From Burkholderiales bacterium 70-64 (GTDB taxonomy: Bacteria; Pseudomonadota; Gammaproteobacteria; Burkholderiales; Burkholderiaceae_E): a stretch of 64,000 nt of DNA. The stretch covers positions 514-64,513 of the forward strand of contig MKUQ01000026.1 of the NCBI GenBank assembly GCA_001898645.1. The letters run 5' to 3'. This document shows positions 1 through 64,000 of the stretch, one piece after another (the first letter of the stretch is position 1; every line of letters begins with the position of its first letter). The notes beneath the pieces are model-generated. The model searched no databases and had not been told where the DNA came from. It saw nothing but the letters and a program-made list of their open reading frames with translations. Position numbers and translations under genes: made by a program.

Positions 1-23
1 AACCGCTGTCAATTTTGCGGCCG

Positions 24-1661
24 TCAGGATCGATGGCCGGCGAACCGCGCCGGCGCGGCCCGGCGCCCCGAACCGCGCTGCGGCACGTGCGACAGCCCGA
101 AACCCTGGGTGTAGCCCGCGCGCACGATGACCCGGAACTTCCACGCTGCGCCGCCGGCGATGGCCGCCAGCCCGGCCAGCGCGCACAGAGCGCCCGAGCC
201 CGCCGGCAGCAGCCAGGCGAGGCCGAGCAGCAGCGCCGGCAGGCCGTGCCCGACGACGTGCAGCACCGGCCCGAGCGCCTCCAGCGAGCGCCGCGCGAGC
301 GGCGGGACACCCTGGCTGCGGGCGCTGCCGACGTAGGCGCGCCAGAGCGCCGCATTGACCCCCACCAGGACCAGGGCTGCGACGCCGATCGAGGCATGGA
401 TCGGCGCTTTCATGAGAGTAAGCGCCAACATCAGTACGCCGCACCCCTCGAGCAGGCCGCTCGCCAGGAGCATCCAGGGCATCAGCGGCACGCGCCACGC
501 CGGGATGCCGCGCGCACGATGCAGGATCTTTGCCTGACACAGGAGAAAGGCCGCTGCCGACAGCGAGGCCAGGCCGAAGGGCAGTGGGCCGGGGACCAGC
601 AGGCTGGCGAGCACCGCGGGGAAGAACACCAGCGCGGCGTACAGCTCGCGCGTCATCCACGAGCTTTGCCAGCGCGTGGCGGCGCGCCAGAAGCGCATCT
701 GGCGCCCGATCTTCAGGAAGACGAAGAACAGGCCGGTGGCCACCAGCACCGCCGAGAGCAGGTACAGGAGCGGTGCGCGCGCGCCGTCGAGCGCGCCGGC
801 GGCGAGCGTCACGCCGGTGGCGATCGCCAGGCCGCTGCCGATGCCGCCGAAGATCCAGTTCATGGCTGCGCGCCAGTCCCAGAAACGCTGCAGCGTGCCC
901 ACCAGGGGGTTGGCCGGGTCGGCCAGGCGCTCCTCCTCGTCGGCCTCGGCGGGCGTTTCGCGGCCGGGCACGGCCGGAGTGGTGTACAGGTAGCGGATCT
1001 GCGGATCGGTGCCGAGCTCCGCGTTCAGCTGCAGGCTGGGCTGCTCGCGCACCAGGCGCGACACCTTGCTCGCCGGATCGTTGAAGTCGCCGAAGTGGAT
1101 CGCCTGCGAGATGCAGGCGGCCGAGCAGGCCGGCGTGGCCTCGGGGTCGACGCCGGGCACCAGGCCGCGGGCCAGGCCGTCGTCGACGCGCTCCTTGCAG
1201 AAGGTGCACTTCTGCGCCACTCCCCGGCGCTCCGGGTGCGCAGTGGCGCGCTCCTGGATGGTGGCCTCGCCGTAGTAGCCCATGGTCTCGTGCACGATGG
1301 TGCGCGCCTGGTAGGGGCACGACACGGCGCAGTAGGCGCAGCCGATGCACACGTCGTAGTTCATCGTGACCAGGCCGTCCTCGCGCTGGCGCGTCGCGCC
1401 GGTGGGGCACACCGGCACGCACGGCGGATCGGCGCAATGCTGGCAGCCCACCACCAGGAACAGGCGCTCCACGTCCGGGAAGGTGCCCTGCTCGACATCG
1501 AGCACGCGGCGCCACTGCACGCCGGGCGGGGTGTCGTTGGCATGCTTGCACGCGATGGTGCAGGTCTGGCAGCCGACGCAGCGGTTGAGGTCGATCACCA
1601 TGCCCCAACGGGGCACGACCGGTGCGGTACCCGGCTGGCTCACGGTACCCGGCTGGCTCAT
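24..1661 (-). CDS. Four-cluster ferredoxin subunit fused to a DmsC-like membrane anchor (oxidoreductase electron-transfer subunit)
   Basis: Probably passes electrons between the molybdenum subunit encoded just upstream and the membrane quinone pool. The first ~215 residues are DmsB/PadC-like, with cysteine groups CVGCQTCTIAC, CQHCADPPCVPVC, CIGCAYCAVSC and CTFC...CSAAC, enough for four [4Fe-4S] clusters. From about residue 255 on there are some eight hydrophobic segments typical of a DmsC-type anchor. DmsB and DmsC are normally separate proteins of ~205 and ~285 residues, so this 545-residue chain is a fusion. The start codon overlaps the stop of the catalytic subunit (ATGA), so the pair is translationally coupled. 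The N-terminus repeats SQPGT twice. Family assignment is firm. The substrate is unknown; the phenylacetyl-CoA:acceptor oxidoreductase (PadBCD) type is one possibility because a tyrosine-catabolism gene lies next door. Confidence 0.85.
   Translation of the reverse strand: MSQPGTVSQPGTAPVVPRWGMVIDLNRCVGCQTCTIACKHANDTPPGVQWRRVLDVEQGTFPDVERLFLVVGCQHCADPPCVPVCPTGATRQREDGLVTMNYDVCIGCAYCAVSCPYQARTIVHETMGYYGEATIQERATAHPERRGVAQKCTFCKERVDDGLARGLVPGVDPEATPACSAACISQAIHFGDFNDPASKVSRLVREQPSLQLNAELGTDPQIRYLYTTPAVPGRETPAEADEEERLADPANPLVGTLQRFWDWRAAMNWIFGGIGSGLAIATGVTLAAGALDGARAPLLYLLSAVLVATGLFFVFLKIGRQMRFWRAATRWQSSWMTRELYAALVFFPAVLASLLVPGPLPFGLASLSAAAFLLCQAKILHRARGIPAWRVPLMPWMLLASGLLEGCGVLMLALTLMKAPIHASIGVAALVLVGVNAALWRAYVGSARSQGVPPLARRSLEALGPVLHVVGHGLPALLLGLAWLLPAGSGALCALAGLAAIAGGAAWKFRVIVRAGYTQGFGLSHVPQRGSGRRAAPARFAGHRS
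1626..1661. repeat. Two tandem 18-bp units at the start of the ferredoxin-anchor gene
   Basis: Two adjacent 18-bp units (1626-1643 and 1644-1661) differ only at the last base. They encode the doubled SQPGT(V/A) motif at the N-terminus. This looks like a recent in-frame tandem duplication at the translation start. Confidence 0.8.
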
Positions 1662-4600
1662 GTATGCGCCTCCCGGGCTGCGGCGCCGGCGCCTGCCGGG
1701 GCGCGGGCAGCGGCGGGTTCAGTGGCGGGTTCAGTGGCGGGTTCGGGGACGGGTCCGGTGGCGGGCGGTGCCGCGGCGGGCGCCGCTGCCGGTGCGGCAG
1801 CAGGCCCGGCCGCCGGCACGACGGCCGGCCCGCCGGAGGGGCCGCCCAGCACTTCCCCGGTAGCCACGCGCCGCACGCGCACGCGCGTGACATCGGAGCC
1901 GCTGCCGGTGCTGTCAGTGAGGGTCAGGGAGAGATCGGTGAGCGAATTCAGGCTGGGCAGCTTCAGGTCTTTCGCGTAGGGCGACTTCCAGTGGTCGAAC
2001 TGGCCGATCATCAGCAGCGTGTCGGGGCGGATGCCCTCACGCAGCACCACGTTGCCCTCGGTGACGCCGGACACCGACTCGATCGCCAGCCGCTCGCCCT
2101 CGACGATGCCGAGCCGGCGCGCGGTGCTGCGGTTCATGATCAGGCCGCGATGGCCGGCGATGTTGTTGGCGACCTCGTTGATCAGCGGCAGGCCGACGTT
2201 GGCGCCCCAGCTGTACTGCATCGAGCGCGCCGTGAGCGCCCAGAACGGGAATTCCTCGGGGTCGCGGCCGTACTCGCGCGCATACTCGGTCCAGATCTCG
2301 GGGAAGCGCTCGTAGGTGGGCATGAACTCGTACTCGGCGAGCTGGTGCTCCCACCAGGTCACGCCGATCTCGTGCAGCCGGTTGGCGAGCTGGCGGCCGT
2401 GACGCACCACGCGCTCCTGGTAGGGCAGCTCGAAGCGCAGGCCCTGGCGCTCGAGCGCCGGATACAGGTACCAGTCGATCTGGGGGAACGGCCGCAGCAG
2501 GTAGCCGTGCTCCTTGAACCAGTCGAGGTCGCGCACCTCCTCGCCGCCGGTGAGCTCGTGGCTGGCGGCCTTGGCGAAGGCGTTCCAGACCTCGTCGCGG
2601 GTGGGGCGCCGCGATTCGTCCAGGGCGTAGTCGAACCGCCCGTTGCGATCGCGCAGCGGCGTGCCGGCCGCACCCCGGTTCACCGCCGCGAGGTACTTGT
2701 CCAGGATGCCGACGCGCTCGGCGAGCGCGCTGGAGATGTCGGTGAAGTCCATGGTGTCGCACGGCGAATCGACCGCCGGCTGGCGGATCGCCCAGCCCTC
2801 GTGCTTCCAGAACTGCTCCATGAACTTGGTGCTGCCGATGCGGATCAGCTGCATGCTTTCGAGGTCGAGCGCCTCGGGCAGCAGGATGTCGGCGAAGTGG
2901 TTGGTCTCGTCGTCGGTGTAGGCGAAGGCGACGATGAACGGGAATTCGGCCAGCCGCTGCGCCACCTCCGGGGCATTCCAGGACGAGATGGCCGGATTGG
3001 TGCGATAGCAGATCCACATGTCGGGCGGCGAGGTGCGCGGCCAGTTCTCCGGCGCCTTCTTCTGGAACAGCCATGGCAGGTGCGCCGGCCCGAGCGCCGC
3101 CGACCACGGCGAATCGCTCACCAGCGGCACCAGGGTCTTGTAGGCGTTGCGGATGTTCGGCTGGCGCAGCCACCCCTCGCGGGAGGTCTCGTTGAACTGG
3201 AAGGCCATCAGGCCGTCGGTCTCGCTCGGTATCACCGAGCCGACCCGCGAAGCGGCCGGCCGCACCAGCTTGACCGTGGTGCCGAGGGTGCCGCCGGGCA
3301 CCTCGAGGGCGCCCACCAGCACCGCCAGCATGGTGCGCGCCCAGCAGCAGTGATAGCCGCCCCAGCCGTTGTTGACGGTCTTGCCGAGCATCACCGCGAC
3401 CGGGCGAAACGGCAGCGTCCTGCCTTCGATCTCGATGGTTTCGCCGACGCAGGCATGCGCCACGTATTCGTCGGCGACGCGCCGGATGGTCTCGGCCGGC
3501 ACGTCGCACTCGGCGGCGGCCCACTCGGGCGTGTAGCGCCGCATGTGGTCGAGCATGGTCTGGAACGCCGGGCGGCCGGTCGCGCGCTGGTGCGCGATGC
3601 GCTCGCCGTCGACGCCGTGCTCGACGCCGGCCAGCGTGTATTCGCCGTCGAGCGCGGGGTCGCGCAGGTCGGGGTCGTCGTGCGGCTTGGCGCGGCCGTC
3701 GGCGAGGTCCCAGATCAGCGGCTTGCTGCTCTGCGCATCGCGCAGGTACCAGCCGTTGGGGCCGACCAGGTAGGGCGAGCTGGTGCGGTGCTTGAGGTAG
3801 GGCAGGTCGCATACCTCGCGCCAGCCGCGCTCGTGCAGGATGCGGTGGATGAGGCCGAACAGGAAGGCCGCGTCGGTCTTGGGCCGGATCGGCACCCATT
3901 CGGCGGACAGGGCCCCGGTGATCGACAGGTGCGGCTCGACCTGCACCCGCTTGGCGCCGCGCACCCGCGCATCGGCTTCGCGCCAGATGCCGACCACGCC
4001 GCCGGAGGCCTCGATGTTGTTGCCGCAGTTGATGATGTAGTTCACGTACGGCGTGTCGGGCGAGATGATGAAGGCGCGGTGCCACAGCTCCCCGTAGAGG
4101 TGCTCGGAGTGGTAGCACTTCACGCCCTGCCCGGCGCCATAGCCCTGGTCGATCGGTCCCCAGGCGGCCATGAAGGCCGGGAACGTGCCCATGTACTGCA
4201 CCGGCGTGCCGCCGCCGCCGGTGGTGCTGGCCAGGCGCGGCACGCCCTCCTCGTTGAGCAGCCCCTTGGCGCGGATCTCGCGCATCCTGGCGGCCACGAT
4301 GTCGAGCGCCTCGTCCCAGGAGATGGGCACGAAGCCGGGGTCTTCGTTGCGCCCCTTCTTCGGGTTGGTGCGCTTCATCGGCTGGCGGATGCGGTTCGGG
4401 TTGTAGGTCTTCTGGATGAGCCCGTAGGCCTTCACGCAGACCCGCCCGCCGCCCGGGTGCTCGCCGCGGATGTCGTAGTTGGACTCGATGCGCGTGGCCA
4501 CGCCGTTCTCGACCTCGACCTTCATCAGGTCGGGGCCGGCCACGCACTGGTAGCAATAGACCGGGACCTTCTTCACCGGGGCTCTGTTCGTCGTGCTCAT
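1658..4600 (-). CDS. Molybdopterin (bis-MGD) oxidoreductase catalytic subunit, DMSO-reductase superfamily
   Basis: A 980-residue catalytic subunit that would bind bis-MGD and one FeS cluster. The start at 4600 is supported by a GGAGG about 6 nt upstream. There is no twin-arginine signal, so the active site should face the cytoplasm. The N-terminal FeS motif has Cys16, Cys19 and a Cys about 31 residues further on. The cysteine expected four residues after Cys19 is Pro23, so only three of the usual four ligands are present. The last ~70 residues are an Ala/Pro/Glu-rich tail with PATEP repeats. The gene is coupled to the ferredoxin-anchor gene. The substrate cannot be read from sequence; phenylacetyl-CoA oxidation is a candidate only. 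Confidence 0.85.
1712..1744. repeat. 12-bp tandem repeat in the 3' tail of the molybdenum subunit gene
   Basis: About 2.75 copies of GGCGGGTTCAGT encode the PATEPATEP part of the low-complexity C-terminal tail of the oxidoreductase. Confidence 0.75.
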
Positions 4601-4833
4601 CGTTGGCCTCCTCGCCGGCTGCGCGCCGGCGCGTGCGGCGACCCCGCGGCCCGGACGGCCGCGACGTTCAATCTCACATTGTGCCGCCAACGACGGGCAC
4701 GCAGGGGAGTCCCCATACGCGGCAATGTCGCAGCGCCCGCCGGTATCATCGTCGCAGGCCGCAGGACGCGCCGGGAAAGATGCGACACGCCGCAGGACCG
4801 CAGCGGCCGCGGCTCCGGCGCAGGGAGGCAGAC

Positions 4834-5967
4834 ATGGCATTCGTCCCCTGGGACAACCCGATGGGCACCGACGGTTTCGAGTTCATCGAGTACGCGGCGC
4901 CGGATCCGGCGGCGATGGCGGCCGTCTTCGAACGGCTGGGCTTCAGCGCCGTCGCGCGCCACCGGCACAAGGACGTGACGCTGTATCGCCAGGGCGGCAT
5001 CAACTTCATCATCAACGCCGAGCCCGGCAGCTTCGGGCAGCGCTTCGCGCGCCTGCACGGCCCCTCGATCTGCGCCATCGCCTTCCGGGTGGCCGACGCC
5101 GCGGCAGCCTACCGGCGCGCCCTCGACCTGGGCGCCTGGGGCTTCGACCATCGCAGCGGCCCGATGGAGCTGAACATCCCGGCCATCAAGGGCATAGGCG
5201 ACAGCCTGATCTACCTGGTCGACCGCTGGAAGGGCAAGGGCGGCGCGCCGGCGGGCAGCATCGGCGACATCGACATCTACGACGTCGACTTCGTGCCGAT
5301 CCCTGGCGCCGATCCGCAGCCGTTCGGCCACGGGCTCAGCGCCATCGACCACCTGACGCACAACGTGCATCGCGGCCGGATGAAGGAGTGGGCCGAGTTC
5401 TACGAGCGGCTGTTCGGGTTCCGCGAGATCCGCTATTTCGACATCGAGGGGCAGGTCACCGGCGTGAAGTCCAAGGCCATGACCAGCCCCTGCGGCAAGA
5501 TCCGCATTCCGATCAACGAGGAAGGCACCGAGCGGCCCGGACAGATCCAGGAATACCTGGACATGTACCACGGCGAAGGCATCCAGCACATCGCGCTGGC
5601 CTCGAACGACCTGCACCGTACGGTGGACGCGCTGCGCGCGGCCGGCGTCAAGCTGCTCGACACCGTCGACACCTACTACGAGCTGATCGACAAGCGCATC
5701 CCCGGCCATGGCGAAGACGTCGCGGAGCTGAGGAAGCGCAGGATCCTGATCGACGGCGCGCCGGGCGACCTGCTGCTGCAGATCTTCTCCGAGAACCAGC
5801 TCGGCCCGATCTTCTACGAGTTCATTCAGCGCAAGGGCAACCAGGGGTTCGGCGAAGGCAACTTCAAGGCGCTGTTCGAATCGATCGAGCTCGACCAGAT
5901 GCGCCGCGGCGTGCTCGACGGCCCCCGGCGCGGGCCGGCTTCAACTCCGACGGATTCCCAGACATGA
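4834..5967 (+). CDS. hpd: 4-hydroxyphenylpyruvate dioxygenase
   Basis: Converts 4-hydroxyphenylpyruvate to homogentisate in tyrosine catabolism, using Fe(II). The 377-residue protein has two vicinal-oxygen-chelate domains. The metal ligands are visible in the second: His in LSAIDHLTH, His in GEGIQHIAL and Glu in LLQIFSENQ. The start is supported by AGGGAGG 6 nt upstream. The family usually ends soon after the RRGVL motif, but here about 15 extra residues ([16 protein letters not shown]) follow before the stop. That stop overlaps the next start as ATGA. The extra tail coincides with a change in sequence style and with a 14-bp repeat found again near 21.87 kb, so it may translate a junction. 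Confidence 0.95.
5925..5938. repeat. Left copy of a 14-bp direct repeat bounding the catabolic island
   Basis: CCGGCGCGGGCCGG occurs here, in the non-conserved tail of hpd, and again in the same orientation at 21871-21884, just after the last island gene. It could be a duplicated target or a recombination footprint. Because it is pure G/C in GC-rich DNA, chance cannot be excluded. Confidence 0.5.
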
Positions 5968-6668
5968 CCTTCACGATCCTCGGCTTCTGCCCCAAGACCG
6001 GAAAGGCCGGTTTCGCGCAATCGACGAGCACGCCGGCCGTGGGCTGGCGCTGCAGCGACGTCGTGCTGCACCGTGGCATCGTGACCGTGCAGGCGCACGC
6101 CGACTACCGCCAGTTGCAGCGGGCGAAGCGGCTCATGGAGTCCGGCCATTCGCCGTCCAGGGTGCTGGACGATCTGCGCGGGGGCGACCCGTACATCGAG
6201 TATCGGCAGATCGCCGTGCTCGATCTCGAGGGCCGATCCGCGGTCTACACGGGGCCGAAAGCGCGCGCGTGGGCGGGCGAGGTCGTCGGCGACGACCACG
6301 TCGCCACGGGCAACGTGCTCGTGGGCGAGACGGTCGTGCGTTCGATGTCGGAGTGCTTCGCGGCGCGCGGCGGGGAGGCGCTCGAGGACCGGCTCATGGC
6401 GGTGCTCGAGGCCGGGCGCGACGCGGGCGGACAGCCCGACGGTCAGACCTCGGCGGCCGTCGTCGTCTACGAGCGGCACGAGTTCCCGATCGTGAACCTG
6501 CGCGTCGATGCCGCGCTCGAGCCCGTGGGCGAGCTGCGCCGCATCTACGACTGGTTCAGGCCGCTGATCCCGTACTACGTGCAGCGCACGCTCGACCCGG
6601 GCTCCGTGCCGCCGATGCGCACCGTGCTCGCGGAGCTGGGCCTGCGCCAGAATCCCTACGCGGGCTGA
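5964..6668 (+). CDS. DUF1028 family protein (Ntn-hydrolase-like fold)
   Basis: A 234-residue protein matching DUF1028, with the conserved flow from the N-terminal strand (MTFTILGF) through [22 protein letters not shown] and GNVLVG to the C-terminal LRVD segment. The family is predicted to have an Ntn-hydrolase-like fold, but its reaction is not established. The ATG overlaps the hpd stop (ATGA), so it would be co-translated with hpd. Its 3' end overlaps the convergent flavoprotein gene by 13 bp. Nearby RidA domains suggest a role with nitrogenous or reactive metabolites, which is inference. Confidence 0.85.
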
Positions 6669-8155
6669 GGTGCGCCGGCTGCCGCCGTACCCGCATTCAT
6701 TCCCGCGATGCGCCCGAACACGGCGCCGTTGGTGAGCCCGCTGCCACCCGGGTAGTTGAACCAGAAGATCCCGCCGACGAGCTCGCCCGCCGCGTAGAGC
6801 CCCGGGATCGGACGGCCGTCGGTGTCGATGACCTGCGCGTCGGTGTTGATGCGCAGCCCGCCGAACGTGAAGGTGATCCCGCAGGTCACCGCGTAGGCCT
6901 CGAAGGGCGGCGTGTCGATCGTGTTCGCCCAGTTCGACTTCGGGATCGCGAGCCCTTCGGTGCAGCGGCCGTCCTTGACGTTCGGGTTGAACGGGATGTC
7001 GGTACGCACGGCGGCGTTGTACCGCCTGATCTCCTCGAGTGCCGCCTTCTGGTCGGTGTCCTCGAGCTGCGCGACGAGGCCCTCGAGCGTGTCGGAGACG
7101 CGCCGCGTGACCTGCTTGATGCGGTATTCGTCGCGCAACTGCTGCTTGACCTTCGCGTCGAAGATCTGCCACGCGAACTGCCCCGGCTGCTGCAGGATGA
7201 CGCGGCCGTAGCGCGCGTAGGTGTAGTTGCGGAAGTCGTAGCCCTCGTCGAGGAAGCGACGGCCTTCGGCGTTGATGCAGATGCCCCACGGATACGAATG
7301 CTTCTGGAATCCGTCTCCGACGGCGAGGTCGCCGAACTCGGGCGCGTTGCGCTCCCAGGCGATCGCGTGGCACCCCGACCAGTTGCCCACGGGCGAGGCG
7401 CCGATCGCGAGCGCCATGCCGATCGCGTCGCCCGTGTTGAAGCGCGTGCCGCGCACCTTCGCCAACTCCCAGCCCGGGCCGAGATAGCGCGTGCGCCACT
7501 CGGGGTTCGCCTGGAAGCCGCCGGCGGCGAGCACGACGGCGCGCCCGCGTACTTCCTGCGTCTTTCCGCTGCGACGCACGCGCACGCCGTGCACGCCGTC
7601 GTCGTCGGCGAGCAGCGACAGCGCGCGCGCTTCGTACCAGATCTCGATCCCGTTCTTCTGCGCGATCTGCACGAGCGACTGCACGAGGCCGGGGCCGCCG
7701 CCGACGGCCTCGAGCGTGAGCCCGCCCCAGAACTTGAACTTGCCGTCGAGCTTGAACGCCTGACGCCCCCAGGCAGCCGTGAAGCGGACGCCTTTCGTGC
7801 GCATCCAGTGCACGGTAGGGAAGCTGCGGCGCACGAGCAGCTCGGAGAGGTCGGGGTCGCAGCGGTACTCGGTGAGGCGGCCGAGGTCGTCGAGGAACTT
7901 CTCCTCGGTGTAGTCGCCGAAGTCGGTGCTCGCCATCTCCTGCTCGGTGAGATCGGGAATGAGCTGCCTGAGGTCGTCCACGCCGTTGTAGACGATGCGG
8001 AACAGCCCGGCGGTGAAGCGGGAGTTGCCCCCGGCCTCGTCCTCGTTCGCGCGCTCGAGCACGAGCACCTTTTCGCAACGTTCGCGCGCGGCGAGCGCCG
8101 CGCACAGGGCCGCGTTGCCTGCGCCGACGACGATCACGTCGTAGTCCGCTGTCAT
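6656..8155 (-). CDS. FAD-dependent dehydrogenase of the fumarate reductase/KSTD superfamily, TcuA-like
   Basis: A 499-residue flavoprotein. It opens with the Rossmann motif VVGAGNAALCAALAARE and the following acidic LVLER. The C-terminal FAD segment is GLYAAGELVGG followed by a YPGGSGLTNGAVFGRIAG stretch. Overall it resembles tricarballylate dehydrogenase TcuA and the 3-ketosteroid delta-1-dehydrogenase/FrdA flavoproteins, which desaturate or reduce C-C bonds next to carboxyl or keto groups. There is no signal peptide, so it is cytosolic. AAGGA precedes the ATG at 8155. It is divergent from the RidA/MaoC operon, and the shared intergenic region carries a putative GntR site. Exact substrate unknown. 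Confidence 0.85.
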   Translation of the reverse strand: MTADYDVIVVGAGNAALCAALAARERCEKVLVLERANEDEAGGNSRFTAGLFRIVYNGVDDLRQLIPDLTEQEMASTDFGDYTEEKFLDDLGRLTEYRCDPDLSELLVRRSFPTVHWMRTKGVRFTAAWGRQAFKLDGKFKFWGGLTLEAVGGGPGLVQSLVQIAQKNGIEIWYEARALSLLADDDGVHGVRVRRSGKTQEVRGRAVVLAAGGFQANPEWRTRYLGPGWELAKVRGTRFNTGDAIGMALAIGASPVGNWSGCHAIAWERNAPEFGDLAVGDGFQKHSYPWGICINAEGRRFLDEGYDFRNYTYARYGRVILQQPGQFAWQIFDAKVKQQLRDEYRIKQVTRRVSDTLEGLVAQLEDTDQKAALEEIRRYNAAVRTDIPFNPNVKDGRCTEGLAIPKSNWANTIDTPPFEAYAVTCGITFTFGGLRINTDAQVIDTDGRPIPGLYAAGELVGGIFWFNYPGGSGLTNGAVFGRIAGMNAGTAAAGAPQPA

Positions 8156-8207
8156 CGGGATCCTTTTCGAGCTGGGATACGTCGGAACGACGTTGTTGAT
8201 CGCCATT

Positions 8208-8223
8208 GTATACTTCGGCATAC
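8208..8223. promoter_or_regulatory. Putative GntR operator: GTATAC-N4-GCATAC
   Basis: In the 129-bp region between the divergent flavoprotein and triple-RidA genes lie GTATAC (8208-8213) and GCATAC (8218-8223), 10 bp apart start to start. FCD-type GntR regulators often bind palindromes centred on GTATAC. The same arrangement occurs at 12758 and 12851. The site contains a TATACT -10-like hexamer reading toward the RidA gene. Confidence 0.55.
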
Positions 8224-8284
8224 TGAACGCAACCACCGAGGTGACGGCCGTTCCGGTCGTAGCCGCAGAAGACGGAATGCTCCC

Positions 8285-9412
8285 GTGAAGCCGATCGAAC
8301 CCGCGCAGTTCCCGTGGAAGGACTTCCGCCGCTACACGTATCCGCTCGGGCTCGACCTCGGCGACTGCGCGTTCCTCTCGGGGATGACGGCCTCGACCTA
8401 CGACGCCGCACTCGACAAGGTGGTCGCCAAGGGAACGCTGCGCGAGCAGACCTCGACGGTGATCGAGAAGATCCGCGCGGTGCTGCAGGCTGCGGGCTAC
8501 GGCGCCGGCGACGTCGTCTCGATCGTGCAATACGTGCCCGCCGCGGCGCTGGGCTCGCTCGCCGAGTTCGACGAGCTGCTGCGGGCGGGCGGCCTCGGCG
8601 GCGCGGCGCGCCACGTCGTTCCTGTCGCACGGCTGCTGCGGCGCGATGCGCTGCTGGAGATCGAGGCGATCGCTGCGCGCAGGAGCGGGCGCACGGGCGA
8701 GGCCGTGCGCATCGCCTCCAGTGGCGGGAACGCGCTCGCCTTCGGCGGGCACGCCGGCGGAACGATCGAGGCGCAGATCGAGCGGCTCTCGGGCCTGCTG
8801 GCGGCCTCGGGAAGCGGGTGGTCGCAGGTTGCACGCCTGCGCGTCTTCGTGGCGAGCGACGCGGCGGCCGCGCTCGACGAAGCCGTCGACGCAATCCGCT
8901 CGCGCGTTCCCGTGCTGCCCGCCGTCCCGGCCGTCGGCGTTCCCGCGCTGCCGCCGGGATACGACGGCGCGCAACTCGCGATCGAGTGGTTGACGCCCCC
9001 GCGTCCGGGCTCCCGACCGCAGGCCGACCCGTCGGAATCGTTGCAGGCGGTCGCTTCGGGCCTCGTGCGCCGCGCCGGGCCTTTCCTCGTCGCGACTGGG
9101 CTGCAAGCGGATGCGGGCGCCGGCGGCCTCCGGGAGCAGGCGCGCTATCTTTACGGCGAGGCCGTCCCGGCACTGCTCGCGCGACACGGTGCGGGCATGG
9201 AGCATCTCGTGCAGACCGTCGAATGGCTTCCGCTCGATGCGCTGCCCGAGTACCGGCCGACGGCCGAGATCCGGCGCAGCCTGCTGAGCGAGCCGTTTCC
9301 CGTCGCCTCGGGGCTCGTCTGCTCGGCGCTGCCCGCGGGCGCGAAGCTCGCCGTGGATTTCGTGGCGCGCGTGCCCTCGGATGCGGGCGCGGCGCGGGAG
9401 TCGGCATCGTGA
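8285..9412 (+). CDS. Protein of three tandem RidA/YjgF-like domains
   Basis: A 375-residue protein starting at GTG; the nearby ATG at 8277 is out of frame. Domain 1 (about residues 1-130) ends with the RidA signature RRDALLEIEAIA. Domain 2 (about 135-245) starts GGNALAFGGHAGG and domain 3 (about 255-375) starts RRAGPFLVATGLQ. Domains 2 and 3 are diverged and lack the EIEAIA end. Single RidA proteins are ~130 residues, form trimers and hydrolyse reactive enamines/imines. A three-domain chain could form a pseudo-trimer within one polypeptide. Its stop overlaps the next start (GTGA). It lies first in a three-gene operon with the MaoC-like pair. Confidence 0.8.
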   Translation: MKPIEPAQFPWKDFRRYTYPLGLDLGDCAFLSGMTASTYDAALDKVVAKGTLREQTSTVIEKIRAVLQAAGYGAGDVVSIVQYVPAAALGSLAEFDELLRAGGLGGAARHVVPVARLLRRDALLEIEAIAARRSGRTGEAVRIASSGGNALAFGGHAGGTIEAQIERLSGLLAASGSGWSQVARLRVFVASDAAAALDEAVDAIRSRVPVLPAVPAVGVPALPPGYDGAQLAIEWLTPPRPGSRPQADPSESLQAVASGLVRRAGPFLVATGLQADAGAGGLREQARYLYGEAVPALLARHGAGMEHLVQTVEWLPLDALPEYRPTAEIRRSLLSEPFPVASGLVCSALPAGAKLAVDFVARVPSDAGAARESAS

Positions 9413-9936
9413 GCGAACCCGTGAACGAATCAGGGCGCGAATCCGGACACGAGTTCGAGCGCGATTTCGAGCGGCTGAAGTCCCAGCGCGCGATCTATGC
9501 CGCCAGGACGCCGCTCGGCCTCGCCAGCTTCGACTGCTTCGCGCGCGCAATCGGCGACACCTGCGCGATCTACGTCGACGACGCGGCCGCCCGCGCGGCC
9601 GGCTACGAGCAGGCGATCGCGCCGCCGACCTTCGTCTGCGAGACCGTGCAGTACTCGCGCCGTGAGCCCGACGAGAACGGCTATATCGGGCACGCCTGGG
9701 ATTTCCCGATGGAAGGCTGGCAGCGCGTGCGCGGCGGCAACGCCTACCGCTTCCACCAGCCGGCCGTGGCGAGCGACGTGCTGCACGTCGAGTGGAGCGT
9801 CGAGTCGGTGCGCGCGACGAGCGACTCGCGCGGAAAGCCGATGTGGGTCGTCGTGCAGCTCGCGCTTTACCGCAACCAGCGCGGCGAGCTGCTCGCGGAG
9901 AACCGCGAGACGATCGTCTACCGCAGGAGCGCCTGA
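9409..9936 (+). CDS. MaoC-like dehydratase, N-terminal (FAS1-type) hot-dog subunit
   Basis: A 175-residue hot-dog-fold protein of the FAS1-like dehydratase N-terminal type. It is recognisable from ARAIGDTCAIYVDD and APPTFVCETVQYSR, a central substrate-lid stretch and the HVEWSVESVR strand. Such half-domains pair with a MaoC-type partner to form a hydratase acting on enoyl-CoA esters. The partner is the next gene, whose ATG overlaps this stop. In actinobacterial steroid side-chain degradation the equivalent pair is ChsH1/ChsH2, so a CoA-ester hydratase is likely. GTG start, coupled to the RidA gene. Confidence 0.75.
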   Translation: MSEPVNESGRESGHEFERDFERLKSQRAIYAARTPLGLASFDCFARAIGDTCAIYVDDAAARAAGYEQAIAPPTFVCETVQYSRREPDENGYIGHAWDFPMEGWQRVRGGNAYRFHQPAVASDVLHVEWSVESVRATSDSRGKPMWVVVQLALYRNQRGELLAENRETIVYRRSA

Positions 9937-10340
9937 TGTCGTCCCACCTGCCCGACCTCGTCGTCCGTCTCGACCTCCCACGCTCGATGGCCTATGGCGC
10001 CGCCACCTGGGACTGGCACCGCATGCACTACGACACCGAAGATGCGCGGGCGCGCGGGTTCGAGGGACCCGTCATCGACGGCCAGATGTTCGGCGCACTG
10101 ATCGCGCGCCAGGTGCGCGAGTGGGGCGGCCCGCGCATCCGTTTCCTCGAGCTCGAGTTCCGCAATCGCGGCTTCGTCGTCGTACCCTCGACGGTGACGC
10201 TGCGCGCGAGCATCGCCGCGCGCAGCGAGACGCCACAGGGCGAGCGGGTCGAGATCGCCACGCAGGTCTTCGACGAGGCAGGCCGCTGCGTGGTCGACGG
10301 CGGGCGCACGGTCGTCGAGTTGCCGCGCGCCGGGGGCTGA
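9936..10340 (+). CDS. MaoC-like hydratase subunit (catalytic hot-dog half)
   Basis: A 134-residue hot-dog protein carrying the hydratase-2 signature: Asp and His in TWDWHRMHYDTEDARARGFEG (an overall D-x(4)-H arrangement), followed by PVIDGQMFGALIARQ. The chain is half the size of a double-hot-dog hydratase. It should work as a heteromer with the preceding FAS1-type subunit, with which it shares one base of stop and start. The pair probably hydrates an unsaturated acyl-CoA produced by the island's acyl-CoA dehydrogenase. Confidence 0.8.
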   Translation: MSSHLPDLVVRLDLPRSMAYGAATWDWHRMHYDTEDARARGFEGPVIDGQMFGALIARQVREWGGPRIRFLELEFRNRGFVVVPSTVTLRASIAARSETPQGERVEIATQVFDEAGRCVVDGGRTVVELPRAGG

Positions 10341-10419
10341 GGCGCACGGAGAGGCTGAGACGCACCGGGAGCTGGGGCGCGCCGGGAACCGGGTGCCGGA
10401 GCCCGCGGCGCCCGACATT

Positions 10420-11574
10420 TCAGAGCGTCGCTGCGGTCCCGAGGATCACGGTGCTCTGGCTCGACAGCACGCCGCCGTTGCCGTGCGCGATCGCCGTCTC
10501 GGCGCCCGCGACCTGGCGCTCGCCGCATTCGCCGCGCAGCTGGCGGGTCGCCTCGATGAGCAGCAGCAGCCCGTACTGGCCGGGATGGCAGTACGAGAGA
10601 CCGCCGCCGTTCGTGTTGACGGGCAGGCCGCCCTTCGGGCCGATGCCGCGCTCGACGACGAAGCGGCCGCCTTCGCCCTTCGGGCAGAAGCCGAGGTCCT
10701 CGAGGAACAGGATCGTGCAGATCGTGAAGGCGTCGTAGACCTCGACGACGTCGATCTCCGAGGGCGAGAGCCCGGCCTTGCGGTAGGCGATCCCGCCCGA
10801 GCGCGCGGCGCCCGTCACCGTGAGGTCGGGCATGCTCGAGATCGAGACGTGGCTCAGGTGCTCTCCGCTGCCGAGCAGATAGACGGGTTCCCGCCGCAGC
10901 GAGCGTGCGCGCGAAGCCGAGGTGACGACGATCGCGCCGCCGCCGTCGGTGACGAGGCAGGCGTCGCGAACGGTCAGCGGGTAGCTCACCATGCGCGCGG
11001 CGAGCACCTCCTCGATCGTGAGCGGCTGCTTCTCCCACGCCGCCGGATTCAGCAGCGCCCACTCTCGCGCCGCGACCGCCACGGCAGCGAGCTGCTCGCG
11101 CGTCGTTCCGTACTGGTGCATGTGCCGCGAGGCCGCGAGCGCGTAGGCGCTCGCCGGAAGCACGGGACGGTACGGCGTCTCGTAGGGATTCGGCTCGCGC
11201 GGCGAGACGAGGTTCCGGCCCGACGAGCGCTGCGTGCTCGCATAGGCGATGACGGCGACCTCGCAGAGGCCGGCCTCGATCGCCGCCTGGGCGTGCGCGA
11301 GCTGCGTCATGAACGACGAGCCGCCCATGTAGGTGACGTCGTGATGGCGCGGATCGATGCGCAGGTACTCGCAGATCGCCATCGTCGTCATGCGCGGCTG
11401 CGAGGCGCAGGCGAAGAGCCCGTCGACGTCGTGCGGCGACAGGCCAGCGTCGCGCAGCGCGCGCAGCACGGCCTGCGCCATGAGGTCGGTCGGCGACAGG
11501 CCGGCCGCGACCGCGCCGAGATCGGACTCGGCCGCGCCGACGATGGCGACGGAGCCTCGGCGATTCGTCGTCAT
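10420..11574 (-). CDS. Thiolase-fold protein (SCP-x/Ltp type) lacking the nucleophilic cysteine
   Basis: A 384-residue thiolase-superfamily protein of the lipid-transfer/SCP-x kind. Where true thiolases carry the acyl-accepting Cys, this one reads YMGGSSFMTQ. The C-terminal NTNGGG...HPGQYG element keeps the His. The C-terminus GNGGVLSSQSTVILG is family-typical. Cys-less members of this group, such as Ltp2 and its relatives, form complexes with DUF35 proteins and do retro-aldol cleavage of beta-hydroxyacyl-CoA rather than thiolysis. Here the gene directly follows a DUF35 gene with a 4-nt overlap. Retro-aldolase activity is therefore a good inference, unproven for this protein. Confidence 0.85.
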   Translation of the reverse strand: MTTNRRGSVAIVGAAESDLGAVAAGLSPTDLMAQAVLRALRDAGLSPHDVDGLFACASQPRMTTMAICEYLRIDPRHHDVTYMGGSSFMTQLAHAQAAIEAGLCEVAVIAYASTQRSSGRNLVSPREPNPYETPYRPVLPASAYALAASRHMHQYGTTREQLAAVAVAAREWALLNPAAWEKQPLTIEEVLAARMVSYPLTVRDACLVTDGGGAIVVTSASRARSLRREPVYLLGSGEHLSHVSISSMPDLTVTGAARSGGIAYRKAGLSPSEIDVVEVYDAFTICTILFLEDLGFCPKGEGGRFVVERGIGPKGGLPVNTNGGGLSYCHPGQYGLLLLIEATRQLRGECGERQVAGAETAIAHGNGGVLSSQSTVILGTAATL

Positions 11575-11969
11575 TTCGCGGAGTCGAGCGGAACGAAGAC
11601 CGGGTACGGCGCCTCTTCGCCGGGCGCCTCGTGGATGCGGACGCGAACGCGCGTCCCGATCGCGACCGATTCGGGCGCGACTCCCTCGATGCGCGTCATG
11701 AGGCGGAATCCCTCGTCGACATCGACGAGCGCGACGTTGTAGGCGTCGCCCTCGCGCGGCCGGATCCAGGTGGTGGCGTATACGGTTCCGAGCCCGCGGC
11801 TCACCCGCCACTCGATGCGCTCGCTGCCCGTGTAGGGACAGGCCAGGCGCGGGAAGAAGAATGCGCGCTGCGCCTCGAGGCTGTAGGGGAACGCGAGCTC
11901 GCCGCGGCGCAGGTGCTCGCGGAAGGTCTCGAGGGGCGAGATGGTCGCGCGCTCGGCCCAGCCGCTCAT
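11571..11969 (-). CDS. DUF35 OB-fold protein, partner of the thiolase-like protein
   Basis: A 132-residue DUF35-family protein with an N-terminal helix (SPLETFREHLRRGELAFPYS), a short zinc-ribbon-like region and an OB fold (GTVYATTWIRPREGDAYNVALVDVDEGFRLMTRIEG). The zinc ribbon normally has four cysteines, but only one (LACPYTGSERIEWR) is left here, so metal binding is doubtful. The gene overlaps gntR upstream and the thiolase gene downstream by 4 nt each, implying equimolar production with the thiolase partner. Confidence 0.8.
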   Translation of the reverse strand: MSGWAERATISPLETFREHLRRGELAFPYSLEAQRAFFFPRLACPYTGSERIEWRVSRGLGTVYATTWIRPREGDAYNVALVDVDEGFRLMTRIEGVAPESVAIGTRVRVRIHEAPGEEAPYPVFVPLDSAK

Positions 11970-12694
11970 GCTTTCACGGCGTGGAAAAGCATCTCGACGC
12001 GCTCGCGATAGGCGCCGCGGATGTGCTCGCGCATGTGCGCCTCGGCCGTCTCCGGGTCGCGCGCGGCGATCGCCTTGACGATCTTCGCGTGCTCGCCCGC
12101 GGCCCGGCGTGCGCGTTCCTCGTTCGCGAGCGTGCTCGGACCGAGCAGCGCGAGCGAATCGTGCAGGGCGCGCAGCGACTTGAGCAGGAAGCGGTTCTTC
12201 GCGGCCGTGTAGATCAGCGCGTGGAAGCGCCGGTTGGCGTCGGCGGCCGTTCTCCAATCGGCTCTTGCCTGCATCTCGGCAGCGACCATCTCCTCGAGCA
12301 TGCGCAGCTCGATGCGCGAGGCCGATTCGGCCGCCAGGCGCGCCGCCGTGCCCTCGAGCACCTCGCGCATGTAGTAGAGCTCCTCGACCAGCTCCTCGTC
12401 GACCGTCGTGACGACGAGGCCCGCGCGCGGCGCCATCGTGAGCAGCCCCTCGGCCTCGAGGCGCTGGATCGCCTGCCGCACGGGCGTGCGGCTCATCTCG
12501 AGCCACTCGGCCATCTGGGATTCGCGGATTCGCGTGCCGGGCGCGAGCGTGCCGTCGCGGACCGCGGTGAGGATCCTCGCGTAGGCGCCGTCGGAGAGCC
12601 CGCCCGAGCTCTCGGGGGCGATCGAGGGCGGCGCGGGAGTCCGCGTGCCCCTGGCGGACATCCGGGGCCGGGCTGCTGCGGCGCGTGACGACAC
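11966..12694 (-). CDS. GntR-family regulator, FadR/FCD subfamily
   Basis: A 242-residue transcription factor. After a ~30-residue disordered leader comes a winged helix-turn-helix (about 33-100, with IRESQMAEWLEMSRTPVRQAIQRL and the wing LLTMAPRAGLVV). An all-helical FCD effector domain follows (DANRRFHALIYTAAKNRFL and EHAKIVKAIAARDPETAEAHMREHI give the usual Asp/His metal or ligand site). The start is GTG at 12694, 7 nt after GGGGAGG; the ATG at 12701 is out of frame. It heads an operon with DUF35 and thiolase genes and is divergent from the transporter operon. Probably a ligand-released repressor binding the GTATAC pairs at 8208, 12758 and 12851. Confidence 0.9.
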   Translation of the reverse strand: MSSRAAAARPRMSARGTRTPAPPSIAPESSGGLSDGAYARILTAVRDGTLAPGTRIRESQMAEWLEMSRTPVRQAIQRLEAEGLLTMAPRAGLVVTTVDEELVEELYYMREVLEGTAARLAAESASRIELRMLEEMVAAEMQARADWRTAADANRRFHALIYTAAKNRFLLKSLRALHDSLALLGPSTLANEERARRAAGEHAKIVKAIAARDPETAEAHMREHIRGAYRERVEMLFHAVKA

Positions 12695-12757
12695 TGTTCA
12701 TCCTCCCCTGCGGGACTTTCCGGCGATTCCGGATTCTACGCACGTGCGTGCACGAAT

Positions 12758-12773
12758 GTATACGACTGTACGA
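12758..12773. promoter_or_regulatory. Putative GntR operator near gntR: GTATAC-N4-GTACGA
   Basis: GTATAC at 12758-12763, with a weaker half-like GTACGA exactly 10 bp further on, lies 64 bp upstream of the gntR start. It matches the spacing of the sites at 8208 and 12851 and fits autoregulation of gntR-DUF35-thiolase. Confidence 0.45.
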
Positions 12774-12829
12774 GATGATCCGCCGCCCTGCGGCACCGAT
12801 GCTCCGACCTGCAGTCATGCATATGGCTC

Positions 12830-12857
12830 TTGCGCAGACGAGCCACCTACGTATACT
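12830..12857 (+). promoter_or_regulatory. Sigma-70-like promoter of the transporter/catabolic operon
   Basis: TTGCGC (12830-12835), a 16-nt spacer and TATACT (12852-12857) read toward the solute-binding-protein gene at 12954. The -10 hexamer lies inside the first GTATAC of the putative GntR operator, so bound regulator would block polymerase. Confidence 0.5.
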
Positions 12858-12866
12858 ATCGTATAC
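12851..12866. promoter_or_regulatory. Putative GntR operator: two perfect GTATAC hexamers 10 bp apart
   Basis: GTATAC occurs at 12851-12856 and again at 12861-12866, one helical turn apart. It is the best of the three composite sites in the island and overlaps the predicted -10 element of the transporter operon. Confidence 0.6.
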
Positions 12867-12953
12867 AGACCTTCCGACATCCCTGACGTGAAGGCAACGC
12901 AGATTGCCGCAACGGTGAAGCGTCGTCGCTTCAGAAATCAAAGGAGACGGTTC

Positions 12954-14054
12954 ATGCCCACGATTCGAAACCCGCGCGCTCCCTCCCGCCCGGCCACGGC
13001 CGCCGCTGCGGCGGGTGCACTCATGGCGGCGCTCGCGGTCACCACGCCCGCAGAGGCCCAGTCGCTTCGCGACATCAGCTTCGGCCTGCCCGTCGCGACG
13101 ATCAACGCCGGCTACTGCATGTTCCCGGCCGCGGCCCGGCTCGGCTACTTCAGGGAAGAAGGGCTGAACGTCAAGATCAACAACATCTCGGGCAGCACGA
13201 CGGTCGTGCAGACGGTCGTCTCGGGCCGGCTCGACATCGGCGCAGCCACACCCGAGCCGATCATCAAGGCATTCTCGCAGGGCGATGACGTCCTGCTCGT
13301 CTACAACTACATCCGCAAGCCCACGGGCAGCGTCGCCGTGAAGGCCGACAGCCCGATCAGGACGCTCGCCGACCTGCGCGGCAAGAAGCTGGGCGCGATG
13401 TCGCTCGCCAGCGGCAACATCCTGCTCACCAACGGGCTGCTCTCCAAGGTCGGCATCGACGGCAAGAAGGAGGTCACCTACCTGTCGGTGGGCGTCGGCG
13501 CGCAGGCCTGGCAGGCGCTGAACACGGGGCACGTCGACGGTCTCGTGCTCTTCGATTCGCTCTACGCGCAGATGGAGAACATCGGCGCGAAGCTGCGCTA
13601 CATCTACGGCGAAGGGCAGGAATACCTCTTCTCGACGCAGTTCCTCGTGCGCGGCTCGACCGCCGAGAAGAATCCGGATCTCGTGCGCGGCTTCGGGCGC
13701 GCCGTGGCGAAGGCCACCCTTTTCGCGAAGCACAATCCCGAGGCCTGCGTGCGCATGCTCTGGCAGGAGTTCCCCACCAGCCGCATCGCCGGCATGTCCG
13801 AGGAACAGCAGCTGAAGAACGACGTCGCGATCCTCGTCAAGCGCATGGAGCTGCTCGTCCCGCCCGAAGGCAAGGGCTGGGGCTACTATGACCCGCAGAG
13901 CATCGCGTCGTGGAACGAGTTCGCGGTGGAGGGCGGCATCATCGACAAGAAGGTCGAGAACGCCGACAAGCTCTACACCAACCGCTTCGTCGACGACTTC
14001 AACAAGTTCGACAGCGCTGCGATCGCGAAGGCCGCGCAGTCCTGGCGCCAGTAG
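12954..14054 (+). CDS. ABC transporter solute-binding protein, NMT1/SsuA/TauA type
   Basis: A 366-residue periplasmic binding protein. Residues 1-35 form a signal peptide ending near PAEAQS. The mature part has the NMT1/THI5-like pattern (GYFREEGLNVKINNISGST, VVSGRLDIGAATPEPIIKA, LADLRGKKLGAMSLASGN). AAAGGAG lies 8 nt before the ATG. Members of this group bind sulfonates, taurine, nitrate, riboflavin precursors or aromatic acids; the ligand here is unknown. It is the first gene of a long operon whose ATPase and permease genes come later, after two enzyme genes, so it probably imports the island's substrate. Confidence 0.9.
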   Translation: MPTIRNPRAPSRPATAAAAAGALMAALAVTTPAEAQSLRDISFGLPVATINAGYCMFPAAARLGYFREEGLNVKINNISGSTTVVQTVVSGRLDIGAATPEPIIKAFSQGDDVLLVYNYIRKPTGSVAVKADSPIRTLADLRGKKLGAMSLASGNILLTNGLLSKVGIDGKKEVTYLSVGVGAQAWQALNTGHVDGLVLFDSLYAQMENIGAKLRYIYGEGQEYLFSTQFLVRGSTAEKNPDLVRGFGRAVAKATLFAKHNPEACVRMLWQEFPTSRIAGMSEEQQLKNDVAILVKRMELLVPPEGKGWGYYDPQSIASWNEFAVEGGIIDKKVENADKLYTNRFVDDFNKFDSAAIAKAAQSWRQ

Positions 14055-14065
14055 AGGGCCACGTC

Positions 14066-15172
14066 ATGCTGCGCACGCCGATCTGCGAGCTGCTCGGAAT
14101 CCGCCTGCCGATCCTGCAGGCCGGAATGGGGAAATTCAAGGGCCTGGTGACCCCGCCCGAGCTGGTCGCGGCCGTCTCGAACGCGGGCGGCCTCGGCTGC
14201 CTCGGCGCAACGGGCCTCGAGCCCGAGGAGCTGAGGCAGGCGATCCGCAGGATCCGGCAGCTGACCGACCGCCCCTTCGGCGTCAATCTCATCATCCCTA
14301 CCAGGATGTCGACGCGCACCGGGACGCGCGCAGAGATCCGCGCCGACATCCGCGAGAAATATCCGGCGCACTGGGATCTCGTGCAGCGAATCTTCCGCGA
14401 AGAGGGGATCGAGCCGCGCACGATCGACAAGGAATACAGCCTCACCGAGGAGATGACGGCGGCGCAGACCGAGGTGGTGTTCGAGGAGCGGGTCCCGCTC
14501 TTCGTGGTCGCGCTCGGCGATCCGGGCGCCGTGAGGCAGCGCGCGCGGGATGCGGGAATGAAGGTGGCCGGGCTCGCGGGAACCGTTCGCAACGCGCAGC
14601 GCCAGCTCGCCGCCGGCGTCGATTTCGTCATCGCTCAGGGCGGCGAGGCCGGCGGGCATGTCGGTGTCGTTTCCACCTTTCCCCTCGTACCGCAGGTCGT
14701 CGACGCAGCCGGTACCACTCCGGTCGTGGCTGCCGGCGGCATCGCCGACGGACGCGGCCTGGCTGCGGCGCTCGCGCTGGGTGCGCAGGCGATCTGGTGC
14801 GGCACCGCGTTCCTTTTCTCCGACGAGGTGGACCTGCACCCCGTGCACCGTGCGCAACTGCGTGCAGGCAGCTCGGAAGACTTCGTGGCGAGCCGCGTGT
14901 TCACGGGCAAGCCCTCGCGCACCTATCACAACAGGATTCACGACGCCTGGGCTTCCGCGAAGCTCGATCCGCTGCCGATGCCGCACCAGAAGGTGCTGAT
15001 GGAGGATTTCCTCGACGCGGCGCGCGCCGCCGGGCGGCTCGACGTCGTGAGCAATCCCTCGGGCCAGATCGCCGGCATGCTCGAGAAGACGCGGCCGGCG
15101 GCGCAGATCGTCGAGGAGATGGCCGCACAGGCCGAGGCGGTGATCCGCGGGAGCATGAGCTACCTCGCATGA
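14066..15172 (+). CDS. Nitronate monooxygenase/2-nitropropane dioxygenase-like flavoprotein
   Basis: A 368-residue TIM-barrel FMN protein of the NMO/NPD family. The N-terminus LLGIRLPILQAGMGKFKG, the AGGLGCLGATG loop, VIAQGGEAGGHVG and VVAAGGIADGRGLAAALALGAQAIWCGTAFL are the family's FMN and active-site segments. Such enzymes oxidise alkyl nitronates, but many relatives are enoyl reductases or of unknown function, so nitronate chemistry is not assured. It lies between the solute-binding-protein and acyl-CoA-ligase genes in the same operon. Confidence 0.85.
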   Translation: MLRTPICELLGIRLPILQAGMGKFKGLVTPPELVAAVSNAGGLGCLGATGLEPEELRQAIRRIRQLTDRPFGVNLIIPTRMSTRTGTRAEIRADIREKYPAHWDLVQRIFREEGIEPRTIDKEYSLTEEMTAAQTEVVFEERVPLFVVALGDPGAVRQRARDAGMKVAGLAGTVRNAQRQLAAGVDFVIAQGGEAGGHVGVVSTFPLVPQVVDAAGTTPVVAAGGIADGRGLAAALALGAQAIWCGTAFLFSDEVDLHPVHRAQLRAGSSEDFVASRVFTGKPSRTYHNRIHDAWASAKLDPLPMPHQKVLMEDFLDAARAAGRLDVVSNPSGQIAGMLEKTRPAAQIVEEMAAQAEAVIRGSMSYLA

Positions 15173-17313
15173 TGAAGCCCGACGCGCCTGCGCGAGGAGA
15201 GCGCAACGACCCGTCCGTCCTGTTCGACTTCGAATCGGTCGTGATCGTCGGCGCGTCCGACGATCCGAGGCGCATCGGCGGCGTCCCGATCTTCCTGCTC
15301 AGGAAATACGGCTTCGAGGGGAAGATCTACGGGCTGAACCCGAAGCGCGACACGGTGCAGGGCGTTCCGTGCTTCGCCGAGCCCGCGCAGATCCCGGGCG
15401 AAGTCGATGTCGCGATCTTCTGCGTGGCCGCCGAGAAGGTCCGCGAGCTGCTGCCCGGACTGAAGCGCAAGGGGCTCAAGGGCGCCGTGATCTTCAGCTC
15501 GGGCTTCAGCGAAACCGGCGAGAGCGGGCGCGCGCTGCAGCGCTGGCTCACCGAATACGCGCGTGAGAACCGCATCGCGGTGCTCGGCCCGAACTGTCTC
15601 GGGCAGATGTCCTTCGCGATGCGGCGCCCGCTGACCTTCTCGAACCCCTTCGTGGCGCTGCCCGCCTCGCCGCCGGGGCCCGTCGCGCTGCTGAGCCAGA
15701 GCGGCGCCGTCGCGACGAACATCTGGGCCGATGCGGTCCACGCCGGCGCGCGTTTCTCGCACGTGATCATGACGGGCAACGAGGCCGATCTCGGGGTGCC
15801 CGACTTCCTCGAATACCTGGCCGACGACCGCGGCACCGAGGCCGTCATCGGCTACATCGAGGCGCTGAGCGACGGGCCGCGCTTCTGCGCGGCCGCCGCG
15901 AAGCTGCGCAGCCGCGGCAAGCCGCTGGTGCTGATCAAGGTCGGCCGGTCGCCGGCCGGCCAGGACGCGGTCTCGTCGCACACCGGGCAGCTCTGCTCCG
16001 ACGATTCGGGCTACCAGGCCGCATTCGACCGCTACGGGATCGTGCGCGCGAGCTCGCTCGAGGAGCTCGAGGACTACGCGCGCATCTTCGCGATCGGCGC
16101 GATGCAGCCGAAGGTCACGATCGTGACCACTTCGGGCGGCGCCGGCGTCTACGCGACCGACCTCTGCACCGAGCTCGGCATCGCGATGAGCGTGCTCTCG
16201 CCCGAGACCGAAGCGGGGCTCGCGCAGATCGTTCCGGCCTACGGCCGGGTGCGCAACCCGGTCGACCTCACGGCGCACGTCGTCAACGACGTCTCGATCC
16301 TGAAGACGAGCCTGCGCCTGATGCTCGACGACCCCGAGACCGGCGTGCTGCTCTTCCTGCTGAGCGGAAAGGGCCTGCCCGAGCAGGCGAGCGAAGTCAT
16401 CTCGGTGCTCACGTCGATCCAGGAGGCGACCTCGAAGAAGATCGTGCTCTGCTGGCTGGGCGTCCCCGAGGAAGTACGACGGCAGGGCCGTGAAGCCGGG
16501 CTCGTCGTCTACCGGGACCCGGCGCGCTTCCTGCGGCCGCTGAAGCGGTACTTCGAGGCGGAGGAGATGCCGCCGGCGCCGATGACCGCCGAGGCGCCGA
16601 CCGCCCTGCCGGACCCGGCGGAGCCGCGGTCCGCGCTCGATCGCGCGTGGGTGCGCGCGCGCCTCGAGCGCGTCGGCAACGCCGCGCCGGTGCTCGGCGA
16701 ACGCGACTGCATGGAACTGCTCGAGAGGAGCGGCATCGACTGCCCGCGTCGCTGGCACGCGCGATCGGACGAGGAAATCCGCCGCATCGGCGGGCAGGTT
16801 CCCTATCCTTGCGTCATGAAGATCGTCGAACCCATGATCGCGCACAAGAGCGACGCCGGCGGCGTCGTCACCGGGATCGCATCGGCCGCCGAGCTGATCG
16901 CGGCCTGGGAGCGCATGGCCGGGCGCCTCGGCGCGCGCGAAGTGCTCGTCGCCGAGCAGATCGAGAAGGGCGTCGAGGTGCTCGTCGGCTGCATGCGCGA
17001 CGAAACCTTCGGCGTGCGGCTCACGCTCGGCGCCGGCGGAGTCTGGACGAACTTCCTGCGCGACGCCGTGACGCTGATCCCGCCCTTCGACGAGGCCTAC
17101 CTGCGCGCATCGCTCGAGAAGCTCGCCATCTGGGCGCCGATCGCCGGCGCACGCGGCCAGGAGAAGCTCGCCGCCGATGCGCTCGTGGCCGCCGTCTCGA
17201 AGATCGCGGCGCTGGGCGCGGCGCTCTGCGAGGAGGTCCGCGAATTCGAGTGCAATCCCGTCATCGTCACGCGCACGCGAGCGGTCGCCGTCGATGCGAT
17301 CGGCTTCGCCTAG
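15169..17313 (+). CDS. NDP-forming acyl-CoA synthetase (acetate-CoA ligase family, fused alpha-beta)
   Basis: A 714-residue chain with a CoA-binding domain (VVIVGASDDPRRIGGVP), two succinyl-CoA-ligase-like domains and a C-terminal ATP-grasp part (from about residue 500). The phospho-histidine is in VSSHTGQLCSDDSGYQAAF. It would make an acyl-CoA from a free acid with ATP (or GTP) giving NDP and phosphate, a reversible, cheap activation step. The first ATG overlaps the upstream stop; a second ATG follows directly, so the start could be 15172. It likely activates the imported acid for the acyl-CoA dehydrogenase and hydratase of the island. Confidence 0.9.
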   Translation: MMKPDAPARGERNDPSVLFDFESVVIVGASDDPRRIGGVPIFLLRKYGFEGKIYGLNPKRDTVQGVPCFAEPAQIPGEVDVAIFCVAAEKVRELLPGLKRKGLKGAVIFSSGFSETGESGRALQRWLTEYARENRIAVLGPNCLGQMSFAMRRPLTFSNPFVALPASPPGPVALLSQSGAVATNIWADAVHAGARFSHVIMTGNEADLGVPDFLEYLADDRGTEAVIGYIEALSDGPRFCAAAAKLRSRGKPLVLIKVGRSPAGQDAVSSHTGQLCSDDSGYQAAFDRYGIVRASSLEELEDYARIFAIGAMQPKVTIVTTSGGAGVYATDLCTELGIAMSVLSPETEAGLAQIVPAYGRVRNPVDLTAHVVNDVSILKTSLRLMLDDPETGVLLFLLSGKGLPEQASEVISVLTSIQEATSKKIVLCWLGVPEEVRRQGREAGLVVYRDPARFLRPLKRYFEAEEMPPAPMTAEAPTALPDPAEPRSALDRAWVRARLERVGNAAPVLGERDCMELLERSGIDCPRRWHARSDEEIRRIGGQVPYPCVMKIVEPMIAHKSDAGGVVTGIASAAELIAAWERMAGRLGAREVLVAEQIEKGVEVLVGCMRDETFGVRLTLGAGGVWTNFLRDAVTLIPPFDEAYLRASLEKLAIWAPIAGARGQEKLAADALVAAVSKIAALGAALCEEVREFECNPVIVTRTRAVAVDAIGFA

Positions 17314-17339
17314 GCCGGCTCAGGCGACGGAGGGCGCGA

Positions 17340-18113
<774 letters not shown>

Positions 18114-18163
18114 ATCGACACTTCCTGATCGCGGCGACCGCCGTCGGCGCGAGGAGAAAGACC

Positions 18164-18931
18164 ATGCGAGACAAGACGAAGTACACGGCACCGCTCGTCT
18201 TCCTGGTGCTGTTCCTGTTGTTCTGGCAGTACGCACCCGCACTGTTCTCGATCCAGAGCAACATCCTGCCGCCTTTCTCGGGCGTGATGCGGGTGTTCAC
18301 GGATTCGCTCACCGTGAACCTCTATTTCGAGCACGCGCTCGTCACGCTCAAGGAAGCCGCCCTCGGTCTCGTCATCGGCGGCGGGCTCGGCCTCGTCACG
18401 GGCGTCGTGCTGACCGAGTCGCGCATGCTCATGACGACCTTCTATCCGTACATCGTCGCGCTGCAGTGCATGCCGAAAGTCGCGATCGCGCCGCTGCTCG
18501 TGATCTGGTTCGGCTTCGGCATCACCTCGAAGGTCGTGATCGTCGCGCTGCTGTGCTTCTTCCCGGTGCTGGTGAACACGATCACGGGGATCCGCAGCGT
18601 CAGCCGCGAGCAGCTCGAGCTCTTCGCCGCGGTGCGCGCCACGCGCTTCAAGACGCTCGTTCACCTGCTGATCCCGGCGGCGCTGCCCAGCATCCTGACC
18701 GGCTTCGAGCTCGCCGTCGTGGTGTCGCTGCTCGGCGCGATCGTCGGCGAGTTCGTCGGCGCCGAGGAAGGGCTCGGCGTGCTGCTGCTGCAGGCGCAGT
18801 TCCAGATGGCGATGCCGAGCGTCTTCGCGATCCTGCTCGTGCTCGCGCTGCTCGGCGTGATCTTCAACCTCCTGATCCGGACGATCCGCAAGCGGACGCT
18901 GTTCTGGGTCGCCGGCGAGTCGGCGCGATAG
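18164..18931 (+). CDS. ABC transporter permease, SsuC/TauC type
   Basis: A 255-residue inner-membrane permease with about six transmembrane segments. It has the ABC-coupling EAA-type loop (ELFAAVRATRFKTLVHLLIPAALPSILTGFELAVV). GAGGAG lies before the ATG. It completes an importer with the ATPase just upstream and the NMT1-type solute-binding protein. Import specificity must be inferred from the surrounding catabolic genes. Confidence 0.95.
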   Translation: MRDKTKYTAPLVFLVLFLLFWQYAPALFSIQSNILPPFSGVMRVFTDSLTVNLYFEHALVTLKEAALGLVIGGGLGLVTGVVLTESRMLMTTFYPYIVALQCMPKVAIAPLLVIWFGFGITSKVVIVALLCFFPVLVNTITGIRSVSREQLELFAAVRATRFKTLVHLLIPAALPSILTGFELAVVVSLLGAIVGEFVGAEEGLGVLLLQAQFQMAMPSVFAILLVLALLGVIFNLLIRTIRKRTLFWVAGESAR

Positions 18932-18957
18932 CCGCTCGCCTCATCCGGAAGCATCAA

Positions 18958-20133
18958 ATGTCGTCGTACCGTCTCACCGAAGAACAGCAGGCCCTGCGGC
19001 AGGCTGCGCGCCGCTTCGCGCAGGAAGTGCTGTCGCCACGCGCGATGCAGGTCGAGCGCGAAGGCAGCGACTTCCCGTCCGACATCCTCCAGCAGATGGC
19101 CGCGCTGGGCTTCCTCGGCCTCGACATTCCGCAGGCCTACGGCGGGCAGGGGTTCGACACGCTCACTTCGGCCGTGCTGCTCGAGGAGATCTCCGGCGCC
19201 TGGTTCTCGGCGGCGAGCTACGCGATGACGCTCGCGACGGGCCCCATCCTCGCGGCAGGCACCGAGGAGCAGAAGCGGCGCTACCTGCCGGCGCTGTGCC
19301 GCGGCGAGCTGGTGACGGCCTTCGCATTGACCGAGCCCACGGGCGGCTCCGATGCCGCGTCGATCCAGACCTTCGCGCGGCGCGACGGCTCCGACTACGT
19401 GATCGACGGAACGAAGTTCTTCATCACCAACGGTCACCGTGCCGACGTGCTGGTGGTCTTCGCGCGCACCCGGAAGGACGCGCCGCGCGGACAGGGGATC
19501 TCGATCTTCCTGGTCGAGAAGGGCACGCCGGGCTTCTCGGTGGGCCAGCGCTTTCGCACGATGGGGCACACTGCGAACCCGATCTGGGAGCTGCGCTTCG
19601 AGGGATGCCGTGTCCCGGCCGCCAATCTCGTCGGCGACGAAGGCCGGGGCTTCGGCTACCTGCAGCGCGATTTCGCGAAGATCCGCGCCGTCTACGGAAG
19701 CCGCTGCGTCGGCGTCGCGCAGTGGGCCATGGACTACGCGCTGCGCTACGCGCGGGAGCGCACCGCCTTCGGGCAGCCCGTCGCGTCGTTCCAGGGCGTG
19801 CGCTTCCGCGTCGCCGACATCCTCACGAAGATCGAGGCCGCGCGCCAGCTTTCGTACCGCGCCGCCGTCATCGCCGACGAAAGCCTGCCGGAGGCGCCGG
19901 CGGCTGCGTCGATGGCCAAGCACTTCGCCGCCGACGTCTGCCTGGAAGCGACCGCCGAAGCGATCCAGCTCATGGGAGGGCACGGCTACACGGTCGATCA
20001 CCCGCTCGAGCGCATGTTCCGCGAGGTCAAGCTGTTCCAGATCGGCGACGGCACGAGCGAGGCATTGCGGATCCTGATCTCGCGCTTCGCGAACCAGGCG
20101 ATCGCGAACGGGAAGTCGGCGCAGCTCGGCTGA
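18958..20133 (+). CDS. Acyl-CoA dehydrogenase
   Basis: A 391-residue flavoenzyme with all three domains: N-terminal helices (LTEEQQALRQAARRFAQEVL), the beta domain with the FAD/substrate motif FALTEPTGGSDAAS and KFFITNGHRADVLVVFAR, and the C-terminal helical domain with the family pattern QLMGGHGYTVDHPLERMFREVK. At the position of the MCAD catalytic Glu (YEGT) the sequence reads IGDGTSE, i.e. Asp. Related enzymes can use a base from another helix, so activity is still expected. It should desaturate the CoA ester made by the ligase in the same operon. Confidence 0.95.
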   Translation: MSSYRLTEEQQALRQAARRFAQEVLSPRAMQVEREGSDFPSDILQQMAALGFLGLDIPQAYGGQGFDTLTSAVLLEEISGAWFSAASYAMTLATGPILAAGTEEQKRRYLPALCRGELVTAFALTEPTGGSDAASIQTFARRDGSDYVIDGTKFFITNGHRADVLVVFARTRKDAPRGQGISIFLVEKGTPGFSVGQRFRTMGHTANPIWELRFEGCRVPAANLVGDEGRGFGYLQRDFAKIRAVYGSRCVGVAQWAMDYALRYARERTAFGQPVASFQGVRFRVADILTKIEAARQLSYRAAVIADESLPEAPAAASMAKHFAADVCLEATAEAIQLMGGHGYTVDHPLERMFREVKLFQIGDGTSEALRILISRFANQAIANGKSAQLG

Positions 20134-20172
20134 GCGCCGTATCGGGATGACGAGAGGACAAGAGGGACGTCA

Positions 20173-20655
20173 ATGCAGGAGCGCACGAGGACCATCACCT
20201 GGGCGGAGACCGACCAGTACCCTCGGTGGATTCAGGAAAAGCCCGGGCTCGAGTTCGTCCAGGCGCTCTGCGACGGAACGCTGCCGAATCCGCCGATGTT
20301 CAGCCTGCTCGGCTTTCGCATGGTCGGCGTTCGCGAAGGCGAGGTCACGGCCGAGTGCGAGATCGGCGAGCACCTCTACAATGCCGGCGCCGTCGTCCAT
20401 GGCGGAGTCGCGGCGACGCTGATCGACACGACGACCGCGCTCGCCGTGCGCAGCTGCATGCCGGCGGGTACGCGCATGACGACGGTCGACCTGAAGCTGA
20501 ACCTCGTGCGCCTGCTCTCGAAGGATTCGGACCCCGTCACGGCTGTCGGCACCGTCCTGCATCGCGGCCGCAAGATCTGCGTGGCCGAGGCGAAGGTATG
20601 CACCCGCGAGGGCAAGCTCGTGGCCGCCGGAATGGCCTCGCTCGCCATCCTCTGA
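20173..20655 (+). CDS. PaaI-family hot-dog thioesterase
   Basis: A 160-residue hot-dog thioesterase. The conserved YNAGAVVHGGVAATLIDTTTALAVRS contains the PaaI-type Asn/His-Gly-Gly...Asp active site, and TVDLKLNLVRL is the following strand. Such enzymes release CoA from dead-end aryl- or acyl-CoA esters. GAGGGACG precedes the ATG, and the stop is one base away from the next start, so it is part of the operon. Role here: rescue of CoA or a true pathway step, not distinguishable. Confidence 0.9.
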   Translation: MQERTRTITWAETDQYPRWIQEKPGLEFVQALCDGTLPNPPMFSLLGFRMVGVREGEVTAECEIGEHLYNAGAVVHGGVAATLIDTTTALAVRSCMPAGTRMTTVDLKLNLVRLLSKDSDPVTAVGTVLHRGRKICVAEAKVCTREGKLVAAGMASLAIL

Positions 20656-20656
20656 G

Positions 20657-21856
20657 ATGGAACCGCTGCTGTTCTCGGCGATCGAGCTGCGCGGGCTGCG
20701 CCTGCGCAATCGCGTCGTCGTGTCCCCGATGCTCAGCTATTCGGCAACGGGCGGCCATGCGAACGACGAGCACCTGGCGCACTACGCGCGCTTCGCGACG
20801 GGCGGCGCGGGTCTCGTGTTCCTCGAGGCGACGAAGATCGATCCGCGCGGCTGCTCGACCGCGCGCGACCTCGGACTGTGGAAGGACGAATTCGTCGAGC
20901 CGCTCGCGCGCATTGCCGCGCTGGTCAAACGCAGCGGCGCAGCGGTCGGCATCCAGCTGAGTCATTCGGGGCGCAAGGCGCGGCGCTCGTTGCCGTGGGA
21001 AGGCAACGAGCCGCTCGCCGGCTGCCCGGGCGTGGATCACGGCGAGCCGTGGGAGCTCGTCGGCCCGAGCGCCGTGGCGCACTCGCCGAAGTACGAAACG
21101 CCGCGCGAGCTCGCTCCGGCCGAGATCGACGAGCTCATCGAGCGCTGGGGGCAGGCGGCCGAGCGCGCGCAGCGCGCCGGCTTCGACGCCATCGAGATCC
21201 AGGGCGGCCACGGCTACCTCGTCCACCAGTTCCTGTCGCCCGTCGCGAACCGGCGCCGCGACGAATACGGCGGCCCGCTCGAGAACCGCATGCGCTTCGC
21301 GCTGGACGTCGTTCGCCGGATCCGCCGATCGTGGCCCCGCGAGAAACCGCTCTTCTTCCGGATGTCGGTCGTCGACGACGCGGGCTGGACGCTCGACGAC
21401 AGCGTGGTGCTCGCGCGCACGCTGAAGGAAGCTGGCGTCGACGTGATCGACTGCAGCTCGGGAGGCATGCTCGACGCCGTGCGCGGCGGCCCTCCGATCG
21501 GCTACGGCTACCAGGTCGAGTACGCGCGGCGCATCCGCGAGCTCGCCGACGTGCGCACGATGGCTGTCGGCCTCATCGTGCACGGCGACCAGGCCGAGAC
21601 CATCGTGCGGGAGGGCAGCGCCGATCTCGTCGCGCTCGGCCGCGAGTTCCTGCACAACCCGAACTGGCCGCTGGACGCCGCGCAGAAGATGGGCGTCGCG
21701 GGCGCCTTCGGGCTCGCGCCGGCGCGCGTCGGGTTCTGGCTCGAGAAGCGTGCGCGCGTGCGCGGGGTCCGGCCTTCGACGTGGGGAAGGGGGATCGACG
21801 GGGACGAAGGCGCGCCGCGGGAGCCCGCCGGCGAGCCCGGGGCGAAGCGTCCGTAG
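20657..21856 (+). CDS. Old-yellow-enzyme family NADH:flavin oxidoreductase
   Basis: A 399-residue FMN TIM-barrel protein of the YqjM/XenA branch (RNRVVVSPMLSYSATGG, GIQLSHSGRKA, FLSPVANRRRDEYGGPLENRMRF, GREFLHNPNWPL). The active-site pair usually reads H-x-x-H (HAAHGY in YqjM). Here it is QGGHGY, so the first substrate-binding His is Gln. The second His and the active-site Tyr in SYS remain. It probably reduces an activated C=C bond, or has shifted specificity. The last ~30 residues are a low-complexity Arg/Gly/Pro tail running to the island edge. Confidence 0.9.
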   Translation: MEPLLFSAIELRGLRLRNRVVVSPMLSYSATGGHANDEHLAHYARFATGGAGLVFLEATKIDPRGCSTARDLGLWKDEFVEPLARIAALVKRSGAAVGIQLSHSGRKARRSLPWEGNEPLAGCPGVDHGEPWELVGPSAVAHSPKYETPRELAPAEIDELIERWGQAAERAQRAGFDAIEIQGGHGYLVHQFLSPVANRRRDEYGGPLENRMRFALDVVRRIRRSWPREKPLFFRMSVVDDAGWTLDDSVVLARTLKEAGVDVIDCSSGGMLDAVRGGPPIGYGYQVEYARRIRELADVRTMAVGLIVHGDQAETIVREGSADLVALGREFLHNPNWPLDAAQKMGVAGAFGLAPARVGFWLEKRARVRGVRPSTWGRGIDGDEGAPREPAGEPGAKRP

Positions 21857-21870
21857 GCGATGCGTCCGCT

Positions 21871-21884
21871 CCGGCGCGGGCCGG
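21871..21884. repeat. Right copy of the 14-bp direct repeat bounding the catabolic island
   Basis: CCGGCGCGGGCCGG is repeated here in the 43-bp gap after the old-yellow-enzyme gene and before the convergent metY. The left copy is at 5925-5938 in the hpd tail. Confidence 0.5.
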
Positions 21885-21899
21885 GGCGGGGCCGCCGCT

Positions 21900-23213
21900 T
21901 CAGCTGCGCTGCGAGGCCTCGAGCGCCTGGTCGATGTCCCAGACGATGTCCTCGATCGATTCGAGCCCGACCGACATGCGCACCATGTCGGGGGCCACGC
22001 CCGCGGCGCGCTGCTCCTCGGCCGAGAGCTGGCGGTGCGTGGTGGAGGCCGGATGGATGATCAGCGTGCGCGCGTCGCCGACGTTGGCCAGGTGGCTCAT
22101 GAAGGTGGCGGCCTCGATGAAGCGCTCGCCGGCGCGCCGGGCAGCGTCCGCATCGCCGCCGTCCGGCGCCCTGACCCCGAAAGTGAGGATGCCGCCGGCG
22201 CCGCGCGGCAGGTATTTGCGCGCCAGGCCGTGGTACGGGCTGCTCGCCAGCCCCGGGTAGTTGACCCACGCCACCAGCGGATGCGCGGCCAGGTGCTCGG
22301 CGATGTGCTGCGCATTGCGCACGTGGCGGTCCATGCGCACGGGCAGGGTCTCGATGCCCTGCAGCAGCAGCCACGCCGACAGCGGCGCGAGCGTGGGCCC
22401 GAGCGTGCGCGCGGTCTCCATGCGCGCCCTCATGGTGAAGCCGAAGTCTCCGAAGGTCTCGTAGAAGCGCACCCCGTGATAGCCGGGCGACGGCTCGGTC
22501 ATGCCGGGGAACTTGCCGTTGTCCCAGGGAAAGCGGCCCGACTCGACGACCACGCCGCCCATGGTGGTGCCGTGGCCGCCGAGGTACTTGGTGGCCGAGT
22601 GCACGACGATGTCGGCGCCGTGCCGTATCGGCCGGCACAGGTAGGGCGAAGCGAGCGTGTTGTCGAGCACCAGCGGCACGCCGTGCTCGCGGGCGATGGC
22701 AGCGACCGGCTCGATGTCGAGCACGTTCAGGCGCGGGTTGGCGATGGTCTCGGCGAACAGCACCCGGGTGTCCGGGCGCAGCGCACGGCGGAAGTTGTCG
22801 GGGTCGTCGGGCTCGACGAAGGTGCACCCGATGCCGAACTTCGCGAAGGTGACGCCCAGTTGCGTGACCGTGCCGCCGTACAGCGTGTTGGCCGCCACGA
22901 TGTGGTCGCCCTGGCCGCACAGCGTGAGCAGGGCCAGCATCTGGGCCGCCATGCCGCTGGCAGCGGCGATGGCCGCGCGTCCGTCCTCGAGGGCGGCGAC
23001 GCGTTCCTCGAGCACCGCCACGGTCGGGTTGGACAGGCGCGAATAGACGTTGCCGAAGGTCTGCAGATTGAACAGGCTCGCGGCGTGCTCGGCGGAATCG
23101 AACACGTAGGAGGTGGTCTGGTGGATGGGCGCGGCGCGCGAGCCGGTGACGGCATCGGGGATCTGCCCCGCGTGCAGGCACAGGGTCTCGATGCCGAAGG
23201 TGCGGTCAGCCAT
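21900..23213 (-). CDS. metY: O-acetylhomoserine sulfhydrylase/aminocarboxypropyltransferase
   Basis: A 437-residue Cys/Met-metabolism PLP enzyme. It starts with FGIETLCLHAGQIPDAVTGSRAAPIHQTTSYVF and has the PLP lysine in HSATKYLGGHGT. The inserted segment around GRFPWDNGKFPGMTEPSPGYHG is typical of the long MetY (O-acetylhomoserine) type rather than shorter MetB/MetC enzymes. It makes homocysteine from O-acetylhomoserine and sulfide. A CoA-binding-protein gene lies 28 bp upstream on the same strand. Confidence 0.93.
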   Translation of the reverse strand: MADRTFGIETLCLHAGQIPDAVTGSRAAPIHQTTSYVFDSAEHAASLFNLQTFGNVYSRLSNPTVAVLEERVAALEDGRAAIAAASGMAAQMLALLTLCGQGDHIVAANTLYGGTVTQLGVTFAKFGIGCTFVEPDDPDNFRRALRPDTRVLFAETIANPRLNVLDIEPVAAIAREHGVPLVLDNTLASPYLCRPIRHGADIVVHSATKYLGGHGTTMGGVVVESGRFPWDNGKFPGMTEPSPGYHGVRFYETFGDFGFTMRARMETARTLGPTLAPLSAWLLLQGIETLPVRMDRHVRNAQHIAEHLAAHPLVAWVNYPGLASSPYHGLARKYLPRGAGGILTFGVRAPDGGDADAARRAGERFIEAATFMSHLANVGDARTLIIHPASTTHRQLSAEEQRAAGVAPDMVRMSVGLESIEDIVWDIDQALEASQRS

Positions 23214-23241
23214 CGGGGGTCTCCGGATGCGCGGCGGGCGT

Positions 23242-23712
23242 TCAGTTCGGCAGCCAGCGCGGCCGCCGCGCCGAGATCACGCCGGTATGCACGCCGGCCC
23301 AGTTCAGGCCGCCGAACAGGCGCGCGTGCTCGATCTTGACGCAGCGGTCCATCACCGAATCGAGGCCGTGCTCGCGCACGTAGCGGTCGGCCTCGCGATT
23401 GCCCACGCCGAGCTGTTGCCACAGCACCTTCGCGCCGATCTCCACGGTCTGGCGCGCGATCGGCGGCACGTCTTCGGCGCGCCTGAAGACGTCGACCATG
23501 TCGACCTTGCCGGGAATCGCATCGAGCGAGGGGTAGCAGCGCTCGCCGAGGATCTCGTCGTATCTCGGATTGACCGGGACGATGCGGTAGCCGTGCGCCT
23601 GCAGGTATTTGGCGGCGAAATGGCTCGGCCGGTGCCACTCGGCCGACAGCCCGACCACCGCGACGACGCGGCTGGTGGCGAGGATGCGGCGCAGGGTTTC
23701 GATGTCGGGCAT
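23242..23712 (-). CDS. CoA-binding domain protein (YccU type)
   Basis: A 156-residue single Rossmann domain of the CoA_binding_2 family: SRVVAVVGLSAEWHRPSHFAAKYLQAHGYRIVPVNPRY at the N-terminus and VLWQQLGVGNREADRYVREHGLDSVMDRCVKIEH near the C-terminus. It is the stand-alone version of the domain that opens acyl-CoA ligases. Its exact role is unknown. It is the first gene of a probable two-gene unit with metY and is divergent from phaM. Confidence 0.88.
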   Translation of the reverse strand: MPDIETLRRILATSRVVAVVGLSAEWHRPSHFAAKYLQAHGYRIVPVNPRYDEILGERCYPSLDAIPGKVDMVDVFRRAEDVPPIARQTVEIGAKVLWQQLGVGNREADRYVREHGLDSVMDRCVKIEHARLFGGLNWAGVHTGVISARRPRWLPN

Positions 23713-23773
23713 GGCCGGGCTCCGCGGAACGATTTCCTGTTATTGTCGTCCATCGGCAGCAGGAGGAGCGAAC

Positions 23774-24556
23774 ATGGCGGCAGGCAAGTTCGGTATCGGC
23801 GACCTGGCGGCGATGGGTCTGGCCAATGTCGGCATCGGTCCGCTCAACGTGGGCAACGTGCTCGACACGGTCGAGTTCGTCAAGAAGGCCTGGGGCTCGT
23901 TCGGCCTGCCGCCGAGCTTCACGCCGACCATCGACCTGGGCGAGCTGGACAAGCGCATCGCCGACCTGAAGGCGGTCGAGCAGTGGCTCATCGTGAACAT
24001 GAACATGCTCCAGGGCACCATCCAGGCACTCGAGATCCAGCGCGGCACGATCGCGACCCTCAAGGCGTTCGGCGAAGCGGTAGGCGCGCCGGTGGCGGCG
24101 GTCGGGCCGGCCACCCAGGTGCTCGCCGGCAAGGCACTGGCCGGCGCGCTGTCGGCGGCCGGCGCTGCCAGCGCGCAGGCGCCGCACGGCAACGGCAGGG
24201 ATGCGCCCTCTTCGGCGCAGGCGCCGGCCGCAGCCGCGCCGCCGCGTGCGCGCAAGCCCGCCAGGCAGGGGCGCGACAAGGCGGCGTCTGCTGCCGGCGG
24301 GGGCACGCACGTCGATCCGGGATTGAGTGCCGGCGCCTGGTGGAACCTGCTCCAGGAGCAGTTCAACAACGTCGCCAACGCGGCGCTGTCCGGCGTCGGC
24401 CTGCCCCGGATGCTCGTCCCCCAGGCCCATGGCGCGGAAGCGCCAGCGCACGCAGCCGCGCCCGACAAGCCGGCGCACAAGAAGCCGCGGCGCACGACCG
24501 TGGCCCGGCGCCCGGATGCCGGGCAGCCGGCCGGCGGCGGCCGGCGCAAGGTCTGA
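23774..24556 (+). CDS. phaM: PhaM-like polyhydroxyalkanoate granule regulatory protein
   Basis: A 260-residue protein. The N-terminal ~95 residues (NVGNVLDTVEFVKKAWGSFGLPPSFTPTIDLGELDKRIADLKAVEQWLIVNMNML) match PhaM, and an Ala/Pro/Lys-rich basic tail (KPAHKKPRRTTVARRPDAG) resembles PhaM's DNA-binding repeats. PhaM of Cupriavidus activates PHA synthase and tethers granules to the nucleoid. AGGAGGAG precedes the ATG. No other PHA gene lies nearby. It implies that the organism stores PHA, typical of Burkholderiales. Confidence 0.85.
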   Translation: MAAGKFGIGDLAAMGLANVGIGPLNVGNVLDTVEFVKKAWGSFGLPPSFTPTIDLGELDKRIADLKAVEQWLIVNMNMLQGTIQALEIQRGTIATLKAFGEAVGAPVAAVGPATQVLAGKALAGALSAAGAASAQAPHGNGRDAPSSAQAPAAAAPPRARKPARQGRDKAASAAGGGTHVDPGLSAGAWWNLLQEQFNNVANAALSGVGLPRMLVPQAHGAEAPAHAAAPDKPAHKKPRRTTVARRPDAGQPAGGGRRKV

Positions 24557-24597
24557 GCAGACGCGCCGACCGATCGTCAATCGAGACGATTTCATCC

Positions 24598-25806
24598 ATG
24601 CACGCGTTCCGGCACGGCCACGCCACCCACCCGAACTGGCGCCAGGCGACCGAGCTCGTGATGGCGCAGCTCGAGGCCGGCACGACGGACGCCGCCGCGA
24701 CGGACGAGCCCCGGCTCGGCCTGGTGTACGTGACCGAGCGGTTCGCCGAACGGCTCGGCGACGTCGCCACGCTGCTGCGCGAACGCTTCCCCTCGGTGCA
24801 GTGGGTGGGCGCCAGCAGCCACGGCGTGTGCGCAGCGAGCATCGAGTACATGCGCGAGCCTGCGCTGGTGGCGATGATCTGCGAGCTGCCTGCCGGCAGC
24901 TGGACGCTGTTCTCCGAGCCGGGCGAGCTGCCGGGCGGCGCCCGGGCCGCCGATGCGCCGCCCGCCTGGACGGCGCTGGTGCATGCGGCCCCGGCCTCGG
25001 CGCAGCTGGCCGAGGAGATCGCCAGCCTCGCGACGCGCGTCGACACCGGCTTCCTGTTCGGCGGGCTGATCGGCGGCAGCGATCCGCGCAGCCCGCAGCT
25101 GGCCGGCCGCATGGTCCACGGAGGGCTGTCGGGCGTCGGCTTCGGCGAATCGGTGCGGCTGCTGTCGCGCCTCACCCAGGGCTGCGCGCCGCTGGCGCGC
25201 GAGCACGTGATCTCGGAATGCTCGCTGCATTACATCCATCGGCTCGACGACCAGCCGGCGCTCGACGTGCTCCTCGAAGACCTCGGCGTGCCGGCCGAGG
25301 TTCGCGAGTCGCGCGACGGCAACGAGATCCTGCGCGCGCTGCCGCTCGAGCGGCTCTCGCGCGGCCTCATGATCGGGCTGGCGCCGGCCGAGGGCGAGCG
25401 CGGCATCGGCTTCGGCGACTACGCCGTGGTCAACGTGCTCGGCATCGATCCGCAGCACCGGCTGCTGGCGGTGGCCGCCACGCCGAGCCAGGGCGAGCGC
25501 GCCGTGTTCTGCACGCGCGACCGCCAGGCGGCGCGCGCCGACCTGATCCGCATCTGCACCGAGCTGCGCGAGGAGGTCGAGTCCGCCTCGCTGCAGATCC
25601 TCGGCGCGCACTACGTGTCGTGCGTGGCGCGCGGCGAGCACCTGTTCGGTGCGCCGGGCGCGGAGACCGGGATCATCGCGCACAACCTCGGCAACGTGCC
25701 GCTGGTCGGTTTTTTCGCCAACGGCGAGATCGCACGTGATCGAATCTACGGCTATACGGGGGTGCTGACGCTGTTCGTCGCCCCGCACGAGGCAGCGAGG
25801 ACGTGA
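24598..25806 (+). CDS. FIST domain signal-sensor protein
   Basis: A 402-residue cytosolic protein with FIST_N (about 40-220, including FLFGGLIGGSDPRSPQLAGRMVHGGLSGVGF) and FIST_C (about 240-390, including ESASLQILGAHYVSCVARGEHLFG). FIST domains are predicted ligand-sensing modules, often linked to signal transduction and possibly to amino-acid binding. Here there is no attached output domain. The stop overlaps the GTG start of rfaE2, an unexpected translational link. Confidence 0.88.
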   Translation: MHAFRHGHATHPNWRQATELVMAQLEAGTTDAAATDEPRLGLVYVTERFAERLGDVATLLRERFPSVQWVGASSHGVCAASIEYMREPALVAMICELPAGSWTLFSEPGELPGGARAADAPPAWTALVHAAPASAQLAEEIASLATRVDTGFLFGGLIGGSDPRSPQLAGRMVHGGLSGVGFGESVRLLSRLTQGCAPLAREHVISECSLHYIHRLDDQPALDVLLEDLGVPAEVRESRDGNEILRALPLERLSRGLMIGLAPAEGERGIGFGDYAVVNVLGIDPQHRLLAVAATPSQGERAVFCTRDRQAARADLIRICTELREEVESASLQILGAHYVSCVARGEHLFGAPGAETGIIAHNLGNVPLVGFFANGEIARDRIYGYTGVLTLFVAPHEAART

Positions 25807-26324
25807 GCAACGCACTGGTCGGCTTCGAGCACAAGATCATCGATCCGGCGCATGCCGCGGCACAGGCGGCGCAGCTGCCGCGCCCGATGGTGTTCACCAA
25901 CGGCGTGTTCGACCTGCTGCACCGCGGCCACGTCACCTATCTCGCCGAAGCGCGCGCGCTCGGCGCCTCGCTGGTGGTCGCGCTCAACAGCGACGGATCG
26001 GTGAAGCGGCTGGGCAAGGGCGCCGACCGACCGCTCAACCCGCTGGCGGACCGCCTCGCGGTGGTGGCCGCCCTCGAATCCACGACGCTGGCCACCTGGT
26101 TCGAGGGCGACACGCCGCTCGAGCTCATCCTCGCGCTGCGTCCGGATGTGCTGGTCAAGGGCGGCGACTGGCCGATCGAGCGGATCGTGGGGGCGAAGGA
26201 GGTGCGCACATGGGGCGGAGCGGTGCACTCGATCCCGTTCCGCTTCCAGCGCTCGACCACCGACCTGGTCACGCGCATCCGCGACGCCGCGCGCGGGCTC
26301 GATTCGACTTCGACGGCGTCCTAG
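25803..26324 (+). CDS. rfaE2: D-glycero-beta-D-manno-heptose 1-phosphate adenylyltransferase
   Basis: A 173-residue nucleotidyltransferase corresponding to the C-terminal half of E. coli HldE. The class motif is in VFTNGVFDLLHRGHVTYL (HxGH) and the second conserved segment is VLVKGGDWPIERIVGAKEV. It forms ADP-heptose for lipopolysaccharide inner core. In beta-proteobacteria the kinase and adenylyltransferase are separate genes, as here; the kinase is not in the window. GTG start overlapping the FIST stop. Confidence 0.93.
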   Translation: MSNALVGFEHKIIDPAHAAAQAAQLPRPMVFTNGVFDLLHRGHVTYLAEARALGASLVVALNSDGSVKRLGKGADRPLNPLADRLAVVAALESTTLATWFEGDTPLELILALRPDVLVKGGDWPIERIVGAKEVRTWGGAVHSIPFRFQRSTTDLVTRIRDAARGLDSTSTAS

Positions 26325-26352
26325 CCGGAAACCCGCAGGCCCCGGTCCATCC

Positions 26353-27120
26353 TCAGCCGCAGTCGCGCACCGGCGCGTCGAACTGCGCCGCCAGCGTGCC
26401 GGCGGTGCCGGCGCCGGCCGCATCGCGCCAGCGGGCCTGCAAGTGCACCCGCACCGTGAACGGCGCACGCGGGGCCACCAGCGCCCCCGGTTCGCCGAGG
26501 GCGGCCAGCCGCGCCACCAGGGCACGCGCGGCCTCCTCGTAGCGGAAGATGCCGAGCGAGATGGCCTGCCGGTAGGGTCCGTCGGGGATGAGGAAGACGT
26601 CGCTGCGGCCGATGCGGCGCAGCTCGGCCAACCGCCGCTGCGCCTCGGCCGCTGTCGGCGCGGGCGGCAGGTAGACGAGGTAGCTCGCGCCCTGCTCGCT
26701 GCGCGTGGCCTCGATCTCGGCGCCGGCCGCCTCGAGCGCCGACTGCAGGCGCCGCGCGCGCTCCTCGTCGAGCGGCGCGAAGGCCGTGCATACCGTGCGA
26801 TCGGCCTTCGCGGGCGAGGTTGACGCCGAGGCGGACGAGGACGACGCCGGCGGGAACGAGGGCGACGCGGACGAAGCCGGCGCAGGAGAGGACGACCCGA
26901 GGAAGGACGACCCAGTCGAGGACGACGCGGGCGTCGCGGCCGCGGACGGTGCCGCCTCGGGCGATGCGGGCGGCACGACGCGCAGCCGGTCGGCATCGAT
27001 CTGCCGCTCCAGGCGGCGCGGCTCGCGATCCGCCTGCAGCCACGGTGCCAGCCAGCCGTGCGTCCACGCCCACATGCCCACGTTGGCGAGCACCAGCACG
27101 ACGAGCAGCCAGCGCACCAT
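26353..27120 (-). CDS. Membrane-anchored SPOR-domain-like protein
   Basis: A 255-residue protein. An N-terminal transmembrane segment (WLLVVLVLANVGMWAW) is followed by a Ser/Ala/Pro-rich linker (about 50-100) and a periplasmic C-terminal half. That half resembles a SPOR domain (YLVYLPPAPTAAEAQRRLAELRRIG and ISLGIFRYEEAARALVARLAALG). SPOR domains bind denuded septal peptidoglycan. It lies 8 bp downstream of birA, so it is probably in the same operon. Function not further predictable. Confidence 0.75.
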   Translation of the reverse strand: MVRWLLVVLVLANVGMWAWTHGWLAPWLQADREPRRLERQIDADRLRVVPPASPEAAPSAAATPASSSTGSSFLGSSSPAPASSASPSFPPASSSSASASTSPAKADRTVCTAFAPLDEERARRLQSALEAAGAEIEATRSEQGASYLVYLPPAPTAAEAQRRLAELRRIGRSDVFLIPDGPYRQAISLGIFRYEEAARALVARLAALGEPGALVAPRAPFTVRVHLQARWRDAAGAGTAGTLAAQFDAPVRDCG

Positions 27121-27128
27121 GGCCTCGC

Positions 27129-27947
27129 TCAGCGAGCGGCGTCGAGCCGGCGCAGCGACACCTCGCCGCTGCTGAGCACGCGCAGGCCCGCGGAGGTGCG
27201 CACGCGCAGCCCGCCGCCGGGATCGAGGCCGAGTGCGACCCCGCGGTCGACCGCGCGCGCGCCCTCGTGCACGGCGACGCGCTCGCCGGCGAGCGCGTCG
27301 AAGCGCTCCCACGCCTCGAGGAACGGAGCGAGCCCCTCGGCGAAGAAGCGCTCGGCCGCCGCGACCACGGCGCCCGCCACCATCCCGATCACCGTTTCGG
27401 CGGCATGCGCCGACAACGCGTCGTGGTCGAACAGGCCGCAGGCCGGCTGGCCGACGGCATCTCCCTCGGGCGGCGCGAGCAGGTTCAGGCCGATGCCGAC
27501 CACGATGCGCTCGAGCGTCATGCCCGAGGCCGGGTGCGGGAGGCCGCGCCGGCATTCGACCAGGATGCCGCCGCACTTGCGCCAGGCGCGCATCAGGTCG
27601 TTGGGCCACTTCAGCTGGACGTCGGGCGCCCAGCGCGCGAGCGTCGTGGCGCTGGCGGCGCCGACCGCCACCGCCAGCGCCGCCGGCGGCGGCTCGAGCC
27701 GCACGTGGCGCTCGAAGGCGAGCGAGAACGCCGCCGAGCGATCGGGCGGGCTGAGCCAGGCGCGGCCGCGGCGCCCGCGCCCGGCCGTCTGCACGACCGC
27801 CGCCAGCAGGCGGGGAGGCGCCGGTGCATCGCCGAGCGGCGCGTCGAGCAGCGCCGCGTTGGTGGAGCCGACCCGCTCGACGGCGTCGACGCGCAGCGCG
27901 TCGCAGGCGGCGGCCTGGCGGATCCGTTCGGCATCGAGCTGGTTCAT
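27129..27947 (-). CDS. birA: Biotin-[acetyl-CoA-carboxylase] ligase
   Basis: A 272-residue biotin protein ligase. The catalytic ATP/biotin loop is QTAGRGRRGRAWLSP, followed by LKWPNDLM and a KCGGILVE segment. A C-terminal SH3-like domain (about 220-270) is present. The N-terminal DNA-binding domain of E. coli BirA is absent, so it is a monofunctional ligase that charges the AccB subunit and is not the biotin repressor. Operon with the SPOR-like protein gene. Confidence 0.93.
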   Translation of the reverse strand: MNQLDAERIRQAAACDALRVDAVERVGSTNAALLDAPLGDAPAPPRLLAAVVQTAGRGRRGRAWLSPPDRSAAFSLAFERHVRLEPPPAALAVAVGAASATTLARWAPDVQLKWPNDLMRAWRKCGGILVECRRGLPHPASGMTLERIVVGIGLNLLAPPEGDAVGQPACGLFDHDALSAHAAETVIGMVAGAVVAAAERFFAEGLAPFLEAWERFDALAGERVAVHEGARAVDRGVALGLDPGGGLRVRTSAGLRVLSSGEVSLRRLDAAR

Positions 27948-27998
27948 GGGATCCCGATCATAGCCCGAGGCCCGCCTCGCGCAGGGTAAGCTTGCCGC

Positions 27999-29135
27999 GT
28001 GTCGCAGCGCCTCGCCCCGCCCGCCGCCTCGCCGTCCGTGCCCCATGGCCCGGGATCGGGCCTGTGGCTGGCCGTATACGTGGTCGCGGTGGTCTATGCC
28101 ACGCTGTACCCCTGGTCGGGATGGCGCACGCCGGGCCGCTGGATGTTCGACTTCCTCTCCGAGCCGTGGCCGCGCTGGTGGACCGCCTTCGACGTGATCG
28201 TCAACGTCGCGGGCTACCTCCCGATCGGCCTGCTGCTCACCGCCTGGCTGGCACGCCGGCTGTCGTGGCCGATGCTGCCCGCTGCGCTGCTGGCGGGCGC
28301 CGCGGCGATCGCCCTGTCTCTCGAGCTGGAGTGCCTGCAGGCGCTGCTGCCGCGGCGCGTGCCGTCGCGCCTGGACGTGCTCGCCAACGGCGCCGGCGCG
28401 CTGGCCGGTGCGCTGGCGGCCACGCTCGCGGGACGCAGGCGCATCGAGCGCTGGCCGCAGGCGCTGCGCACAGCGATGCCGCTCGGGCCGCACGCCGGAC
28501 CGGGGCTGCTGCTGCTCGCCGCCTGGGTGCTGGCGCAAGCCGATCCGCAGCCGATGGCCTTCGCCACCGGCGACCTGCTCTCGGCCTGGCCCGGCTCGCC
28601 GGGCGACCCGCTGCCGGAATGGCTGTCGCGCTGGCTGCTGCCGGTGGAGCTCGAGCCTTTCGCCGAGGCGGCCGGGGTATCGATGACGGTGCTCGCCGTC
28701 GGCCTGCTCGGGCGCGACCTGCTGCGCGCCCCGGCCAGCGCCGCCACCTGGCCGGTGGTGCTGCCGGTCGTCGCGGCAGTGGCGATCAAGTCGGTGGCGT
28801 CGGCCGCCGAGGCCGGGTCGGTCGGCGCCTTCGGCTGGCTCGCCGCAGGTGCCCAGGGCGGCCTGCTGGCCGGTGGCGTCGCCCTGCTGCTGCTCGGCTG
28901 GCTCGACCGGCGCGCACGGCTGTGGCTGGCGGCGATCGCACTCGTCGCGGCCACCGTACTGTTCAACCTCACGCCGCCCAACGCCTACTTCCTGTCGATG
29001 CGTGCCGGCGGCAGCGGCGGCGCGTGGCTGCACTTCCACGCGCTGCTGCGGGCGCTGGCGCTGGTCTGGCCCTATGCGGCATTGGCCTGGTGCGCGTGGC
29101 GGCTTCGCTTCGCCGCGCTGGGCCCGCGTCTATAA
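27999..29135 (+). CDS. VanZ-like membrane protein
   Basis: A 378-residue polytopic membrane protein. The N-terminal ~140 residues fit the VanZ family (YATLYPWSGW, DVIVNVAGYLPIGLLL, LSLELECLQALLPRRVPSRLDVLANGAGALAG). The remainder adds several more hydrophobic segments, so it is longer than small VanZ proteins. VanZ proteins are linked to teicoplanin resistance in Gram-positives, but their role in proteobacteria is unknown. GTG start; birA is divergent with a 51-bp gap. Confidence 0.82.
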   Translation: MSQRLAPPAASPSVPHGPGSGLWLAVYVVAVVYATLYPWSGWRTPGRWMFDFLSEPWPRWWTAFDVIVNVAGYLPIGLLLTAWLARRLSWPMLPAALLAGAAAIALSLELECLQALLPRRVPSRLDVLANGAGALAGALAATLAGRRRIERWPQALRTAMPLGPHAGPGLLLLAAWVLAQADPQPMAFATGDLLSAWPGSPGDPLPEWLSRWLLPVELEPFAEAAGVSMTVLAVGLLGRDLLRAPASAATWPVVLPVVAAVAIKSVASAAEAGSVGAFGWLAAGAQGGLLAGGVALLLLGWLDRRARLWLAAIALVAATVLFNLTPPNAYFLSMRAGGSGGAWLHFHALLRALALVWPYAALAWCAWRLRFAALGPRL

Positions 29136-29136
29136 T
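29131..29136 (+). promoter_or_regulatory. -10-like element upstream of the ferredoxin gene
   Basis: A perfect TATAAT overlaps the end of the VanZ-like gene, 10 bp before the ATG of the 2Fe-2S protein. No convincing -35 was seen, and a transcript from it would have almost no leader. Confidence 0.3.
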
Positions 29137-29146
29137 CGTCCGCACC

Positions 29147-29458
29147 ATGCCCGGATACTACGAACGCCACATCTTCTTCTGCGTCAACCGCCGCGACGAC
29201 GGCAGGCCCTGCTGCGCGGAGCATCAGTCGGAAGCGCTGCAGGCCTATGCCAAGGAGCGCGTGAAAGCGCTCGGGCTGGCCGGCCGGGGCAAGGTGCGCG
29301 TGAACAAGGCCGGCTGCCTGGACCGCTGCGACGAAGGGCCGGTCGCCGTCGTGTATCCGGAAGGCATCTGGTACACCCTGGTCGATCGCCACGACGTCGA
29401 CGAGATCGTCGAATCCCACCTGCGGGACGGCAAGCCGGTCGATCGTCTGCGCATCTGA
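29147..29458 (+). CDS. Thioredoxin-like [2Fe-2S] ferredoxin
   Basis: A 103-residue protein of the thioredoxin-like 2Fe-2S type (as in Aquifex/Azotobacter ferredoxins and NuoE C-termini). The candidate cluster cysteines are FFCVN, GRPCC and AGCLDRCDEGP, followed by the typical VVYPEGIWYTLVD segment. It is a small soluble electron carrier with unknown partners. It is followed 10 bp later by an alpha/beta hydrolase gene, an arrangement suggesting one transcript. Confidence 0.88.
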   Translation: MPGYYERHIFFCVNRRDDGRPCCAEHQSEALQAYAKERVKALGLAGRGKVRVNKAGCLDRCDEGPVAVVYPEGIWYTLVDRHDVDEIVESHLRDGKPVDRLRI

Positions 29459-29468
29459 CGGCACTGCC

Positions 29469-30155
29469 ATGAACGCCGGCACCCGCACGCTGCTCATCGA
29501 CGGCCCGGCGGGCGCGATCGACGTGGCGCTCGATACGCCTGCCGTCGCGCCGACCGGCGTGGCCGTCGTGGCGCACCCGCACCCGCTGTACGGCGGCACG
29601 CGCGACAACAAGGTCGCGCAGACGCTCGCACGCGCGCTGCGCGACCTCGGCTACCTGTGCTGGCGCCCCAACTTCCGCGGCGTCGGCCAGTCGGCCGGCA
29701 GATTCGACGAAGGCATCGGAGAGACCGACGACCTGCTCGCCGTGGTCGATCACGCGCTGGCGCATGCGGCATCGGCGGGGCTGGCGCAGCCGCGGCTGGT
29801 GCTGGCCGGCTTCTCGTTCGGCAGCTTCGTGCAGGTGCGCGTGGCGGCGCGGCTGCGCGAGCGCGGGCGTCCGGCGCACCGGCTGGTGCTGGTGGGGACG
29901 GCCGCGGCACGCTTCGACGTGGAGGCGGTGCCGCCCGACACGCTGGTCGTGCACGGCGAGAACGACGAAACGGTGCCGCTGAAAGACGTATTCGACTGGG
30001 CACGGCCGCAGGACCTGCCGGTGGTCGTGCTGCCCGGCGCAGACCACTTCTTCCATCGCAAGCTCACGCTGCTCAAGCGCGTCGTGCTGGAGGCGTTCGG
30101 CGCTGCGGGCGCGCAGCCGCCGCCCGGATCGGACCGTCCCGCGCCGCCGGCCTGA
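29469..30155 (+). CDS. Alpha/beta hydrolase
   Basis: A 228-residue serine hydrolase of the short CocE/NonD-like group. The oxyanion segment is AHPHPLYGGTRDNKV, the nucleophile elbow GFSFGS, and the acid and His are in VHGENDETVP and PGADHFFHRKL. Substrate unknown. It sits between the ferredoxin gene and a small unknown gene. Confidence 0.85.
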   Translation: MNAGTRTLLIDGPAGAIDVALDTPAVAPTGVAVVAHPHPLYGGTRDNKVAQTLARALRDLGYLCWRPNFRGVGQSAGRFDEGIGETDDLLAVVDHALAHAASAGLAQPRLVLAGFSFGSFVQVRVAARLRERGRPAHRLVLVGTAAARFDVEAVPPDTLVVHGENDETVPLKDVFDWARPQDLPVVVLPGADHFFHRKLTLLKRVVLEAFGAAGAQPPPGSDRPAPPA

Positions 30156-30160
30156 CCGCG

Positions 30161-30712
30161 ATGCCGGCATCGACGTCACGGCTGCCCGCGCAACCCGACG
30201 AGCGCCTGATCTACGCGCGCACCGCCGACGGGCACGACGAGGCCGCCCGGCCGCGACGTACGCTCGCGCAGGCGGCGCGGCGCATCCTGGTGCTGGTGGA
30301 CGGCCAGCGCCGCGTCGGCGACCTGTCCGCCTTCGCGCGCCCCGGCGAGATCGGCCCCGTCCTCGCGGAGCTCGAATCGCAGCACCTGATCGAGGTCTGC
30401 GGCCTGGCCGACGAACCCACCGAGAGCGAGCGCCGGCAGCGCGCGCAGGCCGAGCAGGCGCTGCTGAACGCGGCCAAGCGCATGCTGCGCGGACTGTTCG
30501 CAGCCGAGCTCGGCACGGCCGGCCACGTGTGGGAAGCGCGCGTGGCCGACAGCGTGAGGATGGAGGTCCTGCGCCGCGTGCTGCGCGAGGCGGTCGACGT
30601 GGTCCACGAACGCAACGGCGAAGCCGCGGCGCGACGCGTGCTGGCGGCAGTGCGGCCGGTGTTCGAGCAGGCGAGAGACGCCGCGGCGGCGGCGCGACCG
30701 CCGCGGGCGTGA
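30161..30712 (+). CDS. Conserved hypothetical protein, possible winged-helix fold
   Basis: A 183-residue soluble protein I do not recognise. The first ~90 residues read like a small helix-turn-helix-like unit (RRILVLVDGQRRVGDLSAFARPGEIGPVLAELESQHLIEV), as seen in many beta-proteobacterial proteins of unknown function. The rest is helical and Ala/Arg-rich. The ATG is 5 bp after the hydrolase stop, so it is probably co-transcribed. Confidence 0.65.
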   Translation: MPASTSRLPAQPDERLIYARTADGHDEAARPRRTLAQAARRILVLVDGQRRVGDLSAFARPGEIGPVLAELESQHLIEVCGLADEPTESERRQRAQAEQALLNAAKRMLRGLFAAELGTAGHVWEARVADSVRMEVLRRVLREAVDVVHERNGEAAARRVLAAVRPVFEQARDAAAAARPPRA

Positions 30713-30785
30713 TGCGAACGGCGCAACGACCTGCGGGCCGGCCTCGACCCCGGCAGGCTCACAGGGGTCGTGTCGAGGCTGGTCC

Positions 30786-30791
30786 TATAAT
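30786..30791 (+). promoter_or_regulatory. -10-like element upstream of the D,D-carboxypeptidase gene
   Basis: TATAAT stands 52 bp before the ATG at 30844, in the 131-bp intergenic region. The -35 region is poor. Confidence 0.35.
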
Positions 30792-30843
30792 CCGGGCCTT
30801 CGCGTGCGCACCCTTCGCTGCGACGCCCGACACGAGGCCCCCG

Positions 30844-32004
30844 ATGTCGTCCAGGAAGCTCCCGAGCCTGATCGCCAGTGTCCTTCTGTGCGCGTTCATG
30901 TCGATGAACGCCGCGCTCGCGCAGATCGCGCCGCCCACCATCGCCGCCCGCTCGTGGCTGCTGCTCGATGCCACCAGCGGACAGGTGCTCGCCTCGCACG
31001 ACCCCGACCTCAAGGTCGAGCCGGCCTCGCTCACCAAGGTGATGACCGCCTACCTCACCTTCGAAGCGCTCAAGGCCAAGCGCATCACGCCCGACCAGCG
31101 CCCGACGGTCTCGCCGGGCGCCTACAAGGCGATCGGCTCGCGCATGTTCGTCGATCCGGCCAGGCCCGCCACCGTCGAGGAGCTGCTCAACGGCGTGATC
31201 GTGCAGTCGGGCAACGACGCCTCGATCGTGCTCGCCGAGGCCGTGGCCGGCAGCGAGGACACCTTCGCGCAGCAGATGAACAAGGAAGCGCAGCGTCTGG
31301 GCATGCGCAACAGCCAGTTCCGCAACGCCACCGGCCTGCCCGACCCGCAGCACTACAGCACCGCGCGCGACATGGCGATCCTCGCGGCGCGGTTGATCGC
31401 GGACTTCCCCGAGTACTACCCCCTGTACTCGAAGCGGGAATACACTTTCAACAACATCCGCCAGCCCAACCGCAACCGGCTGCTGGCGATCGATCCGAGC
31501 GTCGACGGCATGAAGACCGGGCACACCGAGGCGGCCGGCTACTGCCTCATCGCCTCGGCGCACCGCGAGCAGCCCGGGGGCGGGCAGCGCCGGCTGGTGT
31601 CGGTGGTGCTCGGCGCCGCATCGGAATCGTCGCGCGCGATCGAGTCGCAGAAGCTGCTCAACTACGGCTTCCAGAATTTCGACGCGGTGCGCATCTACGC
31701 CAAGGGGCAGCCGGCGGGCAACTATGCGGTATGGAAGGGACGCAGCGACACCGTCGCCGGCGGCTTCGACGGCGAGGTCGTGGTGACCGTGCCGCGCGGC
31801 CAGGGCGACAAGGTGAAGGCCGAGATCGAGCGCGTGCAGCCGCTGGTGGCGCCGATCGCCGAGGGCCAGCGCATCGGGACGCTGCGGGTGAAGCTCGGCG
31901 ATCAGGTGCTCGCCGAACGCGCGCTCCTCGCGCAGGCGGCGGTGGAACCGGCCGGATGGTTCGGCCGCACCTGGGACGGTCTGCGCATGATGCTCGCGAA
32001 ATAA
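30844..32004 (+). CDS. dacC: D-alanyl-D-alanine carboxypeptidase (penicillin-binding protein 5/6 family)
   Basis: A 386-residue periplasmic enzyme trimming the terminal D-Ala of peptidoglycan pentapeptides. The signal peptide ends near AALAQ. The serine-peptidase motifs are SLTK (about residue 62), SGN in VIVQSGNDAS and KTG in GMKTGHTEAA. A C-terminal PBP5 beta domain and an amphipathic membrane-binding helix (WFGRTWDGLRMMLAK) follow. It opens the conserved series D,D-carboxypeptidase, D-amino-acid transaminase, DUF493, lipB, lipA. Confidence 0.93.
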   Translation: MSSRKLPSLIASVLLCAFMSMNAALAQIAPPTIAARSWLLLDATSGQVLASHDPDLKVEPASLTKVMTAYLTFEALKAKRITPDQRPTVSPGAYKAIGSRMFVDPARPATVEELLNGVIVQSGNDASIVLAEAVAGSEDTFAQQMNKEAQRLGMRNSQFRNATGLPDPQHYSTARDMAILAARLIADFPEYYPLYSKREYTFNNIRQPNRNRLLAIDPSVDGMKTGHTEAAGYCLIASAHREQPGGGQRRLVSVVLGAASESSRAIESQKLLNYGFQNFDAVRIYAKGQPAGNYAVWKGRSDTVAGGFDGEVVVTVPRGQGDKVKAEIERVQPLVAPIAEGQRIGTLRVKLGDQVLAERALLAQAAVEPAGWFGRTWDGLRMMLAK

Positions 32005-32056
32005 CCCGGCCGGACCGTCGACTCATTCCCCGCGATATCATGAAGCCGAGGCCCCC

Positions 32057-32902
32057 ATGGCACAGACGGTCTACCTGAACGGCGAATTCATGCCCCTGGA
32101 GGAAGCGCGCGTGCCGGTCCTCGATCGCGGCTTCATCTTCGGCGACGGCGTCTACGAGGTCGTCCCGATCTACGGCGGGCGCACCTTCCGCTGGCCGCAG
32201 CACCTGGCGCGGCTCGAGCGCAGCCTGGCGGCCATCGGCATCGCCAACCCGCTCGACCGCGAAGGCTGGACCGAGCTGGTGGAGCAGATCATCGGCTACC
32301 ACGAATGGGCCGACCAGTTCGTCTACATGCAGGTCACGCGCGGCGTGGCCCGGCGCGACCACGCCTTCCCCAAGGACGCCAGGCCGACCGTGTTCGCGAT
32401 GTCGAGCCCGCTCGTGCTGCCCTCGGCGGCGCAGGTGGAACAGGGCGTCGACGCCATCACGCTGCCCGACGAGCGCTGGCTGCACTGCGACATCAAGACC
32501 ACCTCGCTGCTGGGCAACGTGCTCGCGCGCCAGGCCGCGGTGCAGGCCGGAGCAGCCGAGTGCGTGATGTTTCGCGACGGCTTCCTCACCGAGGGCGCCG
32601 CGAGCAACATCTGGGTGGCGCGCGGCGACCGGCTGTTCGCCCCGCCCAGGGACAACCTGGTGCTCGAAGGCGTGCGCTACGGCCTGATCGAGGAGCTGTG
32701 CAGGAAGGCGGACATCCGGCTGCAGATCCGGCGCATCCTGCGCGAGGAAGTGCTGGCCGCCGACGAGCTCATGCTCAGCTCGGCCACCAAGGAAGTGCTG
32801 CCGATCACGCGCCTGGACGGGCGCCCGGTCGGCGCCGGCCGGCCGGGGCCGGTCTTCGCGCGGCTCCACAAGGCCTACCAGGACGCCAAGGCGGGCCGCT
32901 GA
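32057..32902 (+). CDS. D-amino-acid transaminase (class IV PLP aminotransferase)
   Basis: A 281-residue fold-type IV aminotransferase. VPVLDRGFIFGDGVYEVVPIYGG is the class signature start, HCDIKTTSLLGNVLARQ holds the PLP lysine, and EGAASNIWVARG is the cofactor-phosphate segment. It is closest to D-alanine transaminases, supplying D-Glu/D-Ala for the cell wall, which fits its place next to the D,D-carboxypeptidase gene. A branched-chain-like specificity cannot be fully excluded. Confidence 0.9.
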   Translation: MAQTVYLNGEFMPLEEARVPVLDRGFIFGDGVYEVVPIYGGRTFRWPQHLARLERSLAAIGIANPLDREGWTELVEQIIGYHEWADQFVYMQVTRGVARRDHAFPKDARPTVFAMSSPLVLPSAAQVEQGVDAITLPDERWLHCDIKTTSLLGNVLARQAAVQAGAAECVMFRDGFLTEGAASNIWVARGDRLFAPPRDNLVLEGVRYGLIEELCRKADIRLQIRRILREEVLAADELMLSSATKEVLPITRLDGRPVGAGRPGPVFARLHKAYQDAKAGR

Positions 32903-32922
32903 GCGCGCCGCAGGCATGCTCC

Positions 32923-33219
32923 ATGAGCGAGGAACGCGATCTTTCGGCGGCCTTCGACCGGCTCGAGGCGCTGCTCGAGTTCCCGGTGGAGTTTCCGCTG
33001 AAGATCATGGGCCGGCGGGTCGACGGATTCGCCCAGGCGATCTCCGACCTGGTGCTGGAGCACGCCCCCGATTTCGATCCGGCGACGATCGAGCTGCGCG
33101 CTTCCAGCCAGGGCAACTACCTCAGCCTGACCGTGGTGGTGCGGATCGATACACGGGCGCAGCTGGAAACGCTGTACCGCGCGCTCTCGACGCACCCGAT
33201 GGTCAGCGTGGTGTTGTAG
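32923..33219 (+). CDS. DUF493 (YbeD-like) protein
   Basis: A 98-residue ferredoxin-like-fold protein ([32 protein letters not shown], then [41 protein letters not shown]). DUF493/YbeD sits between the dac and lipB genes in many proteobacteria. Its role is unknown, with an allosteric-domain resemblance. The start at 32923 keeps the canonical N-terminus. Confidence 0.9.
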
Positions 33220-33232
33220 CGCGGGCCATCCG

Positions 33233-33994
33233 ATGACCCCAGATACCTCCAAATCGCTGGCGCCAGTCGCCCGCGGGGTTCCGAAGCGAGCCCCCGCTTC
33301 GGCGCAATCCATTGTCGTCGGCTCTTTTGCCTCCGAGCGCGTCGAGGCGGATGCAGCGATCGCCGCGCCGCGGATCAGGCGCTGGACCCGGCGTGCCTAC
33401 CTCCCCACGCTGTACGCGATGCAGGCCTTCACGCTCGACCGCCGGGCCGATACGCGCGACGAGATCTGGCTGGTCGAGCACCCGCCGGTGTTCACGCTCG
33501 GGCATGTCTCGCGTCCCGAGCATCTGCGCAGCCCCGGCGACATCCCCGTGGTGCGCACCGAGCGCGGCGGCCAGGTCACCTATCACGGACCGGGGCAAGT
33601 GGTGGCTTACTTGCTCGTCGACCTGCGCCGGCGCAGCCTGGGCGTACGCGAGTTCGTCTCGCGCATCGAGTCGGCGACGATGGAGCTGCTGGCCGGATAC
33701 GGGGTCCAGGCGGCGCGGCGCGGCGGCGCGCCCGGCGTCTACCTCGAGGAAGGCGAGGCAGGGGCCGGCGCCAAGATCGCCTCGGTGGGGATCCGCGTCT
33801 CGCGCGGGTGCAGCTACCATGGCGTGGCGCTGAACGTGGCCATGGATCTCGAGCCGTTCACGCGGATCGATCCCTGCGGCTATCCGGGCCTCGCCGTCGC
33901 CGACATGCGCAGCCGCGTCCCCGACATCGACGCCGGCGAAGTGGCGTCGCGTTTCGGACGCCTGCTGGCCGCCCACATCGAAAAGAAACCATGA
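33233..33994 (+). CDS. lipB: Lipoyl(octanoyl) transferase
   Basis: Moves the octanoyl group from acyl carrier protein to lipoyl domains. The 253-residue protein has [18 protein letters not shown], the catalytic Lys in [13 protein letters not shown] and the catalytic Cys in [11 protein letters not shown]. The first ~45 residues are not conserved, so the true start might lie downstream, though no better ribosome site was found. Its stop overlaps the lipA start (ATGA). Confidence 0.95.
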
Positions 33995-35013
33995 ACCCGA
34001 CTCCGAACGACCCCTCCCCCTTGTCCCCGGCCGGCCGCGCCGCCCCCGGCGCGCGCGATGCGGGCCTCAAGCAGAAAGGCGCCGAGAAGACCTCGCGCAT
34101 CCCGGTGAAGGTGGTTCCGGCCGCCGAGGTGCTGCGCAAGCCCGAGTGGATCCGCGTGCGCGCCGGCGCGGACAACGCGCGCTTCTACGAGATCAAGCAG
34201 ATCCTTCGCGAGCACCGCCTGCACACCGTGTGCGAGGAAGCCTCGTGCCCGAACATCGGCGAGTGCTTCGGCAAGGGCACCGCCACCTTCATGATCATGG
34301 GCGACAAGTGCACGCGCCGCTGCCCGTTCTGCGACGTCGGGCACGGCCGGCCCGACGCGCTCGACGCCGCCGAGCCGGAGAACCTGGCGCGCACCATCGC
34401 CGCCCTGAAGCTGCGCTACGCGGTGATCACCAGCGTCGATCGCGACGACCTGCGCGACGGCGGCGCGCAGCATTTCGTCGACTGCATCCGCAAGGTGCGC
34501 GAGCTCTCGCCGGGCACCCGCATCGAGGTGCTGGTGCCCGACTTCCGCGGCCGCATGGAGCGCGCGCTGGACATCCTCGAATCCGCGCCGCCCGACGTGA
34601 TGAACCACAATCTCGAGACGGTGCCGCGGCTGTACCGCCAGGCGCGCCCCGGCGCGGACTACGCCCATTCGCTGCGCCTGCTGGCCGAATTCAAGCGCCG
34701 CGTGCCCGGCGTGCCGACCAAGTCGGGGCTGATGGTCGGGCTGGGCGAAACCGACGACGAGATCCTGGCGGTGATGCGCGACATGCGCGAGCACGACATC
34801 GAGATGCTGACCATCGGCCAGTACCTCGCGCCGTCGAACGCGCACCTGCCGGTGCTGCGCTACGTGCACCCGGACACCTTCCGGATGTTCGGCGCCGAAG
34901 CGAGGAAGATGGGCTTCTCGCACGCCGCGGTCGGCGCGCTGGTGCGCTCGTCGTACCACGCCGACGAGCAGGCGCACGCGGCCGGCCTGGGGGAGCGGCA
35001 CGGCGTGGCCTGA
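33991..35013 (+). CDS. lipA: Lipoyl synthase
   Basis: A 340-residue radical-SAM enzyme inserting two sulfurs into octanoyl-lipoyl domains. It shows the auxiliary-cluster motif [12 protein letters not shown], the radical-SAM motif [10 protein letters not shown] and the C-terminal RSSYHAD Ser that ligates the auxiliary cluster. The first ~35 residues are a Pro/Ala-rich leader. Coupled to lipB. Confidence 0.97.
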
Positions 35014-35021
35014 GCCGGCTC

Positions 35022-36476
35022 CTAGAACGGATACTGCCGCGGCGTCGTCTGCACGCTGATCCAGCGCAGGTCGGTGAACTCGTGGATGCCGGCCTTGCCG
35101 CCGAAGCGGCCCATGCCGCTGCCCTTGACGCCGCCGAAGGGCATCTGCGCCTCGTCGTGCACGGTCGGGCCGTTGACGTGGCAGATGCCCGATTCGATGC
35201 GCCGCGCGACGTTGATCGCCCGGGCGATGTCACCGCCGAACACCGCGGCGCTCAGCCCGTACTCGTTGTCGTTGGCGCAGGCCACGGCTTCCTCGACGCC
35301 CTTCACCCTCACGACGCACTTGAGCGGGCCGAAGGTCTCCTCGTGGTAGACGCGCATCTCGCGCGTGACGCGATCGAGCACGGTGGCCGGCATCAGGGTA
35401 TCGCTCGCCTTGCCGCCGCATAGCAGCTTCGCACCCTTGGCCAACGCGTCGTCGATGAGCGCGTTGCAGTGCTCGACCGTGCCCATGCCGATCACCGAGC
35501 CCAGCACCACCGGGTCGGGCTTGCGCGGATCGCCCACCGGCAGGCTGCGCGCCTTGGCGACGAAGCGATCGAGGAAGGCGTCGGCGATGCGCTCGTCGAC
35601 CACGAGGCGTTCGGTGCTCATGCAGATCTGCCCTGAGTTCATGAAGCAGGCGAAGGCGGCCGCGTTCACCGCCGCCTCGAGGTCGGCGTCGTCGAGCACC
35701 ACCATCGGGGCCTTGCCGCCCAGCTCGAGCACCACCGGCTTGAGGTGCTTCGCGCAGGTCGCGGCGATGATGCGCCCCACGCGCGTGCTGCCGGTAAAGT
35801 TGACGCGCCGCACCGCCGGATGCGCGACCATCGCCTCGACCACGGTGCCGGCATCGGCCGGCGCGTTGGTGACGTAGTTGACCACGCCGGCCGGGAAGCC
35901 CGCGTCCTGCAGCGCCTCGACGATCAGCCGGTGGGTGCGCGGGCAGTTCTCGCTGCCCTTGAGCACGACCGTGTTGCCGCAGGCCAGCGGCGTGGCGATG
36001 GCGCGCACGCCGAGGATGACCGGCGCGTTCCACGGCGCAATACCGACCACCACGCCGGCCGGCTGGCGCACGCCCATGGCGAGCGAGCCCGGCACGTCGG
36101 AGGGGATCACCTCGCCGGCCACCTGGGTGGTGAGCGCCGCGGCCTCGCGCAGCATGCCCGCCGCCAGGTGCACGTTGAAGCCGGCCCACAGGCCGGTGGC
36201 GCCGGTCTCGGCGGCCACCGCCTCGATGAACGCCGGGGTGCGCGCCTCGAGCGCATCGGCGGCCTTGAGCAGCAGCGCGCGCCGCTCGCCGGGGCCGCTG
36301 GCGCTCCAGGTCCTGAAGGCCGCGGCGGCGGCCTCCACCGCGGCGACGGCGTCGGCGGCGCTGGCGGCAGGCGCGCGCGTGGCAACGCTGCCGTCGAGCG
36401 GATTGCGCCGCTCGAAGGTGGCGCCCTTCTCGGCGCTGACGGCCAGGCCGTTGATCAGCATGGACAGGTCGGACAT
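35022..36476 (-). CDS. Aldehyde dehydrogenase, benzaldehyde/salicylaldehyde/vanillin type
   Basis: A 484-residue NAD(P)-dependent aldehyde dehydrogenase. PAGVVVGIAPWNAPVILGVRAIATPLACGNTVVLKGSE, the catalytic Glu in LELGGKAPM and the catalytic Cys in NSGQICMSTE are the pattern of aromatic aldehyde dehydrogenases. The ATG at 36476 has AAGGAG 7 nt upstream, so it can be translated alone. It is also in frame with livF upstream with no stop between (open frame 35022-37259). With the Liv importer and AraC regulator it suggests uptake and oxidation of an aromatic compound. Confidence 0.9.
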   Translation of the reverse strand: MSDLSMLINGLAVSAEKGATFERRNPLDGSVATRAPAASAADAVAAVEAAAAAFRTWSASGPGERRALLLKAADALEARTPAFIEAVAAETGATGLWAGFNVHLAAGMLREAAALTTQVAGEVIPSDVPGSLAMGVRQPAGVVVGIAPWNAPVILGVRAIATPLACGNTVVLKGSENCPRTHRLIVEALQDAGFPAGVVNYVTNAPADAGTVVEAMVAHPAVRRVNFTGSTRVGRIIAATCAKHLKPVVLELGGKAPMVVLDDADLEAAVNAAAFACFMNSGQICMSTERLVVDERIADAFLDRFVAKARSLPVGDPRKPDPVVLGSVIGMGTVEHCNALIDDALAKGAKLLCGGKASDTLMPATVLDRVTREMRVYHEETFGPLKCVVRVKGVEEAVACANDNEYGLSAAVFGGDIARAINVARRIESGICHVNGPTVHDEAQMPFGGVKGSGMGRFGGKAGIHEFTDLRWISVQTTPRQYPF

Positions 36477-37259
36477 GGCGTTCTCCTTGCAGGAAGACGG
36501 GGAGGAAGCGGCGGGCGAACCCGGGCCCAGGTAGGCGGCGCGCACGATCGCCGAGCGCGCCAGCAGCGAGGCCGGCCCCTCGGCCACCAGCTGGCCGCGC
36601 TCGAGCACGTAGCCGCGATCGGCGACGGCGAGCGACTTGCGCACGTTCTGCTCGACCATCAGCACGGTGACGCCCTGGTCGGCGATGCGGCGCGCGATGG
36701 CGAGCAGCTCGTCGACCATCTTCGGCGCCAGGCCGAGCGACGGCTCGTCGAGCATCAGCAGGCGCGGCGCGCTCATCATGGCGCGCGCCACGGCCACCAT
36801 CTGCTGCTCGCCGCCGCTCATGGTGCCGGCCAGCTGGCCGGCGCGCTCGGCGAGCCGCGGGAAGTCGCGGAACGCCTGCTCGAGGCGTCGCGCGCGCTCG
36901 GCGGGCGCGACCAGCCAGCCGCCGAGCTCGAGGTTCTCGCGCACCGTCATGTCGGGGAACAGCTGCCGGCCCTCGGCCACCAGCGACAGGCCGCGCGCGA
37001 CGATCCGGCTCGCCGGGGCATCGGCGGGCAACTCCTCGCCGTCCAGCCGCACCGTGCCGCTGCGCGGCACCAGCCCGGCGACCGCCTTGAGCAGGGTGGT
37101 CTTGCCGGCCCCGTTGGGACCGAGGATCACGGTGAGGCCGGGGCGCGCTTCCAGATCGAGATCGCGCAGCACCAGGAAGCGGCCGTAGCCGGCGCTCAGG
37201 CCTTCGACCCGCAGGTGGGCCGGCGCGCGGCCGGGAGCCGGAGCGGCGGCGGCGCTCAT
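36477..37259 (-). CDS. livF: LivF-type ABC transporter ATPase, open into the aldehyde dehydrogenase frame
   Basis: Residues 1-261 of a 745-codon open frame. Walker A is GPNGAGKTTLLKAV, the signature MSGGEQQMVAVARAMM and Walker B LLMLDEPSLGLAP. The domain ends at the family-typical AAYLGPG near residue 247. Instead of a stop, the frame continues through PAASSPSSCKENA straight into the aldehyde dehydrogenase Met. Either the natural product is a LivF-dehydrogenase fusion or the stop codon has been lost, in this strain or by sequencing error. The start overlaps the livG stop (ATGA). The coordinates given cover the LivF part up to the dehydrogenase start. Confidence 0.85.
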
Positions 37260-38020
37260 GACGTGCCCTGCGCCATCTCGTCGCCGAGATAGGCCTCGAT
37301 GACGCGGGCGTCGCGCACCACCTCGGCGGGCGCGGCGTCGGCGATCTTGCAGCCCTGGTGCAGCACCAGCACGCGCTCGACGTGGCGCAGCAGCGTGGTC
37401 ACCGCATGCTCGATCCAGATCACGGTGAGCGCCAGGTCGTCGCGCAGGCCGCGGATCAGCCGCGCCATGTGCTCGACCTCGCCTTCGGTGAGGCCGGCGG
37501 CCACCTCGTCGAGCAGCAGCAGCCTCGGGCGGGTGGCGAGCGCCATGCCGATCTCGAGCAGGCGCTGCTGGGAGGGCGTGATCGCCGCCGCCGGCTGCGC
37601 GGCGTGCGCCGACAGCCCGATCACCTCGAGGATGCCGGCCGCATCCGCCAGGCCGGGCGCGGCAGCGCGCCCGCGTCCGGCGAACTGCAGGCCGAAGCCG
37701 ATGTTGGCCGCCACCGTCAGCTCGGCGAACACGCGCGGCGTCTGGAAGGTGCGCGCGATGCCGTGATGGGCATAGCGGTGCGGCCGCGCCCCGGTGAGGT
37801 CGTCGCCGGCCACCAGCAGCCGGCCCGAGGTCGGCGGGAGCACACCCGAGAGCACGTTGAAGAAGGTGGTCTTGCCCGCGCCGTTGGGGCCGATGATGCC
37901 CACCAGCTCGCCGGCGGCGAAGCGGGCGCTGATGCCGTCGACCGCGGTCAGCCCGCCGAAGCGGACCGTGACCGAGCGCGCCTCGAGCAGCGCCGTCCCC
38001 ATCGAGGCCGCCTCAGGCAT
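37256..38020 (-). CDS. livG: LivG-type branched-chain/aromatic ABC transporter ATPase
   Basis: A 254-residue ATPase with Walker A GPNGAGKTTFFNVL, the LivG-specific GIARTFQTPRVFAELTV region, a signature degenerated to ITPSQQRLLEIGMAL and Walker B LLLLDEVAAGL. The start at 38020 is chosen for the GGGAAAGG upstream and overlaps the end of livM by 8 bp. The signature motif lacking the usual LSGGQ letters is common in LivG. Confidence 0.93.
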   Translation of the reverse strand: MPEAASMGTALLEARSVTVRFGGLTAVDGISARFAAGELVGIIGPNGAGKTTFFNVLSGVLPPTSGRLLVAGDDLTGARPHRYAHHGIARTFQTPRVFAELTVAANIGFGLQFAGRGRAAAPGLADAAGILEVIGLSAHAAQPAAAITPSQQRLLEIGMALATRPRLLLLDEVAAGLTEGEVEHMARLIRGLRDDLALTVIWIEHAVTTLLRHVERVLVLHQGCKIADAAPAEVVRDARVIEAYLGDEMAQGTS

Positions 38021-38996
38021 CGCGCACCTTTCCCGCACCGGCACGCCGGGCAGGCCGGCGCGCGAGCAGGGCGTCGCGCCAGCCGATCAGGATGCCCGGG
38101 CGCAGCGAGGCCAGGCCGCCGGGCAGGTACAGCACCGAGAGGATCAGCAGCAGGCCGAGCGCCATCATGTAGAGCTGCGGCAGCTGCAGGCGCAGCGCCT
38201 CGGCCAGCACGCTGAAGACGATGGCGGCGACGAGCGGCCCCCACAGGGTGGCGGCGCCGCCGATCAGCGCGATCAGCACGGTCTGGAAGCCGATGAAGGG
38301 ATTGAACACCGTCGCCGGATCGATGTAGGTCCAGCGCACGCTCATCGCCGCGCCCACGGCGCCGGCAAAGGCGGCCGAGATCGCGAAGCCGATCACCTTG
38401 GCGCGGCGGGTGTCGACACCCAGGGTCTGGGCGCGCAGCTCGTCGCCGCCGATGCCGGCCAGCGCCAGCCCGAGCCGGCTGCGCCGCACCGCGATCGAGG
38501 TCACTACCGCCAGCACCGCCAGCGCCAGCACGGTGAGATAGACGGTGCCGGGCTCGGGCACGAAGACGAGCACGCGCCCCACGGTGCCGGCGATCTGCTT
38601 CTCCGCGAAGGTGACGGCATGGCGGATCAGCTCGGTCATGCCGAAGGTGAGCACCGCGAAGTAGGTGCCGCGCAGGTGCAGCACCGCGCTGCCCATGACC
38701 ACTGCCAGCGCCGCCGCAGCCCCGGCGCCGAGGGCGATCGCCGCCAGCCAGGGCAGCTCGCCGAGCGTGAGCGCCCCGGCATAGGCGCCGATGCCGAAGA
38801 AGGCCGAGGTGGCCAGCGACAGGTAGCGCGTGGCTCCGCAGAACAGGCTCCAGCTCGACGACAGCGCCACGTACATCAGGCAGGTGAGCGCCATCGAGAC
38901 GCCGAACTCGTTCACCCAGGCAGGCAGCGCGAGCGCGATGACGGCCAGCACCGCCAGCACCGACAGGTCGCGCCCGAGGATGCGCCGCCCGCTCAT
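38013..38996 (-). CDS. livM: LivM-type ABC transporter permease
   Basis: A 327-residue inner-membrane permease with about nine hydrophobic segments. It has the conserved SLATSAFFGIGAYAGAL, GTYFAVLTFGMTELIRH and RSRLGLALAGIGGDELRAQTLGVDTRRAKVIGFAISAAFAG coupling region. ATG overlaps the livH stop (ATGA). Works with LivH to form the channel of the importer. Confidence 0.93.
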   Translation of the reverse strand: MSGRRILGRDLSVLAVLAVIALALPAWVNEFGVSMALTCLMYVALSSSWSLFCGATRYLSLATSAFFGIGAYAGALTLGELPWLAAIALGAGAAAALAVVMGSAVLHLRGTYFAVLTFGMTELIRHAVTFAEKQIAGTVGRVLVFVPEPGTVYLTVLALAVLAVVTSIAVRRSRLGLALAGIGGDELRAQTLGVDTRRAKVIGFAISAAFAGAVGAAMSVRWTYIDPATVFNPFIGFQTVLIALIGGAATLWGPLVAAIVFSVLAEALRLQLPQLYMMALGLLLILSVLYLPGGLASLRPGILIGWRDALLARRPARRAGAGKVRDA

Positions 38997-39868
38997 CGCT
39001 TGAACAGCCCGTTCGGTTTCCACAGCAGCACCGCGATGAAGAGGCCGTAGGACAGCAGCGGCTTGAGCGAGGGGCTGCCGAAGTGGGTGCCGAGCGCCTC
39101 GATCACGCCCAGCGCCAACGCGGCGACCAGGCTGCCGGTCATGCTGCCGAAGCCGCCGAGGGTGATGACGATGAGCGCGGTCACCGTGTAGGGCTCGCCG
39201 ATGGCCGGCGAGATCGCATAGGTCATCGACAGCAGGCTGCCGGCCAGGCCCGACAGGCCCAGGCCGATGCCGAACATCAGCGGGTGCAGGCGGGCGGTGT
39301 CGATGCCCACCAGCTGTGCGCCGACGGGCGACTGCATCAGCGCGCGCACGCCCTTGCCGAGCAGGCTCCTCCTCAGCACGACGATGAGCGCCACGCTCAC
39401 CGCCAGCGCCACGGCGGCCAGCAGCAGCTTGTTGGCGGCGAACTGCGCGCCGCCCACCGACACCGGGTCGGTCAGGTAGTCATAGCCGCGCAGCTCGCCG
39501 CCCCACACCAGCGAGGCGAAGTTCTGCACCAGGAACATCAGGCCGAAGGCGACCATCAGCCCGCGCGCCTCGAACACGTCGAGGTCGGGCGAGGTGGCGG
39601 CGAGGCGCCGGAACGCCAGGCGGTGGATGAGCAGCCCCAGCACGACCATGAGGACGAAGACGATCGGCGCCGTCAGCAGCGGCGAGACGCCCAGGTATGT
39701 GTATGCGAGCCAGGCCGCGAACGCACCGAGCATCAGGAACTCGCCGTGGGCGATGTTCAGGATGCGCATCAGCCCGTACTGCAGGTTCAGGCCGAGGGCG
39801 ACGAGCGCGTACACGCCCCCGGTGATCAGGCCGGAGGCGATGAGCTCGAGCCATGCGCCGAACGACAT
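38993..39868 (-). CDS. livH: LivH-type ABC transporter permease
   Basis: A 291-residue permease with the canonical LivH opening (SGLITGGVYALVALGLNLQYGLMRILNIAHGEFLMLGAFAAW) and the conserved coupling region near QLVGIDTARLHPLMFGIGLGL. It is 17 bp from the solute-binding-protein gene upstream and overlaps livM downstream. Confidence 0.93.
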   Translation of the reverse strand: MSFGAWLELIASGLITGGVYALVALGLNLQYGLMRILNIAHGEFLMLGAFAAWLAYTYLGVSPLLTAPIVFVLMVVLGLLIHRLAFRRLAATSPDLDVFEARGLMVAFGLMFLVQNFASLVWGGELRGYDYLTDPVSVGGAQFAANKLLLAAVALAVSVALIVVLRRSLLGKGVRALMQSPVGAQLVGIDTARLHPLMFGIGLGLSGLAGSLLSMTYAISPAIGEPYTVTALIVITLGGFGSMTGSLVAALALGVIEALGTHFGSPSLKPLLSYGLFIAVLLWKPNGLFKR

Positions 39869-39885
39869 CCGCGACGCTTGCCCGC

Positions 39886-41091
39886 TTATTTCCAGGCCGG
39901 CTTGGGCATCACCAGCTGGGCAGTGGCGATGCTCCTGGGCCAGACCACCTCGAACTCGCCGTTCTGCCACTGCCCCACGCTGCCCGGGGTGGCGACGTTC
40001 TCGCTGCCCTCGAAGCGCACCGGGCCGATGATGGTCTTGTGCTCGTTCTTCGCGACGTAGTCGCGGATCGCCTTGCGATCGAGGCCGACCTTGGCCACCG
40101 CCTGCGTCAGGATCTCCAGGCCGGCCCAGCAGTGGCCGCTGGCCCAGCGATCGGGCTCCTTGCCGCCGAACTTCGCGGTGTGGGCCTGGAAATAGGCCTT
40201 GGCCCCGGGGCTGGTCGCGGCATTCCAGGAGCCCATGCCCGACACACCCTCGGCACCGGCGCCGAGCACGTTGCGGTAGAGCTGGAAGGCGGTGCCCACC
40301 GAGGCATAGAACAGCTTCGGATTGAAGCCGATCTCCTTGGACTGCTTGCTGGCGAGGATGGTGTCGGGCGGATAGGTGATGCCGATGAAGGCGTCGGGGT
40401 TCTGGTCCTTGATGGTGCGCAGCACCGGCGCCAGGTCCTTCACGCCGAGCGGATAGCCCTTGCGCTCGACCACCCGGATGTCGGTCTTCTTCAGCGCGGC
40501 GTTGAGCGCGGCGAAGTTCTCCAGCCCGAACAGGTCGTCCATGTACAGGATCGCGATGGTCTTCACGCCGTTGGCCACCAGCATGTCGACCAGCGCCCCC
40601 ATCATCCGGTCGGGCTGCTGCAGCAGCGAGAAGAAGTACGGCAGGTGCATGTCGATCAGCTTGCGCGACAGCGCGGTCGGCGCGAGCATCGGATAGCCGA
40701 AACGGTTGGCCAGCGGCGCTAGGGCGAAGTTGGCGTTCGACCCCCAGGGCGGCAGGATCAGGTCGACCTTGTCGCTGCCCATCAGCTTCTCGTAGCTGCG
40801 GATGCAGGTCTCGATCTCGCTGCGATCGTCGAAGCTCACCAGCTCGATGCGCCGCCGCGTGCCCTTCACGTCCAGCCCGCCGGCGGCGTTCTGCTGCTCG
40901 GCCCACATCAGGAAGTTGGGCTCCTGGCTGACCTGCGCGCCGCCGGCCCACGGACCGGTGCGGGCGATCGCATAGCCGACGCGCACCGGCGCGGACTGCG
41001 AGCGGGCCAGCGAGGGCACGGCCAAGCCGGCGGCACCGGCGGCGAGGGCCTGCACGGTGCTGCGGCGGGTAGAGGACGGGGGCGTGCTCAT
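39886..41091 (-). CDS. Periplasmic ligand-binding protein of a Liv-type ABC transporter
   Basis: A 401-residue type-I periplasmic binding protein. An N-terminal export signal carries an RRSTVQAL twin-arginine-like stretch and ends around LARSQ. The mature part starts APVRVGYAIARTGPWAGGA. Proteins of this group bind branched-chain amino acids, but many bind benzoate-like aromatics; the neighbouring aromatic aldehyde dehydrogenase favours the latter. GAAGGAG precedes the ATG. First gene of the operon, divergent from the AraC regulator. Confidence 0.9.
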   Translation of the reverse strand: MSTPPSSTRRSTVQALAAGAAGLAVPSLARSQSAPVRVGYAIARTGPWAGGAQVSQEPNFLMWAEQQNAAGGLDVKGTRRRIELVSFDDRSEIETCIRSYEKLMGSDKVDLILPPWGSNANFALAPLANRFGYPMLAPTALSRKLIDMHLPYFFSLLQQPDRMMGALVDMLVANGVKTIAILYMDDLFGLENFAALNAALKKTDIRVVERKGYPLGVKDLAPVLRTIKDQNPDAFIGITYPPDTILASKQSKEIGFNPKLFYASVGTAFQLYRNVLGAGAEGVSGMGSWNAATSPGAKAYFQAHTAKFGGKEPDRWASGHCWAGLEILTQAVAKVGLDRKAIRDYVAKNEHKTIIGPVRFEGSENVATPGSVGQWQNGEFEVVWPRSIATAQLVMPKPAWK

Positions 41092-41315
41092 GACGTTCTC
41101 CTTCGGGTCTGCGGCCCGTGCGTGAGGTCTCCGGTACAGGGATGGTAGGGCTCGCCCGGCCGCCCTGCTTCGCCGGCCGTGCAGCGCCGCTTGACGATTT
41201 GTGCACAGGCGGATCCGTACTTTCCCGGATACGCGGCCCGGCGCGCTCCGTTCCGATACGGATGGGCCCCGGCCACCGGATAATCGGACCGTCAGCAGGA
41301 AACCGGAGGATCCGC

Positions 41316-42278
41316 ATGACCAGCTTCACGCCGACGATGAGCACCGACCAGGTGTCCGCGCGCGACCGCGCCCCCTGCTGGTCGGAGTGGATCAGCCGGC
41401 TCTTCTGCGGCCTGCAGTCCGACCTGTACGGCGACATCGACTTCGACGGCCACATGGCCACCGAGCGCGCCGGCGACGTGGTGCTCACCCGGCTGGAAGC
41501 CGACCGTCACCGCGTGCTCAAGAACGACCGCCTGGTGCGCGCGAGCGAGATCGGCTACCTGAAGATCGTGGCGCCCTACCGCGGCAGCGCCGAGGTCGAG
41601 CAGATGGGCCGCCGCGCCCGGGTGTCGCCGGGCGAGTGGAGCGTCTACGACACCACCGACAGCTACCAGGTGGCCAACCCGACGCGGGTGGAGCACCTCA
41701 TCGTGATGGTGCCCAAGGCGCCGCTGCTCGAGCGCGGCCTGCCGCTGCGCGAGCTGATGGCGCGGCCGCTGGGCGCGGGCGGCGGCATCTCGCGGCTGGC
41801 CCTGCAGGCCATGCGGGGCGCCTGGCAGGAGCTGCCCGCGATCACCCCCGATGCCGCGCGCGGGGTCGGCGAGGCGATCATGCAGCTGGTGCACCTGTCG
41901 CTGCTCGAGCTGGCCGGGCACGAGAGCGCCCCCACCCAGCGCGAGGCGCTGCGCGAGCGCATCAAGCAGGTGGTGGCGCGCCGCCTGGGCGATCCGTCGC
42001 TGACGGTGGAGGCCATCGCCCTGGCGGTCAACTGCAGCCGCCGCCATCTCTACAACGCCTTCAGCGACGAGCCGGCCGGCGTGGCCGGCTACGTGCTCAC
42101 GCAGAGGCTCGAGGCCTGTCGACGCGATTTCGAGGACGCGCGCCAGGATGCCGTGTCGATCACCGAGATCGCGCTGCGGCGCGGCTTCAACCACCCGGCG
42201 CACTTCAGCCGCGCGTTCAAGGCCCGCTTCGGCACGACGCCCAGCCAGTGGCGGGCCCGCCGCATGCTGGTGACTTGA
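41316..42278 (+). CDS. AraC-family transcriptional regulator
   Basis: A 320-residue regulator with an N-terminal cupin-like sensor of the AraC-binding-like type found in FeaR/NphR relatives (VLKNDRLVRASEIGYLKIVAPYRGSAEVEQMGR). The C-terminal DNA-binding region contains two helix-turn-helix motifs (about 225-320, LTVEAIALAVNCSRRHLYNAF and VSITEIALRRGFNHPAHFSRAFKARFGTTPSQWR). ACCGGAGG lies before the ATG. Divergent from the Liv-type importer and aldehyde dehydrogenase genes, which it most likely activates in response to an aromatic inducer. Confidence 0.9.
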   Translation: MTSFTPTMSTDQVSARDRAPCWSEWISRLFCGLQSDLYGDIDFDGHMATERAGDVVLTRLEADRHRVLKNDRLVRASEIGYLKIVAPYRGSAEVEQMGRRARVSPGEWSVYDTTDSYQVANPTRVEHLIVMVPKAPLLERGLPLRELMARPLGAGGGISRLALQAMRGAWQELPAITPDAARGVGEAIMQLVHLSLLELAGHESAPTQREALRERIKQVVARRLGDPSLTVEAIALAVNCSRRHLYNAFSDEPAGVAGYVLTQRLEACRRDFEDARQDAVSITEIALRRGFNHPAHFSRAFKARFGTTPSQWRARRMLVT

Positions 42279-42322
42279 GACGCGGCCGCGCGCGCTTCGG
42301 TTGCTCCACCGTGGGGGTTGAG

Positions 42323-42352
42323 CTGAAGCCGGAGGAAGGAGGCTCGCTTCAG
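42323..42352. terminator. Inverted repeat between convergent araC-type and M48 genes
   Basis: CTGAAGC (42323-42329) and GCTTCAG (42346-42352) are perfect 7-bp arms with a 16-nt loop in the convergent gap. The right arm overlaps the M48 stop. No T-tract follows, so termination is only a possibility. Confidence 0.3.
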
Positions 42353-44295
42353 TACACCGGTTCCGGCGCGTCGCTGCGCACGTCCGGCAGGTCGACCACG
42401 CTGCGCGGCACCGGGCAATCGATGGCCGCGGCCACCGCGCGCACGAAGGCCTCGAAGTTCGGCTCGCCCGGGGTGCGCGCAAGCGATTGCAGGACCCGCA
42501 GCAGGATGGGCTTGCGCAGCGGCGGCAGCGCGAGCAGCGCCTCGAGCGCCAGGCCCAGCTCGACCGAACCGACCTCGTCGGGCGTGGCCGCCGGCGGCGG
42601 CACGTCGAGCAGTGCGGCGGCGTCGGCCAGCGCATCGCGCGTGTTGCGCGCCGACGCCTGGCCGATGGCCGCCGCCATCGAGAACAGCGCCGCCAGCGCG
42701 CGGCTCTGCGCGGCCTTCGAGACCGCCGCGCGGCGCTCGCGCGCCGGATGCGCCACCGTCGGCTGCAGGCGATGGCGCGCCAGGGTGTAGTAGATCCACT
42801 CCGCCGCCTGCACCCGGCCGTCGCGCTCGACGGCGGCGCGACATCGGTCGAGCAGCTCGCGCCGGTGCGCCGCGCTCCAGCCGCGCACGCGCGCCAGCAG
42901 CAGCTCGAGCAGCGGCACGCGCAGCGACGCGCCGGCCGGCGACACCAGCCAATGCAGCGACAGCCGCAGCGTCGCATCGGGCTCGTCGCCGGGCACGCCG
43001 GCCACCAGCGCCACCAGCCAGCGGCCGGCCGTCTCGAAGCCGAGCGAGGCCGAGCGGATCTGGGCGATCAGCGCCGAAGCGGGCGAGGAGACGTTGGCCA
43101 CGGTCTGCGGACCGAGCAGCGCGGTGTCGATCGTCGTCGGCCCTTCGGACTCGAAGGGCAGGCTCTCCAGGAGCGGCGCGCGCGCGGCTGCGAGCGCCTG
43201 TGCGCCGCCCGCCTCGGCTGTGCCTTCGATTGCGTCCCCGGCGCCTGCCGCAGCTGCTGCGCCCGCCGTGCCCGTCCGGCCGACCACCCCGCCCGGTCCG
43301 CCCGCAGCGCCGGCCGGCTTGATCGGCGCCATGCGCCGCCCGTACAGGCGCCGGATGCGTTGCTCGAGCGACGGATGGGTGTCGAGCCATCCGCCCAGGC
43401 CGGCCGGCTGCACCAGCAGGAAGTGGCTCACCAGCGGTGTGTAATGCGAGCGCAAGGGCGCCGCGACCTCGCCCGCGATGCGTCGCAGCGCGCGGCCCAG
43501 GCCATCGCGGTCGCGCGTGATCTGCACCGCCAGCGCATCGGCGAGATATTCGCGCTGGCGGCTGATGCCCGCCCTGAGCACCTGCGCGGCCAGCACGCCG
43601 AGCAGCCCCACGGCCGACAGCAGCAATCCGGCCACCATCCAGACCAGCCGCGGCAGGCCCCAGCGCCCGAACGGCCCCGGCGGATCGTGCGAGACGGCGG
43701 CCGTCAGCAGGCGGAAGCCGGCCAGCCGCAGCGAATACAGGCCGTAGAGGGCTGCGGTCAGCCGCGTGTTCAACGCCGCGTCGCCGCTGACGATGTGTGC
43801 GAACTCGTGGGCGAGCACGCCCTGCAGCTCCGCGCGCCCGAGCCGCTCGAGCGCGCCGCGGGTGACCATCACCGCCGCCACGCCGGGACGCTCGCCGGTC
43901 GCCAGCGCGTTGATCGATTCGTCGTCGAGCACATACAGCGCCGGCACCGGCACACCGGCGCCGATCGCCACTTCCTCGGCGATGTCGCGCAGGCGCCGCT
44001 GCGTCGGCTGCGCCGCATCGAGCGCGCGCGCGCCCAGGCGTCGGGCCAGCGCGGCCCCGCCGTCGCGCAGGCGGCCCAGCTCCACCCAGGCGCCGCCGAA
44101 CACGATCAGCAGCGTGACGAAGGTATTGGTGGTGAAGAAATATGGCGGCCAGCGGGTGCCGCCGCCCAGCAGTGCCCAGCCCACCACGGCGGCGGCGTCG
44201 ACCGCGAGCACCACGGCGAGCAGCGCGAGAGCGAACAGGCCGACCAGCCGCCGCGAGGCCGCCCTCGCCCGTTCCTGGTGGGCGTAGAAGTCCAT
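42349..44295 (-). CDS. M48-family membrane metallopeptidase with large C-terminal extension
   Basis: A 648-residue protein with two N-terminal membrane helices (residues 18-42, 52-72) and the zinc motif HEFAH (about residue 165) in LQGVLAHEFAHIVSGDAALN. The third ligand is probably in REYLADALAVQITRD. Two further hydrophobic segments lie between these. It resembles HtpX/Ste24-type membrane proteases. The C-terminal ~310 residues are not part of the peptidase and have no family I recognise. It follows lemA by 16 bp, a widespread pairing. Confidence 0.85.
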   Translation of the reverse strand: MDFYAHQERARAASRRLVGLFALALLAVVLAVDAAAVVGWALLGGGTRWPPYFFTTNTFVTLLIVFGGAWVELGRLRDGGAALARRLGARALDAAQPTQRRLRDIAEEVAIGAGVPVPALYVLDDESINALATGERPGVAAVMVTRGALERLGRAELQGVLAHEFAHIVSGDAALNTRLTAALYGLYSLRLAGFRLLTAAVSHDPPGPFGRWGLPRLVWMVAGLLLSAVGLLGVLAAQVLRAGISRQREYLADALAVQITRDRDGLGRALRRIAGEVAAPLRSHYTPLVSHFLLVQPAGLGGWLDTHPSLEQRIRRLYGRRMAPIKPAGAAGGPGGVVGRTGTAGAAAAAGAGDAIEGTAEAGGAQALAAARAPLLESLPFESEGPTTIDTALLGPQTVANVSSPASALIAQIRSASLGFETAGRWLVALVAGVPGDEPDATLRLSLHWLVSPAGASLRVPLLELLLARVRGWSAAHRRELLDRCRAAVERDGRVQAAEWIYYTLARHRLQPTVAHPARERRAAVSKAAQSRALAALFSMAAAIGQASARNTRDALADAAALLDVPPPAATPDEVGSVELGLALEALLALPPLRKPILLRVLQSLARTPGEPNFEAFVRAVAAAIDCPVPRSVVDLPDVRSDAPEPVY

Positions 44296-44311
44296 CCCGG
44301 CGTGGCCGCCT

Positions 44312-44908
44312 TCAGAGGGCGACCGCGACGGGCTGCCGTTCCTGCGCCGAAGCGGTCGCGCGCAATACGTTCGCCGTGCCGAATCCGCACCACGAGGCGA
44401 CCAACGAGGCGGGGAACGACTCGACCGCAGTGTTGTAGCTCATGACCTGGTCGTTGAATGCCTGGCGCGCGAAGCCGATGCGGTTCTCGGTCGTGCCGAG
44501 CTCCTCGGTCAGCCGGTGCACGGTGTCGTCGGCGCGCAGCTCCGGGTACTGCTCGACCAGTGCCATCAGGCGAGACAGCGGCCGCGCGAGGGCGGCCTCG
44601 GCCGCCTCGAGGGCGACCAGCGCCTGGCCGTCGCGCGGGCGGTGCAGCGCGACCTCGCTCGCATCGCTGGCACGCTGGCGTGCGGCGATCACCGCCTCCA
44701 GCGTCTGGCGTTCGTGCGCGAGATAGGCGCGGGTGGCCGTCACCAGGTTCGGGATCAGGTCGTAGCGACGCTTCAGTTGCACGTCGATCTGGGCGTACGC
44801 GTTCTGGTAGCGATTGCGCAAGGTGACGAAGCGGTTGAAGACGGCCACGCCCCACATCAGCGGCACCATCAGCACGCCGATCAGCAGCAGGATCGATCCG
44901 CTCGACAT
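44312..44908 (-). CDS. lemA: LemA family membrane protein
   Basis: A 198-residue protein with one N-terminal transmembrane helix (SSGSILLLIGVLMVPLMWGVAVFN) and the LemA core RNRYQNAYAQIDVQLKRRYDLIPNLVTATRAYLAHER. The C-terminal ENRIGFARQAFNDQVMSYNTAVESFPA is also conserved. Function is not known precisely; LemA often accompanies M48 proteases, as here. Confidence 0.93.
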   Translation of the reverse strand: MSSGSILLLIGVLMVPLMWGVAVFNRFVTLRNRYQNAYAQIDVQLKRRYDLIPNLVTATRAYLAHERQTLEAVIAARQRASDASEVALHRPRDGQALVALEAAEAALARPLSRLMALVEQYPELRADDTVHRLTEELGTTENRIGFARQAFNDQVMSYNTAVESFPASLVASWCGFGTANVLRATASAQERQPVAVAL

Positions 44909-45031
44909 GAGCTTCACTCCTTCCGGTTGCGCGTGGACGATGTGGAATTGTCCTGCGAAACCGGCGCGCGCACGCGTCGGCGCCGTGCCGCTCGTCGGGC
45001 GCACGGCGGCATCCGTCCGCCTGGAAAATCG

Positions 45032-45062
45032 AGGGCCTGTTCACACTACGATCGTCCCCGGC
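45032..45062. repeat. Dispersed 31-bp repeat, copy 1
   Basis: Starts AGGGCCTGTTCAC and matches 63931-63961 in 30 of 31 positions, in the same orientation. It lies in the 182-bp space between lemA and dolP. Unlike copy 2, no inverted partner is found nearby. Confidence 0.85.
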
Positions 45063-45090
45063 GTGGAGACGATCGCGGCACGAACGGGCG

Positions 45091-45702
45091 CTATTCGCGG
45101 TGCGCGGTGCGCCCCGCCTCTTCCTCGGTGATGTACTCGAACACCGTGACCACGCGCTGCACGCCGGCGACGCGGCTGGCGACGTCGGCGGCACGCGTGC
45201 CTTCGCGCCGCGAGACCAGCCCCATCAGGTAGACGTTGCCCGACTCGGTGACCACCTTGATGGTGTTGGCCTGCAGGTCCTTGGCGTTGAACAGCGCCGC
45301 CTTCACGCGCGCGGTGATCAGCGAATCGGCGGTCTTGGTCTCGAGCGACGGCTGGCCGGCGATCTGCAGCTCGTTGTGGATCGAGCGGACGTTGTCGAGC
45401 TCGCCGACCACCGCCTCGGCCGTGCGCTTGTCCTTCTCGCTCGCCACCTGGCCGGTGAGCAGCACCTTGCGGTTGTAGCTCGTGACGCTCACGCCGCCGG
45501 GCTGCTCGAGCGCGCTGCGCAGGCGGTTCATCGCCTTGAGCTCGATGCCCTGGTCTTCGGTCTGCGCGCCGACGGTGCGCCGGTCGATCGCCGCCATGGT
45601 GCCGACGGCGGCCCCGGTGGCCATCACCGGCAGGCAGCCCGGCAGAGTCAGCGTGGCGGCGAGCGCGGCGGCGAGAACGGCAGGACGCAACAGACGGGGC
45701 AT
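45091..45702 (-). CDS. dolP: BON-domain outer-membrane lipoprotein, DolP/YraP-like
   Basis: A 203-residue lipoprotein. The signal with lipobox LPGC places the lipidated Cys at about residue 23. Two BON domains follow (GIELKAMNRLRSALEQPGGVSVTSYNRKVLLTGQVASEKDK, and KTADSLITARVKAALFNAKDLQANTIKVVTESGNVYLMGLVSRREG). The start at 45702 has AAGGAG upstream. DolP supports outer-membrane integrity. The order with diaA, yraN, lpoA and divergent rsmI mirrors E. coli yraL-lpoA-yraN-diaA-yraP. Confidence 0.9.
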   Translation of the reverse strand: MPRLLRPAVLAAALAATLTLPGCLPVMATGAAVGTMAAIDRRTVGAQTEDQGIELKAMNRLRSALEQPGGVSVTSYNRKVLLTGQVASEKDKRTAEAVVGELDNVRSIHNELQIAGQPSLETKTADSLITARVKAALFNAKDLQANTIKVVTESGNVYLMGLVSRREGTRAADVASRVAGVQRVVTVFEYITEEEAGRTAHRE

Positions 45703-45733
45703 GGCTACTCCTTCGGGCACGGGTTCACTCGGC

Positions 45734-46324
45734 TCATTCGTCGCCGAGCAGCGACGCATCGATGCCGTCGCACAGGCAATGGATGATCAGCAGGTGCACT
45801 TCCTGGATGCGCGCGGTGCGCTCGTGCGGAACGCACAGGTGGACGTCGTCGGCGCGCAGCAGCGCCCCCAGCCGCCCGCCGCCGCGCCCGGTGAGCGCGA
45901 TCACCTTCAGGCCGCGCTCCTGCGCGCTCTGCGCGGCCGCCAGCACGCTGGGCGAATTGCCGCTGGTGGAAAAGGCCACCAGCACGTCGCCTTCGCGCCC
46001 GAGCGCGCGCACCTGGCGCGCGAACACCTGGTCGTAGGCGTAGTCGTTGGCGACCGCGGTGAGGATGGAGGTATCGGTGGTCAGGGCGATCGCGGCCAGC
46101 TCCGGACGCTCGCGCTCGAAGCGCCCGACCAGCTCGGCCGCCAGGTGCTGGCTGTCGGCCGCAGATCCGCCGTTGCCGCAGATCAGCAGCTTGCGATCGG
46201 CCGCCAGGGCCGCCGTGACCAGATCGACCGCCTGGGCGATCGGCGCGGCCAGCGCCGCGGCTGCGGCACGCTTGAGCTCGGCGCTGTCTTCGAAATGCTG
46301 GCGGATCCGGTCGATGAGGCTCAT
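45734..46324 (-). CDS. diaA: SIS-domain protein, DiaA/GmhA family
   Basis: A 196-residue SIS-domain protein ([65 protein letters not shown]). It could be phosphoheptose isomerase GmhA or the DnaA-binding initiator-associating protein DiaA. The position between dolP and yraN favours DiaA. The two are close homologues, so the symbol is tentative. Confidence 0.85.
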
Positions 46325-46383
46325 GGTCGCACCGTCGGTGCGCAGGGGGCCGCGGCGCGGCCCTCGGGCATCGATGGTGCGCG

Positions 46384-46389
46384 ATTATA
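46384..46389 (-). promoter_or_regulatory. -10-like TATAAT for diaA
   Basis: On the minus strand TATAAT is centred 62 bp upstream of the diaA start, in the 75-bp gap after yraN. The -35 region is weak. Confidence 0.35.
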
Positions 46390-46399
46390 CCGGCGCATA

Positions 46400-46753
46400 T
46401 CAGAACGCCCCGCGGATCCACTCGATCGAAGTGCCGTCGAGCGCGCACACATCGAAGCGGCACGGCGGCCAGCGGTCGCCGTAGCGCTGGTTCAGGTAGC
46501 GCTGCGCCTCGCGCTGCAGCCGCCGCTGCTTGGCCGGGCCGACCGAGGCGGCGGCCCCGCCGTAGTCGGTGCGGCCGCGGCTGCGCACCTCGACGAACAC
46601 GATCGCCTCGCCGTCACGCATCACCAGATCGATCTCGCCGAGTCGGCTGGCCACGTTGCGCGCCAGCAGCGCCAGCCCGTGCGCGCGCAGGTGCTCGAGC
46701 GCACGCGCCTCGGCGGCATCGCCGAGCGCCTGCGCCGGCGAACGCCGGGTCAT
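46400..46753 (-). CDS. yraN: YraN (UPF0102) nuclease-fold protein
   Basis: A 117-residue protein with the Holliday-junction-resolvase-like core (GDAAEARALEHLRAHGLALLARNVASRLGEIDLVMRDGEAIVFVEVRSR), in which Glu-Ile-Asp and Val-Glu-Val-Arg match nuclease active-site positions. Function unproven in the family. Its ATG overlaps the lpoA stop. Confidence 0.92.
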   Translation of the reverse strand: MTRRSPAQALGDAAEARALEHLRAHGLALLARNVASRLGEIDLVMRDGEAIVFVEVRSRGRTDYGGAAASVGPAKQRRLQREAQRYLNQRYGDRWPPCRFDVCALDGTSIEWIRGAF

Positions 46754-47916
46754 TGCAGCGCGAGCGGCACCAGCAAGCCCTCGCGATACTCGGCCAGCAC
46801 GCCGGAGCGTTCGATGGTGGCCTGCCCCCCTCTTCCGGACAGGCGCAGGCGCCCGGTCACGCCGTCGAGATCGGCCTGGGTGCGCTCCACGATCAGTTGA
46901 CGGCCGAGCCGGAAGGCATCGATGCCCAGTGCGTACAGCTTCTGCAGTTCCGGGTGCATGTCGGCCGGCTTCGGATAGGCCATCACCGCGGCATTGTCGG
47001 GCTGTACCCGCCACGGCATGTCGACCAGCCTCACGCCGTCGAGGCCGGAGGTGCGCAACTGCCCGGCGGAGCCGTCGGCACCGGGGATCTGCAGGGTGCC
47101 CGCATTGAGCGTGGAAGTGCCATAGACCGGGACGTCGGGCCCCAGCGCGATGTGCACCGCACGCGCCGCATCGGGCCCGGCGGCGACGAAGCAGACGTCG
47201 ACGCTCTGGCGCGGCAGCACCGCGCGGGCACGCGCCAGCGTGGGCGTGCCGATGTCGACCGGATCGAACACGTCTCCGCCGAGCTCGCGCCAGCGCGCCG
47301 AGAACGCCGCAGCGCTGCGCCGACCCAGCCGCGTGGTGTCCTGGACCACGGCGGCGCGCGGGCGGCGTGAAGCGTTGGCCACCGTGGCCTCCTCCCAGGC
47401 GATCGATGCCACCTGCCGCGCATCGGCTTCGATCGGCAGGCCGAAGCCGATCATGTTCGGCGGCAGTGCGACGTCGTCGGGCTGGTTGAGCGCCAGCGTG
47501 AACACCGCGGGAGCGCCGGCCTGCGCGACCATGACGACCGCGTCGCGGGTGAGCGGGCCGATGACCAGCGAGAAGCCGCGGCTGCGCAGCTCGTCGTACA
47601 GCGCCAGCAGCGTGATCGGATCCTCGTCGATCTCGATGATCTCGAGCGACACGCTGCCGCCGTCGCGCGCGTGCGCCGCGCGCACCCCGGCGATCAGGGC
47701 CTGCGCGGCGCGCCGGAAGGCGCCGTTGGCCGGCGGCACCAGCAGGGCGAAGCCGATCGGCCCGTTGCCCACCACCTGGCGCTCGGCCGATGCCGTGCCG
47801 CGCCCTTCGGCGTCGGGCGCGCTTGTGTCGGTCTGGGCGAGCGCGGACAATGCCGGCACCGCGCCCGGCACGGCGGCGAGCAGTGCGCGCAGCGCATGGC
47901 GGCGCGCCGGTGACAT
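46750..47916 (-). CDS. lpoA: Penicillin-binding protein activator (LpoA/LppC C-terminal domain)
   Basis: A 388-residue protein with an N-terminal signal (about 1-27, no clear lipobox) and the periplasmic-binding-protein-like LppC domain (IGFALLVPPANGAFRRAAQALIAGVRAA, LVIGPLTRDAVVMVAQAG, LALNQPDDVALPPNMIGFGL). E. coli LpoA has an additional N-terminal TPR domain that is missing here. It would act on class A penicillin-binding proteins. Its ATG overlaps the divergent rsmI leader region. Confidence 0.88.
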   Translation of the reverse strand: MSPARRHALRALLAAVPGAVPALSALAQTDTSAPDAEGRGTASAERQVVGNGPIGFALLVPPANGAFRRAAQALIAGVRAAHARDGGSVSLEIIEIDEDPITLLALYDELRSRGFSLVIGPLTRDAVVMVAQAGAPAVFTLALNQPDDVALPPNMIGFGLPIEADARQVASIAWEEATVANASRRPRAAVVQDTTRLGRRSAAAFSARWRELGGDVFDPVDIGTPTLARARAVLPRQSVDVCFVAAGPDAARAVHIALGPDVPVYGTSTLNAGTLQIPGADGSAGQLRTSGLDGVRLVDMPWRVQPDNAAVMAYPKPADMHPELQKLYALGIDAFRLGRQLIVERTQADLDGVTGRLRLSGRGGQATIERSGVLAEYREGLLVPLALQ

Positions 47917-47923
47917 GGATCGA

Positions 47924-48916
47924 ATGACGGAAACTCCCTCGGAAATCGGCGAAAGCGGCGGCGAAAGCGGCCAGGCGGCCGCTGCATCGGCCGGCTCATT
48001 ATATGTAGTGGCGACGCCGATCGGACACCTCTCCGACCTGAGCGCGCGCGCCGCCGGCATCCTTCGCACGGTGGACGTGGTGGCGGCCGAGGACACCCGG
48101 CGCTCGAAGGTGCTGCTCGGGCACGTCGGCTCGCCGGCGCGCACCCTGTCGGCGCACCGGCACAACGAGCGCGAGGCGGGCGCGCGCATCGTGGCGCTGC
48201 TGGCGCAGGGGCGCAGCGTGGCACTGGTCGGCGACGCCGGCACGCCGGCCATCAGCGATCCCGGCGCACGCATCGTCGCCATGGCGCGCGCCGCCGGCCA
48301 TCGCGTGGTGCCCATCCCCGGTCCATCGGCGCCGATCGCCCTGCTGTCGGCCTGCGGGCTGGTCGAAGGGCCGTTCCACTTCGAAGGCTTCCTGCCCGCG
48401 CGCGCCGCGGCGCGCGACACCCGCCTGGCGGCGCTGGCGCGCATGCCGCACGCCTTCGTGCTGTTCGAGGCGCCGCACCGCATCGCGCGCACCCTGCCGG
48501 CCCTCGCGCAGGCCTGCGGCGCGGCGCGCTGGGTCGCGCTCGGGCGCGAGCTGAGCAAGCGTTTCGAGGAGATCGAGGTGTGCCGTGCCGGCGAGGCCGC
48601 CGCGTGGCTGGCCGCCGATCCCAACCGCGAGCGCGGCGAATACGTGCTGGTGGTGGCCGCGCCCGGCTACGATCCGCGCGCGTCCGCCGCGGACGACGAG
48701 CACGCCGCCGCCCACACGCCGCCCGCCGAATGCGGCGGCGGCAGCAGCGAAGCGCCCCCGGAAGACTCCGCCCAGGCCAGCGTCGACATCGCCGCGCTGC
48801 TCGGCGCACTGCTCGAAGAGCTGCCGCTGAGCCGCGCGGTCAAGGCGGCGCAGCGCGCCACCGGCCTGCCGCACCGCACCCTGTATCAGCGCGCGCTCGA
48901 GATTGCCCGGCGCTGA
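47924..48916 (+). CDS. rsmI: 16S rRNA (cytidine(1402)-2'-O)-methyltransferase
   Basis: A 330-residue tetrapyrrole-methylase-fold enzyme. LYVVATPIGHLSDLSARAAGILRTVDVVAAEDTR, the SAM-binding region around ALVGDAGTPAISDPGARIV and VVPIPGPSAPIALLSACGL are RsmI hallmarks. A C-terminal helical domain follows a Pro/Ser-rich linker. The start could be 47915 (in-frame ATG 9 nt upstream); neither has a clear ribosome site. Divergent from lpoA. Confidence 0.93.
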   Translation: MTETPSEIGESGGESGQAAAASAGSLYVVATPIGHLSDLSARAAGILRTVDVVAAEDTRRSKVLLGHVGSPARTLSAHRHNEREAGARIVALLAQGRSVALVGDAGTPAISDPGARIVAMARAAGHRVVPIPGPSAPIALLSACGLVEGPFHFEGFLPARAAARDTRLAALARMPHAFVLFEAPHRIARTLPALAQACGAARWVALGRELSKRFEEIEVCRAGEAAAWLAADPNRERGEYVLVVAAPGYDPRASAADDEHAAAHTPPAECGGGSSEAPPEDSAQASVDIAALLGALLEELPLSRAVKAAQRATGLPHRTLYQRALEIARR

Positions 48917-48988
48917 ATGCGCAATAAAGGCTGCCGTGCGTCGCACGCCGAACGCGCCGCGCCGCGCCAGAACGTGTGAAGGAATCGT

Positions 48989-50326
48989 TCAGCGCAGGGT
49001 GGTGAATGGTCGCAACTCGGTGGCCGCGCGGATCCGTTCGGCCACCGCCAGCGCCTGCTCGCGTCGCGGCCATGGCCCCGCCTGCACCTTGTACAGAGCG
49101 CCCTCGCGGCGGATGTCGAACGCGGCACCCAGCCAGTCGAGCTGGCGGGCGAACTTCGCCAGCGCGCTCTGGGCGCCGTCGAGCGAGGCGAAGGCGCCGA
49201 GCTGCAGCCAGAAGCCCGCGATCGGCGTCGCGGCGACGGGCTCGCGCGCCGGCGGGGGCGCGGATGCGGGCGGGGGCGCGGGCGGGAGCGCAGCCGCAGC
49301 CGCGGACGGCTCGGTGCGCGGCGCGGCCGCTGCGACCGGGTAGATGGTCTCCAGGTTCAGGCGTACCGGCTCGCCGGACGCCGACGCGGCCACGGTCTCC
49401 CCCTGCGGCGATGCGGGCCCGGCTGCCGAGGCGGGTCCACTTGCCGGGGCGGGCACCGGCACCGCGCCCGTCGAGGGCGCCGACGCGCCCGCGGATGCGG
49501 GCATCGCGGCGAGGCTGGGCGAAGACGCGGCCGCGGGCTGCGCGGCGAGCGCCGCCGCGCCGGCCTGTCCGTCGCGCGCCACGGTGGTCGCCGGCGGCGC
49601 ACCATCGAACTGCGTGATCAGCTCGACCTCGACCTCGGCGCTTCCTGCCTCGACGAAGCCGAGCTTGGCCGCGGCGGTGTAGGACAGGTCGATCACACGA
49701 TCCTGCAGGAACGGTCCGCGGTCGTTGACGCGCACCACCACGCTGCGCCCGGTGCCCGAACGGGTCACCCGCACATAGCTGGGGATCGGCAGGGTGGGGT
49801 GCGCCGCGGTCATCGCGTACATGTCGTAGGGCTCGCCGCTCGAGGTCGGCTGGCCGTGGTAGCGCCTGCCGTACCAGGACGCCATGCCGCGCTCGCGATA
49901 GGGCTCGAGCCGCATCATCGGCGTATAGCGGCGGCCGAACACCGAGTACGGCTGCATCGTGGCCGGCTTCAGGGGCTCGGCGCGCGGCACGGCGTCGGGG
50001 ATCGCCGCCAGGTCCGCCGGCGCATTCTCGCCCGGCCCGTCGTCGAGGTAGTAGCCGCCCTTGCGCGTGCCGGCCGAGGGCGGTGCCGCGGACGCACCGG
50101 CCGCGGCACCGCGGGCCTCCGCGCCGCTGCGGCCGGTGCGCGGGCCCTGCGGCCCGGCGCAGGCCGCCAGCGCAAGCACCAGGGCGAGCGGCAGCGCCAT
50201 GCGCGCCGCGGCGCGCGGCAGGGCCGTCGGTGCAGCCGCAATCTGCGGCAGAGCCGTTGGCAGCGGCATCACCGCCGGCCGCCTGCGTGGAGCGTCCGGC
50301 ATGGGCCGCGTCGGTGTGTCGCTCAT
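48989..50326 (-). CDS. rlpA: RlpA-like septal lytic transglycosylase with SPOR domain
   Basis: A 445-residue protein. The lipobox-like LALAACAGP (Cys near residue 56) suggests a lipoprotein whose true start may be the Met at residue 43. The double-psi beta-barrel domain runs about 145-235 (RGMASWYGRRYHGQPTSSGEPYDMYAMTAAHPTLPIPSYVRV and VRVNDRGPF with the catalytic Asp). After a long Ala/Pro-rich linker comes a SPOR domain (about 365-445). It would cleave glycan strands at the division site. The listed ATG overlaps the upstream gene's stop (ATGA). Confidence 0.9.
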   Translation of the reverse strand: MSDTPTRPMPDAPRRRPAVMPLPTALPQIAAAPTALPRAAARMALPLALVLALAACAGPQGPRTGRSGAEARGAAAGASAAPPSAGTRKGGYYLDDGPGENAPADLAAIPDAVPRAEPLKPATMQPYSVFGRRYTPMMRLEPYRERGMASWYGRRYHGQPTSSGEPYDMYAMTAAHPTLPIPSYVRVTRSGTGRSVVVRVNDRGPFLQDRVIDLSYTAAAKLGFVEAGSAEVEVELITQFDGAPPATTVARDGQAGAAALAAQPAAASSPSLAAMPASAGASAPSTGAVPVPAPASGPASAAGPASPQGETVAASASGEPVRLNLETIYPVAAAAPRTEPSAAAAALPPAPPPASAPPPAREPVAATPIAGFWLQLGAFASLDGAQSALAKFARQLDWLGAAFDIRREGALYKVQAGPWPRREQALAVAERIRAATELRPFTTLR

Positions 50327-51132
50327 CGCTGTCCTCCGCCGGCCGCAGCCGCATCGAGCGCACGCTCGAGGTTCTCGCGGAACCCGAGCAGGTAGCGCAG
50401 CCCTTCGACCGGGCGGCTGCCGTACCAGGAGGCCATCTCGCCGTCGATGGTGGTGCACAGCGGCGCCGGCCTGGCACCGACCCGGATCAGCGCCTCATGC
50501 AGCGCCGCGCTGTGCGCCGCCACGAAGCGGTACGGTTCCGACGACAGCAGCACCGCCCGCGCCCCGTCCCCGGCGATCGCCTCGAGCGACAGCACGGGAT
50601 AGCGCGGCTCGCTCGCCGCGATCGTCGAGACCAGGCCGGCCTCGGCCAGCATGCTCGCGATGAAGGTGTCGCGCCCGATGCTCATCCACGGGTCCTTCCA
50701 GACCAGGTAGGTCACCGGCAGCGCGGCGAAGCGGCGCGCGCGCACCGCCTCGCGGGCCGCACGCATGCGCTCGGCGATCGCGCCTGCCGCCTCGCGCACG
50801 CCGAACGTCTCGCCGAAGCGCTCGAGCAGCGCGAGGTTGTCGTCGACGTTCAGCGGATGCGTGACCACCACGTTGGGCACGAAGCCGGTGAGCTGCTCCA
50901 CGGCCGCCCGATCGTTCTCGTCGACGTTGACCACCAGATGCGTGGGCGCGAGTGCGCGCACGCGCTCGATGCGCACGTCCTTGGTGCCGCCGACCTTGGG
51001 CACGTCGCGCAGCGCCTCGCGCGGATGGATGCAGAAGCCGGTGCGCCCGACCAGCTGCTCGCGCAGCCCCAGGTCACACAGCAGCTCGGTCAGGCTCGGG
51101 ACCAGCGAGACGATGCGGATCCCGGCCGGCAC
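50323..51132 (-). CDS. BtuF-like helical-backbone metal/cobalamin receptor domain protein
   Basis: A 269-residue periplasmic-binding-like protein (RIVSLVPSLTELLCDLGLREQLVGRTGFCIHPREALRDVPKVGGTKDVRIERVRALAPTHLVV) of the BtuF/FecB class III fold. There is no recognisable signal peptide, so a cytosolic role or an upstream start is possible. It overlaps rlpA. No cobalamin permease is nearby, so the ligand is uncertain. Confidence 0.8.
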   Translation of the reverse strand: MPAGIRIVSLVPSLTELLCDLGLREQLVGRTGFCIHPREALRDVPKVGGTKDVRIERVRALAPTHLVVNVDENDRAAVEQLTGFVPNVVVTHPLNVDDNLALLERFGETFGVREAAGAIAERMRAAREAVRARRFAALPVTYLVWKDPWMSIGRDTFIASMLAEAGLVSTIAASEPRYPVLSLEAIAGDGARAVLLSSEPYRFVAAHSAALHEALIRVGARPAPLCTTIDGEMASWYGSRPVEGLRYLLGFRENLERALDAAAAGGGQR

Positions 51133-51172
51133 CTGGGAGTCCGTCGGCGTTGAATCGAGCCCGCGGCGCGCG

Positions 51173-51820
51173 TCACTTCGCGCCCTGGCGCTCCCGGGCG
51201 ACCAGCCAGTCGACGACGCGCAGGGCCGCCTGGTTGGAGCCGGCCATGCTCGGCGCGGTGATGTACTTGCCCGCGACCCCGAACGAGGGCACGCCCTCGA
51301 TGCCGTAGGCCTCTGAGACCTGCGCGGCGCGGCGCATGGCGGTGCGCACCGCGAAGGAGTTGTACACGTCCATGAACTGCTTGGCGTCGACGCCGTGGCG
51401 CGACAGCATGGCGGTCATCTTCTCGGGCGTATCGAGCCGGTCGTTGTCGACGTGGATGGCGTGGAACACCTTGTCGTTCAGCGCCTCGGCCCGGCCCATC
51501 GCCACCAGCGTGTAGTACAGCTGCTGGTGGCGGCGATCGCCGAAGGGCACGTGCACGCGGCGCAGCACGACGTCGGGCGGCAGCTTCTTCGCCCACTCCT
51601 GCAGGAAGGGCTCGAGCGCATTGCAATGCGGGCATCCGTACCAGAAGAACTCGATCACCTCGATCTTGCCGGCCGGCACGTCGGTGGGCTGCGCCGGCAC
51701 CACGCGGCGATAGTCGCGTCCTTCGCGGGGCGCTTCCTGCGCGCCGGCCAGGCGGGCGGCGGCCAGCGCAGCGGTGCCGGCCGCGCCGGCGAGCATCCAG
51801 TGTCTGCGTGCGCGAATCAT
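51173..51820 (-). CDS. dsbA: Thiol:disulfide interchange protein DsbA
   Basis: A 215-residue periplasmic oxidase. Signal sequence 1-28, then the thioredoxin fold with active site CPHC in EFFWYGCPHCNALEPF, the inserted helical domain, and the cis-Pro loop EGVPSFGVAGKY. It introduces disulfides into exported proteins. In the order argS, SPOR protein, dsbA, with the stop of the SPOR gene 11 bp upstream. Confidence 0.95.
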   Translation of the reverse strand: MIRARRHWMLAGAAGTAALAAARLAGAQEAPREGRDYRRVVPAQPTDVPAGKIEVIEFFWYGCPHCNALEPFLQEWAKKLPPDVVLRRVHVPFGDRRHQQLYYTLVAMGRAEALNDKVFHAIHVDNDRLDTPEKMTAMLSRHGVDAKQFMDVYNSFAVRTAMRRAAQVSEAYGIEGVPSFGVAGKYITAPSMAGSNQAALRVVDWLVARERQGAK

Positions 51821-51831
51821 CGCTTCTCCTT

Positions 51832-52422
51832 TCAGCGCTGGCGTACCACCGAGGCCTCGATCCCGTTCTCGGCCAGGCGCGCGCGCGCGCGGTTCATCGT
51901 GTCGAGCTGCGCGTAGGGCCCGATGCGGACACGGTACATGGTCTGGCCGTTGACCTCCGCGTCGACCACCCGCGCCTCGAAGCCGATCAGGGCCAGCTTG
52001 GCCTTCATGCCCTCGGCCTCCGAGGAGGAGCGAAAGGCGCCGGCCTGCAGGAGATAGCTGGCGGCATCGGCCTTGGGCTCGCCGGGGGCGGCCGGCGCCG
52101 CGGGCGCGGCCGGCGGGGCGCCGGCGGGCGCCATCGCCACCGGCGGCGCGGCGGGTGGAAGCGGGGCTGCCGGCGCGCCCTCGGCGGGCCTCGCCTTCGA
52201 ATGCAGCGGCGCATTGGGGTCGGGCGCCTCGGCCTGCGATTTCGGCTCGAGCAGGCGCTCGGTGGGCCGGTTGGTCTTGTGCACGAAGGGCACCGGCGCG
52301 CGCGTGACGACCACCGCCACGATCACCGCCAGCGACAGGCCGAACACCAGGCCGACGAGGAAGCCCAGCAGCGTGCCGCCGCGCATGCGGTGCGACATCG
52401 TCGATCCGACGGGGTGGAGCAT
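51832..52422 (-). CDS. SPOR-domain membrane protein
   Basis: A 196-residue protein with one N-terminal transmembrane helix (GTLLGFLVGLVFGLSLAVIVAVVVT), a Pro/Ala-rich linker and a C-terminal SPOR domain (about 120-190, SYLLQAGAFRSSSEAEGMKAKLALIGFEARVV and YRVRIGPYAQLDTMNRARARL). This resembles FtsN-like septal proteins. The ATG shares a base with the argS stop (TGATG). Confidence 0.85.
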   Translation of the reverse strand: MLHPVGSTMSHRMRGGTLLGFLVGLVFGLSLAVIVAVVVTRAPVPFVHKTNRPTERLLEPKSQAEAPDPNAPLHSKARPAEGAPAAPLPPAAPPVAMAPAGAPPAAPAAPAAPGEPKADAASYLLQAGAFRSSSEAEGMKAKLALIGFEARVVDAEVNGQTMYRVRIGPYAQLDTMNRARARLAENGIEASVVRQR

Positions 52423-54191
52423 CACATCCTCTCGGGGGCGGAGACGCCGATCAGCGCCAGCCCGTTGCGTAGCACCTGGCGCGTCGCGAGCAGCAGCGCC
52501 AGGCGGGCATTGCGCGTGCCTTCGTCGTCGACGAGGACACGCTCCGCATTATAGTAAGAGTGAAGTTCGGCCGCTAAGTCTTTGAGATAGAAAGCAACGG
52601 TGTGCGGCGCGAGCTCGTCGACCGCGGTCGCGAGCATGCCCGGGAACGCCGCCAGGCGAGCGGCGAGCGCGAATTCGCGCTCGCCCTCGAGCGCGCCCAG
52701 GTCGAGCCGGCCGACGCCCGCCGCCGCGGCCAGCGCCGCGGCATCGCCGCCCCACTGCGCCAGCACCGAGCAGATGCGCGCATGGGCGTACTGGATGTAA
52801 TAGACCGGGTTCTCGTCGGTACGCGCCAGGGCCAGGTCGACGTCGAACACGAACTCGCTGTCGGCCTTGCGCGAGACCAGGAAGAAGCGCACCGCGTCGC
52901 GCCCGCGCTGCTCGTCGACGTACACCGCGTCGCCCTCGCGCGCCTCGCCGGTCCAGTTGATGAGATCGCGCAGCGTCACGTACGAGCCCGCGCGCTTGGA
53001 GATCTTCACCTCCTCGCCGCCGCGCATCACGGTGACCATCTTGTGCAGCACGTAGTCGGGATAGCCGGGCGGGATGCCGGCGCCCAGCGCCTGCAGGCCC
53101 GCGCGCACGCGCGCGATGGTGCCGTGGTGGTCCGAGCCCTGCACGTTGATCGCGCGCGCGAAGCCGCGCTGCCACTTGACGACGTGATAGGCGACGTCGG
53201 GCACGAAATAGGTGTAGGTGCCGTCGGACTTGCGCATCACGCGGTCCTTGTCGTCACCGTACTCGGTGGTGCGCAGCCACAGGGCGCCGCCGTCCTCGTA
53301 GGTCTTGCCGGCGCGCGCCAGCGCCTCGACCGTCGCCTGCACGCGGCCTTCGGCATACAGCGACGATTCCAGGTAGAAGTTGTCGAAGTGCACGCCGAAG
53401 GCGCGCAGGTCGATGTCCTGCTCGTGGCGCAGGTAGGCCACCGCGAAGCGTCGGATCGCGTCGAGGTCGTCGGGGTCGCCCGCGGCGGCCACCTCGGCGA
53501 CGTGCTCGGCGGCGACGCTCCTGCGCGCGAGGTAGTCGGCGGAAATGTCGCGGATGTACTCGCCGCGATAGCCGTCGGCGGGAAAGCGCTCGTCCTCGGG
53601 CTCGATGCCGCGCGCGCGCGCCTGCACCGACAGGGCCAGCTTGTCGATCTGCGCGCCGGCGTCGTTGTAGTAGAACTCGCGCGTCACGCGCCAGCCATCG
53701 GCCTCGAGCAGCGCCGCCAGCGCATCGCCCAGCGCCCCCTGGCGGCCGTGCCCGACGTGCAGCGGGCCGGTCGGGTTGGCCGAGACGAACTCGACCATCA
53801 CCCGGCGCTGCGCGCCGCGCTCACCGCGGCCGAAGGCCGCGCCCTCGCGCAGCACGCGGCCGATCGCCGCGCGCTTGGCCTCGGGGCGCAGGCGCAGGTT
53901 GAGGAAGCCGGGGCCGGCGATCTCGAGCGATTCCACCAGCGGCACGGCGCCCGGCGCACGATCGAGCGCCTCGACCGCGGCCTTGAGCTGCTCGGCGATG
54001 CGGCGGGGATTGGCCTTGAGCGGCCGCGCCAGCTGCAGCGCCAGGTTGCAGGCGAGATCGCCGTGCTCGGCCTGCCGAGGGCGTTCGAGCTCGATCGGCG
54101 GCATCGCGACGGCGACGCCCGCCTGCGCGATCGTTCGTGCCGCGGCCTCGCGGAAGAGCGCCGCGAGTTGTGCATTCTGTTCCGGTAGCAT
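52422..54191 (-). CDS. argS: Arginine-tRNA ligase
   Basis: A 589-residue class I synthetase. The HIGH-type motif is [14 protein letters not shown] and the KMSKS-like motif is KISKRAG. An N-terminal Add-1 domain and a C-terminal DALR anticodon-binding domain are present. The start at 54191 is the conserved MLPEQ. The codons of the stretch 52541-52600 are strikingly rich in A/T-ending triplets compared with the rest of the gene, and contain a TATAAT. Confidence 0.97.
52548..52553 (-). promoter_or_regulatory. Possible internal promoter in argS for the SPOR/dsbA genes
   Basis: Within argS the minus strand reads TTAGCG-N18-TATAAT, about 126 bp before the SPOR gene start. The surrounding ~19 codons include many rare A/T-ending ones, which might be kept for a promoter. 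Speculative. Confidence 0.3.
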
Positions 54192-54210
54192 GGGCGCGGA
54201 TTGTACTTGG

Positions 54211-55896
54211 CTACCCCTCGATGGCGCTGGCCGAGCCTGCCTGCGCACGCAGCAGATGCTTCTGGATCTTGCCGGTCGAGGTCTTGGGCACCGGCCCGAA
54301 GCGCACCTCGCGCGGGCACTTGAAGCGGGCCAGATGGGCGCGGCAATGCTCGATCAACTCCTCGGCGAGGGCAGCCCGCGCCTCGGGCGTGGCGGGCATC
54401 CGGTCGGCCTTGAGCTCGACGAAGGCCAGCGGCGTTTCGCCCCACTTCGGATCGGGGCGCGCCACCACCGCGCACGACAGCACCGCCGGATGCTTGTACA
54501 GGGCGTCCTCGACCTCGATCGAGCTGATGTTCTCGCCGCCCGAGATGATGATGTCCTTGGCGCGGTCCTTGAGCTTGACGTAGCCGTCGGGGTGCACCAC
54601 GCCGAGGTCGCCGGTATGGAACCAGCCGCCGCGGAAGGCCTCGGCCGTGGCCTTGGGGTTCTTCAGGTAGCCCTTCATGACGATGTTGCCGCGGAACACC
54701 ACCTCGCCCATCGTCTCGCCGTCGTACGGCACCTCCCGCATCGCCTCGGCGTCCATCACGGTGAGGCCCTGCTGGACCTGGTAGCGCACCCCCTGGCGCG
54801 CATTGCGCTCGACACGGCCGGCCAGATCGAGCGCGTCCCAGTCCTCGTGCTTGACGCACACCGAGGCCGGGCCGTAGACCTCGGTCAGCCCATAGACGTG
54901 GGTGACGTCCCAGCCCATGCGCTCCATGCCCTCGATCATGGCGGCCGGCGGCGCGGCGCCTGCCACCATGGCCTTGACGCTCCAGTCGATGCCGGCCTTC
55001 AGCTCGGCCGGCGCGTTGATCAGCAGGCTGTGCACGATCGGCGCGCCGCAGTAGTGCGTGACGTGATGCTCGCGGATCAGGCCGAGGATGAGCGCCGCGT
55101 CGACCTTGCGCAAGCACACGTTGGTGCCGGCCACCGCCGGCAGCGTCCACGGAAAGCACCAGCCGTTGCAGTGGAACAGCGGCAGGGTCCACAGGTACAC
55201 CGGGTGCCGCGGCAGGCTCCACGACAGCACGTTGCCCACGGCATTCAGGTACGCCCCGCGGTGATGCACCACGACGCCCTTGGGGTCGCCGGTGGTGCCC
55301 GAGGTGTAGTTCAGGGCGATCGCATCCCATTCGTCCTCCACCGGCCGCCCGGCGTATGCCGGGTCGCCGGCGGCGATCCACTGCTCGTACTCGATCGCAC
55401 CGATGCGCTCGCCGGCGCCGTCGTGCACCGGGTCGTCCACGTCGACCACGAAGGGCGCAGGCTGGCCGGCCTGGGCATTCAGCGCCAGCGCCTCGCGCAC
55501 CACCCCCGAGAACTCGCGGTCGACCACCACCACCCTGGCGCCCGAGTGGCGCAGCTGGAATGCGACGGTGGCCGCGTCGAGCCGCGTGTTGATGGTGTTC
55601 AGCACCGCCCCGGTCATCGGCACGCCGAAGTGCGCATCGAGCATCGCCGGGATGTTGGGCAGCACCACCGATACGGTGTCGCCCGGGCCGATGTCGCGTG
55701 CTGCCAGCACCGAGGCCAGCCGGCGCGCACGCTCCAGCATCTGCGCCCAGCCGTAGCGCAGCGGCCCGTGGATCACCGCGCAGCGCTGCGGAAACACCTC
55801 GGCCGCCCACTCGATGAAGCTCACCGGCGTGAGCGCAGCGTAGTTCGCCGCGTTGCGGTCGAGGTCCTGGCGGAAGGGATTCGGATGGGTGGGCAT
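54211..55896 (-). CDS. AMP-binding acyl-CoA synthetase (AlkK-type fatty-acid-CoA ligase)
   Basis: A 561-residue ANL-superfamily ligase. The P-loop is [13 protein letters not shown], with [21 protein letters not shown] and the adenylation hinge [42 protein letters not shown]. The length and the LMTG-less N-terminus match medium/long-chain acyl-CoA synthetases of the AlkK group. It is unrelated to the NDP-forming ligase of the island. Ends 14 bp from argS on the same strand. Confidence 0.9.
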
Positions 55897-56038
55897 CGGG
55901 GCAGCCTCCGGGCGCGGACGACGACGCTTCGATTGTAGGGATACACAGGCCGGCTCGCGACGATGGACCTGCTGACTTCATCGACAGATGATCTCTCGCC
56001 CGGGCCGCGCCGACCGACGAAACGCTCTATACCGGCTT

Positions 56039-56067
56039 TTGTGCGCCGCAGCATCAGAAGCTATACT
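56039..56067 (+). promoter_or_regulatory. Sigma-70-like promoter for the GNAT gene
   Basis: TTGTGC (56039-56044), a 17-nt spacer and TATACT (56062-56067) lie 99 bp upstream of the acetyltransferase ATG, in the divergent gap to the acyl-CoA ligase. Confidence 0.55.
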
Positions 56068-56166
56068 GGTCCGTCGGTGGGGGCCCGTCATACCGATCGG
56101 GCGTCGCACCGCACCCGCCGCGCCCGTCCCGACCCGGGGCGGGCGCCGGGGTTCCAGGAGGGCATC

Positions 56167-56709
56167 ATGACCACTCCCATCGTGCATCCGCTGTCGGCCA
56201 ACAGCCGGCCCGAGCTGCTCGCGCACCTGATCCGCCTGTCCACCCATGACCGGCGGCTGCGCTTCGGCGTACCGGTCTCCGACGAGACCATCGCCCGTTA
56301 CGTCGAGGGCATCGATTTCACCGGCGACACCGTCTTCGGGCTGCGCGACGACGACGGCCGGCTGGTCGGAGCCACCCATTTCGCGCGCATCGACGAGATC
56401 GTCGAGCTCGGCCTGTCGGTGGACGAGCGCCAGCGCGGCCGCGGCCTCGCGCAGGCGATGTTCCGCCGCGCGATGCTGCACGCGCGCAACCGCGGCTTTC
56501 GCGAGCTGTACATGCACTGTCTGGCGGAGAACGCCGCGATGATGCACATCGCGCACAAGGCAGGCATGCGCATCGTCGTCGAAGGCTCGGATCGCGACGC
56601 GCACCTGGCGCTGCCGCCGGCCACCCCGCTGTCGATCGGCGAGGAGATCTACGAGGGCCAGATGGTGCTGCTCGACTGGGCGCTGCGCTCGGTGCGGGCG
56701 GCGGCGTGA
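56167..56709 (+). CDS. GNAT-family N-acetyltransferase
   Basis: A 180-residue GNAT protein. The acetyl-CoA-binding motif is LSVDERQRGRGLAQAMFRRAMLHARNRGFRELYMHCLAENAAMMHIAHKAGM. The start at 56167 has AGGAGGG 8 nt upstream. Acceptor unknown. Confidence 0.88.
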   Translation: MTTPIVHPLSANSRPELLAHLIRLSTHDRRLRFGVPVSDETIARYVEGIDFTGDTVFGLRDDDGRLVGATHFARIDEIVELGLSVDERQRGRGLAQAMFRRAMLHARNRGFRELYMHCLAENAAMMHIAHKAGMRIVVEGSDRDAHLALPPATPLSIGEEIYEGQMVLLDWALRSVRAAA

Positions 56710-56734
56710 CCCCGCGCCTGGAACGTGTACGTTC

Positions 56735-57958
56735 TCAGCTCGCCAGCGCGTGCTGCATGGCCTCGAAGCCGTCCTGCAGGTCCGCGATCAGCGCGCGCGG
56801 ATCCTCCAGCCCGACGTGCACGCGCACCAGTGGCCCCCCGGTCCATGGCCGCACGCTGCGCAGGTGGGCGATGCCGGCCGGCATGACCAGGCTCTCGAAG
56901 CCGCCCCACGAGTAGCCGATGCGGAAATGCCGGCGGTGCTCGCACAGCGCGGCGAGCGCCGCGTACGCACGCGTCGGCGCGAACAGCGACGGTTCGAGCG
57001 AGAACGAGAACAGCCCGCTCGCGCCGGAGAAATCGCGCCGCCACAGCGCATGCTGGGGATGCGAGGGCAGCGCCGGATGCAGCACCGCCTCGACCTCCTC
57101 GCGCCGCTGCAGCCAGTGGGCGACCTCGAGCGCGTTCTCGTGGTGCCGGCGCATGCGCACCTCGGCAGTGCGCAGGCCGCGCAGCACCAGGAAGGCGTCG
57201 TCGCCGCCGACGCACTGCCCGAGCTGGCGGGTGGCGACCCACACCTGCGGCCATAGCGCCTCGCGCACCACCACCGCCCCCATCAGCACGTCGGAGTGCC
57301 CGCCCCAGTACTTGGTGAGCGCCAGCATCGACACGTCCACGCCCCAGTCGAAAGGGCGCGCGAACACCGGGGAGGCCCAGGTGTTGTCGATCATGGTGAG
57401 CACGCCGCGCTCGCGCGCGGCCGCGCAGATCGCCGGCACGTCCTGCACCTCGAAGGTGTAGCTGCCCGGGCTCTCGAGCCAGATCAGCTTCGTCTCCGGC
57501 CGGATCAGCGCCGCGATGCCGGCGCCGACGGTCGGATCGTAGTAGGTGGTCCGTACGCCCAGGCGCGCCAGCAGGCCGTCGCAGAAGACGCGCGTCGGCC
57601 CGTAGGCCGAATCGGTGACCAGCAGGTGGTCGCCGGGCCCGAGCACCGCCAGCAGCACGGTGGTGATGGCGGCCAGGCCGCTCGGCATGAGCGCCGCGCG
57701 CACTGCGTGGCCGCCGCCCTCGATCTCTGCCAGCGCGTCCATCAGCGCCATGGTGGTCGGCGTGCCAGCCGTGCCGTAGGTGGTGGCGTGGCGCTCGCCG
57801 CGGCCGACCGCCTGGCCGGCCGCCTCGGCCTGCGCCAGGGTGTCGAACAACACCGTGGAGGCACGATGGACCGGCAGGTTGGCCGTGTTCACCGCCGCAT
57901 CGATGCGGCGGCCGGATTCGGCGAGGCGGGTACGCAGGTCGCGAGCGGAATCGGGCAT
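56735..57958 (-). CDS. Cystathionine beta-lyase-like PLP enzyme
   Basis: A 407-residue Cys/Met-metabolism PLP-dependent enzyme. PVHRASTVLFDT and TYGTAGTPTTMALMDALAEIEGG form the N-terminal part, and the PLP Lys is in LALTKYWGGHSDVLMGAVVV. The TKYWGGHSD wording is typical of MetC-type cystathionine beta-lyases rather than the SATKYLGGH of MetY/MetB. It would release homocysteine. Distinct from metY at 21.9 kb. Confidence 0.88.
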   Translation of the reverse strand: MPDSARDLRTRLAESGRRIDAAVNTANLPVHRASTVLFDTLAQAEAAGQAVGRGERHATTYGTAGTPTTMALMDALAEIEGGGHAVRAALMPSGLAAITTVLLAVLGPGDHLLVTDSAYGPTRVFCDGLLARLGVRTTYYDPTVGAGIAALIRPETKLIWLESPGSYTFEVQDVPAICAAARERGVLTMIDNTWASPVFARPFDWGVDVSMLALTKYWGGHSDVLMGAVVVREALWPQVWVATRQLGQCVGGDDAFLVLRGLRTAEVRMRRHHENALEVAHWLQRREEVEAVLHPALPSHPQHALWRRDFSGASGLFSFSLEPSLFAPTRAYAALAALCEHRRHFRIGYSWGGFESLVMPAGIAHLRSVRPWTGGPLVRVHVGLEDPRALIADLQDGFEAMQHALAS

Positions 57959-57969
57959 GGACGAGCAGT

Positions 57970-58758
57970 CTACCTGCTCGTCGCGGGGCGCAGCATGCGC
58001 GCGGGAAGCTGGCTGCGCAGGCCGTTGTCGAGCCGGACGTTGTACGCGAACTCCGGACCGCCGGCGCCCTGCACGCGCTGCACGCTGTCGATGCGGCCGC
58101 GCACCCAGCCGCTGCCGTAGCGGGCCTCGATGACCTGTCCGGCGGCGAACGGAGCGGCGGAGGGTACGCCCGGGGCCGTGCGCGGCACGGCCCCGGGCGG
58201 CGCGGCGGAGGGTGCCCGCGGCGCGGGCGTGGGTACGGATACCGCGCGCGACGGCACGGTGCGCGGTGCCGCGGCACGCGACGGGCCCGCCCTTGAAGGG
58301 CACAGCACTTCCCACTGCTGCGAGATGCCGAGCCCGCCGCTGGCATTGTCGCGCCCCACGATGCGGCCCGAGGCATCGCGCCAGCGCGTGCGTCCGCCGC
58401 CGATGTCGGAGGAGTCCCAGTAGCCGGCCAGGGTGTAGGTGCTGCCGTCGACCGGGGTGATGCGCCCGTGAACGCAGTCGGCCGAGGCGCGATAGAGGGT
58501 GCGGGCCACTTCGGGGGTGAATTCGCGATCGACGCAGCCGCGGTCGCCGGGCGACCAGTTCTCGCACCAGCCCTGGATCACGCTGCGCGTCACGCGCGCC
58601 TCGGCCACCGCGTGCTCGGTGTCGATCCCGCTCTTGCGGAACACCGTGGGCGCCCAGTGCTTGCTGCCCAGCGACAGCCACTCCCCCTCGCTCGCGGCGC
58701 TCGCGCCGAAGGCGCACGTCGCGAGCGCGATGGCGCGAACGATCGTCCTGGCAAGCAT
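57970..58758 (-). CDS. Secreted protein with C-terminal SH3/Tudor-like segment, unknown function
   Basis: A 262-residue protein. The start at 58758 has GAGGAG upstream and gives a signal peptide (cleavage after about GASA). The mature N-terminal half is Cys-containing (WCENWSPGDRGCVDREF, ADCVHGR). After an Ala/Pro/Arg-rich linker, a C-terminal ~60-residue segment (GQVIEARYGSGWVRGRIDSVQRVQ...YNVRLDNGLRSQLPARMLRP) looks like a small Tudor/SH3-type beta barrel. I do not recognise the family. It is next to the cystathionine-lyase-like gene (11-bp gap). Confidence 0.6.
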   Translation of the reverse strand: MLARTIVRAIALATCAFGASAASEGEWLSLGSKHWAPTVFRKSGIDTEHAVAEARVTRSVIQGWCENWSPGDRGCVDREFTPEVARTLYRASADCVHGRITPVDGSTYTLAGYWDSSDIGGGRTRWRDASGRIVGRDNASGGLGISQQWEVLCPSRAGPSRAAAPRTVPSRAVSVPTPAPRAPSAAPPGAVPRTAPGVPSAAPFAAGQVIEARYGSGWVRGRIDSVQRVQGAGGPEFAYNVRLDNGLRSQLPARMLRPATSR

Positions 58759-58914
58759 GGCGGTTCTCCTCGTCCCGGCGCCGCGGCGTCTCGATGCGCC
58801 GCGGCGGCGCCGATACGAAAAAAATACTGCGCCCCGCGCCGAGAAGCTGTCAACGAGCGCGACGCGAACGCGAGGCCGCCCGCACCGCTCCACCGGCGCG
58901 GCGCGCCGTCCGCC

Positions 58915-60258
58915 TCATCCGCGCCGCAGCACCTTCTCGCGCACCAGCCGGATGTGGCTGCGCAGGGCGTACAGCTCGTCGGCGTAGGACAGCGGCACGG
59001 TGAGGCGCTCGACGCGCGCGTCGAGCTCGTCCAGGCGCGCGCCCAGGCGGGCCGCGCTGCCCTCGCCTTCCTCCACGTCCTCCTCGATGCGGCGCAGCTG
59101 GCCGTACCAGCGGAAGATGCGCGAGCGGACGCGGAACTGGTACAGCGGCGGCACCACCCGCGACAGCGGGATGAGCACGGCGATGAGCGAGAGCAGCACC
59201 ACCCACATCCGGTCGACCAAGTTGGCGAGCCAGAACGGCAGGTAGCGCTGCAGCCAGGGCGGCCCGCTGCGCAGCGTGCGCTCGGCCTCGCGCGCCAGCG
59301 GCCACTCGAGCGAGCGCTCCGAGGGAAAGTCGCCGCGGCGCTGGAACCAGCCCGGCTGCCCGTGGATGGCCTGCGCCGCCTGCACGAACAGCTGCGCCAG
59401 CGCCGGGTGGATGTCCTCGCGCGCGATCAGCATGGCGGTCGGCGCGACCAGCGGCACGTTGCGCACAGGCACGCCGCGCCCGAGATCGACCACGCCGCGC
59501 GGCAGCACGACCGGGCTGAGGAAGGCATAGCGGCGCGAATAGGCCTCGGCCTGCGGAAAGGGCAGCAGGCCGATGCCGGGCGTCTGCAGCAGCATCTGCA
59601 CCAGCGGCGCCTCGGGCGCCGAGGCGAACGCCAGCGCGTCGATGTTGCCGTCGAGCAGCGCGGCCGCCGCGGGCGTTCCTCCGAGCGCGCGCAGGTCGAT
59701 CCCGGCGACGTCGACGTGATTGCCGTCGAGCAGCCGGCCGACCAGGTTGGGCACGCCGCTGCCCGCCGGCCCGACGTCGAGCCGCCAGCCGCGCAGCTGC
59801 GCGAGGTTCCCGAGCGCATCGTGCCGCAGCCGCCGGCGGGCGACGTCCTCGCGGTAGAACAGCCACAGCGGCTCGTAGAAGAGGCTGCCCAGCGCCACCA
59901 GCCCGTCGTCCTTGAGCTGGCCGGGCGGCAGCGTCTTCGGGTCGGCACCGCCCTGCACGAACGCGATCTGCACGCCCGAGTCGGGGTCGCGCAGCAGCGC
60001 CAGGTTCTCGGCCGCACCCTGCGTCGCGCGCAGGTGCACCTCGATGCCGTAGCGGGCGAACCACTCGGCGTAGCGGCGGCCGAACTCCGCGTAGGCGCCC
60101 TGCTCCTCGCCGGTGGCCAGCGTCACCGACTTCGGCGGCGTGGGCTGCAGGTACCAGTAGGCCGCGAACAGCAGGCCGGCAGCGATCAGCGCGAACGGAC
60201 CTGCCGTGACGAGCAGGTCGCGCACGGTCTGGAACGCGAGGCGGACGAAACGGGGCAT
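58915..60258 (-). CDS. TAXI-family TRAP-type solute-binding protein with membrane segments
   Basis: A 447-residue protein. An N-terminal transmembrane helix (FALIAAGLLFAAYWYL) is followed by a TAXI-type binding domain (SVTLATGEEQGAYAEFGRRYAEWFARYGIEVHLRATQGAAENLALLRD). A further membrane helix (MWVVLLSLIAVLIPL, about residue 355) and a coiled-coil-like C-terminus follow. TAXI proteins deliver solutes to TRAP transporters, but no TRAP permease is next to it. The tethered form suggests a role in sensing or signalling rather than free periplasmic uptake. Confidence 0.85.
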   Translation of the reverse strand: MPRFVRLAFQTVRDLLVTAGPFALIAAGLLFAAYWYLQPTPPKSVTLATGEEQGAYAEFGRRYAEWFARYGIEVHLRATQGAAENLALLRDPDSGVQIAFVQGGADPKTLPPGQLKDDGLVALGSLFYEPLWLFYREDVARRRLRHDALGNLAQLRGWRLDVGPAGSGVPNLVGRLLDGNHVDVAGIDLRALGGTPAAAALLDGNIDALAFASAPEAPLVQMLLQTPGIGLLPFPQAEAYSRRYAFLSPVVLPRGVVDLGRGVPVRNVPLVAPTAMLIAREDIHPALAQLFVQAAQAIHGQPGWFQRRGDFPSERSLEWPLAREAERTLRSGPPWLQRYLPFWLANLVDRMWVVLLSLIAVLIPLSRVVPPLYQFRVRSRIFRWYGQLRRIEEDVEEGEGSAARLGARLDELDARVERLTVPLSYADELYALRSHIRLVREKVLRRG

Positions 60259-60276
60259 CGGGAATCTCGCGGTCTT

Positions 60277-61188
60277 TCAGGAGGGCGTCATGCCCAGCCA
60301 CAAGCCGAGGGGCACGAAGACGACGGCGGCGAGGTTGCCCAGGAGGACGATCGCAGCGACCTTGTCCGGCTCCTGGTCGAACTGCTCGGCGACGAGGAAA
60401 CAGAGCACCGCGGGCGGCAGGGCAGCGAAAAGATACATCTGCGCGCGATGCTCCGGGGTGAACGCGAACCAGCCGTCCAGCAGCCAGGCGACCGCGATTC
60501 CCGTGAGCGGGCAGACGGCCGCGCCGACCAGGCCGATCTGCCAGCTCTTCAGGCTCACATCCAGCATCCGCACGCCCAGCGCGAAGAGCATCAGCGGAAT
60601 GCAGGCGTCGCCCAGCATCTGAAGCGACTTGAACAGGGCATCGGGGAACGTGACATGCGTGGCGGCGATCACGATGCCCGCAAGCATCGCGATCATCATC
60701 GGGCTCGAGAGAAACCTCCACGACGTGCCGCTGCCGGCGCCGCGACCGCTCTCGATGATCTTGATGCCGGCGGAAAAATAGACGAGGTTGCAGGCCATGA
60801 AGACCGCCACCGCGGCCGACAGGCCGGCCTGGCCGAACGCCAGCACGGCCAGCGGCAGCCCCATGTTGCCGCAGTTGTTGTACATCATCGGCGGCACGAA
60901 GCTGCGCGCGTCGTAGCGCAGCAGGCGCGCCACGGGCCAGGCCAGCAGCCCGGAGCCGAGCGAGATCAGGACGCCGGCCATGATCAGGTTGGCATTGCGC
61001 GCGAGATCGAAATCCTTCGAGGCGAAGGCGGTGAGCACCAGCAGGGGGCATAGGACGTCCATGCTGATGCGGTTCACGGCGGCCATCTCGGCCCTCACGC
61101 CCTCCCCGCGCCAGCGGGCGTAGCCGTAGCCCAGCGCGATCGTGATGAACACCGGCAGGATGATGGCGAGGATGCGCTGTACGAGCAT
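60277..61188 (-). CDS. AEC-family (auxin efflux carrier-like) transporter
   Basis: A 303-residue integral membrane protein with about ten hydrophobic segments. The start at 61188 (MLVQRILAIILPVFITIALGYGYARW) is chosen because the upstream 57 codons are not AEC-like. Conserved PPMMYNNCGNMGLPLAVLAFG is the AEC core. Members export or import organic acids such as malate or malonate. The stop is 18 bp before the TAXI gene. Confidence 0.88.
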   Translation of the reverse strand: MLVQRILAIILPVFITIALGYGYARWRGEGVRAEMAAVNRISMDVLCPLLVLTAFASKDFDLARNANLIMAGVLISLGSGLLAWPVARLLRYDARSFVPPMMYNNCGNMGLPLAVLAFGQAGLSAAVAVFMACNLVYFSAGIKIIESGRGAGSGTSWRFLSSPMMIAMLAGIVIAATHVTFPDALFKSLQMLGDACIPLMLFALGVRMLDVSLKSWQIGLVGAAVCPLTGIAVAWLLDGWFAFTPEHRAQMYLFAALPPAVLCFLVAEQFDQEPDKVAAIVLLGNLAAVVFVPLGLWLGMTPS

Positions 61189-61356
61189 GGCGGCGGAGGT
61201 ACGCGGCGCGCTCCGGACGACCTGCCCGGCGGCTACGGGACGGAGGTGTCTGGAGAACGGCTCTCGGATCGAAAGAATCGAGATTGTGATGGAGCCCTGC
61301 TGGTGCGATGGAACTTCAGGGCTTTCACCTCGGCAGGCAGATCTGGATCGGTCTAT

Positions 61357-61396
61357 CAATCATGTCTATAATGGACTCATTACATAGTCATGATTG
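61357..61396. promoter_or_regulatory. 40-bp imperfect palindrome over the toxin-antitoxin promoter
   Basis: CAATCATG (61357-61364) and CATGATTG (61389-61396) are the perfect outer arms. Inside, CTATAATG and CATTACATAG continue the symmetry with a 2-bp gap. TATAAT (61367-61372) lies within the left arm and the antitoxin start within or just after the right arm. A typical autoregulatory operator of a toxin-antitoxin operon. Confidence 0.65.
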
Positions 61397-61749
61397 TCAT
61401 GAACTGGAGCATCGCCCAAGCCAAGCAGCGCCTTTCGGAAGTCGTTCGCCTGGCCGCCAAGGAACCGCAGCCGATCTACAACCGCGGTCGACTGGTCGGC
61501 GCACTCATCGATGCGGATTCGTACCGGGCATTCGAGCAATGGCGACGCGATGCGGCGGGAACGACCGTGGCGGCGCAGTTCGACCGCCTGCGCGCCGAGC
61601 TCGCCGCCGCGACCGTTGCACCGGAGGCCGCGCCACTGCCTGCCCCCCTCCCGACCCCGGCGCGCGCGGATCGCGAGAATGCATTCGCCCGGATGCTGCA
61701 GGAAGAGTCGGCGCCCGCTTCGCCGAAGAACCCTGATGCAACTCGTTGA
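61390..61749 (+). CDS. Phd/YefM-type antitoxin
   Basis: Up to 119 residues (116 if the ATG at 61399 is used, which gives the family-like start MNWSIAQAKQRLSEVVRLAAKEPQPIYNRGRLVGALIDADSY). The N-terminal Phd domain binds DNA and toxin. The C-terminal Ala/Pro-rich part is longer than usual. The gene is preceded by a palindrome and overlaps the toxin gene by 14 bp, the classical antitoxin-first order. Confidence 0.85.
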   Translation: MIVMNWSIAQAKQRLSEVVRLAAKEPQPIYNRGRLVGALIDADSYRAFEQWRRDAAGTTVAAQFDRLRAELAAATVAPEAAPLPAPLPTPARADRENAFARMLQEESAPASPKNPDATR

Positions 61750-62149
61750 CACCAACGTCATCAGCGAGCTTTGCCGCCACGAGCCCGACCCGGGAGTGCT
61801 CGCCTGGGCTGCAACGCAGTCGGCGCTCACCTTGTCGATCGTCACGGTCGAGGAGATCGCTTTCGGGCTTTCATGGCGCCCGAACGCCGTGCTGCTGGGG
61901 TGGTTCGAACGGCTGCTCGCGCAGCACACCGTGCTGCCGGTCGATGCGGACATCGCCCGCCACGCCGGCATGATGCGCGGTACGTTCGCCGCCCGCGGCC
62001 TGGTCCGCACCCAGGCCGACATGCTGATCGCAGCCACTGCGCACGCCCATCGGCTCGTGCTGGTCACCCGCAACGTGCGCGACTTCGAAGGCTGCGGCCT
62101 CGCGCTGCTGAACCCGTTCTCCGGTGGCCCTCAGGCTTTCGCCGGATAG
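61736..62149 (+). CDS. PIN-domain toxin (VapC/FitB-like ribonuclease)
   Basis: A 137-residue PIN nuclease. The metal-binding acidic residues are visible in LVDTNVISELCRHEPD (Asp, Glu), ARGLVRTQADMLIAATA (Asp) and VTRNVRDFEG (Asp). It should cleave tRNA or other RNA when free of antitoxin. The 3' end overlaps the convergent nitroreductase gene by 19 bp. Confidence 0.88.
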   Translation: MQLVDTNVISELCRHEPDPGVLAWAATQSALTLSIVTVEEIAFGLSWRPNAVLLGWFERLLAQHTVLPVDADIARHAGMMRGTFAARGLVRTQADMLIAATAHAHRLVLVTRNVRDFEGCGLALLNPFSGGPQAFAG

Positions 62150-62784
62150 CCCACCGTCTGCGACAGCAGCACCTGCTGGTCGTGCGCCAGCCCGAGCGCA
62201 TCGGCGATCGCATCGCGTCCGATCCATGCCCGCAGCACGGTCGCCAACCCGTTGCCGGCCGCGAACAGATAGACGTTCTGCGCGACCGCGCCGGCCGCGA
62301 CCGACGCGAAGCTCTCGCGCTGTGCAACCGGCACCATGGCCATGCGCCGGTGGTCGGCCACATAGACCAGATCGAGCGGCGCCTCGTCGACGAAGTCCTG
62401 GTAGCCGGTGACGCGCCGCAGGTCGGACTGCGCGACCAGGCGCAGCGCATGCTCGCCCGCGTCGTACAGGTAGGCGCCGGTCGGCAGCGCCGCGTAGACG
62501 TCGATCTCCTGCGCGTCCAGCGCCGAGGGGGCGGTGCGCCCGCCGTCGGGGCGGTTCCTGCCGTACGCGGCCCACAGCAGGTTCGACAGCAGGGGCAGCG
62601 GCAGCGCTTCGTGCGCGAATTCGCGCGACGAGCGGCGCAGCGCGAACGCTTCCATCAGCGGCATGCCGCCGCGCGCTTCGGGCGCCGGCAGCGCGATCGT
62701 CGCGGTCGCATCGCCGATTGCCGGGCGCGGGCGCAAGCGGCCCATCATGCCCAGCGCGAACTTGGTCAGGGTAGTGCTGCTCAT
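62131..62784 (-). CDS. SagB/nitroreductase-family oxidoreductase
   Basis: A 217-residue FMN protein. The nitroreductase N-terminus PLMEAFALRRSSREFAHEALPLPLLSNLLWAAYGRNRPDGGRTAPSALDAQEIDVYAALPTGAYLYDAGEHALRLV is typical of the SagB-type group, as is the FMN-phosphate contact region YLFAAGNGLATVLRAWIGRDAIADAL. No cyclase or azoline-biosynthesis partner is nearby, so it is an orphan reductase, not a peptide-modifying enzyme. Divergent from the LysR gene. Confidence 0.85.
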   Translation of the reverse strand: MSSTTLTKFALGMMGRLRPRPAIGDATATIALPAPEARGGMPLMEAFALRRSSREFAHEALPLPLLSNLLWAAYGRNRPDGGRTAPSALDAQEIDVYAALPTGAYLYDAGEHALRLVAQSDLRRVTGYQDFVDEAPLDLVYVADHRRMAMVPVAQRESFASVAAGAVAQNVYLFAAGNGLATVLRAWIGRDAIADALGLAHDQQVLLSQTVGYPAKA

Positions 62785-62858
62785 CGGTAAAAGCCTCGCC
62801 TGGCGGTTGCGCACGACGGCGCCACTGCAGCAGCCTACGACGACAGCCGCCGGACACC

Positions 62859-62872
62859 TTGACCGCGCTCAA
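62859..62872. promoter_or_regulatory. Candidate LysR-type operator between nitroreductase and LysR genes
   Basis: TTGACCGCGCTCAA is a perfect 4+4-bp inverted repeat (TTGA-N6-TCAA) with the shape of LysR boxes, in the 218-bp divergent gap. A 10-bp palindrome ACCCCGGGGT follows at 62881-62890. Confidence 0.35.
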
Positions 62873-63002
62873 CCGCAGGCACCCCGGGGTCAACGGGGTT
62901 GCCGTAGGGATCCACGCCGCGTTTCCGTCTCCCCGGCATCGCAGGTATGCTGATTCGATTCAAGGCCGATACCGCAATGCCTGATTCACTGACCGGATCG
63001 CG

Positions 63003-63932
63003 ATGAACACGCGCCTGCTACGTCCCATCCCTTCGCAATCCGGCTTCAAGCCCAAGCAGCTTGCACTCCTGGCCGCGCTGGCAGAGGTCAAGACGCTGCG
63101 TGGCGCGGCCAACCGGATCCACGTCTCGCAACCGGCGGCCACGCGGCTGCTGAGGGAACTGGAGCAGATGCTGGGTGTGCGGCTGTTCGACCGGTCAACG
63201 CTCGGTCTGCATGTCACCGCTGCGGGTGAGGCGATGATCGAGCATGCACGCTCGCTCCAAGCAGGCATGCTGAACGCGTACCGCGAAGTCCACGACGCAG
63301 CAGCCGGCACCATGGGGACGGTGCGGCTCGGCATATTCGGCTCGGTCGACCCGGTATTCCTGTCACGCGCGATCGCTGCGCTCAAGCAGGCTGCGCCTCG
63401 CGTGCATGTCGCCATCAAGGAGGCGCCAAAGGAATTCCTGTTCCAGGCCCTGCGCCACAACGACATCGACGCTGCGATCAGCCGGGTATCGGTCGACAGT
63501 GGCGCGCGCTGGGTCAGCCAGCAGCCGCTGTATACGGAGACATTCTCGCTGGTCTGCGGCCGAAGCGGTCCGCGGAAGGGTAGATCCGCAGCCATCGAGC
63601 TCCTGCTCGACATACCCTGGATACTGCCCACTGCCGAGTCGCTGATGCGCCAGCGGTTGAGCGCGTTCTGCCTTGACAGGTACGGCCGTGCACCGCAGAG
63701 CTACGTGGATTCGGAATCGACGCTGAGCACACTCGCGTTGTTCGACGCCACCCCCTATCCCGGCGTGCTGGCCGCCAGCGTTGCCCGTTACTTCATCAAA
63801 TCCGGACAACTGCGCCTGCTGGCCGATCGGCTTGCAGGAATAGAGAGCTCGGTGGTCCTGGTGACCAGGGCCGGAGAGGTTCCCCGGCCCAGTCTCGCGG
63901 GATTGATCCGCGCGCTGAACGCCTGCTGCTAG
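63003..63932 (+). CDS. LysR-family transcriptional regulator
   Basis: A 309-residue regulator. The winged helix-turn-helix is at about residues 17-75 (LAEVKTLRGAANRIHVSQPAATRLLRELEQMLGVRLFDRSTLGLHVTAAGEAM), followed by the effector-binding domain. It resembles regulators such as those of aromatic or sulfur metabolism (GbpR/PcaQ-like), but its inducer is unknown. It is divergent from the nitroreductase gene, which it may control. The stop lies inside a dispersed repeat. Confidence 0.88.
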   Translation: MNTRLLRPIPSQSGFKPKQLALLAALAEVKTLRGAANRIHVSQPAATRLLRELEQMLGVRLFDRSTLGLHVTAAGEAMIEHARSLQAGMLNAYREVHDAAAGTMGTVRLGIFGSVDPVFLSRAIAALKQAAPRVHVAIKEAPKEFLFQALRHNDIDAAISRVSVDSGARWVSQQPLYTETFSLVCGRSGPRKGRSAAIELLLDIPWILPTAESLMRQRLSAFCLDRYGRAPQSYVDSESTLSTLALFDATPYPGVLAASVARYFIKSGQLRLLADRLAGIESSVVLVTRAGEVPRPSLAGLIRALNACC

Positions 63933-63961
63933 GGCCTGTTCACACTACGATCATCCCCGGC
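63931..63961. repeat. Dispersed 31-bp repeat, copy 2
   Basis: Same 31-bp sequence as at 45032-45062 with one difference (A for G at position 23 of the unit). It overlaps the LysR stop codon. Confidence 0.85.
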
Positions 63962-63981
63962 CCGCAAGGTGAACAGGCCCT
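63931..63981. terminator. 13-bp inverted repeat after the LysR gene
   Basis: AGGGCCTGTTCAC (63931-63943) and GTGAACAGGCCCT (63969-63981) are perfect arms with a 25-nt loop. It could end LysR transcription or be a paired palindromic repeat element. No T-tract follows. Confidence 0.5.
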
Positions 63982-64000
63982 AATCCGCGTTACGGATCGC

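Follow-up and report, generated by a model that had tools for sequence, protein, structure and literature searches.

We analysed a 64,000-nucleotide (64 kb) stretch of DNA from Burkholderiales bacterium 70-64, hereafter the window. At 5964-21856, codon-usage gene calls, Pfam and NCBIfam confirmed 16 genes of the families named in a first-pass annotation made from the letters alone (Table 1). The annotated catabolic set of about 16 genes was thus borne out with every named family present, while a 4HBT hotdog thioesterase had been overlooked. The importer genes stood among enzyme genes, as had been described. Strand and gene overlap indicated four transcription units plus DUF1028 instead of the three proposed: the FAD gene (-), Rid-MaoCa-MaoCb (+), GntR-DUF35-aldolase (-), and the solute-binding protein (SBP) gene through to OYE (+). 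The DUF1028 gene shared a 4 bp overlap with the upstream HPPD gene, and a literature search on DUF1028 returned nothing. Congener G058 had matching neighbours on both flanks and nothing of the block between window positions 5915 and 21900, and the block was absent from the five congeners with fetched flanks. The genes form a single discrete block, apparently gained by this bacterium. The block measured about 16 kb, and its tetranucleotide rise was modest, with similar values in two other stretches of the window. A search for mobile-element traces found no tRNA in the window and, among the families listed, no repeat pair at the two block junctions. On plasmids, there was no match to the window 3xRid or MaoCa, and none above 80% cover for the 3xRid of genome G207.

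Table 1. Features of the block in window coordinates.
Feature	Position	Strand	Support
Acquired block (apparent)	5916..21899		similarity to congener G058 ends at 5915, restarts at 21900; block genes missing in G058
DUF1028 protein	5964..6668	+	PF06267, E 1.2e-51
TcuA-like FAD protein	6656..8155	-	NF006130, 583.8 bits, cut-off 369
GTATAC box, divergent FAD/3xRid region	8208..8213
3xRid protein, three Rid domains in one chain	8285..9412	+	GTG start
MaoCa, FAS1_DH type, presumed inert half (Asp50, Tyr55)	9409..9936	+	PF13452
MaoCb, presumed catalytic half (Asp26, His31)	9936..10340	+	PF01575
Thiolase-fold presumed aldolase (Gly84-Gly85, Tyr280 in YDAF, His330)	10420..11574	-	PF22691
DUF35/OB_ChsH2_C, free-standing	11571..11969	-	PF01796, E 8.5e-14
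GntR/FCD regulator	11966..12661	-	PF07729, PF00392
GTATAC box overlapping -35-like hexamer of gntR unit	12758..12763
Two GTATAC boxes, GTATAC-N4-GTATAC	12851..12866
NMT1/SsuA-type SBP	12954..14054	+	PF09084, E 5.3e-31; start checked
NMO/FabK-family flavoprotein	14066..15172	+	PF03060, E 3.7e-63
NDP-forming acyl-CoA synthetase	15169..17313	+	PF13607, PF13549, PF13380
ABC ATPase	17340..18113	+	PF00005
ABC permease	18164..18931	+	PF00528
Acyl-CoA dehydrogenase (ACAD)	18958..20133	+	PF00441, PF02771, PF02770
4HBT hotdog thioesterase	20173..20655	+	PF03061; TIGR00369 above cut-off
OYE-family reductase	20657..21856	+	PF00724, E 1.7e-65

The hexamer GTATAC was observed seven times in the 64 kb, against 0.78 expected. 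Four of the seven, which were all the intergenic ones of the window, fell in the two divergent promoter regions of the block (418 bp). In the accessible part of one report, the FCD operator ATGTATACAT has the same GTATAC core (PMC7797058). Because all four intergenic boxes lie in these two promoter regions, one GntR/FCD regulon is suggested. The block is probably such a regulon with GTATAC as its candidate boxes, in agreement with the first-pass annotation, which had placed the units around a single GntR/FCD regulator. The Atu1419 regulon for hydroxycinnamate degradation in Agrobacterium fabrum also combines a GntR/FCD regulator with GTATAC-core boxes, two in a divergent promoter and one in a second promoter. 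Its enzymes and substrate differ, however, and the likeness is limited to the regulatory layout.

The annotation of the importer as SsuABC-like held at the Pfam and subfamily level but not in NCBIfam, where the matches shown for the three importer genes were all under their cut-offs. The ACAD carried Asp (GDGT) aligned to YEGT of 1ukw, at the site where Glu is usual; it was encoded by the only ACAD gene of the block, and many more were present elsewhere in the genome. The description of the FAD protein as TcuA-like was upheld by its NF006130 score, and the protein is a putative TcuA dehydrogenase of tricarballylate utilisation (tcu). In that system tcuA has the partners TcuB and TcuC beside it, and Pfam revealed neither among the 16 block genes or the scanned neighbours. 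For the NMO/FabK protein, the closest PDB chain was FabK (E 1.8e-51), followed by NMO (1.2e-37) and PA1024 (6.7e-31), and the NCBIfam FabK model scored below its cut-off.

The closest PDB chains of MaoCa were ChsH1/ChsH2 entries, and its Asp50 and Tyr55 were kept in all four sequences. The inert ChsH2 shows the same His-to-Tyr replacement, as given in the accessible text of PMC11321319. Asp26 and His31 of MaoCb were present in 3/3 aligned sequences. The pair combined a presumed inert His-to-Tyr half with a presumed catalytic Asp/His half, as in the ChsE/ChsH/Ltp2 system. These residues, together with the ACAD and the aldolase, fit a CoA pathway and suggest that MaoCa and MaoCb form a heteromeric hydratase with a ChsH2-like inert half and a catalytic half. 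The thiolase had been called Cys-less, and rightly so: Gly84-Gly85 occupied the nucleophile position, where Gly and no Cys was found in 90/90 aligned sequences, and the YDAFT and HPG motifs occurred in all 90. His330 aligned with Tyr344 of Ltp2 in a phmmer alignment that had a gap close by.

From these genes, we consider it somewhat probable that the block was acquired horizontally and that, under a single regulator, it serves the catabolism of one organic acid. The acid would be imported by the NMT1/SsuABC-type ABC importer, activated with CoA by the NDP-forming synthetase, dehydrogenated at the alpha,beta position by the ACAD and hydrated by the heteromeric MaoCa/MaoCb hydratase. The Cys-less thiolase-fold/DUF35 pair would then carry out a retro-aldol cleavage to a ketone or aldehyde and a short acyl-CoA; with such products, the beta carbon would probably carry a branch or belong to a ring. 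No 3-hydroxyacyl-CoA dehydrogenase family was found among the 16 genes by Pfam, which fits the retro-aldol proposal. The 3xRid gene overlapped the MaoCa gene, and its product may serve in the hydratase step or a neighbouring one; our guess is a hydrolase or tautomerase whose substrate is a pathway intermediate of the enol, enol-ether or enamine kind. The NMO/FabK-like, OYE and TcuA-like flavoenzymes may tune the unsaturation of the substrate or released product, the 4HBT protein may release stalled acyl-CoA, and the GntR/FCD protein would act on the units through the GTATAC boxes. Every reaction, the substrate class and the role of the regulator are our inference. In the accessible portions of the literature, no relevant account was found of a RidA/ACAD/MaoC/NMO cluster or of a RidA/MaoC/OB-fold/CoA-transferase combination.

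Conserved co-occurrence, which had been suggested as a check, did not extend to the whole set of 16 genes: the set was missing from the five congeners, and none of the 89 other aldolase loci had a 3xRid, MaoCa or MaoCb match above 70 bits with four core versions as queries. One 32% MaoCa match was noted in aldolase locus L064. Judged by the refuting condition set in the first-pass annotation, the 16-gene set did not hold up, but a smaller core, 3xRid-MaoCa-MaoCb, did and recurred in distant genomes. The 3xRid gene lay directly upstream of the split hydratase in five loci (two of them sisters, with one gene fragmentary), and the core recurred in genomes G207, G337/G734 and G1081. Around it, the ligase, CoA transferase and importer were exchanged between loci, and the window and G207 ACADs were only 31% identical. 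The SBP was found in its own genome only among 398 genomes of the phylum sample (E 1e-50). The synthetase gave itself and one 36% match among 18 genomes of the genus (E 1e-100). The 3xRid protein was found in at least 2/300 genomes of the order, at least 1/398 of the phylum (its own only) and at least 1/5 of the family of G207 (G207 itself); these counts are lower bounds, as few candidates were scored per genome and the order-wide search overlooked the G337 copy found later. MaoCa was the best anchor, with matches in 3/300, 2/11 and 2/369 genomes, and in one (G337 again) of 50 aldolase-bearing genomes, drawn from 50 of the 80 named loci.

The aldolase as anchor gave at least 80 named loci, in which DUF35 and the aldolase were recovered without the rest of the block. 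Of the loci with enough flank, 10/32 (identity at least 64%) and 7/28 of lower identity had a CaiB homologue no farther than 3 kb from the aldolase; this minority indicates an aldolase without fixed context. In a tree, the window aldolase fell within a 48-tip clade, mostly from other contexts, with the G1081 aldolase outside it. On a G1081 contig, the 3xRid, both MaoC halves, an aldolase homologue, DUF35 and an ACAD formed one operon, which further backed the hydratase-aldolase logic. This contig was a tetranucleotide outlier within its own genome and may be foreign to it or a contaminant. In the stretches searched, the G207 and G337 cores had no adjoining aldolase or DUF35, and the G337 genome carried an aldolase elsewhere (L044). 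The stretches fetched for G207 and G1081 contained no GTATAC box; that of G337 had one, which was intragenic.

It is possible, and we propose tentatively, that 3xRid and the adjoining inert/catalytic MaoC pair lie at the core of an exchangeable, as yet undescribed module of CoA catabolism. In it, 3xRid would be a chorismatase-fold enzyme that acts in direct concert with the hydratase on a CoA intermediate of the enol, enol-ether or enamine kind, and genomes would swap the importer, the aldolase and the ligase or CoA transferase. Alternatively, the block could bring together two or more loosely assembled catabolic units that share a site, not a pathway, for example with 3xRid-MaoC separate from GntR-DUF35-aldolase. 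The cores without an adjoining aldolase in G207 and G337 and the 89/89 other aldolase loci without the core at 70 bits speak for this explanation, which we nonetheless regard as unlikely given the common GTATAC boxes, the discrete insertion and the single operon in G1081. Gene content, residues, insertion, shared boxes and the recurring 3xRid-MaoCa-MaoCb order are computed observations. Counted against the single pathway were the G207 and G337 cores, the mostly different contexts of the aldolase clade, the Asp at the ACAD Glu site and the modest tetranucleotide rise, together with the outlier status of the G1081 contig, the low ACAD identity and the boxes missing at the G207 and G1081 cores.

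The 3xRid gene was masked by longer shadow ORFs and was recognised by codon-position GC and family match. The triple RidA of the first-pass annotation proved to be a single chain of 375 residues with three tandem Rid domains; Pfam scored two of the three separately in the window protein and all three in relatives. The annotation had also considered the acid possibly nitrogen-containing, which relied on RidA as an imine deaminase. An arginine is essential to that activity, according to the accessible text of PMC4433059. The equivalent of Arg105 was found in one of eight well-aligned Rid domains, namely window domain 1, so that a RidA-type imine deaminase and the nitrogen reading were unsupported; no other nitrogen-specific gene was seen in the block. 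A nitrogen-containing acid whose pathway forms an imine or enamine hydrolysed by 3xRid would accord with the Rid fold and the arginine of domain 1, but is improbable given the seven domains lacking it and the 16 genes, among which Pfam found no PLP or amine-oxidase families. The triple-Rid model, a Rid pseudo-trimer in a single chain, resembled chorismatases in its overall fold. FkbO and Hyg5 were 11-13% identical to 3xRid and no chorismate context was seen; the likeness is one of fold. The Toblerone-fold cyanuric acid hydrolase AtzD was absent among the matches listed. The accessible text of Niehaus 2015 names a 3x-RidA architecture, e.g. EF_0115, without an assigned function, and a phrase search of the accessible literature found nothing beyond that paper. 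Those proteins share the chain of three tandem Rid domains; here, in contrast, the arginine is missing in most domains and the gene goes together with two MaoC halves. The comparison concerns architecture. The repeated link to a heteromeric hydratase, with overlapping genes, would give 3x-RidA its first concrete metabolic setting and a testable partner.

The comparison with ChsE/ChsH/Ltp2 steroid side-chain degradation, drawn earlier, stood as to the inert and catalytic MaoC halves and the nucleophile-less thiolase fold, with DUF35 and ACAD also shared, but not as to identity with that system. In ChsH1-ChsH2-Ltp2, DUF35 is fused to the inert MaoC half, whereas here it has its own gene beside the aldolase; Ltp2 has YDHF and Tyr344, whereas the window aldolase has YDAF and His330; and 3xRid, NMO, the NDP-forming synthetase and the ABC importer are added here. 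The steroid side-chain ACAD is encoded by two genes, ChsE1/ChsE2, in contrast to the single gene of the block. The Shy-Sal system for bile-acid degradation in Comamonas likewise has a proteobacterial hydratase, DUF35 and aldolase, but in Shy a lone MaoC domain and DUF35 are joined in one chain, and Sal has YDCY and Gln352. That the block is a proteobacterial system for steroid or bile-acid side chains, orthologous to either of these, is therefore very improbable despite the shared folds, the MaoC division and Ltp2 (6ok1) among the aldolase's PDB relatives; moreover, a Pfam scan of the 20 proteins of 4834-25806 found no steroid-ring family. Ordinary beta-oxidation with a true thiolase is equally hard to credit: the thiolase fold, the retained thiolase-type His in HPG and an NCBIfam model, 'acetyl-CoA acetyltransferase', above its cut-off are outweighed by the absence in 90/90 sequences of the nucleophilic cysteine of SCP2/degradative thiolases, and by the missing 3-hydroxyacyl-CoA dehydrogenase family. 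The YDAF and His residues suggest a third active-site constellation for thiolase-fold aldolases outside steroid degradation, here with a regulator and candidate boxes.

To identify the genes of the block, genes were called by codon usage because the GC content of the window was 0.71 and long overlapping shadow ORFs were present; codon-position GC decided between competing frames, and codon usage was applied elsewhere. Pfam and NCBIfam profile matches revealed 16 genes: DUF1028, a TcuA-like FAD protein, a triple-Rid protein of 375 residues (3xRid), two MaoC halves (MaoCa, presumed inert, and MaoCb, presumed catalytic), a thiolase-like protein (the presumed aldolase, called the aldolase below), DUF35, a GntR/FCD regulator, a solute-binding protein (SBP), NMO, an NDP-forming acyl-CoA synthetase, an ABC ATPase, a permease, ACAD, a 4HBT thioesterase and OYE. 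The families listed in the first-pass annotation were correct, but the 4HBT thioesterase was missing from that list, and the three transcription units it counted became four, plus DUF1028, by strand and overlap. The DUF1028 gene shared 4 bp with the 4-hydroxyphenylpyruvate dioxygenase (HPPD) gene upstream of it. On the side of HPPD away from the block lay molybdopterin oxidoreductase and 4Fe-4S protein genes.

Coordinates of the features discussed (window positions)
Feature	Position	Strand	Remark
Molybdopterin oxidoreductase and 4Fe-4S protein genes	24-4576	-	adjoin HPPD
Block	5964-21856		16 genes
GTATAC box	8208		divergent FAD/3xRid region
3xRid	8285-9412	+	three Rid domains
GTATAC	11778		inside DUF35 gene
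GTATAC boxes	12758, 12851, 12861		divergent gntR/SBP region
ACAD	18958-20133	+	sole block ACAD
ABC ATPase-aldehyde dehydrogenase ORF	35022-37259	-	745 residues
Four-gene run	37256-41055		

The block was compared with congener G058 and four others (G064, G057, G059 and G066). G058 carried HPPD, one short gene, O-acetylhomoserine sulfhydrylase, a CoA-binding protein, a phasin-like protein and FIST in the order of both window flanks, and a search of its 20 kb with thresholds of 30% identity and 40% cover found none of the 16 block genes. Sequence similarity with G058 (89% and 83%) ended at 5915, within the last 17 HPPD codons, and restarted at 21900, where the sulfhydrylase gene has its stop codon. 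In G064, HPPD and the sulfhydrylase were near each other and the block was missing, with just one ACAD match (38%); in the fetched stretches of G057, G059 and G066, HPPD was present, and neither the sulfhydrylase nor block genes were found. By these results, the block is one discrete unit, probably acquired by the genome. Measured in 4-kb steps, the tetranucleotide distance from the window mean was 0.199-0.248 between 4 and 22 kb and 0.107-0.189 elsewhere, except at 36-42 kb (0.205-0.216) and 60-64 kb (0.232); given these similar values, composition by itself was weak evidence of acquisition. No tRNA was found in the window, and the repeat families listed included no pair at the two junctions.

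Residue analysis indicated that MaoCa had Tyr55 at the position of the catalytic-MaoC His in 4/4 relatives, and its nearest solved chains were entries named ChsH1 and ChsH2, which aligned with the same stretch; ChsH2 is described in the literature as an inert partner with His replaced by Tyr (PMC11321319). MaoCb kept Asp26 and His31 (3/3 aligned). The aldolase showed Gly-Gly at the nucleophile site, YDAFT and HPG in 90/90 aligned relatives. When aligned to 6ok1 by phmmer, His330 lay opposite Tyr344, with a two-residue gap adjoining. According to PMC12329534, the Ltp2 aldolase has YDHF and Tyr344, and Sal has YDCY with Gln352 in place of Tyr344, whereas the window protein has YDAF and His330. 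Judged from sequence, Tyr280 and His330, with Ala in the H/C position, are aldolase-like and of neither known type. Since no 3-hydroxyacyl-CoA dehydrogenase family was found among the 16 genes (Pfam), retro-aldol cleavage fits better than thiolysis. The ACAD had GDGT opposite YEGT of 1ukw (Asp vs Glu); its usual base position may be altered. The first-pass view held: the block has the look of a coherent catabolic island built on hydratase-aldolase logic, and its separation from steroid degradation was correct.

With the aldolase as search anchor, no copy of the island was found among the aldolase loci searched. Five of these (L027, L029, L032, L033 and L043) were MAG contigs titled 'Bordetella parapertussis' with differing isolate codes; judged on titles, this label of environmental contigs looks doubtful. 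With MaoCa as anchor, the core 3xRid-MaoCa-MaoCb was found in 3/300 genomes of the order (own, G207, G337), 2/11 of the family of G337 (G337, G734), 2/369 of the class (own, G1081) and 1/50 genomes bearing an aldolase homologue. The last was again G337 ('Betaproteobacteria bacterium isolate CoA8N_M60.1', reached through locus L044), as contig number and coordinates showed. At all five loci, the Rid coding sequence ended at the MaoCa start or <=6 bases from it. G734 was a sister of G337 (MaoCa 95% identical), and its 4-kb contig showed only the last 130 Rid residues. This rare yet recurrent 3xRid-split-MaoC module is the point most worth attention; a literature search, with most subscription journals outside its coverage, found no paper on it.

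The neighbours of the core differed among loci. In G207 (20 kb searched), the main run comprised branched-chain-type importer genes, ACAD, an alpha/beta hydrolase, the core, a weakly cupin-like protein and an AMP ligase, and a divergent run comprised genes for a binding protein, an ATPase, a cupin and NMO. Among the branched-chain-type importer genes, one binding protein was confirmed as Peripla_BP_6, and the others were typed by look. G337 had NMO, a double CoA-transferase III, enoyl-CoA hydratase, the core and then TctC/Bug-type binding proteins (one scanned). G1081 had CoA-transferase III, MmgE/PrpD, the core, an aldolase homologue (53%; YDSF), DUF35 and, at the contig edge, ACAD. The window NMO was 49-50% identical to those of G207 and G337 and was unmatched on the G1081 contig. 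The G337 stretches gave no match to ACAD, and the G207, G337 and G1081 stretches gave none to DUF1028, the TcuA-like protein, OYE, 4HBT or SBP. These shared and missing genes indicated that the core is the recurrent unit, whereas activation, import and cleavage parts are exchanged. The hint of a nitrogen-containing substrate was unsupported. A branched polycarboxylic acid would fit the TcuA-like protein here, MmgE/PrpD in G1081 and the TctC type in G337, a match of little weight as these families are common.

The G1081 contig (C45, locus L133), with its remote core copy, may represent horizontal gain or contamination. Its tetranucleotide distance was 0.237-0.288 to four other contigs of its genome, against 0.116-0.198 among those four. 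The window aldolase lay within a 48-tip clade (support 0.999) and the G1081 aldolase outside it; thus, the aldolase link there arose separately, was replaced or came from a contaminant.

GTATAC occurred seven times in 64 kb (shuffle mean 0.78; 0/100 shuffles reached seven). Four of these lay within the 418 bp of the two divergent promoter regions of the block and were every intergenic GTATAC in the window (3244 intergenic bases by the gene calls made here). No other palindromic hexamer was present more than once in the 418 bp; two GC-rich non-palindromic hexamers also occurred four times, but were frequent window-wide (136 and 104 times). The box at 12758 overlapped the sole promoter-like match within 8000-13100. 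For the FCD regulator Atu1419, PMC7797058 gives the operator ATGTATACAT, with two copies in the regulator's own divergent promoter and one in a promoter nearby. This pattern suggests that the block units form one regulon sharing candidate GTATAC boxes. GTATAC was absent from the fetched G207 and G1081 stretches and occurred once, intragenically, in that of G337; therefore, the box is a property of the window block, not of the core.

Elsewhere in the window, ABC ATPase (PF00005, residues 32-174) and aldehyde dehydrogenase (PF00171, residues 277-734) domains shared a single ORF, apparently an unusual fusion. This ORF came after a four-gene run that may be its importer.
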